Shown: positions 1 to 64,000 of the stretch, in pieces
How positions within the stretch are numbered: position 1 is the first letter of the stretch
How the letters are laid out: each line of letters starts with the position of its first letter
Assembly: GCA_025738555.1 (NCBI GenBank)
Contig: JAOVFP010000009.1
Coordinates: 2,046,001-2,110,000 of the forward strand
Origin: Cyathus striatus
Lineage: Eukaryota; Basidiomycota; Agaricomycetes; Agaricales; Nidulariaceae
Direction of reading: 5' to 3'
DNA length: 64,000 bases
The notes under the pieces: model-generated
The model's input: the letters and a program-made list of their open reading frames with translations, nothing else
What the model was told of the DNA's origin: nothing
Database searches by the model: none
Translations under genes and position numbers: made by a program

Positions 1-278
1 AAAGCGTGACAAACGCGCTAAAGCGTGACAAACGCGCTAAAGCGTGACAAACGCGCTAAAGCGTGACAAACGCGCTAAAGCGTGACAAACGCGCTAAAGC
101 GTGACAAACGCGCTAAAGCGTGACAAACGCGCTAAAGCGTGACAAACGCGCTAAAGCGTGACAAACGCGCTAAAGCGTGACAAACGCGCTAAAGCGTGAC
201 AAACGCGCTAAAGCGTGACAAACGCGCTAAAGCGTGACAAACGCGCTAAAGCGTGACAAACGCGCTAAAGCGTGACAA
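1..278. repeat. 19-bp CpG-rich tandem array (about 14.6 copies)
   Basis: Perfect head-to-tail copies of AAAGCGTGACAAACGCGCT begin at base 1 and repeat every 19 bp through 278, where the sequence diverges. The array runs off the left edge. There are no spacers. Its GCGTGAC core is the one found in the arms of foldback element F (40696-45254). Confidence 0.97.
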
Positions 279-610
279 GTGCAATATATGCGTAGTGTGG
301 GAGAATTGTGACAGACGTGACGCGCGTGAAAATTGTCACAGATATGATGTGTGGGAAATGTATAATGAATTGATGCGTGGGAATATGCGTGACAGACGTG
401 ACGGGCGGGACGAATGTGATGCGCGGGAATATATGTGACGAACGTGACGCACAGGAAATATGTGACGAGCGTGACGCCCGTGAAGAACGTGACAAATGCA
501 ATGCGCGGGAAAAATACGAGGCGCGGGAGTACGTGTGACGAACGTGACACGCGTGAATAACGTAAGAAATGCGATGCGTGGGAAATTTGTAAATCGCAGG
601 TCAACTGGTA
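279..610. repeat. Degenerate CGTGAC / GCGGGAATATATGTGAC repeats
   Basis: Imperfect 10-20 bp units built on CGTGAC, ATGTGAC and GCGGGAATATATGTGAC. They closely resemble the degenerate part of the F right arm at about 44020-44290. Open frames on both strands here are repeat translation products, not genes. Confidence 0.85.
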
Positions 611-661
611 ATCGGTAATAGCAATACATAAGGGAAAAGCATACATAATACTATTAATAAT

Positions 662-1265
662 AATAGAAAGTATAAAGTAATGAGCACTTATGAGTATACA
701 TAATATTAATACAATAGTAATAGGAAACATAAATTAATGAGTACTTATGAGTACACATAATAGTATTACAATAACAATAGGAAACATAATGTAATGAGTA
801 CTTATGAGTATACATATTACTATTACAACAACAATAGGAAACACAATGTAATGAGTACTTATGAGTATGCATAATAGTATTACAACAACAATAGGAAACA
901 TAATGTAATGAGTACTTATGAGTATGCATAATAGTATTATAACAACAATAGGAAACATAATGTAATGAGTACTTATGAGAATGCATTATAGTATTACAAT
1001 AATAATATGAAACATAAAGTAATGAGTACTTATGAGTACACATAATAGTATTACAATAACAATAGGAAATATAAAGTAATGAGTACTTATGAGTACACAT
1101 AATAGCATTACAATAACAATAAGGAATATAAAGTAATGAGTACTTATGAGTACACATAATAGTATTACAATAACAATAGGGAATGTGAAGTAATGAGTAC
1201 TTATGAGTACACATAATACAATTGTAATAACAGTAAGAAGCACAAAGTAATGAGTTTTTATGAGT
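662..1265. repeat. 57-bp AT-rich tandem array (about 10 copies)
   Basis: About ten copies of a 57-bp unit containing AATGAGTACTTATGAGTA and CATAATAGTATTACAATAAC. Because 57 is a multiple of three, the minus strand stays open and yields a 19-residue repeat, which I do not regard as a protein. The order CGTGAC array then AT-rich 55-60 bp array matches the right arm of element F. Confidence 0.92.
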
Positions 1266-1274
1266 AATCTGTAC

Positions 1275-1331
1275 TCATTTAAGCTCGACGTTTTATGATA
1301 TTTCATATCATAAAATGTCGAGCTTAAATGA
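1275..1331. repeat. 27-bp-stem hairpin
   Basis: Nearly perfect palindrome: arms 1275-1301 and 1305-1331, loop TTC, one G/T mismatch. It sits directly after the 57-bp array and may mark the terminus of a foldback-like element. Confidence 0.9.
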
Positions 1332-4300
1332 TAAATTTGGCTGACATGCCTCGGGAGGCTGAGGGGGAGTTGTATTTGAGGTTCCTGGGGCATATTTGCA
1401 GACATGGGTTTAGTAATGTTTTGCAGGAATAGTGAGTCCCCCCTCCTTTTTGCATCATTCATTTTCACCTTTGTCTATGAGAGCTGATGATTTACACAGT
1501 TTGCTTACATCCTACATTGCTCATGAATCAGGGCGCACATTCATATTCGAAGACTATATGTGGTCTCATTTACCACTCCCATATATGATATACGAGGATT
1601 CTGCTTAATGCATTTATTTCGGGGCCTACAGCTGGAGGCTCTGTCTCCTCCTCCTCCTCCTCCTCCTCCCCACCCAACACGCAAGGAAAAGAGAAACATC
1701 TATGGAGCATTTCACCTAAACACTGCTAGTTTTGTACAAAATAAATTTCCCACTCAAATTTTGGTATATCTCTTATCCATCTTACAGAAATGTTTGTTTT
1801 TAGGATATGAATAAAACTGTAAGACAGAATTTTATGAAAGTCAAAACTATGGGAAAAATATTTTTTGCTGCAATGATTTTGGCCAGATTATATAATACAT
1901 ACCTAATTAGGAAATGTATTATGTAATATGTGGCTATGCATCAAACACGCAGGCTACAGCTTCAGGAATCCTACAGTGAGATGAGTATCTTTTTGAGCTG
2001 AACTGCTGCACCTGTAACTGAGCATCCTTTTCTCCAAGACCTGAGCAGTAGACAGTAATTAACAGTGCCATCCCAAGCGCATTCATCAACATTTGCTTGC
2101 GTGTCATAAGGTATGGGTGTGCAGGATGTGTTAAGTTGTTTGGTTGTAGCTCTTTCAGCCTTTACTGACCGTGCATGTGATAGCTTTTCTATCAGTTTCT
2201 TTTTGTGTCAAACCATAGTGTATGTGCATTGTTGACAATGAGGAAGCCCTCAGTAAATTTGTAGTATGTTCTATAGTAATGTAGTGGTATCAACTCCACA
2301 TTGCAAGTGCAGCGCCAGCACGCCCTGCGGGCACTTGACCAATACATCATTCAATTAGGAATTTGGCCGCTATACAAATATAGCGGTGTCTAGGTGAAAT
2401 GCTCCATAGCTATCTCCACGTCATACTACGCCCAACTATGCTCTTCAGCAGAAGAAGAAATTGACGCGGTGGGTGCACCAAAAGGCATTGATGGCATTGA
2501 ACTGGTTCAGTGGTGGAGGGAATGGTTGAGGGGTGTTAATGAGCGTGGGGTTAGGTGTTTGCGTGTTCGGGAGGGGGATGTGGGTGTGGGGGATGAGGAG
2601 GGGAAGGGATGAAGAGGGTTGTTGATTGGTAGTATGTGTTTCTTTCTTTTTTTTTTGGTTTTGGTTTTGGTTGTTCTTCCACTGCTTTTATTATGTACTT
2701 GGTTTCTCGGATGAGGCATCTTGTGGTGCTACCACACAGTCTTGCATTGTGGGTTTCGACCAGGTGCTCTTCCTTCGTGCTAGCACATTCATGCAGCAGC
2801 AGGGGTTAGCCTGCATACTTCTTATTCGTGCGCTGTTGCGGTTGCTGTAGTGTTCTTCCATTTCATTCATGGTATCGTGCTCTCCATGTTGCTTTTTGAC
2901 TTTCGCCTGGTTGCCTCAGGAGTCAGGTAATGCTTCTTGCGTCATTGCTATGCAGCTTTGGGTTATCACTTTGAGATTTGTCATTGTGCTGCTGGATGCT
3001 GGATTTGCCTTCAGGTCATTCTTTCCGTCTTGGTTGACGCATCTGCCATCGTTGTTGTCGTTGGTGGTGGTGGTGGAGTGTTGTTGGTGGATTGTGGCAC
3101 TGGGTTGGCGTTCGTAATGCTGTCAGGCCGTACATTCATGTATATGCATTTTTGGTCCTGTATTCTTGCTACCATTGCATTTTCTCTCTTACCTTGCATT
3201 GGTGCCTTCGCATTCTTCAATTTTTCCGCCTAGGTCTACTGTTCGTTGCTTTACGTTCTTGCCTTCGCACCCTTGCTTTCGAGTTGAAGTATTGCGTTCT
3301 TCCTTCCTGTTCGTGCTGTTATGTTGTTACGCTTCCATTCTCGCTCTCGAGCTTCCTGCATTTCAATTCTTAGGTTTCTGTTGTTGTGTTTCTTTTACGC
3401 TCATTCCCCCCACGTTATTCTTACCTTGAACCTTCTCGCTTTGTTTGTGCCTTCCCACCCTGTTCTCACTTTACCCACCACACTTATGGTCCTGCATTGA
3501 TTTTGCTTTGCCATTGTTGGCCTTTCCTTACTTTCAGTTCTATTTCTCCTCTTCTCACTCTCCTCCTTGACCACACACTAACGCACCGCCCAGCTTCTTC
3601 GGCTCCCCATGCATTCTCACCCTCTGGCCCGAATTCTCCAGGTCCCCTATCCTGTGCAAGTTCAAGTGGTCTCTGTCAGTGACCAGTGCGATTTTGAGGA
3701 ACTTTTGGTTATTCTCCCCACAGGAATTTTCTGTGGGGGAAAATATGACTGCCATATCCGGTTGTTGTTGAACAACAATTGGGGAGGGTGGTAGCACGAA
3801 GGTATGAGAGTAAGAGGAGGGATATGCGGGCTACGTCAAGAGATACATCAGCACGGTGGACCTCTGCTCAGGCTCAGGCTCGCACTGCAAGACAGGCACC
3901 ACCTCAGCCTAGGGAAGACATTATCCCAGGCCTCATTGCTGTCCATCTGCAAAGAGGGGACTATAAGCGGCATTGTTCACGATTATACAACTGGGGCGAG
4001 TCCACACTCGGTGGGTCTTGTTCAATTAGCTTAAAGAAGCTGATCAGAATAAAGAAGTAATGTTAAGCGCCCATAAAGCGTTATACTCAGTCTTCTGAGT
4101 CATTTGTGAGCCATCACACATTAAAGGTACATATATATAATGTATACATGGAACAATAGTGCAGAACTCAATAACAGCTCAATAGTCTGAGCTTCCTGTC
4201 ACAAGTATGTCATGGCGCTTGTGGTTGTCTTCGTGGGCCTCGTTTCCTGTAGCCGCAGTCATGGTCTCTTCTCCCGTACTTGTATCACCCCTTGACTATG

Positions 4301-4934
4301 GCTTAACTGACTAAACGCACTGCAGCAGGTGTTTCACACCATTTCTCTCGCCCATGCTTCACCGTTATTAGCGGTCTTAATGACTACAATCCTATGTTCT
4401 TCCAGCTGATTCACCTTGGATTCACCTTAATTTCAATCTAATACTGACATGGGTACTCGCTCTGGACTGTTTTACTTGAAGAAAAATATTTTAACCACCC
4501 AATCAGAAGTACAGTACTGACACGAACACTCGTTCTAGGCCATTTTACCTTGGTTTTACCTCAAGAAAAATGTTTTAACCACCAAATCACAAGTATCAGT
4601 GAACCATGGTATCGCTGCTGAAAGCCTGAGATGCATCCGAAGCAGCTTATTATGGGCCTCGTGTATCTGATATTGGTTCCTTGTGGTAGTATTGAGTGCT
4701 AGGCCCGAGGAATGGTGAGCAAACACTTAGTGCTTGCTGCTTGCAGCTTGCCACTCACTGGTTTGCATGCATCACTGCATACTGCAGTGCAGTGATGAAT
4801 GAGGTTTACTGTTTCACTAGACCTTTGGTTCTTCTACAGGCTATTGGCAGAAGTAACACTTTCATTCTTTTTACTATACATTGTATGTATTGAGTATTAG
4901 ATGCCCTGCAATCAATAATTCGGCCCTATACTCG
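1332..4934. other. Stretch without a recognisable gene
   Basis: I see no gene here. It holds a CTC/CCT microsatellite at about 1645-1670, a T/G-rich run near 2640-2680, pyrimidine-rich DNA at 3150-3560 and a small hairpin near 3716-3740 (TCCCCACAG..CTGTGGGGA). An imperfect tandem duplication of about 85 bp lies at 4437-4595. Short open frames are unsupported. Confidence 0.6.
4013..4079 (+). repeat. Dispersed repeat, copy 1 of 3
   Basis: Starts GGGTCTTGTTCAATTAGCTT and aligns without gaps, with roughly a fifth of positions differing, to the 67 bp at 50573-50639. Its first 30-45 bp, with the upstream AGTCCACACTC, also match the minus strand at 52471-52515. No coding potential was recognised. 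It is probably a fragment of an interspersed element. Confidence 0.75.
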
Positions 4935-7900
4935 ATGTCAATTGAACCTCGAAGGCAATGGTTGCATGTAGCTGACCTACTCAATCCAACTGGCAGCAAT
5001 GGAAATAATCACCATGAATTCATTGACATTCAAGATTCTCTATGACAATTATCTACTCTTACAGCTCAGCAAAGTGATGCTCAGATACTAGTTCCAGAAT
5101 CTGTAAGCAATGATCTTGAAAGAGTTATTCGCTCAGTAGAATCATCTCCTTCTCGACCTTGCTCTGGCAATCAATTGAAGGCACCTGCTCAGGCAATTGT
5201 TGCAATGGAGCACCGATCTCGGTTATTTGTAACTCCTCCAGTTGAACGAGCTTCATGCCCATCCATGGAACCTCCACAATTATATTCTATGGTCAAAGAG
5301 AATGTCAAACTGACAAGAAAGGCGACGTTAATAAAATTGTACACTTATGAGCCAGGAACATTATTAGAATATCCCGAAACTGGATCACATGAAAATGATG
5401 TCATTGGACATTTATTCAAGCAGGACATTCTAAATTGGTCAAATCCATGGGGAGATTTCACGTACTCAAGGGGGCCACCTAAAGGGAAATCGAAACCTGG
5501 TCAAGAAGTTGAAATTGATGTATTAACCAACTCAGACACTGGACAGTGTGTACCATGTATTGTACACCACTCAACATGTAAGCTAGAGTTCATTTACTTT
5601 GAGTCCGAAAGGCTGTGGTGTTAAAGTCTGCCCCTCCACAGACATAGTTGCATTAGCGGAAGAACATTCTGTGGCTACATGTGAGATGCTCCAGATTCGA
5701 CTCAAAGTTGACAGGGAGCAATGACCTCAGGCCTCTTCTCCAACAAGGGATATTTATATGAAGACATTGGCCTACATTTCAGCCATCTGAAAATTATGCT
5801 GTTCTTCCCCTCCTCATGAGGTATCACAGCTTTTACCATATGAACAAGAACAACGTAACATGATTTTGGAACATTATTGCTGTATTTGTTGTGGATATCA
5901 ACCTCAGCAAGATACTTGCCAGGGAAGACTTGTATTTGATTTCAGCTTCGCTGGCAACCCATATATCAAGTAAGGCTTCATTTGTCATATAACTTAACTC
6001 TTGAATCCAAGCAATTACTGACCTGTTCATATTACTCACAGGTGTGAACATTACTCTTCACGAAACCGAGACCACTACTATGATGGGTCCATTGCAAATG
6101 GGTTGTATGACATTGAATACCTGGAAGCAGTATTCACAGAAGATGAAGATGAAATACAACAAATTGAACAGGAGGCATTTCTTAATGGGTATGGTCCCAT
6201 TGCTGAATGCAAAACTATGGTCAATTTCTCCACTCAAAGGCTTACATGTCGTACGTTACCATCAGTATTCAAATATGCTGAATGTTCAATTTGATTTCAA
6301 ACTAATATAGCATCTGATCATTGTCAAACTGATGACCGACATAGCTATTTGATTCAACCCGAAATGAAAATATTGCCATGCAATTGTCATTTCCAAATGT
6401 ATGAACCCCTTGAGACCCATCGAGATGTCTGTCCATATATTTTAATCACATGCAAGGGACCACATACACACCCTGTACCTTTACCAGCAAAAACTCCGAT
6501 GGATATTCAAGATAATGTCTATCAGTTGCTTCGCAGTTTGGATGTTGACCTCCCAGACATGACTGCCCGTTGATTTAATTGTCATCCAATTGTTCAAACA
6601 TTTTTGTGACAAAAGTTCCCCATGCTGGTCTCGCCTACTTTAAGTGACCTTCATATTTCACTTGCGAATCGTGGACATCTTGCTGCATACATCTCGAAAA
6701 TAAAAACAGAATGTTTTCCAAAAGGAACTGGATGGAAGGGTAAGTTAATGACTTCATGTAGGAAGATCAATTTTCAACATTTACTAACCATCATGTCTTA
6801 ATAAGGTGTCCTTTATTTAAAGGAACATCAGGATGCTACAGTGCCACCTGAAGATCATTATATTCACTCTGTACTAGAGGTATCTGATGATGAACTATTT
6901 GTAGATGAAGATGATACTCTAGCAGATGAAGGAGTATCCAAAGATAAACTACGCATTGTCATATGCATGTCAAAAGATGCAAGTATCCACCTTCTCAATA
7001 CCCAGTACCTACAAAGTGACATTGGGTTTAAGCGCATAGTCAGCTTTCATGAATTTGTTATTGCTGCCATGGACCGAGATAAAAACTTGAGTAGGTCTAT
7101 TTATTGGCTTTTCATGTATTTGTTCTTTTAATCATGATTCATCAGAAGGCCATGTGTTTTGCCACGTATATCTAACACACCAAACTGCAGCTGCCCACAG
7201 ATGTGTTTTTCATGAATTGGGAAAGATTGTTAAATCTGATACAGGCTGTACACTTCGATGGAGACATATTTTTGCTTCGCACCCAGAGGAAACAGATGGG
7301 CTGTTATTACAGTGGGCTGGAGATCAACATGGTGGGCAGGCAAAAGGTAAGTTTAGCATTGATACTTCAATTTAGATATTTTACTGAACAATGAATATCA
7401 ATATATGTATAATAGGCTTAGGTCTTTACTTGCAAGATGTAGCAAGCAATTTCTCATCAAAATTGGATCTTCATGAACATCATTGAAAATTAGTTGAGCT
7501 TACTCCCTATGAGCACCTTCACCGTATTTTCTGGCTCTGTACAGCTCACACATTTCGATGAATTCAGAAGAGTTCAGTAACAGATGATGTGAAGCAGTTA
7601 ATGTCAAGTTTGGTTTGCATCATGCACAGTAACTGGAATGATACGGTTGAAGAAATTAAAAGGAGGGGAGGAAAGGCTGGAAAAGGTACATAATGCAATT
7701 TAATTGACCCATATAGCTCATCTAAAATTTTGATGCATGTAGATTGGGTCCGCAATAAAGATCATAGTGGATTTGCATTTCAGGGTATGTGCTGGGAGCT
7801 TAGCCATATTCCATTGGTTGTCTGGAAGGCAGGTGATGCAACCACCAATGTGGTTGAAAGCATGCATAGTGATGCAAACCAAGAAGGTAAAACATGCACA

Positions 7901-8045
7901 CTTCTAGAAGGTATACACAGAGGCCAGAACCTGGATGCTTCAAAGCAAACTACACTAGTGGTATGTCTTGCAGCTGTAATATCATGGAACCTATTTTACT
8001 GTATTTTATATTACCAGGCATTGGAGGTAGGAGGTATATGACCAA
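4935..8045 (+). pseudogene. MULE-like transposase relic (basidiomycete type)
   Basis: A long multi-exon reading frame starts at ATG 4935 and can be followed to about 8045. Visible are a Cys/His-rich stretch (LPCNCHF.. to KGPHTHPVPLP, 6370-6490) recalling the zinc fingers of Mutator-like transposases, a central block with RIVSFHEFVIAAMDRD, then LRWRHI, GDQHGGQAKG and PYEHLHRIFW. A C-terminal TTNVVESMHSDAN block resembles the MULE signature T-N-x-x-E-S. Introns with GT..AG ends lie near 5970-6040, 6739-6805 and 7347-7412. In-frame TGA codons at 5043, 5722, 6571, 6607, 7484 and 7559, and a frameshift near 5590, make it dead. The MULE assignment is by remembered motif pattern only; it could belong to a related unnamed DDE family. 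Confidence 0.5.
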
Positions 8046-8189
8046 CATATATGTCTGGCCACTTAAGTGAAAACTCTTTGAAAAATCTCAAATGAAAAGG
8101 TATGTATTTACAAAAAGAAATATGTTATGAATATTTTGCATTCCATGTCACTCACATATGATGCATTGATATCTAGAGCTCTTTGTGCT

Positions 8190-8440
8190 CCCCCCCCTTA
8201 CACGTGAATTTCACATGAATTTCACATGAATTAGTGAACTTTATGTGAACTTTTTACCCACTATTTTTTTAATTTTTGGGTGATAATGCTGCAAATTATT
8301 TCACATGAATTTCAGGTGAAAGATTCACCTAATATTCATGTGAATTTTCACATTCTGGATTCATGTTCACTCTAAATGTATGTGAAATTCATGTGTAATT
8401 CACATGAAGTGTGAATGGAATATTACTCTTACTATATATA
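8190..8440. repeat. E1 left subterminal TTCACATGAA array
   Basis: Degenerate 10-12 bp units of the type TTTCACATGAA and its near-palindromic variants. The same repeat language occurs at E1's right end (25090-25395) and at both ends of E5. It is a probable transposase-binding array, by analogy with other DNA transposons. Confidence 0.8.
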
Positions 8441-8451
8441 GTATAGCATAT

Positions 8452-8540
8452 AAAAAAAAAGAGTGTTCACACTGGTGTTCAAATGCTCGCCCTCACAAAC
8501 CAGCCATGTATTTCCCACAACCAGCACACTAAACTGCTAT
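8452..8540 (-). other. Degenerate tRNA-like Pol III unit (E1)
   Basis: On the minus strand an A-box-like TAGCAGTTTAGTGTGCTGG (8539-8521) is followed by a B-box-like GCATTTGAACACC (8486-8474). After 13 bp comes a run of nine T (8460-8452), which fits a Pol III terminator. The unit points outward toward the left end. It is the most decayed of three such units; E4 and E5 have clearer ones in the same place. No tRNA cloverleaf can be closed. Confidence 0.45.
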
Positions 8541-8761
8541 GTCATATGACCTTATTTCTCTAAGGTACTATATGCTATACAGTCACCCTATACTCTCTAC
8601 CCACCAATTTTTTTGTGCAACATCGAATAACTTCCCACATGTTCACTGTCATACCATGCATCCCCCACTGTCCTTCCACCACCACCACCACCACCACCAC
8701 CATTCTGCTTGCCCCCCTCCCTCCATTTAACTCCATGTGATAGAGCACCATTTCATGCTTG

Positions 8762-9350
8762 GTAAGTTTATTTGCATTGCAGATGATCAATATCAATGGA
8801 TATCAATGAGTACTGACCACTGTTTCTTCAGGATCAATTCCTTTCTCTCTCACTGCTGTCAACTCTCACCATTGTCGATCCACCTGCATTCATCAGCAGT
8901 CGCTTTTAGGTAAGTTTTTTTTAGCATGTATTGATATCCACACAACTGACAGTTTCTTATCAATTACAGCCCCCACTCTCACATGCATGCTTCATATCGA
9001 TGTGGCAATGTTGCATTTGACACATCGACCCACCTGCGTTCATCAGCACTTGCTTGCAGGTGAGTTTTTTTTTTAGTGTGTATGGTGTATGTATATCCAC
9101 ACAAATGACAGTTTCTTATCAATTACAGCTCCCACTCCCACACACATGCTTCATATAGATATGGCAATGTTGCATTCAACACATCGACCCACCTGTGTTC
9201 ATCGGCACTCTCTTGCAGGTAAGTTTTTTAGTGTGTATTTATATCTACACTATCTACACAACTAACACTTCCTTATCAATTACAGCCCCCACATGTGTGC
9301 TTCATATCAATATGACAACATTGCATTCGACACGGCAAGATACACATGTC
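8762..9350 (+). other. Tandemly duplicated exon-intron module
   Basis: A unit of a 90-nt exon plus a 60-69 nt intron is repeated. Exon-like segments lie at 8832-8909 (78 nt), 8970-9059 (90), 9129-9218 (90) and 9286 onward. Introns at 8762-8831, 8910-8969, 9060-9128 and 9219-9285 all start GTAAGT or GTGAGT and end in CAG or, in the first copy's exon border, TTTTAG|GTAAGT. With phase 2 the exons stay open through every copy and give a 30-residue repeat containing HASYRCGNVAFDTSTHLRSS. A TGA stop lies at 9348-9350. No start codon was found upstream in the same frame. Either an exon was serially duplicated or a satellite captured splice sites. The product is unknown. Confidence 0.5.
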
Positions 9351-11450
9351 ATTGACATACCAAGCTGCATCAATATGCATGGGATCATCTTCCCCACCTC
9401 AATTTCCCTCGATTTCACCATCCAATAGGGGGGATAATGTATTTGAATGTGTTTAGTGGGTCACAGGGTAGTTTAGCACAGTATGTCTCCCTCCCTCCCC
9501 CTCCCCCTCCCCCTCCCCATGCTAACCCTGTATAAAGCTTCATGGGCAGCAACACATTCTACCACTCTTTTCAACATCAAACTACAACACCCCCCCTCTC
9601 AACATCTGCCCCTTTCAGCCCCAGCGTCAACATGAAGCACCGACACTGTGTTACCACCCCCTTCAACCTCAACATTCCTCTCCTCAAGTCCTTCCTGGTT
9701 GTTGATGCGATGCGCTAAGCCCTCAAGGTCCTCAACCCCCCCTTCTCTGCCTTCCAGCACTGCATTCCCCCTTTCAGTGCCATCTCAGGTGGTCCTAGCA
9801 CCAACATGAAATGTCATTGACACTGTGTTACCACCCTCACCTTGACCTTTCCATGCCCACTCCAACTCCCCAACCCCAACGTTCCCCTCCCTAAGTTCCC
9901 ACAGGTCACCAACATGATCCACCAAGCCCCCAACACCTTCAGCCCCCCTTGTTACCACAATGGTGTCCATCCACCATTGCCATCTCCACTATCCAGCACT
10001 GCCCTTGTCCCCTGTCGACTAATCAATGCCATGTTATCAATTGTCTCTTCTTTCTTGCAGGAGCATCTTGTTGTTGCACAGCACATTGCAGATGTTGGGT
10101 AGACCAGGTGGGACTTTGGGCAGAGACAGTGGATGAAGGCATGTGTGCACCATGCTAGGGAAGGTGGGGGATTCAAGGATGCTTGGGGCGTCTGTGTGTG
10201 TGCACCATGGCACATTTGCATAGTGCTAGGGAAGGGGGGATGATTTGAGATTCAAGGATGCTTGGCATCTGCATGGTGCTAGGGGAGGGTGGAAGATTTG
10301 AGGACACTCAGGGCATCTGTGCATGTGTACATCTTGTTTTTCTGCCTCTTCTCCTGCTCATGCATCTTCCACCAGTCCTCAACAAAGTCAACATGCAATG
10401 TTCTTCATGCTGTCTCCCTGTCCATGCTAGTGTCCCTAACCCCCCTTCTTCTTTGTACCCTCCAGCCTTTCCCTTTGCATTGACAGCAGTGGCAGTGTGT
10501 CAATGGCCCCACCCCCCCCAGCCAGCCTCTCTCTGGCCTCTTCCTCTACATTCATCTTAGCACATGTGTATGTGGGTAATGAGTTGGAAGCACAGCATTT
10601 GATGAAGTGAGTATTTTTCACTTTTTAATTGTCATAAATTAGTACTAATATTCACTACATGTAGTAAGTAGGAGTTACAGCATGTGCATGTAATGCTAGG
10701 GGGTTTGGAGATGCTATGGTATACATGTATTTGTGTAATAGGGGATTTGGAGACAGTGGATGAGAGCATGTGTGCACCATGCTAGGGAGGGTGGGGGATA
10801 TGAGGATGCTTGGTGTGGATTCAAGATTCGAGGATGCTTGTGGTGTCCATGCATGTGTGCACCTGCATAGTGCTAGGGGAGGGGGATTCAAGAGTCGAGG
10901 ACACTTGTAGCATCTGTGTGTGTGTGTGCCTGTGTAGTGCTAGAGGAGGGGATTCAAGATTCAAGGACACTTGTAGCATCTGTGTGTGCATGTGCCTGTG
11001 TAGTGCTAGAGGAGGGGGGATTTGAGATTTGAGAATGCTTGTGGTGTCTGTGTGTGCATGTGCCTGCATAGTGCTAGGGGAGGGGAAGATTTAAGGATTA
11101 GGGCACTTGGATGTGTGCACACGTGGTAGGGGGGGACTCAGGCACTTAGGTGCACATGTGATGCTTCTGAGTTGGCTGTGTACGTCATAGCTAAGTTTAG
11201 TGTAGATATTATTAGTCTACCAATAGAATTGGTTTTCACAGAGAAGATTGTGCATGTTGTAGTTAAGTTTAGTGTAGATAATATTAACTCACCAATAGGA
11301 TTACACCACATGTTAAGATAATTTTAGACAAGGTTAGGAAGCATGTCATGTGTGTGTACACATGGGACACAGGCCATGGGACACAAGCTTTTGAGTTCAT
11401 TGTGTCCCCTCCACTTAACTCTCAACCACTCAACCACCATCTCTTACTTC
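9351..11450. repeat. E1 satellite region without a gene
   Basis: No gene recognised. It contains a CCCTCC microsatellite at 9488-9520 and a duplicated segment of roughly 165 bp sharing GACACTGTGTTACCACC (9645 and 9817). From 10140 to 11160 there are about nine imperfect 60-80 bp units with GTGCTAGGGGAGGGGGATT and the phrase GATTCAAGGATGCTTG, interrupted at 10340-10690. An imperfect duplication with TTTAGTGTAGATA occurs at 11198-11290. Confidence 0.75.
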
Positions 11451-11985
11451 AACTTTGTTAAACTCTTACTCTGTTTTCAACAAATATACCATCTCAAAAC
11501 AGCAAAAAAAGCAACAGTACCCCAGTCTCACCACCAACTTCTCACAGTGGTTTGACTCACACTGAGCCACCTGCCTCTAAAGGCTGCAAACATACACAAT
11601 CTACTGTAGATACCACAGCTGAGCCAGCTACCAAGAAGCCTGCTGTTACAGCTGATGAAGAAACAGTGGATAACAGTGAAAAGCAGGGAAAGAAAAGAGG
11701 TGGGAGGGGAAGAGGTGGGAAACTGAGGGGGAGAGGTGGGCAGTATGTATCAGCTATTGTAGTTATTTTTCAAAGTTCAATATCTCACTTAAATTTTAAG
11801 TAAAACTGCTGGTGATAAAGATAAGGAAGATGAAGCTGCAAGCAATGCAGCCAACAAAGAGAAATCCAAGGTATAAGTATATATTTTGTTGCACTAGATT
11901 TTTCTAATGCAATAATTTTAATGCTATGAAGAAACTTCAAGAAATGTCAATTTCTATTGCACCACCTATGCAGCCCAAGACTGCT

Positions 11986-12103
11986 GGTGCCTCTGAGATT
12001 TCTAGGGCTTCTGAGATTACTAGCACTTCTGAGATTGCTGGCACTTCTGAGATTACTGGCACTTGTGAGATTACTGGCACTTCTGAGATCACTGGCACTT
12101 CTG
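11986..12103 (+). repeat. 18-bp in-frame array in gene A1
   Basis: About seven copies of TCTGAGATTACTGGCACT, encoding a SEITGT hexapeptide. It is absent from the paralogue A2, so it expanded after the two copies separated or was lost from A2. Confidence 0.9.
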
Positions 12104-13008
12104 GAGTCTTGGCTACAACCCCAAGCCAATCAAGTGATTCTGGGGACAATAACTCTGAAGGAGACTGAGGGCATAACTCAGGATAATAATGAGGAAAATG
12201 AAGACAATACAGAAGATAAAGATGGTGATAGCAATGATAATGACTATGATGGTGATGATGATGTAGAAGAAAGAGAAGATATAGTTTTAGATGAGAATGA
12301 CAGTAGCTTGGCTCAGATTGAGGAGGAAGATGTAGGCACAATGGATATTAGTATGTGCTATATTTTTATTTGTACCTTTTCTAAAATGTTTATAGACTCC
12401 ACATTGGCATCTGATGCCATACCTACAAAGAAAGATTTGAAGGGTGCATCCAGAACTACTGGTATTTCTTATTTTTTTCTTGGTTATAGAAGTTCTGAAA
12501 TAAATTTCTAGGAGGCATATTCCGGGGCAAAGCTCAAGGAAATAATTTTCGGTTTGCTGATAATACAAATGAAAGTTCATCTATGGTTGTAAACCCTCAG
12601 GGGTTTGTCTACATCACAGTTTCTGATGATTCTCCTAAGTTTAATCCAACCTTGTTGAATACTGAAACACCACCTCAGGCTGTGCCAACTATAGTAAATT
12701 CTTGCCTTAAATTGGTACTGGACTCAGTTGCAAAAAGAATGCTTATCATTAAACATAAGATTAACTTTGACTTAATGTTATCATTTGACTAATATTACAT
12801 AGTTCAAAATAGGCTTATTATGAAGTTTGACACTGAGCATGATACTTGGATTATATTTGGATGTTTCGATGATATTGAAAGCACTGATACTATTCAGTGG
12901 ACTTCTCGAATAAATGATCTGGTGTTATATCTTGCTGCTGTAATGTCATTTTAACTTATATTCATATCTAATTTCTCATAATTTCTTAGATTTCTGTGAA
13001 AGAAACTT

Positions 13009-13308
13009 ATGGAAACCTGGAGCACCACACTCAGAAGCATCAAAATATTTCATGCTCTGAGCATTGGCTGCTTGGCAGATTGCTTATGCCTTCACTTAGA
13101 TATCTGTGCTCTGGTAATGAAATTCGGTAGCCACTCACCTCAGTCAGATTTTTTTAATAATAGCTAGAGGAGTACAAATAGAGTCAAATTGATGATTACA
13201 TAAGCATGGTCACAAGTGTTATTGTCTTCAAGGAAATGACACTTGTGACCAGAATGTAAAAATAGGTACAAACAGAAGCAAGGAGGGAGTGAATATATTG
13301 TGTAATAA
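13009..13308. repeat. Left 300-bp terminal inverted repeat of G
   Basis: Reads as the reverse complement of 21781-22081 with roughly 90% identity by eye; shared blocks include GAGCACCACACTCAGAAGC and TTTTTTTAATAATAGCTAG. Part of its inner end (GTACAAACAGAAGCAAGGAG) is repeated again near 13473. Confidence 0.9.
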
Positions 13309-15479
13309 GTAACAATGGATTCATTTCTAAGCTTACCCAGAGGGCTATAAATGTAGAAGGGTGCTATATATTTATTTCAAAGCAACATTTGTGCTGTTGC
13401 ACCTAATGTGCATAAGTTGAGGTGATGATTGAGTAGTGAGGACGAAGTTTTGGATGAATGTACAAACAGGTACAAACAGAAGCAAGGAGAGAGTGAGGAT
13501 ATTTGAGAAAACAGAACTAGCTAACTAGGAGCTTCAAGTGTATACTAGTAGTACTAGTAGAAATATATTTCTGAAACTACCAGGTACCATCTCCATCACT
13601 GAAGTCCTCATCTGAAGTGAAGTTAACTTCAATTTCTGCCAAATCTTGTTCCTGGTATGGAAGTGGATCATCCACATTCATCATATAATCCAGTTCAGCT
13701 GAATGAGTTTCATCTGTAATGTAAATGTCAACTACTGAAAAACTAGCAGGTGATTACTACTAACCCATTCCTTGGCCATTGTTAACACCTCCCATATAAT
13801 ATGAACCATCTGACATTTGATTTTCCATGCCTCCTTCAAGTTCTTGAAGTCCTGGCATTAATTCCTCATCATTATCAGCTATTTCATTCTGTGTCAAGGT
13901 TTGAATAATATCAGTCCATAGAGCAAAGTCCTCATGTGGAATTTCATTTGCTGCCTGGATATTTGTTAAAATCAACAAATATACATCCCATACATTGTGT
14001 CTTGTAATTGCTGGTGAGTTATGTTGAATGTATATTGCACTAACCATGTTGGAAAATGACTTGGGAACAAGCTCAAATACTGGGTGATCTGGGGGTGAAA
14101 ACAGAGTGCATGCTTCTTGTATAGCCTCTTGTTGGACAGATATCTATAATTTATCAAATATTAGTTGACCAGATTACTAACTAAGTGAGAACACACATAC
14201 TTTGAAGTCTAACACACCATATTCACTAGGATTTAAACAAATATCATTTGGAACACCATGTGGAAGAATTTTATTGTGATCTGCTTGTTTTGCTGAGTTA
14301 TTAACTCGATTCTTGTAAGCATCAAGCTCTCCTTGTAACCAAGGAATAAAGACCCAGTGAAATACCAATCTAAAAAGGATAAGAATAAGATGAAATTGTA
14401 TAAAATAATGACTAATGCCTCTAAAGTATTATCTGGGTGATACCAATCCTCATTAACACCATGATCAAGAATGTTTTCAAATCCAGGAGTAAATCAATGC
14501 CGAAGCTGTGACCATGTGATCTCAGGCTTTATGTTCTTCTTCTCATGCATCCAGTGATGTTGGAGTGTCCCTTTAAGTGAAGGATCATGCCAGTGTCGAA
14601 GAAATGTATGTCCATTTGCAATTCCAAAGTTTTCAGAACCAGGATTACTCTGAGTGACTAGTGGCATAGCTGTATGGTATAAATCAAATGAGAATTCAAT
14701 GCAATTCATGTATGGTATGAAATATTTACCTCCCATATCTTCAATTGCTTCAAGATAATAGCTAAATATTAGCTTGGGATTGCTGTTAGAGTGCCAAACC
14801 TTCAGCCAGTGTATCTTTCCAGCAAATGGATCAATGCCAGTATGTAGACCAAGGCCAAACTTGTATTTCCATTTGTCATGCTGGTCCACTGCAATAATGT
14901 CATTAACACCAGCAGACCACCACTTCTTCCTCTTCAACCTTCGTGCTCGCCACTGCTTCACAAGATCAGGCTCATAGAGAGCAAAATATGATATAACCAC
15001 TTGTCTAGTTGAAGAAAAGACCATAGAGTAAGATATTTGAAGATATTGAATTCATTGACAAACATACCAGGTAACAGCCATATTTTCCTCATGAAATAAT
15101 AAACTGACCATCTCTCAAGCACCAGCATTTGGATATTGTGTATGCAATTGAACCATAGCCTCATGAATACTGTCAACATCAGAGGACCTGACACTGACCC
15201 ACATTCTCAGTAGAATCCAGTGAGATTATCATGAGATTCTCTGATACTCCAGTGAGAATCCAGTGAGAATATAGTGATAGAATGAGAGAGTAGTGAGAGT
15301 TCAGTGAGAGTTTACTGAGACTACAGTGAGAAAATGTATGATTTTCATCTCAGTAAAATCTCACCTAATTCTCATTGGGTGAGAATCTCAGAGAGTCCAA
15401 TGAGAATCTAGTGAGAATAAGTCACTGAACTCTCAGTACAGTCTCTGACATTTAACTCTGTTGTTACAAATTCCCACAC

Positions 15480-15975
15480 AATATTTCATGAGATCTCTCT
15501 GCACCAAAGCAGTCATGTGACCTGTGTGACATCTTGAAAAAGCGTGATGTGTGTGATACATGTGACATATCATAGCCATCACACTTGTCACACTTTTCCC
15601 AACATGTCACACTTTTTCCAACATTGTCCAATATGTCACATGTAAGCTGTACCTAGGCTCTATTGTCACAGTTGTAATGTGTTTCCCACAGTTATCATAC
15701 TTGTCACACATGTGGGAAAAGTGATATGTTGGAAAATGTTAGACAAAGTGTAGTGCCTAAGCATTATCTAGACACTATTGTCACACATGTATGAAAGTGT
15801 GACATGTTGGAAAATGTTGGAAAAAGCGTGACATGTGTGACAAGTGTGGGAAAAAGTGTGACATGTTGGAAAAAGCGTGACACGTTTGGAAAACGTTGGA
15901 AACATAAGTGTGACATGTGTGACAGGCGTGGGAAAAGTGTGACATGCTAGAAAAGTGTCACATATCATAATCATC
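15480..15975. repeat. E2 left GTGACA arm
   Basis: Degenerate GTGACATGTTGGAAAA units. The stretch from about 15758 to 15960 is inverted-homologous to 16655-16845, including the AACGTTGGAAACATAAGTGTG block. Together the arms can fold back. Confidence 0.9.
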
Positions 15976-15983
15976 ACACTTAC

Positions 15984-16591
15984 TAGTGTTGCCGCCGCTC
16001 AGTTCCGCTCAGTTTAGCTCAGCTTCAGTGGCTCAGGTACTGCTGGTAGCTCAGCTCATGAGTGGAGCTGTTTAGGTTTGGTTCGCTTCTCCAGCTAACC
16101 GCTTAGCTTTGGCTAAGCCACAGCTCAGTCTGTTCGCCGCAAGTTACTAAATATGTAGCTCAGCAGAATAGAGAATGGGCATTCGAAAGGCGCTTAGAAG
16201 CTAATTTGACGCAGTGCGTACCTTTTACATAATGGTCCGGGGAGCTGTTAAATCTGCGTGCGAGGTAGCATTTTTATCTTCTTTCCATCGAGTTTGCTCG
16301 AGCTCAATACTATTATGCATGCATGAATATTAGTATTATTTATCTATATGTAAAAAGGGAAGTTATGAATGAAAATAACGGAAGATTAAGTGGTACATGA
16401 TATTTGTTTAACGAGATTCAGAAATGGAAATTACATAAGCTGTAGCTTAGCGGGCTCATAGCCGACGTGGAGCGGCTCCTAGCTGAGCTAGAGCTGTCCG
16501 AGTGCAGCTCTCGTGAGACTTGCTCAGCTCCGCTCATTTTCGGCTCAGCTCACCGGCTCGTGGCTTTGGAGCCAAGCAGACGGCAACACTA
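15984..16591. mobile_element. hAT-type MITE, 608 bp, TSD ACACTTAC
   Basis: Perfect 11-bp terminal inverted repeats TAGTGTTGCCG (15984-15994) and CGGCAACACTA (16581-16591), with an 8-bp duplication ACACTTAC at 15976-15983 and 16592-16599. Subterminal regions carry many GCTCAG/CTGAGC motifs in both orientations. The T-A-G start, 8-bp duplication and subterminal motifs are characteristic of the hAT superfamily. No open frame, so it is non-autonomous. It landed close to the centre of the E2 palindrome. Confidence 0.92.
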
Positions 16592-16599
16592 ACACTTAC

Positions 16600-17110
16600 C
16601 CAACTTTTTCCAACATGTCACACTTTCCCCACATTGTCACATATGTCACGCTTCCAAACGTGTCACAGTTTTCCCACGCCTGTCACACATGTCACACTTA
16701 TGTTTCCAACGTTTTCCAAACGTGTCACGCTTTTTCCAACATGTCACGCTTTTTCCCACACTTGTCACACATGTCACGCTTTTTCCAACATTTTCCAACA
16801 TGTCACACTTCATACATGTGTGACAATAGTGTCTAGGTAAAAGGTAAAGCTTAGTCACTACACTTTTCTTATCATTTTCCAACATATCACACTTTTCCCA
16901 CATTTTCCAACCTTTCACACATGTGTGACAAGTATGATAACTGTGGGAAACACACCACAACTGTGACAACAGAGCCTGCATGACATGTCAGAAATGTTGG
17001 ATGTCACACATATCATGCTTTTCCAACATTTTCCAACATGGCACACTTTTACACATGTGTGACAAGTGTGATGACTGTGGGAAACATGTTGCAACTGTGA
17101 CAATAGAGTC
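16600..17110. repeat. E2 right TGTCAC arm
   Basis: Inverted partner of the left arm, with CACGCTTTTTCCAACATGTC units. Beyond about 16850 it continues as a second, more diverged copy of GTGTGACAAGTGTGATRACTGTGGGAAAC (about 16923 and 17059). Confidence 0.88.
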
Positions 17111-18026
17111 TAAGTACAGCTTAGGCACTTGAGTTCAGTGGAGTTCAGGTAGAGTCTAGATGCTCTACTGATAGTGTAGTGAGACTCTCACTGAACTCTC
17201 AATAGTCTAGTGAGAATCCAGTGAGACTCTCACTGGATTCTTGATAGTCTAGTGAGAGTCCAGTGAGAGTCCAGTGAGAGTCCAGTGAGAGTCCAGTGAT
17301 AACTGTGGGAGAGTGCAACATACTGCAACATCATGCTTTTGCTTTCGTGAATGGAATAAACCCATAGCTTCACACATTTCCCGAAACTGTGTCAATCTAA
17401 TTTTATATATAAGTAAGATAGAGATAAATACCAAGAATAAAACAACTAGAATTACTGACCCCAAGCCATAGCGTGTAACATCCATGTGTTTTTCCTTCAG
17501 ATAATGGAGTATTACCTTGTCAGAATGGCACATTTTCCAGTACATAAGTATGTACTGTGCAATATTGTCAATTGGAGCTGTGACAAGCAGGTAAATTAAC
17601 AATTTATGAGTATAATAAACAAACATTATGATTTGGTAAGTATTGATTTTTCACAAGTTTTGTTTGTGCCATGATAATGAAAATGAGTAGGAGACAGAAA
17701 TGAGACAGCTATACTTACACTCATCATTTTTTGTGGTATATATATGTTATGCTAACAATGGGCAATCCAAAAGTATCATAATTGCAATTAAACATAAACT
17801 GAGATGCTAATGACACATGTTCTTGGAGCCAATATTTAATGTGTGAAAATGTAATGCTATTATGGGTGGTGTAGCAGTAAACGATTATTCACAAAGCCTT
17901 GGCCTTCACCAAAGACATTGTCTTACATTACCATTTAGCTGATTTTGTATATATTAGATATTGAACACTCTTTGCTATTACTCTTGTAATCCTGCTAAGG
18001 AGACATGTGTATTTGATTGATCATTG

Positions 18027-19787
18027 CAGTACTTTACCCTCCCCCCCATATTCTGGACAGACTCCAGGTGGACAAGAAAATGTCTGGATTTTCCAGATGG
18101 AATCCACATGGAACACAGATTTTCTGGAAGGAGTCCAGATGGACATGATAATTTCCAGACAAAGTCCACATTGAGTCCATGTTAAAGAACATTTTTTCTG
18201 GGTGGAATCTGAGTGGAATAAGAAATTTTCCAATTGATAGAAATGAAATATATCTTTGTTTTCCCATACAGTCACATAGTATTACAGGATTACAATATTA
18301 TGTATTGCAGTTATCACAGTTATATTTGACATAGTATTACACTGTCACACTTTTTGCAATGTCACAGTATTGGAGTTGTCACAGTTTCACATGGTCATCA
18401 GGGTCATCTTTATTATCACACTTGTCACATAGTGTCACAGCTGTCAAAATCTGTAATGCTGTGTGATAAGTGATACTGTGACACTACAAAAAGCGTGACA
18501 AGTGTGACATTAAGCGAAAAGTTTGACAGCATGTGTTGAGTGTGATGCAATGTGAAAGGTGTGATGCAATGTGAAACATGTGATGCAATGTGAAAAGTGT
18601 GACACAACATGAAAAGTGTGACACAACATGAAAAGTGTGACACAACATGAAAAGTAGCTGTGATAACTGCAAGACTGTGAGACACATAATATTGTGATAC
18701 TGCAATACTATGCAATATTGTGACACCTGTGTCACACTCAACATACTGTATCATGCAAGTGTGTCACACTCAATGCATAATGTCATGCTCCACACACCAT
18801 GTCATGCTCAATACACAGTGTTACACTCAACACATGGTGTCATGCTTAACACACCATGTCACACTCAACACATAGTGTCACGCTCAACACACAGTGTCAT
18901 ACTTAGTGCATAGTGTCACGCTCAATGTGTAGTGTCACATTCAATGCATCATGTCACACACAACACATGGTGTCACACTTAATGCATAGTGTCACACTCA
19001 ATGTGTAGTGTCACATTCAATGCATCATATCACACTCAACAGGTGTCATACTCAACACATGGTGTCATGCTCAACACATGGTATCACACTCAATATGTAG
19101 TGTCACATTCAATGCATCATGTCACACTCAACACATGGTGTCACACTTAATGCACAGTGTCACATTCAATGTATCATGTCACATTCAATGTATCATGTCA
19201 CACTCAATGCATCATGTCACACTTAGCACATAGTGACATGCTCAATACATAATATCACACTCAGCACACAGTGTCACACTTGACATAGTCGTAGAAGTTG
19301 TGAACTGTACAGCATGTGCCCATGCACAAGCTAGCCATAGTGTAATAGTTATGCACACTATCCACTATCATGTGAATGGGTGTTATGTAATCATCACAAC
19401 AATACTGGTTCAAACTATGCAACTATGCCATGCTCTACTAATTTATTTATGATATAAGTAAAATAAGTAATAAACTACTAATTAATACAAGCTACCTGGA
19501 ATCCATATGGATTCCAGGTGGAGTCCAGTATAGCAAATTCCTTTGGAATTCTGGCTGAAAGGCGGAATTTGGCCAATAATCTGGATTCCATATGGAATTC
19601 ATCTGGAAAGCACCCAGACCAGAAAACTAAAATTTGGCTGGTGTCTCTGCCAAAACAAGTCCACCCGGATTCCGGATGGAGTCTATGGAATGGCCAGAAA
19701 TTCCATGGAAATTCCGCGGACTTTCCGGGGAGTCCATGGATTCTGTCCAGACTCCGGAAGGAATTTAGGGGGGAGTGTAAAGACCTC
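18027..19787 (-). mobile_element. E3: non-autonomous KDZ-family element, reverse orientation, TSD GATCATTG
   Basis: Flanked by GATCATTG at 18019-18026 and 19788-19795. Its left end is CAGTACTTTACCCTCCCCCC and the complement of its right end is GAGGTCTTTACACTCCCCCC, the clearest terminal pair of the family, here with the GAGG end on the right. Just inside both ends are TCCAGGTGGAATCC-type repeats (18055-18240 and 19495-19765). A long TGTCACACTCAACACA array fills the middle. No coding frame. It lies between the two genes of element G. Confidence 0.93.
18290..19285. repeat. TGTCAC / CACTCAACACATGGTG array in E3
   Basis: Some 40 imperfect units of about 19-22 bp with the core GTGTCACACTCAA(C/T)RCAT, preceded by GTGATGCAATGTGAAA variants in the opposite sense (18485-18660). 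It shares the GTGAC/GTCAC core with the arms of E2 and F. Confidence 0.88.
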
Positions 19788-20193
19788 GATCATTGTAAGA
19801 GTAATAGGTGCATATGCAACTTAAACCTCATGTTTTTATCCAGTATATACTAACAAGTATTCGGCTCTGAGTCTTGAGTTTGCATTGTTCTACAACAATG
19901 AACTTTACTTATCACTTACCTCACATTCTATGAGATATGACATACCCAACTCCCACAGTTGTTGTGTGTTTAATTTTGAAGCTATGACTGTGCTGCATAT
20001 TCTTGATAATAGTGGTCCATGTTATAATTAGCATTAATACAGTTTTACATGTGACTGACTCATGTTATTTGCATGAAGCTTAGAATTGCAGCTTATCCTA
20101 AACACAAGGATTTTGTGAATATATATACTGTGACATCCCTCTTATGTTTTTAAGCAGCTGCTTTATTCCATCCACAACAACTATATTCCACAT

Positions 20194-21512
20194 CATGAAC
20201 TTTGGTAATGCTGAAGCTATCACTCAATTTACAGAGGATGCTTGTGCTAATAATTCAGTTCCTTGTGGTAGAAGTAGCTGCTCCACTATTCTTCTTCCAG
20301 GTGACAACAGGCACTATGTGGACAAGTATCGATGTCTATGTTACCAGTCTGGTAACCAGACTGAAACTATCAGTGTTTTAATTCAGGCTGTGCATGAAGT
20401 GTCAGGAAAAGTGAAGCCTGAATTGATTCTGGTCCGTTATTCTGTCTTGCTTTATATTATTGCACTTGTACTAACAAATTCATGTAGAATCTTCAGGAAG
20501 AGCAACAAAATATCCCAGCAACAGCTACACCTCCTGAGCTCAGATGGTTGGTGGAAGATAATCATTTGAACTCTCTGATCCACATCCTGGTGTTTTATCA
20601 ATCAACCATCTGGAAGCACTTGGCATTGGGGCATGTAAAACTGCTCACAAAGGGCTGCTAACTGTTACACCCTTAGCCAAATCAGACCTTGGTAATGTTT
20701 TAAACCAGGCCATTGCCATTAAGTGTGTTTACTTTCCAGGTGATTTAAAGGGGAAGAAGAAAACACGAAGTGATTCACAGCCTAATTTTTCAATTGGTCA
20801 TTTTGCAGTCAACTCAGAGCTTGAAAAAACACTTATTGAAGCAAATGTTTTCTATTGGGCTGCATCATTACTATCCCATACATACTCATACATATCACAG
20901 GTGATATCAGCAAAACGATCACCTCCATTTGAAGTTCCTCAACTGTGCTTCGTGAAGGCAGGTGTAGCAATTGTACATGACTCAATGGCTACAAAATCTA
21001 GTGGAAAAGTAACAACAATGCGCAGAGTTTACCTTGTTGAGGAGTTGATTGAAGATTGTAATGGGGGGATCTCTGAATTCATCAAATTCATACACAATGG
21101 ATCTGCAATACCACTACTTGCAGAAGTGGATCCACTTTATTTTATAGCAGAGTTTTTGTCCTTTACTCAACATGTTCAGTATGAGAAAACAGGTGGTTTA
21201 GCATATGTATCTGATCTTCAAGGTATGTATACCACTATTTTAATGACATGATATGATTTTGACAATTATACAGGAAACTCAACACTGTTATCTGACCCAC
21301 AGATTATGACTGCACTGTAAGTATTTTATACACGATGAAATTTATTTTATCTTACCAATTTTGGATAAAGACTGCTAGAAGATGAAGCAAATTTGTTTGG
21401 TGGTGGAAATATTAGCTCTGCATTTGACAAATTTCGAACCGAGCATGCCTGTAACAAGTACTGTTCTTGGTTTGATCTTGATGGGCTAAATGTGGATGAT
21501 AAATCTAGCTAG
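20194..21512 (+). pseudogene. Alpha-type (MHCK/EF2K-like) protein kinase gene, cargo of G
   Basis: The C-terminal half is clear: PPFEVPQLCFVKAGVAIVHD, then VYLVEELIED, FIKFIHNGSA, AEFLSFTQHVQYEKTGGLAYVSDLQG, LLSDPQI, LFGGGNISSAFDKF and EHACNKYCSW. This is the alpha-kinase pattern of a DLQG-type catalytic Asp, a DPQI block, a Gly-rich loop and a zinc-binding H-x-CNKYC. Introns 21223-21273 and 21317-21370 join in frame, and the stop is TAG 21510-21512. The N-terminal half (from ATG 20194) has PCGRSSCSTILLPGD and one intron near 20410-20487. Near 20568 the frame shifts before FELSDPHPG, so the gene is probably broken unless an intron is mis-seen. Fungal alpha-kinases phosphorylate Ser/Thr; the substrate is unknown. 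Confidence 0.75.
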
Positions 21513-21780
21513 TACTCCAGTTATAGTTACCATCTTTTAGGTAGCTCTGTTTCCTCTTGTGTACCAATTGGAAATACATAGTATACAAGTTAACAGATCA
21601 CTGTTTCATTAACCTTTACAGTGCTATTATTATTCTGGTCTAAATTTAATTGGAAGTTTCAATGTTGTCTATGAAAACCTTACACACAGTTGTTTGAATT
21701 AATATTTGTTCATTCTCTTTACATATAATATATTTCTCCCCTCTTCTTGGGTCCTTTCTGAGGCCAGGAGTAGAGAAAGT

Positions 21781-22081
21781 ATTATTGCACAACATGTTCA
21801 CTCTCTCCTTGCTTCTGTTTGTACCTATTTGTACATTCTGGTCATGAGCATTGTTGCCTTCGAGGAAACAATGCTTGTGACCATGCTTACATAATCATCA
21901 ATTTGACTCTATTTGTACTCCTCTAGCTATTATTAAAAAAATCTGACTGAGGTGAGTGGCTACCAAATTTCATTACTGGAGCACAGATATCTAAGTGAAG
22001 GTATAAGTGATCTGCCAAGCAGCCAATGCTCAGAGCATGAAATATTTTGATGCTTCTGAGTGTGGTGCTCTGGGTTTCCAT
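21781..22081. repeat. Right 300-bp terminal inverted repeat of G
   Basis: Inverted partner of 13009-13308. It lies 270 bp beyond the stop of the alpha-kinase gene and ends at GGTTTCCAT directly before the AGAAACT duplication. Confidence 0.9.
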
Positions 22082-22784
22082 AGAAACTGTCAACTTCCAC
22101 TTAGCAAGAAGTGTGGGCAGCTCCTATGGAGCATCAACAACTACTAAGAGCAGTGAAAATGCCTCTGCCTCTGCTGCTACTGATGAGAATCTTGACATCT
22201 CTGATGGACTTACTAAAAAACAAGAGCTTATTATATCTGTTTATAAAGTGGATAAGTCCCTTCTTGGACATAAGAACTGGTCTATTCAGATAGCATGGAA
22301 AATCTACCAAGAGGTACAATGAGTCAAACACTTGGTAGATACAAGCCCACAGATGTGGCCCTCTGATATGGATAAGCCAATTATGAGAGACTTACACACA
22401 ATGTTTGGAGCTGCTGGGACTGCTTGGCATCATTGGGATAAAGTTCTTAAATTTGTATCCAACTACCCTGACATGGAAGAGTGGTTGAGTACTGCAACCC
22501 CACCAGATAATAAAGCAACTCATGAGTTATGGGGATTGGAGAAGACAGCAGGATTCACTAGAACAGACTTGGAAAACTGGATTAAGAAAAAGAAGGGTAT
22601 TAGTGCTAGAAAGGGAAAGCAGAAAGCAGAAAGCAGAGGGGGGAAAGGGTAAGAAAGGATCTGGTATAAAGAATAAGTAAGTAAAGTTGTGAAAGATAGC
22701 ATGTTTTACTTTTAAATTTGTATCCAATGTACTTTTAGTTTTCTCTATATCTGAGTATGGCTTCTTCAAATCTATTATGCAATA

Positions 22785-24901
22785 GTGATGCAATATTATT
22801 GGTTGATTGCACTAGCATATTTACCTATGGCTTATGGTATTGAACCTGAACAAGAATTTCCTATGCTGAAGTTTGCTAAATTTAGTTCATTTATTCAAGA
22901 AACATTTGGTTCAAAAATAGGCTTATCAACTGTTTTATTTCTGCTATTTACATTAACAAAAAATGTTGAATTGCTAAATCTGCATGCAAGGCAGCAGTAT
23001 TGTGAAGGAAATGATTGAAGAACTCAAATCTCAAGTTGGATGAATGTATTAGCAACTACTGTTCAAACCATTCTTGGTGATAAAACAAAGTATTTATTTT
23101 TAGAAAATGAGATTCCAACCATAGATGATGATAATGAAATAATTTCTGAAATTGCAATTAAGCTGGATAAATTTGCAAAAATTTTAAAGCTGCATCCTTA
23201 TGATGATGATGGATTTACCCAGGAACTTGGACCTATTTCTGAGAAAAAAATTACTCCTGTATGTCTTGTATGCCCAACATCTATGCAATGTGTTACAGTA
23301 TCTTGTGAAGGTCATTCATTAAGACAAAATTCAAAATATTCTGATATTCCTAAAGTTACTTTAATTGAAGGAACAAAATTGTACTACAACACATATATAT
23401 TAACTGGTCATTGCTCAAATTGTAATACAATTTACTATGCAGATCATAAGTGTATTAATATTAATGGTCAAGAGCCCCAGACAGAATATTTGAATAATGC
23501 ATGCTATGTTAAAATTGGGACACATTTATGGGTAGATCATGTATTCTCAAAAGCAGTTATGAATGCCACATATAGTTTTCATGCATCTACTGCTGCTTAT
23601 GCAGAGTTCTGGACAAATAGCTATGGTGATAATAATGAGTTAAGTTGCCGACAAGTTTGGGATGCATTTATGGAAGAATCAATTCGCAATGTGAGCACAG
23701 CATCCAATAAACAATTTGTGGTTCATGATGGTCTATCCACTAAAGATGTTACTATAAAAGCATATGAATATCTTGGAGAGAGTAGAAGAATAAATGTGGC
23801 TTCAAACCACAGCTGTGCAGAGTGTACTCAACCACATAAATCAACTGCAGATACTATGAATAATATAAACAATAATGCAGCATCTGAAATGGCTTCTTCA
23901 GTAAAAATGGTTGTTATTGATGGTGTTGTAATGGGACCAGTTCACTGTGCAATGGAAGGCTGTTCTGCTAATGTAACCAATCACCATGGTGGTGTATTCT
24001 GTGGATATCATAATATTCAATATGGAGCAAAGTATCATGTGAAAGATTGTACCAGACAGAAGGTTCATGGTACTGAAGCATGTGAAACTCATCAAGAAAT
24101 ATGGAATAAACACCATTCAAATTACAGCTCAGCAGGTCTTTCTGGACTAAGACAAGCATTACAACATCACAATGAGAATTTGTCTTGGCTACCTAGAATA
24201 AATTGTACCAATCAGCCACATGATGAAGAACAGAATAATGATGATTTTTATACTCATAAAACATACTTTTCTCCAAACCGTTATTACTGTGTAGAGACAA
24301 TTTGTGCTCCATGTGGTGTTGTCATTGCATGGACAAAATTTGTCAAGTCTGAATCCTCAAGACATATTTTGGAATTTTTAAATATGGTTTTTCCTGATCC
24401 TAAATTACGACCAGCATATATATGCATTGATAAAGCATGTCTTGTTCTTCATTTCATTGTAAACAATGCCATTCATCATATTTGGCTTGATACAAGTTGA
24501 TTTGTTGTTGACAGTTATCACTATACAAACCATAAAGCAGATGATGATCTTTGCTGCACATACTGCAATCCTGCACCTAATGATGGTTCTGCTCCTAATC
24601 TTGTAGTAATTGATCATGATTGTAATGGAAATCCATATTTCAAAAGAGCTTTTAATACACAGGTGAGCTTAAGTACTTTAAGTTGTATTCAATATTAATA
24701 TTATTAAAGGCTTGTGAACAACTCAATGCTTGGCTTGGTGGATTTGAATCAATACTGAAAAGAATGACTGTATCAAACTTTAACTGGTTTTTGCATGCTA
24801 TGTTGTTTTATCACACACAGCATGTATTGAACAAGCAGCAAAAAAGAATGGTAAGGTTGAGTAGAGATTTATTTGAAAATGAAGAGGATGAGTATATGTA
24901 G
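22785..24901 (+). pseudogene. Gene B1: CxC5/CxC6 KDZ-type transposase
   Basis: Starts MMQYYW with a short hydrophobic, signal-like segment (LIALAYLPMAYG). A CxC5-type cluster follows: CLVCPTSMQCVTVSCEGHSL..VTLIEG.. and GHCSNCNTIYYADHKCI. A CxC6-type cluster comes next: GPVHCAMEGC..GGVFCGYH, then VKDC, VHGTEACETH. The C-terminal part reads CVETICAPCGVVIAWTKF, YICIDKACLVLHF, FVVDSYHYTNH..CC.YC and FNTQACEQLNAWLGGF. I read DKAC, H-x2-H and E..W as the KDZ catalytic core. The intron 24663-24709 falls after FNTQ, as in B2. In-frame TGA at 23016-23018 and 24498-24500 (the latter where B2 has Arg) disable it. Clusters of this kind are known from KDZ transposases; the core assignment is inference. 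Confidence 0.82.
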
Positions 24902-25084
24902 GTTGTAAATTGTAAATTGTAGACTATTTTGTGTAGAGCATTAAATGATTAGTTTGGTTTCACTATAATTTATCACATTTTAAGTAAACTTTATTTTATT
25001 CTAAGTATCATAAGGTAAACTTCTATAATACAAATGTACTCATGTAGAACTATATGTTAATTGTACTTATCTTTATCAGTACTA

Positions 25085-25400
25085 AATAGCCTATAATTCA
25101 TCTAATATTCATGTAAAGTTCACATGAAATTCACATGAATGACACCTAATTTTCAATGTGAAATAGCCTATAATTCATCTAATATTCACATGAAATTCAT
25201 GTGAAATTCATGTGAGTTTCACCTAATTTTCAATGTGAGATAGCCTATAATTCATCTAATATTCACATGAATTTCACCTAATTTTCAATGTGAAATTTCA
25301 CCTAACTTTCACCTCACCTTCACCTAATTTTCACTTAAATTTGATGGTTTTGGAATATTGTATGTGAAGGTGAAATTCACGTGAATTCATGGTGAAGGGG
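25085..25400. repeat. E1 right subterminal TTCACATGAA array
   Basis: TTCACATGAATTTCACCTAATTTTC-like degenerate units (three copies share TAGCCTATAATTCATCTAATATTCA at about 25089, 25164 and 25241), followed by a run of G (about 25397-25408) and the ACTG end of E1. Confidence 0.85.
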
Positions 25401-25432
25401 GGGGGGGGAGTGCAAAGTACTGCACAGATTGT

Positions 25433-26150
25433 GGTAAGAACTGTGATGTTTTCACAATTGCCAACATGCCTCTGGTATTATGGCCCATTCCTCCTTCCTC
25501 CAATTACACACTCATGTTCTGTTCCATATGGCTGGCATCCAACCTCATCAACACCATAAGTATATTCTGGCTGTATATTGTACTTCTCTATGGTTTCTTC
25601 AAGTAGCTTCCACCATGCATGATTTGTGTGTTCATTTACAGCATCACCACATTTTGATTCTAGAGGTGTTGACCAGGATGTTTTAAGTTCATCACTGTGC
25701 TTCTCAACAAAGCACTCTGTTCAGCATTTTCCAACACCCTCTTCATGAAAGTATGAGCCAAGTCATGCATGCAAGATTTTGTCAACAACTTCTTTAAACC
25801 TTTTATGGCTAAATGGGAAGCCCTGATTTCCTGACTCAATAATGTGGTCTATCACAAGCCTGGTCTCCTCCTTCATCAACCATTCTCTATCAGCAGCAAA
25901 ATCAGCATGGCTTTTGACACCATTTATATGTCTTGTAAGTGTTGTATGGTCCAATTTAGTGGTCTTCCCTGTCTCCTTAAGATATGCATCCATAATCCCT
26001 ACACATATTTTGCATGCACCATTTCTATGGACACCTTTAGGTTTGGCAAGTTCCACCTGATAATCAATGATTGCCCATTGCATCAATGCCTCATGTGCTC
26101 AACTTTCAGCACAACTCTTCATAGATTCTGACTTTGCACATCCAGGCATT
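25433..26150 (-). pseudogene. pogo/Tigger-like (DDE_1) transposase, 3'-truncated
   Basis: Begins MPGCAKSE near 26145 on the minus strand. Residues 20-120 look like a psq helix-turn-helix followed by a CENP-B type domain (WAIIDYQVELAKPKGV, CKICVGIM, FAADREWLMKEETRLVIDHI). Then comes FVEKHSDELKTSWSTPLES, NHAWWKLLEETIEKYNI, and YGVDEVG, which carries the first catalytic Asp of DDE_1. The frame ends at GNCENITVLTTIC, exactly at E1's right terminus, so the other catalytic residues are missing. In-frame TGA codons lie at 26099, 25763 and 25721, and TAA interrupts near 25480. Confidence 0.75.
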
Positions 26151-26164
26151 GTAAACAAGAGGAG

Positions 26165-27740
26165 AATGGAAGAAAATTGAGGGATCTGTGTCGCATTTTC
26201 AACCATATATGTGATTGCAACATGAGGCAGCTTGCAGTCAACATGAGGCAGTCTGGTGATTGAGATTATTGCTCATCAGCATGGCTAGAGGCTCTAAATA
26301 TATCCAAAACATTGATTAAATGAGTTTACTTCAGTTATCGATGTAGTATGAAGTAGTTTTGACATTTTAAACTAGGTAGAAACATCAATTTATAGTCTCC
26401 CAATTTTTGAAATATCACTTTTCCCACAAACTCTCAATATTGCAGTGCACTTTTCTCTCTCATTTCTGAATATAATATTACAAAAGTTAGATATATATGT
26501 AGCTATTTACAATATGAATGTGATGCAAAAAGAATGAAGGTCATTGGACATGATTTCGAAGAAGTAGAAGCAAAATGATGTGGAATGTTGCATTGTAGGA
26601 TTGTGTTGCATCACATGATGAATGACTGTATACAGTATGATCATTTTATATAACAATTTGCCTGTAAATACATACTTAAAAAGTCCACTAACATTAGACT
26701 ATATATGATTATATAGTGACTCACAAGGTTGCACCAAAGAACCATCTATGCAAAGGAATGCAAATTGAATGCACCATAAATTAATTAGAAGTCAATATGC
26801 CAAGCTGCTGAACACCTGTTTGCTTCAAGCTTGCTAAGCAGTTCTGGCCAAATGATTCATCTAAATATATATTAGTTCAGGGATAACACTCTCAGATTCT
26901 GGTCCATAATTCTATAATCTAACAATGTTATGTTTTTCTTTCCTGTTTACATATGTTTTCTTTTCTTTTCATTGACTTGTTTGGTATCACCTTTGATACC
27001 AAATACATGACTCTTTACTCACATGACTTTGACTTGTTCTGACTCATTTCAAGTCATTATACCATACTTAGTTTATCTTTCTTTCTTCTTACTGTGCCAC
27101 AGTAATGTACAGTCAATGCGCAGCATTACTATTCATAGGTACTCATCATTAGTACTAATTACTTGTATTTAAACAATAGGAACTTGGACTGTAGAGCTCA
27201 AGCTTCAGCTTAAATTGATTAGCTTTATTCTCTGATTCATTCACTTTGCTCATACTTAAGTCTAAACAACTTAAGAGCTCATGAATAGAGACTTACTCAA
27301 ACTCAATACTGATTAACTTGTTCTTTGAACTTGTTAGTCACATGACTATTGGACTTGTATGATAAACATCCCAAACAGAACTTTATCATAACAAACTATT
27401 GTAAGAACATACTCAATATTTGCCTAATGCAATAACATAAGTGGGACTATGCAACCAAATATATTAATTGGCACTTTAACTCACCTAAGTTCCAGCTAAC
27501 AACATCTTACTTCACCTTTTTCTTAAGCAGAATAAATATGAAACCTCAACTTATTTATCTAAGACAACTTATGGTACATTTTTTAACTAAATCAAATTTA
27601 AACCAAGCTTTTTCAACCTTATTTTTCTAATTTGGCAATATAAGCAATTTCCAATAACCAGGGGACCTTTCCATTTGTCACAATAATTATTTTATTTATA
27701 ACAAAATTTTATAGCAAAATGTGTTGAAACATTTATCACT
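26165..27740. other. AT-rich stretch without a gene
   Basis: No gene, long repeat or structural RNA was recognised between the pogo relic and the TPR gene. Short open frames lack family features. Confidence 0.6.
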
Positions 27741-27751
27741 TGAAAGTTCTT

Positions 27752-28708
27752 TCAAAGATCTGTTGTTTCTGAAGTATTTAGCTTTTTTAAAGAATCTTCC
27801 ATCATATTGTGCACCCGAATCTTCAACTGCTCAGCATCTGCACATTTCCCTTGCTGTCTATATATGCTTGCAAGATTAGCCATACTTAAAATTGTGTGAG
27901 GATGCTCCTTTCCAAGAATCCTCCCCCTTATATCCAGCATCTGCCAATTTCCCTAGATTCTGGAAAGTGCCTGCTAAATTACCCATGCTTGTGAGTGTGT
28001 CAGGATGCTCCTTTCCAAGAATCCTCTCACTCATCTCCAGCACCTGAATCTGCAGCTGCTCCGCATCTATCCATTTTCCTTGCTCCTGGAAAGTGTGTGC
28101 CAAATTATTCATGCTTGTGAGTGTGTCAGGATGCTCCTTTCCAAGAATCCTTCCCCTCATATCCAGTACTAGAATCTGCAACTGCTCAGCATCTGCCAAT
28201 TTTCCTAGGTTCTTGAATGTGCCTGCCAAGTTATTCATGCTTGCAAGTGTGTGAGGATGCTCCTTTCCAAGAATCCTTCCCCTCATATCCAAAACTTGAA
28301 TCTGCAACTGCTCAGCATCTGCCAATTTCCCTAGGTTCTGAAAAGTGGCTGCTAAATTATTCATGCTTGTGAGTGTATCAGGATGCTCCTTTCCAAGAAT
28401 CCTCTCACTCATATCCAGCACCTGAATCTGCAACTGCTCAGCATCTATCCATTTTCCTTGTTTTCAGAAAGTGCCTGCCAAATTATTCATGCTTGCAAGT
28501 GTGGTAGGATGCTCCTTTCCAAGAATCCTCCCTCTCATATCCAGCACCTGAATCTGCAACTGCTCAGCATCTGCCAATTTCCCTAGCTTCTGGAAAGTGG
28601 CTTCCAAATTATGCATGCTTGCAAGTGTGTCAGGATGCTCCTTTCCAAGAATCCTTTCATTCATCTCCAGCACCTGAATCTGCAACTGCTCAGCATCTGC
28701 CAATTTTC
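27752..28708 (-). pseudogene. NB-ARC/TPR (NLR-like) gene, C-terminal TPR part
   Basis: About seven 42-residue TPRs of the kinesin-light-chain type (ILGKEHPDTL.SMNNLA.TFQNLGKLADAEQLQIQVL) on the minus strand, ending ..KLNTSETTDL with the stop at 27752. They continue the gene at 47340-48831 once E6 (28709-47339) is removed; the joined codons read NLGKL|ADAEQ. Defects are a TGA at 28464-28466 and a deletion with frameshift near 27935, where LADA runs into an out-of-register RGRILGKEH. TPR arrays of this kind act as the recognition part of fungal NOD-like proteins. Near-identical repeats suggest internal duplication or concerted evolution. Confidence 0.85.
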
Positions 28709-28899
28709 TGGGCACATAGAAAATTCCAGGCATGCACAAAAGTGAGCGTGATTGAGCATGTCACACTCAAGGTATTTATTTTAGTTCTAAATGGCCCATT
28801 TGTGGGTCAAAAAGAGTGTAAATCAAATGTACATACAAGTGTTGTATGTCTGTGTCATATTGTGAATGTGAGTGATGTTTCTAATCAAGATATGAGGTC

Positions 28900-30880
28900 A
28901 AATCTTGAAGAATAATATTTATACTTCACACTCAAACATGTGTGTGCATGCTCATGTTCATGCTCAAGGTGTGAGTGTGGATTGAGCATGCACACACACT
29001 TCACACTCAAGATTTTACTTCACACTCAGGGTCAACATCTCATACACAGGGTCCATACATTCACACACAGGGTCTAAGTTTTCACACTCAAGGTCATCAA
29101 CTCATGCTCAAGGTCTGTCAACTCATGCTCAAAGTCTTTACTTCATGCTCACAAAAAAATTATATGTTACATTTATATTTTGGCTTCACTTACATGTGGG
29201 AGGAAAAGTAAGTTGCAAGTGTAATATTTGTGAGCATGAATAGGAATACCAATCACACTCAGACATTGAGCATGAGTGTAATACTTGTGAGCATGAATAG
29301 GTGAGTGTAATACTTGTGAGTGTGAATAGTAATACCAATTATACTCATGCTCAAGTTGAATGCAAGTGTAATATTTGTGAGCATGAGTAAGAATACCAAT
29401 CACACTCATGCTCAAGTTAAAGGATATTGAGCATGAGTGTAATACTTGTGAGTGTGAATAGGAATACTACACTCACACTCAAGTTGAATGCAAGTATAAT
29501 ATTTGTGAGCATGAGTAAGAATACCAATCATGCTCACACTCAAGTTAAAGGATATTGAGCATGAGTGTAATACTTGTGAGCATGAATAGGAATACCACAC
29601 TCACACTCAAGTTGAATGCAAGTGTAATATCTGTGAGCATGAGTAAGAATACCAATCATGCTCATGCCCAAGTTAAAGGATATTGAGCATGAGTGTAATA
29701 CTTGTGAGTGTGAATAGGAATACCAATTATACTCATGCTCAAGTTGAATGCAAGTGTAATATTTGTGAGTGTGAGTAAGGATACCAATCATACTCACACT
29801 CAAGTTAAAGAACATTGAGTGTGAGTGTAATACTTGTGAGTGTGAATAGGAATACCACACTCACACTCAAGTTGAATGCAAGTGTAATATTTGTGAGTGT
29901 GAGTAAGGATACCAATCATGCTCACACTCAAGTTAAAGAACATTGAGCATGAGTGTAATACTTGTGAGTGTGAATAGGAATACCACACTCATGCTCAAGT
30001 TGAATGCAAGTGTAATATTTGTGAGCATGAGTAAGAATACCAATCATGCTCATGCTCAAGTTAAAGGATATTGAGCGTGAGTGTAATACTTGTGAGTGTG
30101 AATAGGAATACCAATTATACTCACACTCAAGTTGAATGCAAGTGTAATATTTGTGAGTGTGAGTAAGGATACCAATCATGCTCACACTCAAGTTAAAGAA
30201 CATTGAGCATGAGTGTAATACTTGTGAGTGTGAATAGGAATACCACACTCATGCTCAAGTTGAATGCAAGTGTAACATTTGTGAGTGTGAGTAAGGATAC
30301 CAATCATGCTCACACTCAAGTTAAAGAACATTGAGCATTAGTGTAATACTTGTGAGCATGAATAGGAATACCACACTCACACTCAAGTTGAATGCAAGTG
30401 TAATATTTGTGAGCATGAGTAAGAATACCAATCATGCTCAGACTCAAGTTAAAGGATATTGAGCATGAGTGTAATACTTGTGAGTGTGAATAGGAATACC
30501 AATTATACTCATGCTCAAGTTGAATGCAAGTGTAATATTTGTGAGTGTGAGTAAGAATACCAATCACACTCATGCTCAAGTTAAAGGACATTGAGTGTGA
30601 GTGTAATACTTGTGAGCATGAATAGGAATACCAATTATACTCATGCTCAAGTTAAAGGGCATTGAGCGTGAGTGTAATATTTGTGAGCATGAACAGGAAT
30701 ACCAATCATGCTCATGCTCAAGTGAAATATAAGTGTAATATTTGTGAGCATGAGTAAAATGCTAATCACACTCACACTCAAGTTAAAAGACATTGAGTGC
30801 AAGTGTAAATAAGTATTATAAATATGATAGAATACCTATCATGCTCATGCTCAAATCAAAGGGCATTGAGTATGAGTGTA
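28900..30880. repeat. About 130-bp minisatellite in E6
   Basis: About 13 copies of a 124-130 bp higher-order unit, itself two half-units, each with a TTGTGAG(C/T)(A/G)TGA core and CTCAAGTT. Minus-strand frames through it are repeat translation only. The same CATGCTCA language reappears at E6's right end (47265-47310). Confidence 0.92.
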
Positions 30881-31575
30881 AATATAATACTGACATGCAG
30901 TTATACTATGCAAATATGTGTGATAGGTAGTAGTCTATCCTGTATTGCTCCCTGCTTCATTGTGAATTTCCCTGCTTTGTTATTAAGCCCCCTTCCTTGT
31001 TCTGAAGTTCCCTACTTCGCTGTAAAGCCCCATTCTTTGTTTTGAATTTCCCAAGGTCTCTGCTTCACTGTGAATCCCCCTGCCTTGTTCTTAATTTTCC
31101 TGCTTCATTGTAAAGCTTCCTGTAATTTTCTGAGCCCCTTGTTTCATTATAAACTTCCCCTGTTTCTACTGTTCAATATATACCATTCTCTAGCTCTATA
31201 AATTTTTAACTGTTAGTCTGAATTACTGCTACACTCTCTGAGTCATTTTTTCAACTTGTAGATCATATGTACACTCTCTGAATCATTTATATACACTCTA
31301 AGTCATATCTAAACACTCTGGATCATTAGTATACATTTTAAATCAATATACACTCATAAAGAAGACAATAACAATGAAATATATATAAAACCCACTGGTG
31401 TTCTTCAATTATTACATTACAGTGCTTAGTATATACCAAATTGTATTAAAAACATACTTTACTATGCCAATTATTCAGTATGTAGTTGATATAAGACAGC
31501 TAGTTGGCTCACGCTCATATAAGGATTATTCACACTCATGTATAGAATATTCACACTCACATCATGCACAGGGTT
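30881..31575. other. E6 internal region without a gene
   Basis: Pyrimidine-biased TTCCCTGCTTCATTGTGAA-like imperfect repeats (30950-31160), then CTCTGAATCAT repeats (31220-31330). No coding frame. Confidence 0.65.
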
Positions 31576-31599
31576 GAATTTTCGACGTCATTGCAGTCC

Positions 31600-31875
31600 C
31601 CCACAGAATTAGGTAGAGTCTACCTGAAGTCCAGGACTCTACCTGGACTTCACCTGGACTTCACCTGGACTTTACCTGAACTCTAGGAATGTTTTTTCCT
31701 TGTGTAGAGTGCAGATGAGTCCATCTGTAGTCCAGGTAAAGTCCAGGTGAAGTCTGGGTAGAGTCCTGGACTTCAGGTGGACTACTGGAAATCACTTGAA
31801 AATCACTGATTTCAGCCACTGGACTTCAGGTAGAATACTGTACTTTACCTGTAGTTCACCTGATTTTTACCTGTA
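31600..31875. repeat. E4 left subterminal CTACCTGGACTTCACC array
   Basis: Short degenerate units of CCTGGACTTCA and its complement, inverted with respect to the array at E4's right end. They occupy the same place as TTCACATGAA in E1/E5 but with a different sequence. Confidence 0.85.
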
Positions 31876-31923
31876 CTTCATACAAGGCAATTAGAACAGG
31901 GTTTCTTACTAATAATATAGGAG

Positions 31924-32036
31924 AAAAAGTAATTTCAGAAATGTTACCATTGAGAATCGAACCGACAGCGTGAACAATAGCTGGCACTTAAATGGCGCCT
32001 ACTAAGCATCTTTAACCACTAAGCCAAGCCGGCATT
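31924..32036 (-). other. tRNA-like Pol III unit (E4)
   Basis: Minus strand: A-box TGGCTTAGTGG (32026-32016), B-box GGTTCGATTC (31963-31954), then TTTTT at 31928-31924. A and B boxes are canonical in sequence, but neither the T-stem nor the acceptor stem pairs, so it is tRNA-derived rather than a working tRNA gene. It faces the left terminus of E4. Confidence 0.65.
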
Positions 32037-32459
32037 ATAATGATCGTATCCCAACACCCTATAGCTACCATCTGGCCATCGCCTCACATGCTGTGCACAC
32101 TGCCACAGCTGCCAGCGCTGCATGCTTCATCATCATCGCTTGCAACGACAACATGTGTCCTCTTCCATCATCCATCATCCCCTCCCTCCCTCACCCCCGC
32201 GTCTCATCTTGCAAGTGATGGGCACCGTTTCTCCCTCTCTATGCTTCCGCTCTTCCCCTCCCTCTCTCTCCTCCTCTCCTTCCCAAAGCGGATGGATATA
32301 CCTGGCACACATGTAGCAACGTCAAGCCGAGGACAAGCACCCCCTCCAGCACACTCCCCTTCCCTTTCTCCTCTTTCTCCGTTCCGGCCCTTCATCATGC
32401 CCTCTCTTCCGCATTTTCTCCCTGCACCCCTCGCCCACTCCCACCCTCTCCCTCGCCCA

Positions 32460-34215
32460 TGTTTCTGTCCCCCGTCTCACAAGTGATGTGGGGACGTGTC
32501 TTCTCCACTCCCTTGCCCTCGTCTCCATCACTGGCGTCTTCATCCCCCGTCCTGCAAGTGACGTGGGGACGTGTTTTCTCCCCTCCCCCGCCCTCGTCTG
32601 AAAGTGACGAGGGCAAGCGTTTCCACTTGTCAACATCACCGGTGTCTTCGTCCCCCATCTTGCAAGTGACATGGGGACGCATTTTCTCCACTCCCTCGCC
32701 CTCATCTGCCAGTGGCGAGGGCGAGCGTTTTCTCCCGTCTCCATCGCCGGCGTCTTCGTCCCCCATCTCACAAGTGACGTGGGGACACATTTTCTCCACT
32801 TCCTCGCCCTTGTCTGCAGGTGACGAGGGCGAGCATCTTCTCCTGGCCCCCACTCTCGACACTGCCTTCCCCCATCTCTCTCTCCTCCCCCCCTCGTCTC
32901 GCAAGTGACGAGGGCAATCAACTTTTCCCGTCTCCGTCTCCCTCTTCCCTCGCCTCGCCCTCGTCTCGCAAGTGGTGAGGGCTATTCACTTCTCCCGTCT
33001 CCCTCGCCCTCGCCCCTCGCCCCTTGCTCTTGCCCTCGTCTCGCAAGTGACAAGGGCGATTCACTTCTCCCATCTCCCTCTCCCTCTCCCCTCGCCTCAC
33101 CCTCGTCTTGCAAGTGGCGAGGGCGATTCACTTCTCCCCTTTCCCTTGCCCTCACCCTCACCCTCACCCATCTCCCCTTGCCCTCACCCTCGTCTTGCAA
33201 GTGACAAGGGTGCATACCTTTCCTCCGGCCCCTCGCCACGCCCTTGTCTCGCAAGTGACGAGGGCGATTCACTTCTCCCTTCTCCCTTGCCCTCACCCAC
33301 TCCCCTCGCCCTTGCCCTTGTCTCACAAGTGACGAGGGCGATTCACTTCTCCCCTCTCCCTTGCCCTCACCCTCTCCCCTCACCATTGCCCTTGTCTCGC
33401 AAGTGATGAGGGCAATTCACTTCTCCCTTCTCCCTTGCCCTCACCCACTCCCCTTGCCCTCGCCCTCATCTCGCAAGTGACGAGGGTGATCCACTTCTCC
33501 CCTCTCCCTCTCCCCTCGCCATTACCCTCATCTTGCAAGTGACAAGGGCAATTCACTTCTCCCCTCTCCCTCGCCCTCGCCCTCTCCCCTCGCCATCGCC
33601 CTCGTCTCGCAAGTGACGAGGGCGATTCACTTCTCCCCTCTCCCTTGCCCTTGCCCTCTCCCCTCACCATCGCCCTCATCTCACAAGTGACGAGGGCGAT
33701 TCACTTCTCCCCTCTCCCTCGCCCTTGCCCTCTCCCCTCGCTATCGCCCTCGTCTCGCAAGTGACGAGGGCGATTCACTTCTCCCCTCTCCCTTGCCCTT
33801 GCCCTCTCCCCTCGCTATCACCCTCGTCTCGCAAGTGACGAGGGCGATTCACTTCTCCCCTCTCCCTCGCCCTCGCCCTCTCCCCTCGCTATCACCCTCG
33901 TCTCGCAAGTGACGAGGGCGATTCACTTCTCCCCTCTCCCTCGCTACCACCCTCTCTCCTTGCCATCGCCCTTGTCTCGCAAGTGACGAGGGTGTGGGCC
34001 TTCTCCCTCTCCCTCTCCTTCGCCCTTGTCTCGCAAGTGACGAGGGTGCATACCTTTCTTCCAGCCCTCTCCCCTCGCCACCGCCCTCATCTCACAAGTG
34101 ACGAGGGCACTCTTATGCTATTATGGGAGATTGATAAGGCATTCCACTATTGGAATGCCTTATTGATTTCCCTTCTTATATTTATCTCGCCCTCATCTCG
34201 CAAGTGATGAGGGCG
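32460..34215. repeat. GC-rich array of about 26 short hairpins
   Basis: The unit GCCCTCGTC-TCGCAAGT-GACGAGGGC, a 9-bp stem with an 8-nt loop, recurs about 26 times every 50-85 bp between pyrimidine-rich spacers (CGATTCACTTCTCCCCTCTC). The block 32040-32460 upstream is C/T-rich without the hairpin. Open frames on both strands (up to 199 codons) come from this composition and are not genes. Confidence 0.9.
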
Positions 34216-34362
34216 CTCTCATGCTACTTTTATGGGGTATCGATAAGGCATTCCACTATTGGAATGCCTTATCGATTTCCCCTCATTCATACTATCTTGT
34301 CGCCTCCATGAGAAATCAATATGGCATTTCATTAATGAAACACCATATTGATTTCTCATATC
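34128..34362. repeat. Three large palindromes
   Basis: Palindromes at about 34131-34168 and 34228-34265 share GATAAGGCATTCCA..TGGAATGCCTTATC with loop CTAT or similar. A third at 34314-34358 has AAATCAATATGGC..CATATTGATTT. They lie at the end of the GC-rich array, just upstream of gene A2. Confidence 0.85.
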
Positions 34363-34572
34363 TATACATAAATAGTTCATGTTCATATATAGTTAAATAA
34401 AGGTTTATTAATAGATGTGTGCATGGATTAAGTGAGGCTGAAGTGGCAATTATAGACATGATGTGATCTTCATATATACAAGCATGTGTCCAGATAACTT
34501 CTTTCTTCCCTTCCACCCACATCTCAGGCTACTATTCACTTGTTGTCACCATGGTTCTTACAAACTTCAAAC

Positions 34573-36573
34573 ATGGTCAATACTAGAAAATCATCAAGTG
34601 CTGCTGCAAAGGCTGATAGTGACCAGAGAGCAACTAAATCTGGTTCAAAAGCATTAGCAACACATGTGAAGGGAGCTAAAAAGAATAAGACCAATAAGTG
34701 AGTAATATTTTCTATATTTGAGGTACTACATTGAAAATTTGGAATATAAAGGAAAACTTCAGTGGATAGACTCAAAGATGATAAGAATGCTGAACTTCCA
34801 AAGCAATTTACTCCGTAACTTTTGTTTTACTATATATTTATTATATTTTAATGTTTTTATAGAGTAGAGCAAGTTCTTATGGAGGAGAACACATCTGTTG
34901 CTCCCCCTCCTCATTTTTCTTCAAGAGAGTCCACCCGAGTTCTAGTGGGAGAGACTAGTGACTTACTTAATGAAGATGAAACTCTTATGCCACTGGGGTC
35001 TCAGTTAAAAACTATGAATTTGAACTATATGAATGCAGCTGGTATTTCTGATAAGTCTCTGGAAGGGTCTATGCCATCACATTCTCAGTTAGAAACTATG
35101 GATTTGAATTCTATGAGTGCTGCCAATATTTCTGATCAGTCTCTGGAAGGCTCTGAAAACTCTATGGAGAGTACTGCTGATATTCCTGATAAGTTTCAAG
35201 AAGATGATACTGAAGCTGATAAATCTGAGGATAAAGATTATGATAATTCTAGTAAAGAGAACAATAGTGAGACAGAGTCAGATATTGAAGAGAAATCTAT
35301 GAATGTTGATACAGACATCACACCAAAGAAAGGAATTTCCACTCTAAAGCATGGTCGAGCTCCATCTAGTCCAACTGATGCTCACCGTTCCAGAAGTAAA
35401 GTATCTAAGCGCTCAGAGTCCCACAGCTCAGCCACTTCTTCTCTTAGTAAGGATGAGCTTCAAGGAGCATCACATACAGCTGGTGGTTTTTCTCGTGGAA
35501 GAGCTACTGGAAATGTATATAATTATGGTGATGATGAAGATGGTAAGGATAATAGTTATAGTTATGAGATTTTGGTAGCTAAATATTCACATGCATAGAT
35601 CCATTCACCATGCCTCCAGGAAATGTCAAAGGACAAATTCACCTGTTTCTGAAGCCTGAAGCACCAAAACCTGATTTTATCATAACAGACCAAGAGCCAT
35701 TATCTGATCTTCAAGAAGTACTAGAGCATATAAGTGAAGTTTATTCACCCATATCAAGTATGTTATTACTGCTATTTATTATCTGAAATATCATCTGATA
35801 ATTAAACAGAGAAAAATCCTAGAATATCTTTGCGTGAGAATGGAAACTGGAGCATTAAAGGCCGCTACATGAATATTAAGGAGAAAAAAGTCCAAACTGC
35901 CAAATGGCAGATGGATGATAAGAACACTTATTATCTTGAAATATTAGCAGATGGTGCAGATAAGAATGAAATTACAACAATGGCAGCACCATCTGGATCT
36001 TCCAGTACTGATGAGGAAGTTGTGAAACATTTAATTATTTCACATTTCAATATCCTGGAGCATTTGATTAAAAGTAAGGGAAAGGAAGATATATGTGCTG
36101 TGTATGAAAAGTTTGAAATGATTGAGGATATATGGGAGAACAAAAAAGCATCTCTCAGCATTGTTCAGACATCTGCAAAAGCTGTTATTGATAAGAAAGT
36201 CCTTATTAGTGTTTTCATGTCACCTTCAACATATTATACTTATCCTTACAAAACTTTTCCCCTTCTTAAATACCATCCACAAATGGTATCTTGGTTGAAA
36301 AATGAAGGTGGAGTTGATAAGAAAAGTGTCTGGGGATCTAAGAAGCCAGGATTTTCATCCTTATATGAGATTTTAAAAGGCAAAGAAGCAGCAGCTGAAG
36401 ATCATAAAAATCAACAAAGTAAGGGAAAGGGAAAGGAAAGAGAAGAGGGTGAGACAGATAATAATGAGGAGGGGGTGAAGGAGAAAGATCAAGAAGATAT
36501 GAGTGAAAATAAAGGAAAGGGAAAGAGTAAGAAGTCACACAAGAAGGACAAGGGAAAGTCCAAAAAATTGTAA
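34573..36573 (+). CDS. Gene A2: unknown KDZ-element accessory protein
   Basis: Start ATG 34573 (MVNTRKSSSAAAKADSDQ). Exons are about 34573-34697, one short exon near 34758-34815, 34862-35542, 35599-35757 and 35810-36573, all with GT..AG introns. The N-terminal part is basic. Residues from about 65 to 270 are Ser/Glu/Asp-rich with two tandem copies of a module containing SQL(K/E)TM(N/D)LN.M.AA.ISD(K/Q)SLEGS. Then KDELQGASHTAGGFSRG, and a middle block WSIKGRY..TAKWQMDDKNTYYLEIL. The C-terminal part has YHPQMVSWL..KKSVWGSKKPGF and a Lys/Glu tail KGKGKSKKSHKKDKGKSKKL. No in-frame stop was found, so this may be the only intact gene in the window. Family unrecognised. It sits 0.5 kb upstream of B2 in the same direction. 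It could be a DNA- or chromatin-binding partner of B (inference). Confidence 0.7.
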
Positions 36574-36629
36574 GAGTTTTGTTATTACTTGCTTTCAATA
36601 GTTGGGTTTTTGTTTTTATTCTATTGTTG

Positions 36630-37070
36630 TGGATTGGAATACTTCAACAGTATTTTCAATTCTTGTACAGTAACTGGCTTTCAACAGCCATTGATTTTGT
36701 ATTTCTTTATTTTATGTAAAGTTGAGAATACTTCAACAGTATTTTCAACTTCATGTACAATCATTTGCTTTCAACAGCTGAATATTTCTACTATTCTTTA
36801 TTTTATGTAGAGTTGGAATACTTCAACAGTATTTTCAACTTCATGTACAATTATTTGCTCTCAACAGCTGAATGTTTCTGCTACTCTTCATTATATGTAG
36901 AGTTGAAATGCTTCAACAGTATTTTCAACTTCATGTATGTACAATTATTTGGTTTCAGTAGCTGAATGTTTCTGCTACTCTTTATTTTATGTAGAGTTGG
37001 AATACTTCAACAGTATTTTTAACTTCATGTATGTACAACTATTGGCTTTCAACAGCTATATGCTGGCTAT
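36630..37070. repeat. About 90-bp array between A2 and B2
   Basis: Five copies of a unit with GGAATACTTCAACAGTATTTTCAACTT at 36642, 36731, 36820, 36911 and 37004. It separates the stop of A2 from the start of B2 and would carry any 3'/5' regulatory signals; the equivalent gap between A1 and B1 lacks it. Confidence 0.9.
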
Positions 37071-38924
37071 AAATTTTGTTGTGATTCTGTGAATTGTGAG
37101 AACAATTTTCTAATGAAACTTTCTATTTTTTATAGCTCAACCTACCTGCTTTATTTTAAAATATGGACAATATGTGTTTTATTATCCTTTATACCTCAAG
37201 TAAATGCAGTTCAATCTGAAGATCCATTTCCAAATATTCCATTCAAGCTGTTTGCTGAATTTATTAATCTCAATTTCAGTTCAGATATTACTTTGGCAAC
37301 TGTGTTGACAATTCTGTTCTCATTGCTGAATAACACTGATATTCTTAACCTCCATGCACGAGCAAAACATTCCATACATGAAGATGAATATTCTGTAACT
37401 GCTAATGGATGGATTAAAGCACTTGCTACTGCTATACAAACTCACTTAGATGCAAAAATTAACTCTGCAGAAATGAAGGATACACAACTATTTAATTCAT
37501 ATGAAAGGCCAGAAATTTTAGGGTCATCAAAAATATCTGTAATTTCTAAAAAGCTAGATAGATTGTTGTCTATATTGGACTTAGACCCTTATGAAAGAAA
37601 AGGAGAAATTTTACAACCTTTGAAACCTGTTTCTACTAGTGAAATTGAGCCAGTACTGCTTATTGGTCCTGCTCGCATCACATGTTCAACACCTGAAAAA
37701 CCTTGTATTGGAAGAGCATTACATATCAATACTCGTCAACATGATAGAACAAAAGTTACACTTATAAGAGGAATTAAACTATATGAAAATGCTCAGATTG
37801 TATCTGGATTTTGCACAAAATGTGAAGCTATATATTATGCAGATCATAAAAGTCTTGCCACTCCTTCCAACTCTGAAACTTCACAACGTAATCCAGATGT
37901 TAGTCCTAAAGATTGCATGATTTTCAATAAAGCAAAATATATTAAAATTGGAAAAAGTATCTGGGCTGATAGATTGTTTACAACTATGGTTGTCAATTCT
38001 GTATATCATTTTCATGCATCAACTGCTGCATATACAGAGTTCTGGAATTATACATTTTCAAAAGGTGATGAAAATGAGTACCCGCCTATTTCAAGACAGC
38101 AAATATGGAAAGCCTTCATACATGAAACAACTAGACAGATATCTGTTTCAATGAATAAAACTCTAGTGATGCCTGACAATTTATTAATACAGCAAATAGC
38201 TAAAGAAGCATATTTGAAGTTGGGACAAGAAGGTATTATTGGAGATGCTTTGAACCATTCATGTAAAGAATGCACACATGATTATAAAGCAACAGCTGAT
38301 CATATTAATGCTGATGACAATGCCGCAGTAGCCGGAATAGATGAAAATCGCACTGTACCAATATTACGAGAAGATGCTGAAAATACAGAATATGCAGATA
38401 TGGATGATAATGCAATGGAAACAGATCTTGTTCCAGAACCAAAAGTTAAAATGATAGTGGTTTATGGCATTGTTATGGGGCCAAATCACTGTGCCTATCA
38501 GAATTGTTCTGAAAAATTGGCAAATGCACAAACAGGAGTATTTTGTCTAAGACATGAGAGTCAACATGAAGGACTATGCTGAATGAAAAGGTGTTATAAT
38601 ATTAAAGAACAAAATTCTCAAACATGTGTAAACCACAGACAAAACTGGTATAATCACGTTATTAGATTTGAATGACAATCTGTACTTGGCATTCGAAGAC
38701 TTATCCGAAGAACTGAAGAAGAAGGTGCACTATCATGGACACAGCAATTGAGAAGAAGAATTAATCCACAACATGACCAGCCAAATCGTGAACCACAGGA
38801 ACCAGATAATTACTTTGTGGCTCCTCATTTCTATTGTGTTGAAACAATTTGTGCACCATGTGGAGTTGTAATTGCATGGACAAAATTTGCAAAATCAGAA
38901 GGTGCGAGGTCTTTACTCTCCCCC

Positions 38925-39215
38925 ACCCTTTTCATGTGAATTTTACGTGAATTTCATGTGAAATTCACCTGAAGTTTTGGACCTCAATTTTCTCGGATTT
39001 TGGGGGAATCCCCTGCAAATTGCTTCATGTGAATTTCACATGTGATTCACATGAATTTCATATGGAACAACGTGAATAGGTGAAATTCACGTGAAAAACC
39101 CCGCATGAAATTCATGTGAATTGCACATGAATTACACATGAAGGCATGAATATCTGAATTCTACGTGAATTAACCAGGTGAATTTCACCTGGCATTCACA
39201 TGGAATTCAGGTAAA
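38925..39215. repeat. E5 left subterminal TTCACGTGAA array
   Basis: Near-palindromic TTCACATGAA/TTCACGTGAA units; same language as in E1, pointing to a close relationship of E1 and E5. Confidence 0.88.
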
Positions 39216-39265
39216 CATGATTCCGTGTTTGATACTACTACTAGTAGATGTAATAGTACTTATAT

Positions 39266-39369
39266 AAAAAGTTATTGGCACCACGACGAATCGAACTCTC
39301 GCCCACATAACATTACGTAAACGTAAATTCACACGTTGAGCCAACTAATACCACTACACCACACGAGCG
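39266..39369 (-). other. tRNA-like Pol III unit (E5)
   Basis: Minus strand: A-box TGGTGTAGTGG (39361-39351), B-box AGTTCGATTCG (39298-39288), then TTTTT (39270-39266) followed by ATATA. The spacer between boxes (about 52 bp) fits a tRNA with a long variable part or intron, but the T-stem and acceptor stem do not pair. Same position and outward direction as in E4 and E1. Confidence 0.65.
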
Positions 39370-39436
39370 TTATTTCAGTTGGAGAAATTAGCGTATAGGT
39401 TAAGCATCTAACCGTACGTGGCAGTGTCGGACCGTT

Positions 39437-40690
39437 TTGGTTAACGGCACCCTCCGACGTTACCACGTCACGACCGCCCATCCACCATCACCCTTCCTCC
39501 GCTCCCCCAGGCTCTCCGCTCCCCTTCCGTCTCCCTCCTCCTTCTTCCCTTCCTCGTATTCGGACGACGCAACGGGCACACGCGAGGCAGACAAGATGCC
39601 AGGGCTCACAACGAACGGTTAAAGGAGACGGAGGGGAGTGAGGGGGACAACGAGGGAGTTGTCCATATCAGGTGAGTCGATGACGGCGTGAACGATGAGG
39701 ATGAACGCTAATGACAGCATCCACAGCGCATGCACGCTGGTGAGGACATTAGCGAGAACAGCGTCCTCCAGGCGTCCTCTCCCCCCGTTTCTTATTGTCA
39801 CCACATCACCCACCGCCTCCGTCCTCCCCTCTGCGTCGTGATACGACGACGCCATGCCACCAAGCCAGCGAGGACAGCTACTGTCACCACGCGTCTCATC
39901 CCCGCGACGTCACCCAGCACCCACGTCTCACAGCGCCCCCGTCCTCACCTCTGCATTGTGACGACAATGACGCCATGTCACCCAGCCGGTGAGGACACCG
40001 TCCTCCGTCTCATCTCTCCCAGCGTCCCCGTCCTCCCTCCGCGTCGCGACACCCCCACGCGTCTCATCTCACCTAGCGCCTTCGTCCTCCCCTCTGCGTC
40101 GCGACGACGACGACTCCTGCTAACCAGCCGGTAAGTGCGCTGTCCTCCGTCTCTTCTCCCCACACGTCTCATCCCCGCCACCTCTCACAGTGCCCCCATC
40201 CTCCCTCTGCGTCGCAACACGACGACGTCATGCCGCCCAGCTGGTGAGGACACCTTCTCCCCACGCGTCTCATCTCACCCAGCGCCCCGTCCTCCCCCTT
40301 GCGTCGCAGCACGATGACGCCATCGCCAAACACCAAACACCAACGATGAGGGCAGTGCCCACCGGGAGGGGTGGCAGTGGCGGGGGCGCATAGCGAGGCG
40401 AGGTAACAATGAGCGCCACGTCACCCAGCGCCTTCGTCGTTCCCTCTGCGCCTTGACGACGACGACGATGACGACACCACATGACCCAGCATCCCCGTCC
40501 TTCCTTCTGCGCCGTGACAACGACAACGACGCCATGCCATCCAGCGCCTCCGTCCTTCCCTCTGTCGTGACGACAACAACGATAGGGAGGAGATGGATGC
40601 AAGGAGGACGCATAACGAGAGGGGGGGACATATGGCGAGGGGGGGACGTATAGCAAGGAGGGGGACGTATAGCGAGGGGGGGAAGGAGTG
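39437..40690. repeat. GC-rich degenerate CGACGCCATGTCACCCAGC array in E5
   Basis: Imperfect 60-70 bp units with CGTCTCATC, GACGACGCCATG(T/C)CACCCAGC and (G)GTGAGGACACCGTCCTC, the last a small hairpin (39991-40005). The far end has CGTATAGCGAGGGGGGA units that continue beyond F at 45260-45560. Open frames here reflect composition. Confidence 0.85.
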
Positions 40691-40695
40691 CATAA

Positions 40696-42296
40696 GTGCC
40701 AGCCATTCTGATCATATAACAGCAGTGTTATATGATTGCCCCAATCGAATAAGCCATGCCTTTTTATGATTGGGATCATAAACAATCATTGAGGTTCTAA
40801 TTGAATACTACTATTGTATGAATGTATTAAATGATCATAAGCAATCATTGATTGTTTCTAATTGGATATTACTATTGTATGGATGGCTAGGTGATCATAA
40901 ACAATCACTGATTGTTTTTAATTGAATACTACTATTGTATGAATGTATTAGGTGATCATAGACAATCATTGATTTATCTAATTGAATATTAGTATGAATG
41001 GAGAGGCAATCATAAACAATCATTGATCTTTCTAATTGAATATTATTATTGTATGAATGGTGAGGTGATCATAAACAATCATTAATCCTTACTAATTGAA
41101 TATTAGTATGAATGGAGAGACAATCATAAACAATCATTGATTTTCTCTAATTGAATATTATTATTGTATGGATGGTGAGGTGATCATAAACAATCATTGA
41201 TTTTTTCTAATTGAATATTATTATTGTATGAATGGTGAGGTGATCATAAACAATCATTAATCCTTACTAACTGAGTATTAGTGTGAATGGAGAGACAATC
41301 ATAAACAATCATTGATTTTTTCTAATTGAATATTGTTATTGTATGGATGGTGAGGTGATCATAAACAATCATTGATTTTTTCTAATTGAATATTATTATT
41401 GTATGAATGGTGAGGTGATCATAAACAATCATTGATTTTTACTAATTGAATATTAGTATGGATGGTTAGGCAATCATAAGCAATCAATGATAACTACTAA
41501 TTGGATATTGCTACTGTATGGATTTGTCACATTTCCTCACATGTCACAATTGTGACACATCTTCCCGCGCGTCACATATTTCTCGCACGTCACGTTAGTC
41601 ACATATATTCCCGCGTATCACGTTCGTCTCGCGCGTCACAATTGTCACATATATTCCCGCGCTTCATATTAGTCACACGCGTCACGCTTTTTATGCATGT
41701 CACAATTGTCACATATATTCCCGCGCTTCATGTTAGTCACGCGCGTTACATTTTCCTCACGCGTCACGATTGTCACACATATTCCCGCGCCTCACATATT
41801 TCCCGCGCATCACACATTTCCCACGCGTCACATATTTCACGCACATCACGCGCGTCACATTTGTCACATACGTTCTGGCGTGTCACAATTGTCACATATA
41901 TTCCCACGCTTCATATTTGTCACGCGCGTCACAATTGTTACATATATTCCCGCATGTCACGTTCGTCTCGCGCGTCACAGTTGTCACAAGTATTCTCGCG
42001 CTTCATGTTAGTCACGCGCGTCACGCTTTTCACGCGCGTCACGCTTTTCACGCGCGTCACGCTTTTCACGCGCGTCACGCTTTTCACGCGCGTCACGCTT
42101 TTCACGCGCGTCACGCTTTTCACGCGCGTCACGCTTTTCATGTGTGTCATGCTTTTCATGTGTGTCACGCGCGTCACATTCGTCACACTTTTAGCGCTCG
42201 TCACGCTTTTCACATTCTTACATTTGTCATGCTTTGAAATCTTGCCTTTCTTGGGTATTAATCTTTTGATTCACATTACATGTTCTATGTGTGTCA
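40696..42296. repeat. Left inverted arm of F
   Basis: Outer part (40745-41510): alternating 54-60 bp units with AATCATTGATTTTTTCTAATTGAATATTA. Inner part (41520-42240): CpG-rich GTCACGCGCGTCAC units, with 7 copies of an 18-bp TCACGCTTTTCACGCGCG. It has about 180 bp (near 41740-41920) that the right arm lacks. Confidence 0.93.
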
Positions 42297-43594
42297 TTAC
42301 ATTTCTCGCAGCATTACATTTGTTATGCTTTGTAAGTATGACACTTGTCATGCTCTTAGTATAGGTAGCAAATTGAAAACTATATTAATAGATGGATACT
42401 CAGCAATAGTATGTGCATGGACCACTTCCTGATGCTGTCTGAGTAGTTACCTGATTCATTCTGCCAGTAGTCATATGCTTATCATAAAGATTAAGCCATA
42501 CATGCATGTACAAGGATAAGCAACATTTATCAGAGACATCAACACATACAGCAGTATAGAAGTGAACCTGATTGTCATAGAAGATGTTTTTGAGTTGAAG
42601 GAAATTCTAAGACAAAGAATTTGTGAGTTGATAGCACATCCATATATCCACAGGTACTAGTAAGGGAAAGTCACCTATATTTAATGAATGTAATGTACTG
42701 TACTAAAATAGGTACAGAACAATGGTAGTGAGCTGAGTATCAAAAAGAGAAATAAGCCCAATTCTATGGTACAGGCAATTTGCCTGCTGTACATTGTGTC
42801 ACAGTATCAGTAAGAGTGGAGATAGTTTACATTACCTCTCTGTATCAATAAAGCAAACTGTCATGTAGTTATATAGAGTAAGCAGATATGTGACTCAATA
42901 ATGTGTATTGAAGATATCAGTATAACCAATAGTGATACAAGAATCATGATCATCTAATGTTTGAGATGTGTAAGTTTGATGTGATGTAGAGTTACATAGT
43001 TCAATACCATTATATCATATCTCTAGTCTTGATTGTAAAATGTCAATGAACTTACATACACTCTACATTTTTCATTCTAGTTGCTTCTTACTGTTAGACT
43101 TCCATAATTTACTAATTGTAATATCTCATGTCATAACCTTCAATTTAGCAAGAACATATATGTTTCCTTGCTTTAATAATTTATTCTGCAGTTTAGAATA
43201 CTTCTGTTCTGTAATGTGAACAATGATATAGATATACCAGTAACCAGACACACATAACTAACTCAAGTTGTTATATCTTACGACAGACAAACAAAGTTGA
43301 AATGTTCTACATGTCATAATAAGTTCCAAAAATCTTGTGATCTTATGAAATATGCACAAAATGTGACAAATGAGATGCATATTGAGAACATGACAAACTT
43401 GACATGTGACTTGCATCAAAAACATAATGCAAATGAAAACCATGATAGGATAATAGTGGATAACAAGTGATATGCTGAGTATTCCCCACTTCACATAGTT
43501 TCAAATTTAGATATGTTGTCAATATCAAAGGCCAAATTAGATTACTGAGCTGTGAAAATTGTGGCAAATGTAACATGTGAAAAGAGCATGATGA
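42297..43594. other. Non-coding centre of F
   Basis: AT-rich DNA with no open frame of note, no repeat and no recognised RNA gene. Confidence 0.7.
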
Positions 43595-45254
43595 GTGATA
43601 CACATAGAACATGTAATGTGAATCAAAAGATTAATACCCAAGAAAGGCAAGATTTCAAAGCATGACAAATGTAAGAATGTGAAAAGCGTGACGAGCGCTA
43701 AAAGTGTGACGAATGTGACGCGCGTGACACACATGAAAAGCATGACACACATGAAAAGCGTGACGCGCGTGAAAAGCGTGACGCGCGTGAAAAGCGTGAC
43801 GCGCGTGAAAAGCGTGACGCGCGTGAAAAGCGTGACGCGCGTGAAAAGCGTGACGCGCGTGAAAAGCGTGACGCGCGTGAAAAGCGTGACGCGCGTGAAA
43901 AGCGTGACGCGCGTGAAAAGCGTGACGCGCGTGAAAAGCGTGACGCGCGTGAAAAGCGTGACGCGCGTGAAAAGCGTGACGCGCGTGAAAAGCGTGACGC
44001 GCGTGACTAACATGAAGCGCGGGAATACTTGTGACAACTGTGACGCGCGAGACGAACGTGACATGCGGGAATATATGTAACAATTGTGACGCGCGTGACA
44101 AATATGAAGCGTGGGAATATATGTGACAATTGTGACATGCATAAAAAGCGTGACGCGTGTGACTAATATGAAGCGCGGGAATATATGTGACAATTGTGAC
44201 GCGCGAGACGAACGTGATACGCGGGAATATATGTGACTAACGTGACGTGCGAGAAATATGTGACGCGCGGGAAGATGTGTCACAATTGTGACATGTGAGG
44301 AAATGTGACAAATCCATACAGTAGCAATATCCAATTAGTAGTTATCATTGATTGCTTATGATTGCCTAACCATCCATACTAATATTCAATTAGTAAAAAT
44401 CAATGATTGTTTATGATCACCTCACCATTCATACAATAATAATATTCAATTAGAAAAAATCAATGATTGTTTATGATTGTCTCTCCATTCACACTAATAC
44501 TCAATTAGTAAGGATTAATGATTGTTTATGATCACCTCACCATTCATACAATAATAATATTCAATTAGAAAAAATCAATGATTGTTTATGATCACCTCAC
44601 CATCCATACAATAACAATATTCAATTAGAAAAAATCAATGATTGTTTATGATTGTCTCTCCATTCACACTAATACTCAGTTAGTAAGGATTAATGATTGT
44701 TTATGATCACCTCACCATTCATACAATAATAATATTCAATTAGAAAAAATCAATGATTGTTTATGATCACCTCACCATCCATACAATAATAATATTCAAT
44801 TAGAGAAAATCAATGATTGTTTATGATTGTCTCTCCATTCATACTAATATTCAATTAGTAAGGATTAATGATTGTTTATGATCACCTCACCATTCATACA
44901 ATAATAATATTCAATTAGAAAGATCAATGATTGTTTATGATTGCCTCTCCATTCATACTAATATTCAATTAGATAAATCAATGATTGTCTATGATCACCT
45001 AATACATTCATACAATAGTAGTATTCAATTAAAAACAATCAGTGATTGTTTATGATCACCTAGCCATCCATACAATAGTAATATCCAATTAGAAACAATC
45101 AATGATTGCTTATGATCATTTAATACATTCATACAATAGTAGTATTCAATTAGAACCTCAATGATTGTTTATGATCCCAATCATAAAAAGGCATGGCTTA
45201 TTCGATTGGGGCAATCATATAACACTGCTGTTATATGATCAAAATGGCTGGCAC
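43595..45254. repeat. Right inverted arm of F
   Basis: Reverse complement of the left arm with 14 instead of 7 copies of the 18-bp CpG-rich unit (about 43756-44008) and roughly two additional AT-rich units near 44400-44800. Outside the arrays, identity to the left arm is almost complete. Confidence 0.93.
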
Positions 45255-45259
45255 CCCTC

Positions 45260-45565
45260 AGGAGTGCATAGCGCGTAGCAAGGGGGGGGGAGAATGCATA
45301 GCGCATAGCGCATAACAAGGGGGAGAATGCATAGTGAGGGGGGGAATGCATAGCGTATAGCGAGGAGGGGGAGAACGCATAGTGAGGGAGGGAGCGCATA
45401 GTGAGGGGGGGGGGATGTATAACGAGGGGAGGGGAACGCATAGCAAGGGGGAATGCATAGCGCATAGCACATAACGAGGGGGGGAGAACACAGCGAGGGG
45501 TGGGGAATGTATAGCGAGGGGAGAGCGAATGCATAGCGCATAGCGAGGGGAGCGAATGGGGGAGG
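45260..45565. repeat. CATAGCGAGGGGGG array
   Basis: Degenerate 13-25 bp units GCATAGCG(C)ATAGCGAGGGGGG continuing the array left of F (40590-40683); F inserted into it. Confidence 0.88.
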
Positions 45566-45674
45566 CCTAAGTAGTTTAAAAATGTATTTGAATGAAGCTT
45601 TGATCTTGTTCTCGCTTGTCGACTTTGTGTTACTTGTTAGATGGTATAATATATTTGATTGATTAACTCTATTT

Positions 45675-45945
45675 CATGTGTACTTCACATGAATTTCATG
45701 TGAATTTCATGTTTAAATTTCACTTAGTTTTCACCTAAACTTCACTTGAATTTCACCAAATTTTTGTGATTTTGGAACATCCTAGATGAAGGTGAAATTC
45801 ATGTGGACTTCACATGAAAACATGTGAATTTCATGTGAAAATGTTACTTCAATGTGTATTTCATGTGAATTTTACATGAAATTCACGTGAATAGGTGAAG
45901 TTCATGTGAAATTCACGTGAAGTTTAGGTGAAAGGGTGGGGGAGG
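45675..45945. repeat. E5 right subterminal TTCACATGAA array
   Basis: Same units as 38925-39215, mostly near-palindromic, ending 11 bp before the ACTG terminus. Confidence 0.88.
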
Positions 45946-46669
45946 GATAAGTACTGGAAGGTGCCCATCAAATTGTGGAGTTTCTGGAAAATGTATATCC
46001 AATGCAAGAAACTAGACCAAGCTATGTATGCATTGATAAAGCATGTGTAGTCCTGAAATTTTTAATCAACTCCCATAATTGGAATATTTGGAAAGCCTCT
46101 ACAAGATTTGTTGTAGACTCTTATCACTATATTAATCACAGAGTGTCAGATTACTTATGTCGCACTTACTGCAATCCTAGTCCTTTGAATGGATCAGCAC
46201 CAAATCTAGTTGTTGTTGAGAGAGATATAGAGGGTAATGAGCATTATAAACGAGCATTTAATACTCAGGTATGTTTAATATGGTCTCATTTGCAATTTAT
46301 AACTATTTTTCATATAGGCATGTGAGCAACTAAATGCTTGGTTAGGGGGCTTTCAAAGTATACTTAATAGAATGACTGTGGATAACTTCAACTGGACATT
46401 GCATGCAATGCTTTTTATTCATACCCAAAGAGTTATTCAAAAACAAATCAACAAATACAAATTCAGTCAGAACAACAGGGAGGTGAGAATGGAATTGAGG
46501 AAGATGGAGTTGAAATTAATAGAGTTAATTAGGTTGCATGTATGCTAATGTAAAGATCTGTTAAAATAAATATATCAATTTAGTGTTAAAATTTGCAATT
46601 TCCTCCTTTCAGCAAACTAAGAATCTCACAGTTGCAACAGCATCTGCCTGCCTTTTTTGTACAGTTATA

Positions 46670-47236
46670 AGTTGATATAAAGTCCAGGTAGAGTACAGGT
46701 AGAATCCAGGTGAAGTACAGGTAATGAACATGTATTACATTAGTATGAAGTTGATATAAAGTTCAGGTAGAGTACAGGTGGAGTACAGGTAATGAACATG
46801 TATCACATTAGCATGAAGTAGATATAAAGTCCAGGTAGAGTCCAGGTAGAGTCCAGTTGGAGTCCAGGTAATGAACATGTATCACATTAGCATTAAGTTG
46901 ATATAAAGTTCAGGTAGAGTACAGGTAGAGTACAGGTAGAGTACAGGTGGAGTACAGGTAATGAACATGTATCACATTAACATGAAGTTGATATAAAGTC
47001 CAAGTAGAGTACAGGTAGAGTACAGGTAGAGTACATGTGGAGTACAGGTAATGAACATGTATCACATTAGCATGAAGTTGATATAAAGTCCAGGTAGTGT
47101 CCAGGTAGAGTCCAGGTGGAGTCCAGGTAGAGTCCAGGTAGAGTCCAGGTAGAGTTCAGAAGTCTACCTGGAGTCTACCTGGAAATCACATGTAGTCCAG
47201 GTAGACTTCTGGACTCTACCTGAAGTCCACCTGATT
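46670..47236. repeat. E4 right subterminal AGTCCAGGTAGAGT array
   Basis: Five copies of an 80-110 bp unit (TTGATATAAAGTCCAGGTAGAGTACAGG..AATGAACATGTATCACATTAG), then pure AGTCCAGGTAGAG units and their inversions up to the terminus. Confidence 0.92.
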
Positions 47237-47339
47237 TCGTGGAGGACCTCAATATACTGGAATTTTCATGCTCAATAGGTGAGTGTGCATGCTCAACTCA
47301 TGCTCATGTTTGTGTGTGCCTGGAATTTTCTTGCTGCCC

Positions 47340-48831
47340 CAATTTTCCTAGGTTCTGGAAAGTGGCTGCCAAATTATTCATGCTTACAAGTGTGTGAGGA
47401 TGCTCCTTTCCAAGAATCCTCTTGCTCATATCCAGCAGCTGAATCTGCCACTGCTCAGCATCTGCCCATTTCCCTAGGTTCTGGAAAGTGGCTGCCAAAT
47501 TATGCATGCTTACAAGTGTGTGAGGATGCTCCTTTCCAAGATCCTCTCATTCATATTCAGTACCTGAATCTGCAACTGCTCAGCATCTGCCCACTTTTCT
47601 AGATTCTGGAAAGTGCCTGCCAAATTATTCATGCTTGCAAGTGTGTGAGGATGCTCCTTTCCAAGAATTCTCTCACACATCTCCAGCACCCAAATCTGCA
47701 ACTGCCCAGCACCTGCCAATTTCCCTAGGTTCTGGAAAGTGTGTGCCAAATTACCCATGCTTATAAGTGTATCAGGATGCTCCTTTCCAAGAATATTTTC
47801 TCTTATATTCAGCACCTGAATCTGTAACTGCTCAGCATCTGCCCATTTTCCTATGTACTGATATGATATTGTAAGGTCATTAATTATTCCAAGCATAACA
47901 AACAGTCTAAAAATCATTTTTTGATTTATCTCTTCACTCACTTCTATGTACACTTGTTTAAAATGTTTCGAATCATTTGATATGATTTCAGCATTTTCTA
48001 CAAGATTCTCAAAGTGAATCTGTACAGTTTTTAATCTATATTCCTCTTCCAAGTTATATTTTCCATTATGATGCAGTAAAATAGCTGAAATTCTGAATAT
48101 ATCATCATAATAGTCTTTGTTGTTTATATTTTTGCCACTCTCTATGTTCTGTAGAAAGTGAGGTAGTAGAGCACTCATGTACATATATTCATTTGTAGTG
48201 TTCTCTGTTGAAACTGAGCTTACTATTACTGCTTTAGCATTTAGATTCCATAATTTTTTTTCATCAATAGATAATCTATCTTGACAATATGTATGCACCA
48301 GTGGATGTAGGCTGTACAATGATTGCTTTGTAGTTTTCTTTATTAATGAAAATGAAAGAAGCAGTTCAATACTCTCTGTAAAGAGCCAGTCATTCCATTC
48401 TCCAAGTTCATTCATGTTAAGTATTGTGACATCCATTATGGGTAGATATGATAGTATATCATCATCTTTGTACAACTCTTTATTTACTAAATAGTACTTT
48501 GCAGCTCTCTCAAATATTGATTCAGATATCTTTTCATAGTGGAAAAATGCACAGATGTTTAGAAGTATTATTGCATATTTTGCTACAGCTACACTGTCAT
48601 TCATTTCTTTGTCACTTGTCATTTCCTTTATCTTTTGAAATGAAATTTCCTAAGTTTTATACACTGTCTTGTCATATCCTGATGCACCTTTGAACTTTTC
48701 ATGATTCAAGATCTTAGGTCTGTATTTTTCATAATGTTTTATGAAATCAATGAATTCACATTGAACTTGAGCTATGTAAGCTCCAGCCATATCAATGGCT
48801 AATGGTAGATAATGCAAATTTTGGAGTCGTG
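47340..48831 (-). pseudogene. NB-ARC/TPR (NLR-like) gene, NB-ARC end to first TPRs
   Basis: At the right the frame opens in RLQNLHYLPLAIDMAGAYIAQ, the GLPLA-type end of an NB-ARC domain. Then YEKYRPKIL.., a winged-helix-like block (MNELGEWNDWLF..ELLLSFSLI..YSLHPLVHTYCQDRL), about 200 residues of helical linker, and four to five TPRs. P-loop and Walker B motifs are missing because the gene is cut at 48831 by the AATCAAT array. Defects are TAG at 48650-48652 (expected Trp) and a one-base deletion near 47541 that shifts the TPR frame. The rest is at 27752-28708 beyond E6. Confidence 0.85.
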
Positions 48832-48835
48832 GCTA

Positions 48836-49590
48836 TCAATTTGATTGATCACTCTCACTAAGCTGTTGGAGGGCAAACTGTTTAGTGAGTGAGAGTTTAT
48901 TGAATCCAAATAAAATCATACTTGAAATCAATCAATCAAATCAATCCTTTTGTAATTATAAATCAATCCCAGTTCAATGAGAAATCATTAGAAATCATTA
49001 GAGTGAAATCAATAACAATTAAAAATAAATAAATGAGAAATAAATGTGCAATCAATGAGAAATCAATCAAAAATCAGTCAAAAATCAATGAATAACTCGA
49101 AATTGTTAGGTACCCAACTACATGATATACTAAATACTAGGGTGGTTAACAATATAGATATACTTACTTTATCTACTAGACCATGAGTCCTTTTCCAACA
49201 AGAAAACTTTTCTCTATATTATACATATCTGGAGAGTGAAATCAATGTTGAAATCAATCATTTGTACTTAGTTCAAATTGCTTTTCAAAATGAAATCATT
49301 GCTGAAATCAATCCTTTTGGACTTTGTAGTATTATTGGTACAAGTTTGAAATCATTGGGGAGATCAATGTAAATTCCTAGGGAAATCAATGCTAAAATCA
49401 ATGTTATTTCATAGGGAAATCACTGCAGAAATCAAAGGGAGATCAATAGGAAATCAATGCTACAATCAATGTTATTTCATAGGGAAATCATTGCTGAAAC
49501 CAGTGATAGTTCAATGTAAAATTAATGGGAAATCAATGTTATATTATAGGGAGATCATTGTTGGAATCAATGAGAAATAAATAGGTGATA
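48836..49590. repeat. AATCAATG / GAAATCA(A/T) array
   Basis: Degenerate AGGGAAATCAATG and GAAATCAATC units, with an inverted stretch at the start (ATCAATTTGATTGATCA). It truncates the NB-ARC gene and is probably the subterminal array of another element whose ends I could not fix. Confidence 0.85.
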
Positions 49591-49599
49591 AATGCGAAG

Positions 49600-50300
49600 A
49601 GTACATTTGGTAAGATTTTCAGTGTAGAATAAGTGTGTAATTGATGGATACATGAGTGTATATCAAAAATAAATTAGAATGATTTTGGGAATACTAAGAG
49701 AATTAGAGAGTGGGTATGTGTAGAATACATAATTAGATGATGTGAATTGATATTTGAAATTTTGGAGTAGGAGAGTTGATATATATGTAGTGTAAGTAGT
49801 ATGGATTAATTGATGTGTAAATATTGATGTGTAAATATTGATGGGTATTAGAATTTAGATAGGTAAAAAGAGAAAATGGGATGTAAGGTGTATAATATAT
49901 GTGTGTAATTGATGAGGGTATTCAGAGAGTTGATATCATATTAGTGTATAAATTGATATTTGGGGTAGATGAAATATTCAGAGAGATAGATTGATAATGT
50001 AATTTATGTATAAATGGTGATGGGTGTGATATGATAATGTATAATATTGAATATACATATATTTCTCACAGGTAGAGCAGGGGGGTGTAGATATAAACTA
50101 CATGGGTAGATATATGCCTCATGGGTTAGCAGGGGGTTTGGGGGGTGCAACCCCTCAAGAAGAAAAAAGCAGGGGTCTGGGGGCACAGCCCCTCAGCCAA
50201 AAGAACTGGGATTAAGAAGCAGGGGGTCTGGGGGGTGCAGCCCCACAGCAAGCTGTCATCTATGTGGAGCAGAGGAGGGAGCTGACAGGCTCCCGTACCT
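49600..50300. other. AT-rich DNA ending in GCAGGGGGTCTGGGGGGTGC repeats
   Basis: TTGATG(A)/TGTGTAATTGATG-rich sequence up to 50040, then three copies (50128, 50170, 50219) of a GC-rich unit GCAGGGG(G)TCTGGGGG..GCAGCCCC. No gene. Confidence 0.7.
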
Positions 50301-50572
50301 GTAGCGGAGCATGGGTGTAAAGCTTGTAATACTATTAACAGCCATGTTCTCAGAATCTTCCTTTTGTGAACTCTATTTGCTACTTATGGACATAAATTGC
50401 TTAGAAATGCCCCTCGGTTCACACATGAGCTTCATCAGGTTCTATCTATCAGCAGTGAGTGTGGAGAACATGTCCATGTGGTAAATTCGTGATCTTCCTG
50501 GGCTTAATTCGATGACAGTGGCATCCAATAAATTTCCGATATTAACTCATGCTCCTTGAGGGAACAGTCGAT

Positions 50573-50639
50573 GGGTCTTATTTGATTAGGTTATAGAAGC
50601 AGATCAGAAGAAAGAACCTCTTTTAAGTGCCTATAAAAC
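50573..50639 (+). repeat. Dispersed repeat, copy 2 of 3
   Basis: Starts GGGTCTTATTTGATTAGGTT; aligns over 67 bp with 4013-4079, including ATCAGAA(G/T)AAAGAA and TTAAG(T/C)GCC(T/C)ATAAA. Confidence 0.75.
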
Positions 50640-52470
50640 ATATTATTAAGCTTGTGAAGGTCTCATGCATCTTTATAAATTCAAAGTGTCAGTTTTCGTC
50701 ACAGGAGTGTCACAGCGCTCAGGTACTCCCTGAGCGATACCCGCCAAGCCATAGTGCAGCAAGCGCCCTTCCCCCTGATTCTCACAATGCTGTGAGTCTA
50801 ATAACTGGTATTCTACTTAATTAATATATCATCAGATGACATAGGACAGTTTCTGTGCTATCTCTGATTTCTATAATTCTTAATTAAGAGTATAAGAGTC
50901 AATTGTAGCAGTGTGCCCATAGTAAATTATAGTAGCTCCAATGCACTGTCACAAATACCCCATGTATAAATAGCGGGAAAGGTGAAAAGCAAGTAGGACA
51001 GTGAGGTAGTTATGGGAGGAAGAATACAACTTGATAATGGCATAGTAAGTACTTAAAGTTTACCATCTGAAGAATAGTGTAATGATCATGATATAACAAC
51101 ATCAACTAATCATTCATAGTACATACATATTGTTTATTATATTTGTTGAACATGTAGAGGTTTCTATCTCGTATCTTACATTTACATACTTATACATGGT
51201 AGTGCCGTGATCTGATTCCTTGTGAATGCATTCCTAATTTATAAATTACTAAGTTGTTATGTCAAACATGATGAAGGTTTCACTGTCAGTCTACTAAGAG
51301 ACCTCTGGGCCTATATCACAGACAGCCCTCCTGAACAGTTCTGCTGAATGCTAATAAATAGTACAGGGGCACTTAAACTCTCCAGGAGATGATTTCCTCT
51401 AGCTATGTCTTTGGCCCTGATGGTGTGCGTGGTGGGATCATGCAATGGTTTTGTGGATAATAAGACCTTGACTCGGAAGATATAGTGAGTTTCATTGAGC
51501 TTGAGTCGATAACTTTTGCTTATTATTATACCTCACTTATTTTGTACTTTCCTTCAGTAGGCTATAGGTTCCCAAGAGATGAAAGAATCCCCCCTACCAG
51601 TGCAGAATCCGACTTTTGCGCCGACTCATTGATGCATTCTCCTCTGGAAATCTATATAATAATTCATTTTGCACATGTACCTGCATTTAGTAGATTGTCC
51701 CTCAAAATGTAGTAGAGAGGGACCCCCTTAGATCGATCTATACACATGGAATAAGTAAGATATATTATTTATCATGTGTATAGTAATACAACAACTTGAA
51801 TCGACTTGTATGTCACTGACTCATTATGTGCACTGGTATTCTAGTATCTATTTGAGTGTGGTTACTAGTATTAAGTACTCTGAAATGAATAGAGGTAGCG
51901 TGTCTACTGTACACGTGTAATTATATGCATTCATGGTACTCAACACTAGTATTCCAGTCAACTCCATGACTACACTATCTTCATTAACTCCAAATTATTG
52001 CATACTATCTACTTGTTAATATTCAAAGCTGGCTAAGAAGCTGCGACAAATTGAGCATCCAAGTGGACAATTTGGGTGACACATCTCCTAGTTTTCAGAG
52101 TTGGTCCTAGTAGGTAGATAATACCAGTACTATTACCAACATATTGCCATGGTACTCATATGTACATCTACATTTACAAACTTTAATTGAAATATGTAAG
52201 TAGCCACCAATTTGCACCAATTATGTGTAAACATACTTGAATAACTCCAAAATGAAATGGGGGTGAAGATTGGCGAAGAGTGCAAAACTTCAGTATTCAA
52301 TGACCGCAAAATGGCAGAGTAGCTGAGTATGCCTTGAGCGCATCAATATCCTAACTTGGAGTCACACACTTGAAGCTTCTGTCATGTACAAGGAAATTTC
52401 CTATTGGCTGGAAGGTTTTATAATAAACGTACAGTATGCATTCCGAAATGGGATGGAGGATCATACCCCT

Positions 52471-52515
52471 CTGCTTCTTTAACCTAATCGAATAAGACCC
52501 ATTGAGTGTGGACTC
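52471..52515 (-). repeat. Dispersed repeat, copy 3 of 3
   Basis: On the minus strand AGTCCACACTCAATGGGTCTTATTC.. matches 3999-4042, including the AGTCCACACTC before copy 1. Confidence 0.7.
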
Positions 52516-55029
52516 CATGCTCCTTCACCACACTTCGATCTTCAGAGTACGGTGAGAGCCTGTAAGACAAATCCTGTGGGACAATTTAAATGGAATGTGG
52601 ATAACACAACTGACTTCAATCACATCCATGGTGTGGTTGAACCATGGTGGTATCCCAGGTAGCATCTATACAACCTCTGCAATGCACTGACTAAAGTAGC
52701 CAATTATCAAAGCCCACAACTCAAGCCTCTGATCTACAGAATGATTGGTACTTGGTCCAGAAGCTGATGTGGGATTAACACATTCAATGGTGAAGCTGCC
52801 ATATGTTTGGACTCTTACGGTGCATGTAGAGGCAATACAGATAGTAGCTGGAAACTACATTGTATTCTATGCACCAGCCTTCACTTCTCTCAAGTGCATC
52901 GGTGCCCACCTATCAAAGTACAAAGTTCGAGACCTACAAAGAAAGTAAATTTGCAGTTAAAATCATTCGGTAGTGTGGAGGCATACCTGTATTTGGTGCA
53001 GGCGAAGTTTGGAGTTATGTAGGTGTGTTGCTCACTATGCTTATAGTGTCTGGTGCTAACTTCTCCTGGAGGGCATAGTCTTCTTTAGCACACTATACTA
53101 CTAAATGCCATGCCCATTGTCAAGTCACGGATGGGAAATGCAGGAAATTCTACCTCGTCATCACACATTGACCAACATCTGGCCTATCATCATCTCCATC
53201 CACCCTCAATTCCAGACACATATTGCATCAATCCTTATGCGTCGTCCAGAGCCCCACTTACAGCTCGCTGAAACGAACTCACTGCTCCAAGTGTACCCCC
53301 TAAATGCTTCAACTCCAACTGAGCAGTAGCAATGTAGATGTGCTGTGTATTTAGGTGACATAGTTCTGAATCACTTTCTCAATCTCGATTTCGGGGCTTG
53401 TTGACTGGTGATGGTGGAGATGTAGGCAGGGCTGGAACGTGTAAGGGAGAAGTGGCTTGCATGCAGGTGGGGTGTATGTTGTTGCATAATCTCACTGGGG
53501 AAGGTGCTCGCCTGGTGCATGCGGGGCATTGTTCAGCATGTTGCCTCAATCTGGTAGGGGGGTGGTTGTTGGCATCCTGTCGTTAGGACGGTAGTGGGTG
53601 GTGGTGTGATGGCTGCTGAAGCACATATATGCATGGTGGGCATTGGATATGGATAGGACAGTACCCTGGTTGCTATGCTAGTATACACTCATAGACACAA
53701 CAGAGGGTTGGGCGCATTTGTCCGAAGATACATCAGACAGGTGTTGGGAGCATAACCAAGAAGTTGATGAAGTTAAACGGAAAGAGTGGTATTCTGCTCA
53801 GTATTCAATGTGCATGAAAGGGCAGGCTGTCCCCAGGGTCGGGGGTGGGTGCCCTGTCGAACAACATTGGGTCTGCAGGGCTGTCTTCCACCTGGGTATG
53901 GGGAACATTGTTGTGATTGGTACACAGTGCATCATAAGCTGCCTTGTTTCATCTTCCTTGTGACCGCCAAATCTTCATTGAAGTAAGTAGTCCATACCAC
54001 CAACAAGCCACCATCTGAGTTAATCCCAACTGTGCATGGACATCCCACATCCTCGGAATGCCAGATCACCCCATATGTCATCCACACGCCTGCAAGACAC
54101 ACTCTGTGTCAAGTATGCAACACTCAACACCCCTCCTAGCAGCCACGAAGTCGCAGCCTGCGCTCGAGTCGAAGCCTACAATATGCGGATTCTGAAGCAT
54201 GGTTATGGTGGCGATGACAGCATCATTGGGGTGATAACAGTTCAACATATCATACTAGATTGACATGAGATCTGGGAGATGAAGCTGTAGGCGTGTAGAG
54301 CTTGAGACGACTGGGCAGTGAGATGTGCATGTAGGGTGATGTGGCACTTGTTCGAGTTCATCCACTTGGTGACGCGTTACACGAGGTATGAGGAGGGAGA
54401 CGCCGCATACCGTCAAACTCCACATTGAGAATGCATGAATGGTGAGCATATATCAATCTGCAAGGCTGATACTGTGAATACATGTACCATATGTGTCGAA
54501 ATGAGAGTCATGCTTCATCGCCAGCATGGTTCGGAGAATGCTGTAATGTTGGTGAGAAGTCCTGGGCGCGACACCGTGGTATCCATCAAATAAACCTGTG
54601 TCTCCATGCAAAGAAAACCCCAGTAATATTGAAGCACCTTTGTTGCAGCTAGATGGCAGACATGCGTCGAGAGAGTTCGAGAGTTGACACCAGTTATAAC
54701 TTGTAGGATAACTACATCATGGGAAGAGGGGAATGGGTTGTGTTGGTTCGATTGACCTCATGGGTTGATACCATAGTGGCTGCGGGACGCAAACTCGAGT
54801 GCAAACCACAACATCTGGCCAGTCTAGCTTGGAGGGAACCAAGAGAGAGACAAAGGTCTTCGACTCCAGCTGGGAGGTGGCACGTGACCTTTTTCCTCAG
54901 TACCACCACCCAGCAGAAATCCCAGCAAGGCCTACTCGTGCAGAGGCTTCGTCAAATTTCTTCAAATTAATACATTAGAGATCCAAACCAAACAACTAGT
55001 GTTTAGAGTGGTATATACACTGACAGGAA

Positions 55030-55968
55030 ATGGCTAGGATCATGAGAGACCCATCAAATGACACATGTCCAGACTACCAAGACAATGCATTCCAGGTGGT
55101 GCGGGATGCCCTCATGGCAGGACCAGGCCAGCAAGGAGGAACAGAAGATGAGGTAGTACAGAGACTGGAGGAGATGTGGCAAGAGGCCCAGCAGAACAGG
55201 ATTTAGGCTTGGGAAGCACAGGTACATGAAGACAAGATGGAACAAAGGAGGGTAGAAGAGCAACAACAGCTAGGTGAGGCACAACAGCAATAGCAGGAAG
55301 GGGTCAGACAGCAAAGACAAGACCATAGCGAGGGAGAACATGAAGAGGCAGAGGGCCTGCAGCCAAGGAAAGCAAAGCCAATAGTTTTTAATGCAGGGCG
55401 AGGGATAGCCACAGTACCAGCCCATAGGCCTGCACAATATGCAGTCAACAAAATATGGGCACAAGCATATGTGGAGATGGACTACTTCACAAGACAGGGA
55501 TGTATGTGCACCTCAGAAGGCTCAATTTCAAGTACAACAGACACACTGGGAATAACCAATTAGAATGGTCAAATTGCACTTAAAGTGATAGCAACAGTAA
55601 ACCCATTGAAGAACATAAGGCAAGACAATCAACTGACATGGGGAGAAGTAAGTCAAGCTTGACATACATTGTTGTGAACAATGGAAGGTATGGGCATGAT
55701 GGTATGGCCCAAGGAAGTAATGGAATCCTTTGCAGACTTCTTCACAGGGTTAGATGAACACCCAACAAGGGAAGAGGAGTACAGAGATGAAGCAGTGGTG
55801 GAGTACCAAGCACAGGCCAGAAAAGAGTGGCATGAGTTGCAATTGAGAAGAGAGGGCATGAATTTAGTGCTTATCAATAACCTATTGTTGAAGAACATTC
55901 AACAAGAGCTGATGTTGAAGAAGGGAGCAGAGCATATTCGTGAGGTCAGGAATTATCTATTTGGATAG
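55030..55968 (+). pseudogene. Gag-like ORF of a DIRS-like retroelement
   Basis: One frame from ATG 55030 (MARIMRDPSNDT) to 55968, interrupted by TAG at 55204, 55291, 55561 and TGA at 55660 and 55675. The first half is a Gln/Glu-rich coiled-coil-like region (EDEVVQRLEEMWQEAQQNR, QQQLGEAQQQ). It is followed by YFTRQG and a helical region KEVMESFADFFTGLDEHP. Position directly upstream of the RT frame and the coiled-coil composition suggest the structural protein; no zinc knuckle was seen. Confidence 0.6.
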
Positions 55969-56352
55969 CAGGATATCACTGATGGGTGTTCTCTACCATT
56001 TTAAAGTCATACACCCACCAAAACCAAAAATATGGCCAAAAACACAATGCAGACATGGTATTATACCAATGTGGATACAGCTTAATGCCAATGCAGTATG
56101 GCATTATGCCAGAATAACAATATGGTGTCACAATTGGGGGATGGGCACTCCAACCACATCACATTGAATGGCGAAAACAGATAGACAACATAGCTACAAG
56201 GGCAGCACAAATGCTGCTAGAAACCCCAAGAAAATGAAGGGGAAGAGATAGGTCAAGATCAGCATCACCAAAAAGGAGAAGGGTGGCCTCAGGACATAAG
56301 CAGCAGAGAAGAAGGAGCCCATCACAATCCCCAAGCAGAGAAGGGCAAAAGA

Positions 56353-57786
56353 ATGACTGAAAGTTTTTTCAGCAGGGCACAGCAGGCAGAGATGGCAGCT
56401 CTGTATGCACCGTATGTTTGGGGTGCCACAAGCATGATTATGGAAAGTGCAGTGAGAGGAAGACATGGGATGGAAACAACAGAACATGGGCAGTGTGAGG
56501 CAAAGACAGAAAGATTACAAAGCCCAATGGAGAGGGGCTATGTTTTCAATGGCAGCTGCCTGGAGGGTGTCAGAGCACAACACACCCAAGAAAACACCAT
56601 TGCTCAGGGTGTGGAAACACAGATCATGGCACTCAGAATTGTTCTCGCAGAGAGAAGGCATAAACCACTCACACCATACAATAGCAGAGAGTGGGAGAAA
56701 GAGCTGGGCAAGTATGGACTGGAGAGGAAGTACAAACAGGTACTTGAAGACTTGCAGCAGGGATTCTACTTGAGAATCCCAACCATTACTGAGACTTATG
56801 CACCACCAAACCATCACTCCATTAGTCAATATGAGGGTGCATACTGCACAATTGTGGAGAAGGAATTTAAGAGTCAATGATACTTGGGACCTATATCATG
56901 GCAACAGGTGGAAGAGCTCATCAGTCCATTCCAATCATCTCCACTGTCCCTCATACCAAAAGATGAGAAGGCAGGAAAATATAGAGCAGTCCACAATTTC
57001 TCCCACCCACACAAATCAAGAGAAGGAGTGGCATCCATCAATAGCCACATTAATGCCGAGGAATTCCCATGCACCTGGAGAACATTCTCAACAATATGCC
57101 AACTCATGGCAGGACTACCAGAGGGGTCTCAAGCATCAATTAGAGATGTGGCAACAATACCCACACACCCCAACCAGTGGCCAGGCCTCATGGTCAGACT
57201 CAGGGAGGAGGATAGTTTCACAATCAACACCAGTGACAATTTCGGAATGTCTTCAGCAGGGGGAGCCTTCAGAGGACTGGCAGATGCAGCATTGGAAATC
57301 ATCAGGCACAAGGGAATGAGACCAGTGTCGAAATGGGTGGATGACCACTTCTTTGTGTGGATATTATGAAGATATTGAGAGGAATACAACAGACAAAGAG
57401 AACAATGGAGGGCAGAAATTACAAAAAATAGAGGGGGTATACAGGAATGATGCCATATATGGTATAGAGGAAAGGAGAAACCAGACAGAAAGGTGGAAGA
57501 GTATGATGAAGATATGTCAGCAACACTCAGAGACTTGGCACATGAAAAAAGGGGAGCCAGCGAGGCAGAGGAACCCTATTGCTATAACAATGATGATATT
57601 GATGATTTATCAGACAGGCTGGGAATTGTTTGGGAAAAATTGAAGACAGTACAGTTTCAGGGGGTTGTCCCATTCCTGAGGTTCAGCTGGAACCTGGGGG
57701 ACAAGACAGTATCTCTACTGGATAGGAAACAAGAGAAGTACCTGCAAGCAGTCAAAGTGTTATATCCATGTCCAGATACATCATGC
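56353..57786 (+). pseudogene. Reverse transcriptase of a DIRS-like retroelement, truncated
   Basis: Same frame throughout: YNSREWEKELGKYGL, then IPKDEKAGKYRAVHNFSHP (RT motif 2 region), FPCTWRTFSTICQLMAGLPEGSQASIRDVA, WPGLMVRL, NTSDNFGMSSAGGAFRGLADAA (motif B region), and KWVDDHFF as catalytic motif C, i.e. V-D-D-H rather than Y-x-D-D. After an insert comes LGIVWEKLKTVQF..FLRFSWNLGDKTVSLLDRKQEKYLQAV, the thumb/connection before RNase H. Cut at about 57786; RNase H and tyrosine recombinase are absent. TGA at 56878, 57367, 57376 and 57448. DIRS-like assignment rests on the resemblance to Agaricomycete RT-tyrosine recombinase elements. Confidence 0.7.
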
Positions 57787-60386
57787 TGACATTCCCATGT
57801 AACCTACTAACATACCTGGTCCGTTCCTGGAACATACCTGCTTCAGGTTTATACTTCCTGATGTTCCTGCCTGGGAACATACCCAGAACCCATCAGGTTT
57901 TCTATCAGGTATCCCAGATACATAGTTTCTCTTATGACAGCCTCACTGCATCATTATACTATTACTCCACTCTTCCATTTTCACTTGTACATTTCATTAT
58001 GGTCAATGTAGTTTAGTTTCTTATTCTTCATTCTGAGTGTGTCATTTGCGCCACTACTCCTCTTTGCCCAGTCTTTATTTCATTTACTTACACTTAGCAT
58101 TCAGTCTCCGGATTAGTATCTACATCTTACTAGTACATATAAATAGTCTTCCAAATGTACTAGGTAGACTTCAGTATTCATATCAACTCTGTACACTTTC
58201 TTCCTACTCTAAGTTCCAAAACCTGCTCTGGGTTTTCCTTCAGGTTTCTCTCCCACTGCCTAGTGTAGTGGCGAAGCCCTCTCTTATACTCTGGAACATC
58301 TTCCTCTGTTGCATATTGTCCTCCTTGAAATAAGAACCATTCCCTGGGGATATCCAGGCGGCACAGCACATATGCTGAAGCCACAGTTCACTTCTGCACT
58401 TCCATTCTCATTCCTGTTGAAAAGGGGAACTTGTGTTCTAGTAGTGAAATTGGCTCTATGTTTGCTACTTATTTCACTATAAAATTCACAAGACTCTTTA
58501 AGTGCGAGTTGTGGGAAAGGTGGGTGTTCCTTCTTATTGTCTTATGCAAGTTTAAATCGTTTGAAAAGCCTTTGAATCGAAATGCAATAGAATTTTATTG
58601 TAGAATTCAAGTAATACACCTTTGTACTACTCCAAACTTTGTAGAAGTGTCTTAACAACCCTTTCCTAGTACAACTTCTTAGAAAACCGAAACAAGAGCA
58701 ACCCTTTACTCTTATGAAACCACTTTATTGAAATAACTAAGTCCTAGGCCCTCTCTGGAGTCTCAGAACTTCAATTCTTTCCAAAAGATACCCAAAATGC
58801 GAACCAAAACAATATATTCTTTGAAACAAATAAGACCTAAACCACTACCCAATACCTATTGTACCTGGGCAAGAAAGGTGCGAATCCGCTTGTCTTTCTA
58901 CCCTCTATAGTACCTACTTAAATATACAAAGCCCAGAACTATTATTATGATTTTCCCAGACATCGTATACTACATATATCTACCTGAAACACTTCCCCTG
59001 TCCTTATTTGTGTCTTTATTTAGCTATCATTTGACTATGAGTCACTCAGAGGCATTAGAATCCTCTAGAATGTTCAATTCCCATGGTTTTCAGATGCTAC
59101 AGTGTCTCATCATTGATCATTTTGGGTAGATCATCATAAAATTGTTATCTTTGATCTAATGTTTTGTTCTTATCCAGGCCTGTGCTTCGGTGAGACCATT
59201 CCCTATCATACTAGAATAGAATGTACTAAATTCTAGCTTCCGATCAAGACCAAAATCATCCTGATTGATGAAGAATTGACTATTCTACATCACTTTGAAA
59301 TATTCTTTAATTCATATTTATGTCATTGACTATTTGTTAGACTTCAATCCTGATGCCAAACAAACAACTTAGCGATATCAAAGTGAAATTAAAACATATA
59401 CAAGTCATGTGACTGGCAGAAAAGCGGTCCCTTCAATATTTAATATCTTTTCCTACACACCAGGCTAATGGTAGGTTGGACATAGAAACACTTGTACTAT
59501 ATTTTATGATATGAACTGTTGAATATTAACCCAAATAAAAGGCCAATAAGTACAAGGCTTGCTATTTTGTAGCAGTCCATAGATCTTTATTTATTATCTG
59601 GGGTTCATTAATGTGTACAGATTTAAGACTGTAAATGGTAGAAATGTGCAATTTTATGCCTAAATGCACAGGTGGCGTCACAACGGGTGGTACTGCAGGC
59701 TCTGCTGGCACTCAAGTTGGGGTATCATGGGGAATGACTCAAGTGGAGAGGTGAGACGATGGTGGTCCTGGGTAACGGGTTCCTTCATGGCTGATGTTGA
59801 TCTGCAGTGTGCACGTTCTGTGCGTCACCTCGAGGTTAACTGACACATTTTGCCTGTTCCAAGTAGAATTGTTTGACCTCTATATGAGCTTCTCCTCACT
59901 GCTTTTCCTCCCTTCTCACCTTACCCATTGAGTGAGCCCAAGAATACAACAAGAAATAACAATTCAACAACATGGAGTATCCAATTGCTTTATGCCTGGA
60001 GGTTTTCATCCTTGTGTTGAATACCAGCAGGTGCAGTCAATGGTGACTTAAAAAGAATAGAGAGGGAGGAGCAGTGGGTGTTTGGTATCACTGAGGTAAG
60101 CCTTACTTGTCCACTTTCCGGGTTCCCCATTGACGCACCACCAGTGCTCCCGCGGGCTGTCATCGCTTCATGCACTAATGTTTCCTCTCACAGAATGATA
60201 TTAGGTCCTCTTATGGGGGAAAGGATTGAGGGTAGAACTTAGTGTGCTGAGTGTGCTGAAGCAGACTCTGGAGGGTTTGCAGATGTGACAGGTGTGTTTT
60301 CTTCATTTCCCTTCTCATCACTCTGTGCTCATGTTTGCACTTAGCTCATACCTAACCCACCATCATTGTCATCCAAGGTCTATTCT
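57787..60386. other. Stretch without a gene; CCTGGAACATACC repeats at its start
   Basis: 57790-57930 holds degenerate CCTGGAACATACC/CCTGATGTTCC units, probably the subterminal array of another element that truncated the RT gene. The remainder, including a 68-codon minus frame at 58178-58384, has no recognised family. Confidence 0.6.
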
Positions 60387-62540
60387 CTCCCCCATCCTCT
60401 ACCTCATATACAACGCTGAGATGATTTCCATAGCCCACAATGCCAAACTCACCTTACTGTTTATAGATGATTGTGCTATTCTCATTGTCAGTGATTCCTT
60501 CACAGACACACATGCCTCCCTCCGTAGAATCCTGGAAGGACCTGAGGGTATCTTCCAATGGGCCTGGGACCACAACTGCGAATTCGGCATCCCCAAGTTT
60601 CAACTAGTGGATCTATCCCAACACCGCACCCTGGACTGATCCATACTCCACTACTTCAGGAACAATTCCCAATGCAAAGTGACAACCCCCATCCCTAGAC
60701 CCCCTCTCCAACTTTCCACCTTCACCATACCCTCATCCCCAGCCATTAGATTTCTGGGCATGCTAATTGACATGGAACTCTGATGGGCTCCTCAGCATGC
60801 AGCGGCATTAGCAAAAGGGCAAGGCTGGCTATCCAGTGTATGGCGCCTCACTTGCCCATTGAGTGGGGCCTTGATGTTGGTTATGCGCTGTCTTAAGGCC
60901 CTTAGCACAGGTCCATTGTCAGGCCACCATTCTAATCACAGGTGGGCTACGATCCTCACCCACTGATATCACACTCCTCCTAGCACACCTCCTCCCCTTC
61001 CAACTCCTTCTTGCAGATCTGCAGTTCTGCATGACTGCTAGATTCGCCACACTGCCGGAATCCCACCCTCTCTTCAACACCATCTGCTTTTCCTCCTCCA
61101 GATACATCAAACATCACTGCTCCCCCCTCCACCTCCTCTTCCACCACTACCCCATCAAGCCAACCTTGACCGAAACCATTATGCCAGCACACCATGACCC
61201 ACACTGGTCTCCCCCTTTCTCTTCTACCATAGATAGTGACCCTCTAGACACAATAATTAGTGACATTTCTGACTCTTCCAATATTATAATCTACACTGAC
61301 AGCTCCGGCCTTAATGATACTATAGGATCTTCTGCAGTACTATATTGCAATGGGGTATTCCACAAAGGTCTTCGATATCGTCTTGGCCCAGCCACTCAGT
61401 TTACGGTGTACAATGCAGAATGCACTGGCCTCATCCTGGGAGCCCACCTCCTATCCTCACTGCCACTGGGTAGTTATCTCTCAGTTTCATTCACAGTCAA
61501 TAACCAAGCCTCTGTTACATCAGCCAGCAGCCACTACTCCCACTCCAGCCACCAGCTGACAGACCAATTCCTCGAACTCCTGGAATCAATTATCAACAGA
61601 ACCCCTCTAGTGCACTGCCCTACCCTCCATCTTCGCTGGATCCCAGGCCACAAGGATGTGCCAGGCAATGAACATGCCAACACGGAGGCCAAAAATGCTA
61701 TCACAGTCGGATCGAGTCCCCCCAACCTCCTCCCATGATGCCTCTGAACATCACTCCCAGTGAACAAATCAGCTCTGCAGGCAACCCATCACTTGCAGTT
61801 ACTGAGTCACCTTGAAAGCACATGGAGATGCTCACCTTGATTCAGACGGATTAGCTGCATCGTTCCCTTCCACCGTCTCTCCAAACTCAGAGACACCATG
61901 CTCGCATTACTCAGGAAGCTTAGTACTCTACTAGGCTACCTCATTACAAACCACAATCCCCTACACCACCACCTGCACCACATAGGGAAATCCCCCTCCC
62001 CCACCTGTCAACGATGCCACCAATGACCTGAAACCACTGACCACTTCCTGTTCCACTGTCCTACCCACAGGGTGGCAAGGAACCAACTCGCCCAATGTGT
62101 TCTCTTCCAAGCAACTGACTCACCCTTGGAAAGACCTAACATCCCCCAAACACATCGCAGCACTGTTCAGATATATCCAATCCACTGCATGCTTCCACCA
62201 CATGCTGGGACCACTCCCCAAGTGGGACCCTCCCAGTGATTGACCTTCCCAATGTGACCACCAGACAATAACCCTTGAGAATACCCCTGCGCACATTAAG
62301 TAGACTTCTCTCCTCTCCTTCCCATATGTAGCATAGTCAAGGACCTCTCACCTGACCCCTTTTGGGATTGAGCCTCCTCAACTCCAGCACACCAGCCTGA
62401 GAATAACTTACAAGCAGATTACAAACAAACATGACTACATAATAGCCCCTGTCAAGTAGAACACACAGTGTAGTCATGACATATGGTTTTCCACAACCGA
62501 CTAAATAAACTAGGATTAAAAATTTAAATTTAAAAAAAAA
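60387..62540 (+). mobile_element. 5'-truncated LINE (non-LTR retrotransposon) with RT tail and RNase H
   Basis: Opens inside the RT at SPILYLIYNAEM and shows LLFIDDCAILI (catalytic FIDD). RNase H at 61290-61700: YTDSSG, FTVYNAECTGLILGA, VNNQAS, LRWIPGHKDVPGNEHANTEAK. Then a C-x2-C...H..C zinc-finger-like block (CQRCHQ..DHFLFHCP) near 62010-62060, interrupted by TGA. Ends with AATTTAAATTTAAAAAAAAA. The 12 bp AAGGTCTATTCT lie at both sides (60375-60386, 62539-62550) as target duplication, so it was 5'-truncated at insertion. TGA at 60637 and several frameshifts make it dead. Two RNase H acidic positions read Asn (VNNQ, EHAN), fitting C-to-T on the other strand. Confidence 0.88.
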
Positions 62541-62550
62541 GGTCTATTCT

Positions 62551-63678
62551 GCACCCTCTACAGTGATTGCTTACGTACAACAACCACCCTCCCAAACCAA
62601 CCACTAAGACAAGTATACCACCCACGGAACTGCTGAGCTTCACCACTATCTCAGCGCGCCAATTGTAAGACCTACATCTTCAGCTTGAGCATTCCCAGGG
62701 TTTCCAGAATGCCCGTCTCTTCCTATTTCCTCTGCCTATGGGGTCATGCATGAAGGAGTGAGGAATGAGGATGACGCCTCACGAACAAACAGGCTCATTC
62801 ATTTAGGCGGAGGCTACCGTTGTGCACTAGGGTGGTATCGGTGGATTCAATGACCTGAGATAAGGATGAAAACGAAAAACGGTTCCTTCCTAGACAGTGG
62901 ACGTGCACTTTCTCTGCTCATTTGCATGTATGTACGACATGACCCGCAATGTTGTGTCTATTCAAGCCGTATCCCAGTCTGTCACCTTGATACCCAACGA
63001 CAAAGATGATTGCTTCGCGTCTTCACCCTTGTACCGACTTCCTCCGATACACCGGTTGCAACGACTATGTCGTCACGTAGAGTGTTTGGGAGTATGTGTG
63101 TCAGTCGCCCAGGAAACAACCCTACGCCGTCCTCTCGGCTCACATCTTCATCCCTCTTCTACTCCACCTTGTTTCTTCCCAAACAAGCCTTTAATATTTC
63201 ATACAATACAACCAAAAACCTCCTCCAACACGACCCTATGCACACTAGCAAAGCACTCCTTAGCCTTCTTCACAGGTGTAATTGTGGCATATCAATCAGA
63301 GTAGGAAAGAGGCAGGTGTGCCTTTTGTTCTCTCTGGCCGTCGCTCATGAGGTGAATGTCGACATTGTGCCTGTTCCTGAGGGAGGCATGCTAACTTTCG
63401 AACATCAGATACCACCGACGCTCATAATGCTCCTTTTGTTCTCAGAAACGTTACATTCAAGGACCACAAAGGCGCTGGCGCATGAAGCGAGGCAGGGAGA
63501 AAGAGATATCGTCTCACATGATATCCAGAACGACTTCCTTCATGGTCTCGGATTACTTCCACTGTAAAGTTGGTATGGCGGAGTCAGGCTAGGGGGGTAT
63601 ACTGCCTCTACTGTACTATGCTGATGGAGCCAGAGTATGGGGTGCAGGTCTCGATCACCGACCAGCATGTTCGGAAAC
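62551..63678. other. Stretch without a recognised gene
   Basis: Higher GC and CpG than the flanks; open frames of up to 185 codons (63010-63567, plus) have no motif or family resemblance I can name, so I do not call a gene. Confidence 0.5.
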
Positions 63679-64000
63679 CTACAGTGGCGTCCAAAAGAAT
63701 TGCACACACAAAATACAAACAAACAAGATTGCGAGAACCATAACTTCCCTAAAAGTAGCTCAAATCTCCTCATGTAAAATGTAGATATGTAGTACACGAC
63801 TCGAACTACCATAATATGATTTTTCCAAATTTTTGTATCCACAGAATAATCCTACAGAGAGCCACGAAAAAAGGCAAGGTTTTGGCTACATTGCAAGCTT
63901 TACCAAATTATCTAGAATCAACGTAATTATGTGCATCTTAAGTATGTTATAGTACTACCTACGAGCTTTAAAACGCGTCTATAATCATAAAATTCTGAGC
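63679..64000. mobile_element. Probable Tc1/mariner-like terminus, running off the right edge
   Basis: TA followed by CAGTGGCGTCCAAAAG, a sequence typical of Tc1/mariner terminal inverted repeats (TACAGTGGCGxxCAAAAG). The other end and the transposase would lie beyond the window. Confidence 0.5.

Follow-up and report, generated by a model that had tools for sequence, protein, structure and literature searches.

The window, a 64,000-nucleotide stretch of Cyathus striatus DNA, holds five elements (E1 to E5) with related ends. E2 and E3 lie inside an element of another type (X) that is itself nested in E1, and E5 splits E4. The features read in the window are the following.

8176..25422, plus strand: E1, a CxC5/CxC6 element of the GAGCTC subfamily; ends GAGCTCTTTGTGCTCCCCCCCC / GGGGGGGGAGTGCAAAGTACTG
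11462..12789, plus strand: 5' part of E1 ORF1 (the second conserved gene), read as open reading frames; cut by X, resuming after X to about 22649
13002..13007 and 22083-22088: left and right copies of the X target duplication GAAACT, both read
13008..22082: X, IS3EU-type element nested in E1; 9,075 bp, containing E2 and E3
15174..15181 and 17326..17333: left and right copies of the E2 target duplication CAACATCA, exact
15182..17325, plus strand: E2, 2,144 bp, non-autonomous, inside X; ends GAGGACCTGACACTGACCCACA / TGTGGGAGAGTGCAACATACTG
18019..18026 (ACTG-end copy) and 19788..19795 (GAGG-end copy): E3 target duplication GATCATTG, exact
18027..19787, minus strand: E3, 1,761 bp, non-autonomous, inside X; GAGGTCTTTACACTCCCCCC at 19768-19787 on the minus strand
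23019..24898, plus strand: putative CxC5/CxC6 transposase gene of E1; Pfam CxC5 E 5.7e-23, CxC6 E 2.2e-12
31576..31583 and 47260..47267: left and right copies of the E4 target duplication GAATTTTC, exact
31584..47259, plus strand: E4, autonomous-type CxC5/CxC6 element; ends GACGTCATTGCAGTCCCCCACA / CGTGGAGGACCTCAATATACTG
34852..36570, plus strand: exons of E4 ORF1 (the second conserved gene), read as open reading frames
37023..38579, plus strand: 5' part of the putative CxC5/CxC6 transposase gene of E4; Pfam CxC5 E 6.5e-18, CxC6 E 4.5e-8
38898..38905 and 45957..45964: left and right copies of the E5 target duplication GAAGGTGC, exact
38906..45956, plus strand: E5, 7,051 bp; ends GAGGTCTTTACTCTCCCCCACC / GGTGGGGGAGGGATAAGTACTG
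45957..46322, plus strand: 3' part of the E4 CxC5/CxC6 gene past E5, with YVCIDKAC ... VDSYHYINH ... CNPSP

The ends of all five elements and the octamers of E2, E3, E4 and E5 lie where a preliminary description of this DNA had placed them. These four elements are flanked by exact 8-bp duplications, whereas E1 has no target duplication, since its flanks GATATCTA and CACAGATT differ at five of eight positions. The ends of the family are C-rich, degenerate inverted repeats of about 22 bp with a fixed asymmetry, the left end reading 5'-GAG[G/C][T/A]C and the right end ...TACTG-3' (5'-GA..TG-3' overall). The range of element sizes given earlier, 1.8 to 17 kb, was inflated at E1 and E4 by nested elements. 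We rejected E1 as a 17-kb element, as X, E2 and E3 sit inside its 17.2-kb span and removal of X leaves a net 8,166 bp; E4, without E5, measures 8,617 bp. X combines its 6-bp duplication with inverted ends of about 301 nt and the termini TATGG..CCATA, in agreement with the 6-bp duplication, TIR of more than 30 bp and TAYGG..CCRTA ends of IS3EU elements (PMC12730594), and its open reading frames at 13763-14143 and 14497-15051 gave no Pfam match. E5 has no recognised transposase and carries a long, near-perfect internal inverted repeat (40696-42296 / 43596-45254); the left copy of its duplication falls within the E4 transposase gene. The CxC5/CxC6 gene of E1 consists of a 493-codon open frame, an in-frame TGA read directly at 24498-24500 and then the remaining core, and its last exon appears from the sequence to begin at about 24710. 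By eye, the continuation of E1 ORF1 past X resembles the ORF1 exons of other subfamilies.

The preliminary description had proposed that the five elements form one family with such ends and 8-bp duplications, and had suggested searching the genome for the ends and duplications and looking for empty sites in which the octamer is single. Genome copies and empty sites both bore the proposal out. In the host genome (107 Mb), the 20-mer GAGGTCTTTACACTCCCCCC, the E3-type left end, has 68 exact copies including that of E3 itself and its reversed control none; reversed control patterns of the family ends likewise gave 0 matches. The E2-type left end has 123 copies within 3 mismatches, and the E1-type left end 110 with 2 mismatches at most; of the 100 listed, 93 start with GAGCTC. 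The GAGC of E1, which could have been a private mutation, is therefore the mark of a subfamily. The GACG of E4, also mentioned in the preliminary description, was rejected as a variant of the family, since it is private to this copy: among 21 E4-type left ends within 3 mismatches, 19 start with GAGG, one with AAGG and only E4 itself with GACG.

We assembled 84 end pairs outside the window, leaving aside two further elements, L143 and L144. An exact duplicated 8-mer flanks 51 of these pairs; 10 have one mismatch, three have two and 20 have three or more. At most one mismatch is thus found in 61 of 84 pairs, or in 59 of 82 once duplicated loci are counted singly. Two of the 84 have flanks identical to those of another pair (the same insertion within a larger duplicated stretch); without them, the duplication is exact in 49 of 82. 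When duplication lengths from 5 to 11 were scanned, 8 alone stood out. As for sampling, 9.9 kb was fetched for each of 20 exact E3-type left ends out of the 68; a right end was identified in 17 of them, with none in L013 and L017 and a weak 3-mismatch match in L025 that was left uncounted. For the other pairings, we used all 63 G-type right ends and 11 T-type right ends, the latter chosen near left ends on C4-C7 from the first 100 of 221 places. Left ends comprised 100 of the 123 E2-type, 100 of the 110 E1-type and 46 E5-type copies, the last remaining from 75 pattern matches after 29 were dropped (27 already listed as E3-type and two others). E1-type pairing started from 42 of the 100 left ends listed and gave 22 pairs, of which we fetched the first 10 in order of position. 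Fetching covered E3-type pairs of up to 10 kb and E5-type pairs of up to 9 kb.

Ends that are short, degenerate and GC-rich could in principle have been picked from C-rich motifs by chance or selection bias. Against this stand the silent reversed controls and the 51 exact duplications in 84 pairs, compared with 0.07% exact octamer matches when the ends of 74 pairs were mispaired in 5,402 combinations, in which the four exact cases were all shared-flank pairs from duplicated stretches. Empty sites point the same way: the octamers of E2 (CAACATCA) and E3 (GATCATTG) are each single in three paralogous sites that lack the element, and that of E5 (GAAGGTGC) is single at positions 7092-7099 of L144, a complete 8,493-bp relative of E4 with its own duplication CTACTGGC. 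Copies and empty sites together have already refuted an origin by chance, to which we assign a practically negligible probability. The observation of shared ends and 8-bp duplications is thereby confirmed. With inverted ends, a duplication of fixed length and clean empty sites, the features of a cut-and-paste TIR transposon, E1 to E5 are five members of one large family of such transposons in mushroom-forming fungi.

Which gene moves this family? In the autonomous-type members that we read, which are about 6.7-8.9 kb long, there are two genes: ORF1 and one for a CxC5/CxC6 protein of some 700-800 residues (834 in L143). The complete elements L143 and L144 both have the latter, with the two domains in one protein. 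CxC5/CxC6 proteins had been recognised in two members of the window; this holds, and extends to members of all five subfamilies. We rejected the E5-type as unrelated, a reading raised by 0 of 46 left ends with CxC6 in the list, as a long E5-type element, of which 4 kb was read, has a CxC6 domain split by a probable intron. ORF1 has 10 relatives (36-78% identical), nine of them from Cyathus striatus, and the L144 exon matching E4 ORF1 is related both to L143 ORF1 and, in Amanita, to the N-terminal part of a CxC5/CxC6 gene model. CxC5/CxC6 proteins abound in mushroom genomes, and one search gave 194 relatives at E<=0.001 among 7,996 candidates scored.

The structure predicted for the CxC5/CxC6 protein has the RNase-H-like core of DDE transposases, in a retroviral-integrase-like fold. 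In the numbering of the homolog P0012, D432 is predicted on strand 1, followed by an insert that forms the CxC6 zinc cluster and then by strands 2-3, with D600 on strand 4 and E680 in a C-terminal helix; D432 and D600 are present in 41/41 aligned sequences and E680 in 27/41. Foldseek alone returned nothing for this model at E<=0.001, and a sequence search of the PDB gave no meaningful match. The predicted fold resembles the bacterial transposase ISCth4 (6xg8, 6xgw, 6xgx), a member of the IS256 family, in fold only, that sequence search having pointed to no relation. As modelled, the CxC5/CxC6 protein, so far filed as the helper of another transposon, is probably the enzyme of the family.

That other transposon is KDZ, and the CxC5/CxC6 genes had earlier been taken to link the ends to KDZ-type transposition, a link that our comparisons did not establish. 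Pfam KDZ (PF18758) is absent from the matches listed for the 834-residue L143 protein (maximum E 10, with filters that drop most matches above about 0.1) and from those for the C-terminal pieces of E1 and E4 (maximum E 1). Comparison of the CxC5/CxC6 core with KDZ by hhalign gave E 0.36 and 0.14 and no alignment of the cores, the KDZ alignment being partial, shallow and without the first-Asp strand. The genome contains 159 stretches matching KDZ, yet within 9 kb downstream of left ends on the same strand KDZ occurs at 1/100 E2-type, 0/21 E4-type, 0/46 E5-type and 1/68 E3-type ends. This count used 91 KDZ places from the 159 matches, taken from the listed matches after neighbouring exons were dropped, and covers these four subfamilies. 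Among 37 E5-type pairs, a KDZ match lies between the ends of two, both longer than 20 kb and perhaps wrongly paired. The positions of KDZ relative to the left ends of the four subfamilies led us to reject it as the mobilising gene. Because the Pfam KDZ domain has no listed match and KDZ genes lie apart from the ends of these subfamilies, the KDZ reading of the family is only partly supported.

Known systems share some traits with the family and differ in others. KDZ elements are likewise DNA transposons of basidiomycetes (Cryptococcus KDZ1, Laccaria Kyakuja-1_LB), and duplications of 8 bp are made by Cryptococcus KDZ1, Zisupton and Dileera, of 4-8 bp by Cryptococcus KDZ2/KDZ3 and of 7 bp by Kyakuja. 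Cryptococcus KDZ joins a cysteine-cluster domain to its transposase, as here, but KDZ1 has 241-bp TIRs and CxC1, in contrast to short asymmetric ends, CxC5 plus CxC6 and no listed Pfam KDZ match. Kyakuja also ends in ...TG-3', but is 5'-CA..TG-3' and lacks TIRs, unlike the 5'-GA..TG-3' of this family. hAT elements make 8-bp duplications too, and right ends that start with CAG when read inward are common among them, as in this family; no hAT domain is among the Pfam matches listed for the L143 protein under the same E limit and filters. CMC/Plavaka elements, by contrast, leave target duplications of 2-5 bp (PMC12730594). For KDZ elements of basidiomycetes, end structures have already been published (PMC8290104, PMC12730594, PMC12810828), so that the earlier statement that none were known falls for KDZ. 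For CxC5/CxC6 elements we found no such description in the literature searched, though the supplementary TIR figure of PMC8290104 could include some.

Three readings of the relation to KDZ were weighed. A canonical KDZ transposase encoded elsewhere might act in trans, with CxC5/CxC6 as an accessory DNA-binding protein, as the Pfam names of the domains, the many KDZ matches in the genome and the 7-8-bp duplications of basidiomycete KDZ elements would allow. We consider this improbable, given that KDZ is not enriched at the ends of the four subfamilies, that complete L143 and L144 carry CxC5/CxC6 and that a DDE-type fold is predicted in that very protein. Alternatively, the CxC5/CxC6 protein may be the transposase and yet a genuine, if highly divergent, KDZ protein, which would make the family a KDZ subfamily and no separate lineage. 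Cysteine-cluster domains in the transposase protein and the 8-bp duplication are both KDZ features, zinc clusters lie before or within the core, and by eye both cores have D-x-[A/G]-C, H-x3-H...C and a later E; the missing Pfam match and the hhalign values, from a shallow KDZ alignment, speak against it, and we hold this reading to be a serious possibility just short of even. We give equal weight, and thus only tentatively propose, that CxC5/CxC6 elements form a separate, non-KDZ superfamily: a DDE transposase with a zinc cluster between its first two RNase-H strands, Pfam CxC6 holding the first catalytic Asp, ends with bases 1 and 4 fixed differently left and right, a wide distribution in mushroom-forming fungi and one copy causing sporeless oyster mushrooms.

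The oyster mushroom case concerns the MSH4 gene of sporeless Pleurotus ostreatus, which carries an insert described in the available text of PMC7641404 as 6,792 bp long, multicopy and with a 739-residue CxC5/CxC6 ORF. That text reports the absence of KDZ genes over the distance expected and attributes the insert to Copia. LAMP primers for the left border of the insert have been published. The insert resembles our family in its ORF and copy number, its ends and target duplication not being described in that text. Mobilisation of CxC5/CxC6 regions by Copia-type retrotransposons would agree with the co-localisation reported there for Pleurotus ostreatus; inverted ends, 8-bp duplications and clean empty sites argue against it, and we regard it as very improbable for the family.

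Taken as a whole, the data are very likely best explained by a cut-and-paste family moved, with an 8-bp stagger, by its own DDE-fold CxC5/CxC6 protein. This explanation draws on the observed ends, duplications, empty sites, gene content and co-occurrence and on the predicted fold; from these we infer that the protein catalyses transposition through its three acidic residues, that its zinc clusters bind DNA and that elements move in trans. The C-rich ends GAG[G/C][T/A]C... / ...TACTG, degenerate and different at left and right, would be recognised by the protein, which would excise the element and insert it with staggered cuts; repair of the gaps would then yield the duplication. Short members that have the ends without a CxC5/CxC6 gene (E2, E3 and E5) would be mobilised in trans.

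KDZ element ends were known before; what can now be stated is the ends, the 8-base duplication and the probable enzyme of the CxC5/CxC6 family. The Pfam name currently makes numerous CxC5/CxC6 proteins accessories of KDZ. If they instead act as transposases on the elements that encode them, a large number of repeats in existing genomes could be delimited and dated, and the ends provide a ready search rule, GAG[G/C][T/A]C...TACTG with an 8-bp duplication. The fixed asymmetry of the ends raises the question of how the transposase distinguishes left from right. Finally, the family offers a testable account of the 6.8-kb CxC5/CxC6 insert that lies behind sporeless commercial oyster mushrooms (PMC7641404).

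The genome (107 Mb in 24 contigs) was searched for the ends of E1 to E5, the five window elements with GAG..ACTG ends (GACG at the left of E4). The ends that the preliminary description had assigned to E1-E5, and the octamers of E2, E3, E4 and E5, are present where it had placed them. Comparison of the 8-bp flanks of E1 revealed no target duplication. Every end pair forms an inverted repeat with 13 to 17 matches in 22, a score reached by random window pairs at a frequency of at most 0.0015. Read inward, the ends of E1-E5 and of two genome copies, L143 and L144, carry G on the left and C on the right at position 1, and G or C on the left and T on the right at position 4, in all seven compared. 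The genome contains 68 exact matches to the E3 20-mer, and left ends number 110 for the E1 type (up to two mismatches), 123 for the E2 type and 21 for the E4 type (up to three mismatches each), and 75 for the E5 pattern (up to two mismatches), 27 of the latter being already among the E3 entries. Reversed left-end patterns, serving as control, had no genome match for any type. Right ends of the E3/E1 form number 221, including 63 of a G variant, and those of the E5 form 52.

We compared the 8 bases flanking each end in 74 pairs (47 E3-type, 27 E5-type) and in 10 E1-type pairs. The octamers were identical in 24 E3-type, 17 E5-type and all 10 E1-type pairs (51 of 84); they differed at one position in seven E3-type and three E5-type pairs, at two in one and two, and at three or more in 15 and five, with no E1-type pair in any of these classes. 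Mispairing of the first 74 pairs (5,402 pairings), by comparison, gave 0.07% exact matches and 0.3% within one mismatch, so that the genome copies bear out the claimed 8-bp duplication. The exact control matches came solely from two E5-type duos, C19:189914 with C6:298882 and C3:6377286 with C10:3845600 (contig:position), whose two members agree in the octamer and in every one of 40 bases on either flank. Each duo thus represents copies of one insertion that belongs to a longer segment, duplicated or mobile, and merging them leaves 49 exact duplications in 82. Among lengths of 5 to 11, 8 alone stands out (41 of 74 exact, versus 1 of 74 at 9). Against this, half of the E3-type elements above 3.2 kb (seven of 14), L014 included, have at least four octamer mismatches. 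Duplications from the window and the 74 pairs that deviate at no more than one position, 53 different ones in all, start with C in 27 cases and end with A in just three; their self-complementarity exceeds that of shuffled octamers, none of 2,000 shuffles reaching the observed value. The target preference is thus palindromic and weak.

Two of the empty sites lie in copies of the element that harbors E2 and E3:

13008-22082: element X, nested in E1; GAAACT target duplication of 6 bp, inverted ends about 301 nt long (90%), TATGG..CCATA

The joined flanks of E2 match three X copies (contigs C5, C8 and C12) along their entire 220 bases, ungapped, at 96-97%, and those of E3 match the same copies over 220 ungapped bases at 97-98%, each with a single octamer. 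E5 is inserted in the putative transposase gene of E4, which is uninterrupted in its relative L144, where GAAGGTGC is single at the site (7092-7099); a further GAAGGTGC lies 176 bases upstream, with a counterpart in E4 at 38721. The E4 halves align to L144 up to 7099 and from 7092 onward, and the E4 reading frame rejoined across E5 aligns ungapped to other copies. The octamer, whose presence as more than a single copy in empty sites had been proposed as grounds for refutation, is therefore single for three of the four duplications (E2, E3 and E5), at paralogous rather than allelic sites. Because the three X paralogs are without both E2 and E3, these are placed after X; the likely order is X into E1, then E2 and E3 into this X copy, and E5 into E4. 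The duplication length, inverted ends and TATGG..CCATA-type termini are IS3EU features (PMC12730594), and by this analogy X is an IS3EU-type element. The gene it interrupts looks like E1 ORF1, the second conserved gene of the long elements. An ORF inside X (20562-21248) has a sub-threshold alpha-kinase match (Pfam E 0.0073).

CxC5/CxC6 proteins, the putative transposases, are encoded by E1 and E4 (Pfam). Two genome copies are complete with ends, duplication and CxC5/CxC6 gene: L143 (E2-type, 8,080 bp, ACGTGAAC) and L144 (E4-type, 8,493 bp, CTACTGGC). The same protein kind occurs in long E3-type elements (CxC5 match in L014, CxC6 match in L011) and in the long E5-type L156 (CxC6 match, core recognised by eye), which also has an E1-type left end downstream of this gene. 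Core identity among the five subfamilies is 55-73% over 159-173 residues. Of the 335 distinct left ends, 30 have a listed CxC6 match (150 scored of 448 candidates) on their own strand in the 9 kb downstream, and two have one on the opposite strand; for E4-type ends, 11 of 21 have a listed match on the same strand 6.4-7.2 kb downstream, with one on the opposite strand and none upstream. In ORF1, which lies upstream of the putative transposase gene, the closing section of L143 is related to that of L144, and also to the N-terminus of an Amanita CxC5/CxC6 gene model and, more weakly, of a Flammula one; nine of the 10 relatives found are from Cyathus striatus, and none of the 10 has a precomputed Pfam domain. 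With an in-frame TGA in E1 (24498-24500, read from the sequence) and a frame change in the L144 gene, both copies look dead. No transposase was recognised in E5.

L013 and L014, long E3-type elements 99.9% identical over 6.9 kb, lie tail-to-tail about 0.6 kb apart; tail-to-tail CxC5/CxC6 inserts are also described in Pleurotus (PMC7641404). E5 contains a very long internal inverted repeat (40696-42296/43596-45254), mostly 94-98% complementary and largely of tandem arrays. An array of the 18-bp unit GTGAAAAGCGTGACGCGC at 43679-44006, inside E5, resembles the 14.6 perfect copies of the 19-bp unit AAAGCGTGACAAACGCGCT at the window start (1-278), a likeness that suggests common satellite-like repeats. 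Related tetratricopeptide-repeat arrays (repeat family D6; TPR matches for the second) flank E4 at 27879-28760 and 47513-48649. The ORF at 60875-61735, with a weak RNase_H match below cut-off (Pfam E 0.00086), is possibly a retroelement remnant.

The preliminary description had also tied the ends to KDZ-type transposition. CxC5/CxC6 genes do accompany the ends, but the KDZ half of that link found no support: the Pfam KDZ domain is not listed for the CxC5/CxC6 proteins searched, hhalign found no match to a partial, shallow KDZ core alignment, and KDZ matches do not accompany the ends of the four subfamilies tested (E2-, E3-, E4- and E5-type). Independence of the two would agree with Pleurotus ostreatus, where, in the available part of the account, CxC2 precedes the intact KDZ genes and CxC5/CxC6 never does (PMC7641404). 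Since by eye both cores contain D-x-[A/G]-C, H-x3-H and, further on, an E, the two may have a distant common origin.

Among published systems, Zisupton and Dileera make 8-bp duplications, and Kyakuja 7-bp duplications with 5'-CA..TG-3' and without TIRs (PMC12730594). Cryptococcus KDZ1 has 241-bp TIRs, 8-bp duplications and CxC1, and KDZ2 and KDZ3 have 4-8 bp duplications (PMC12810828); TIR motifs of Marasmius oreades KDZ and Plavaka are in a supplementary figure of PMC8290104. The 6,792-bp MSH4 insert, with a 739-residue CxC5/CxC6 ORF, was ascribed to Copia (PMC7641404), LAMP primers exist for the left border of the Pleurotus insert (PMC12568894), and the available part of a report on hAT activity leaves KDZ unmentioned (PMC9674265). 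By title or abstract, searches of open-licence papers yielded nothing further on CxC5/CxC6 end structures. The elements with 8-bp duplications do form a family, as proposed, and a large one. The best reading is that of autonomous DDE-type elements with a CxC5/CxC6 protein of predicted fold, along with their short derivatives; the CxC5/CxC6 elements possibly constitute a separate superfamily.
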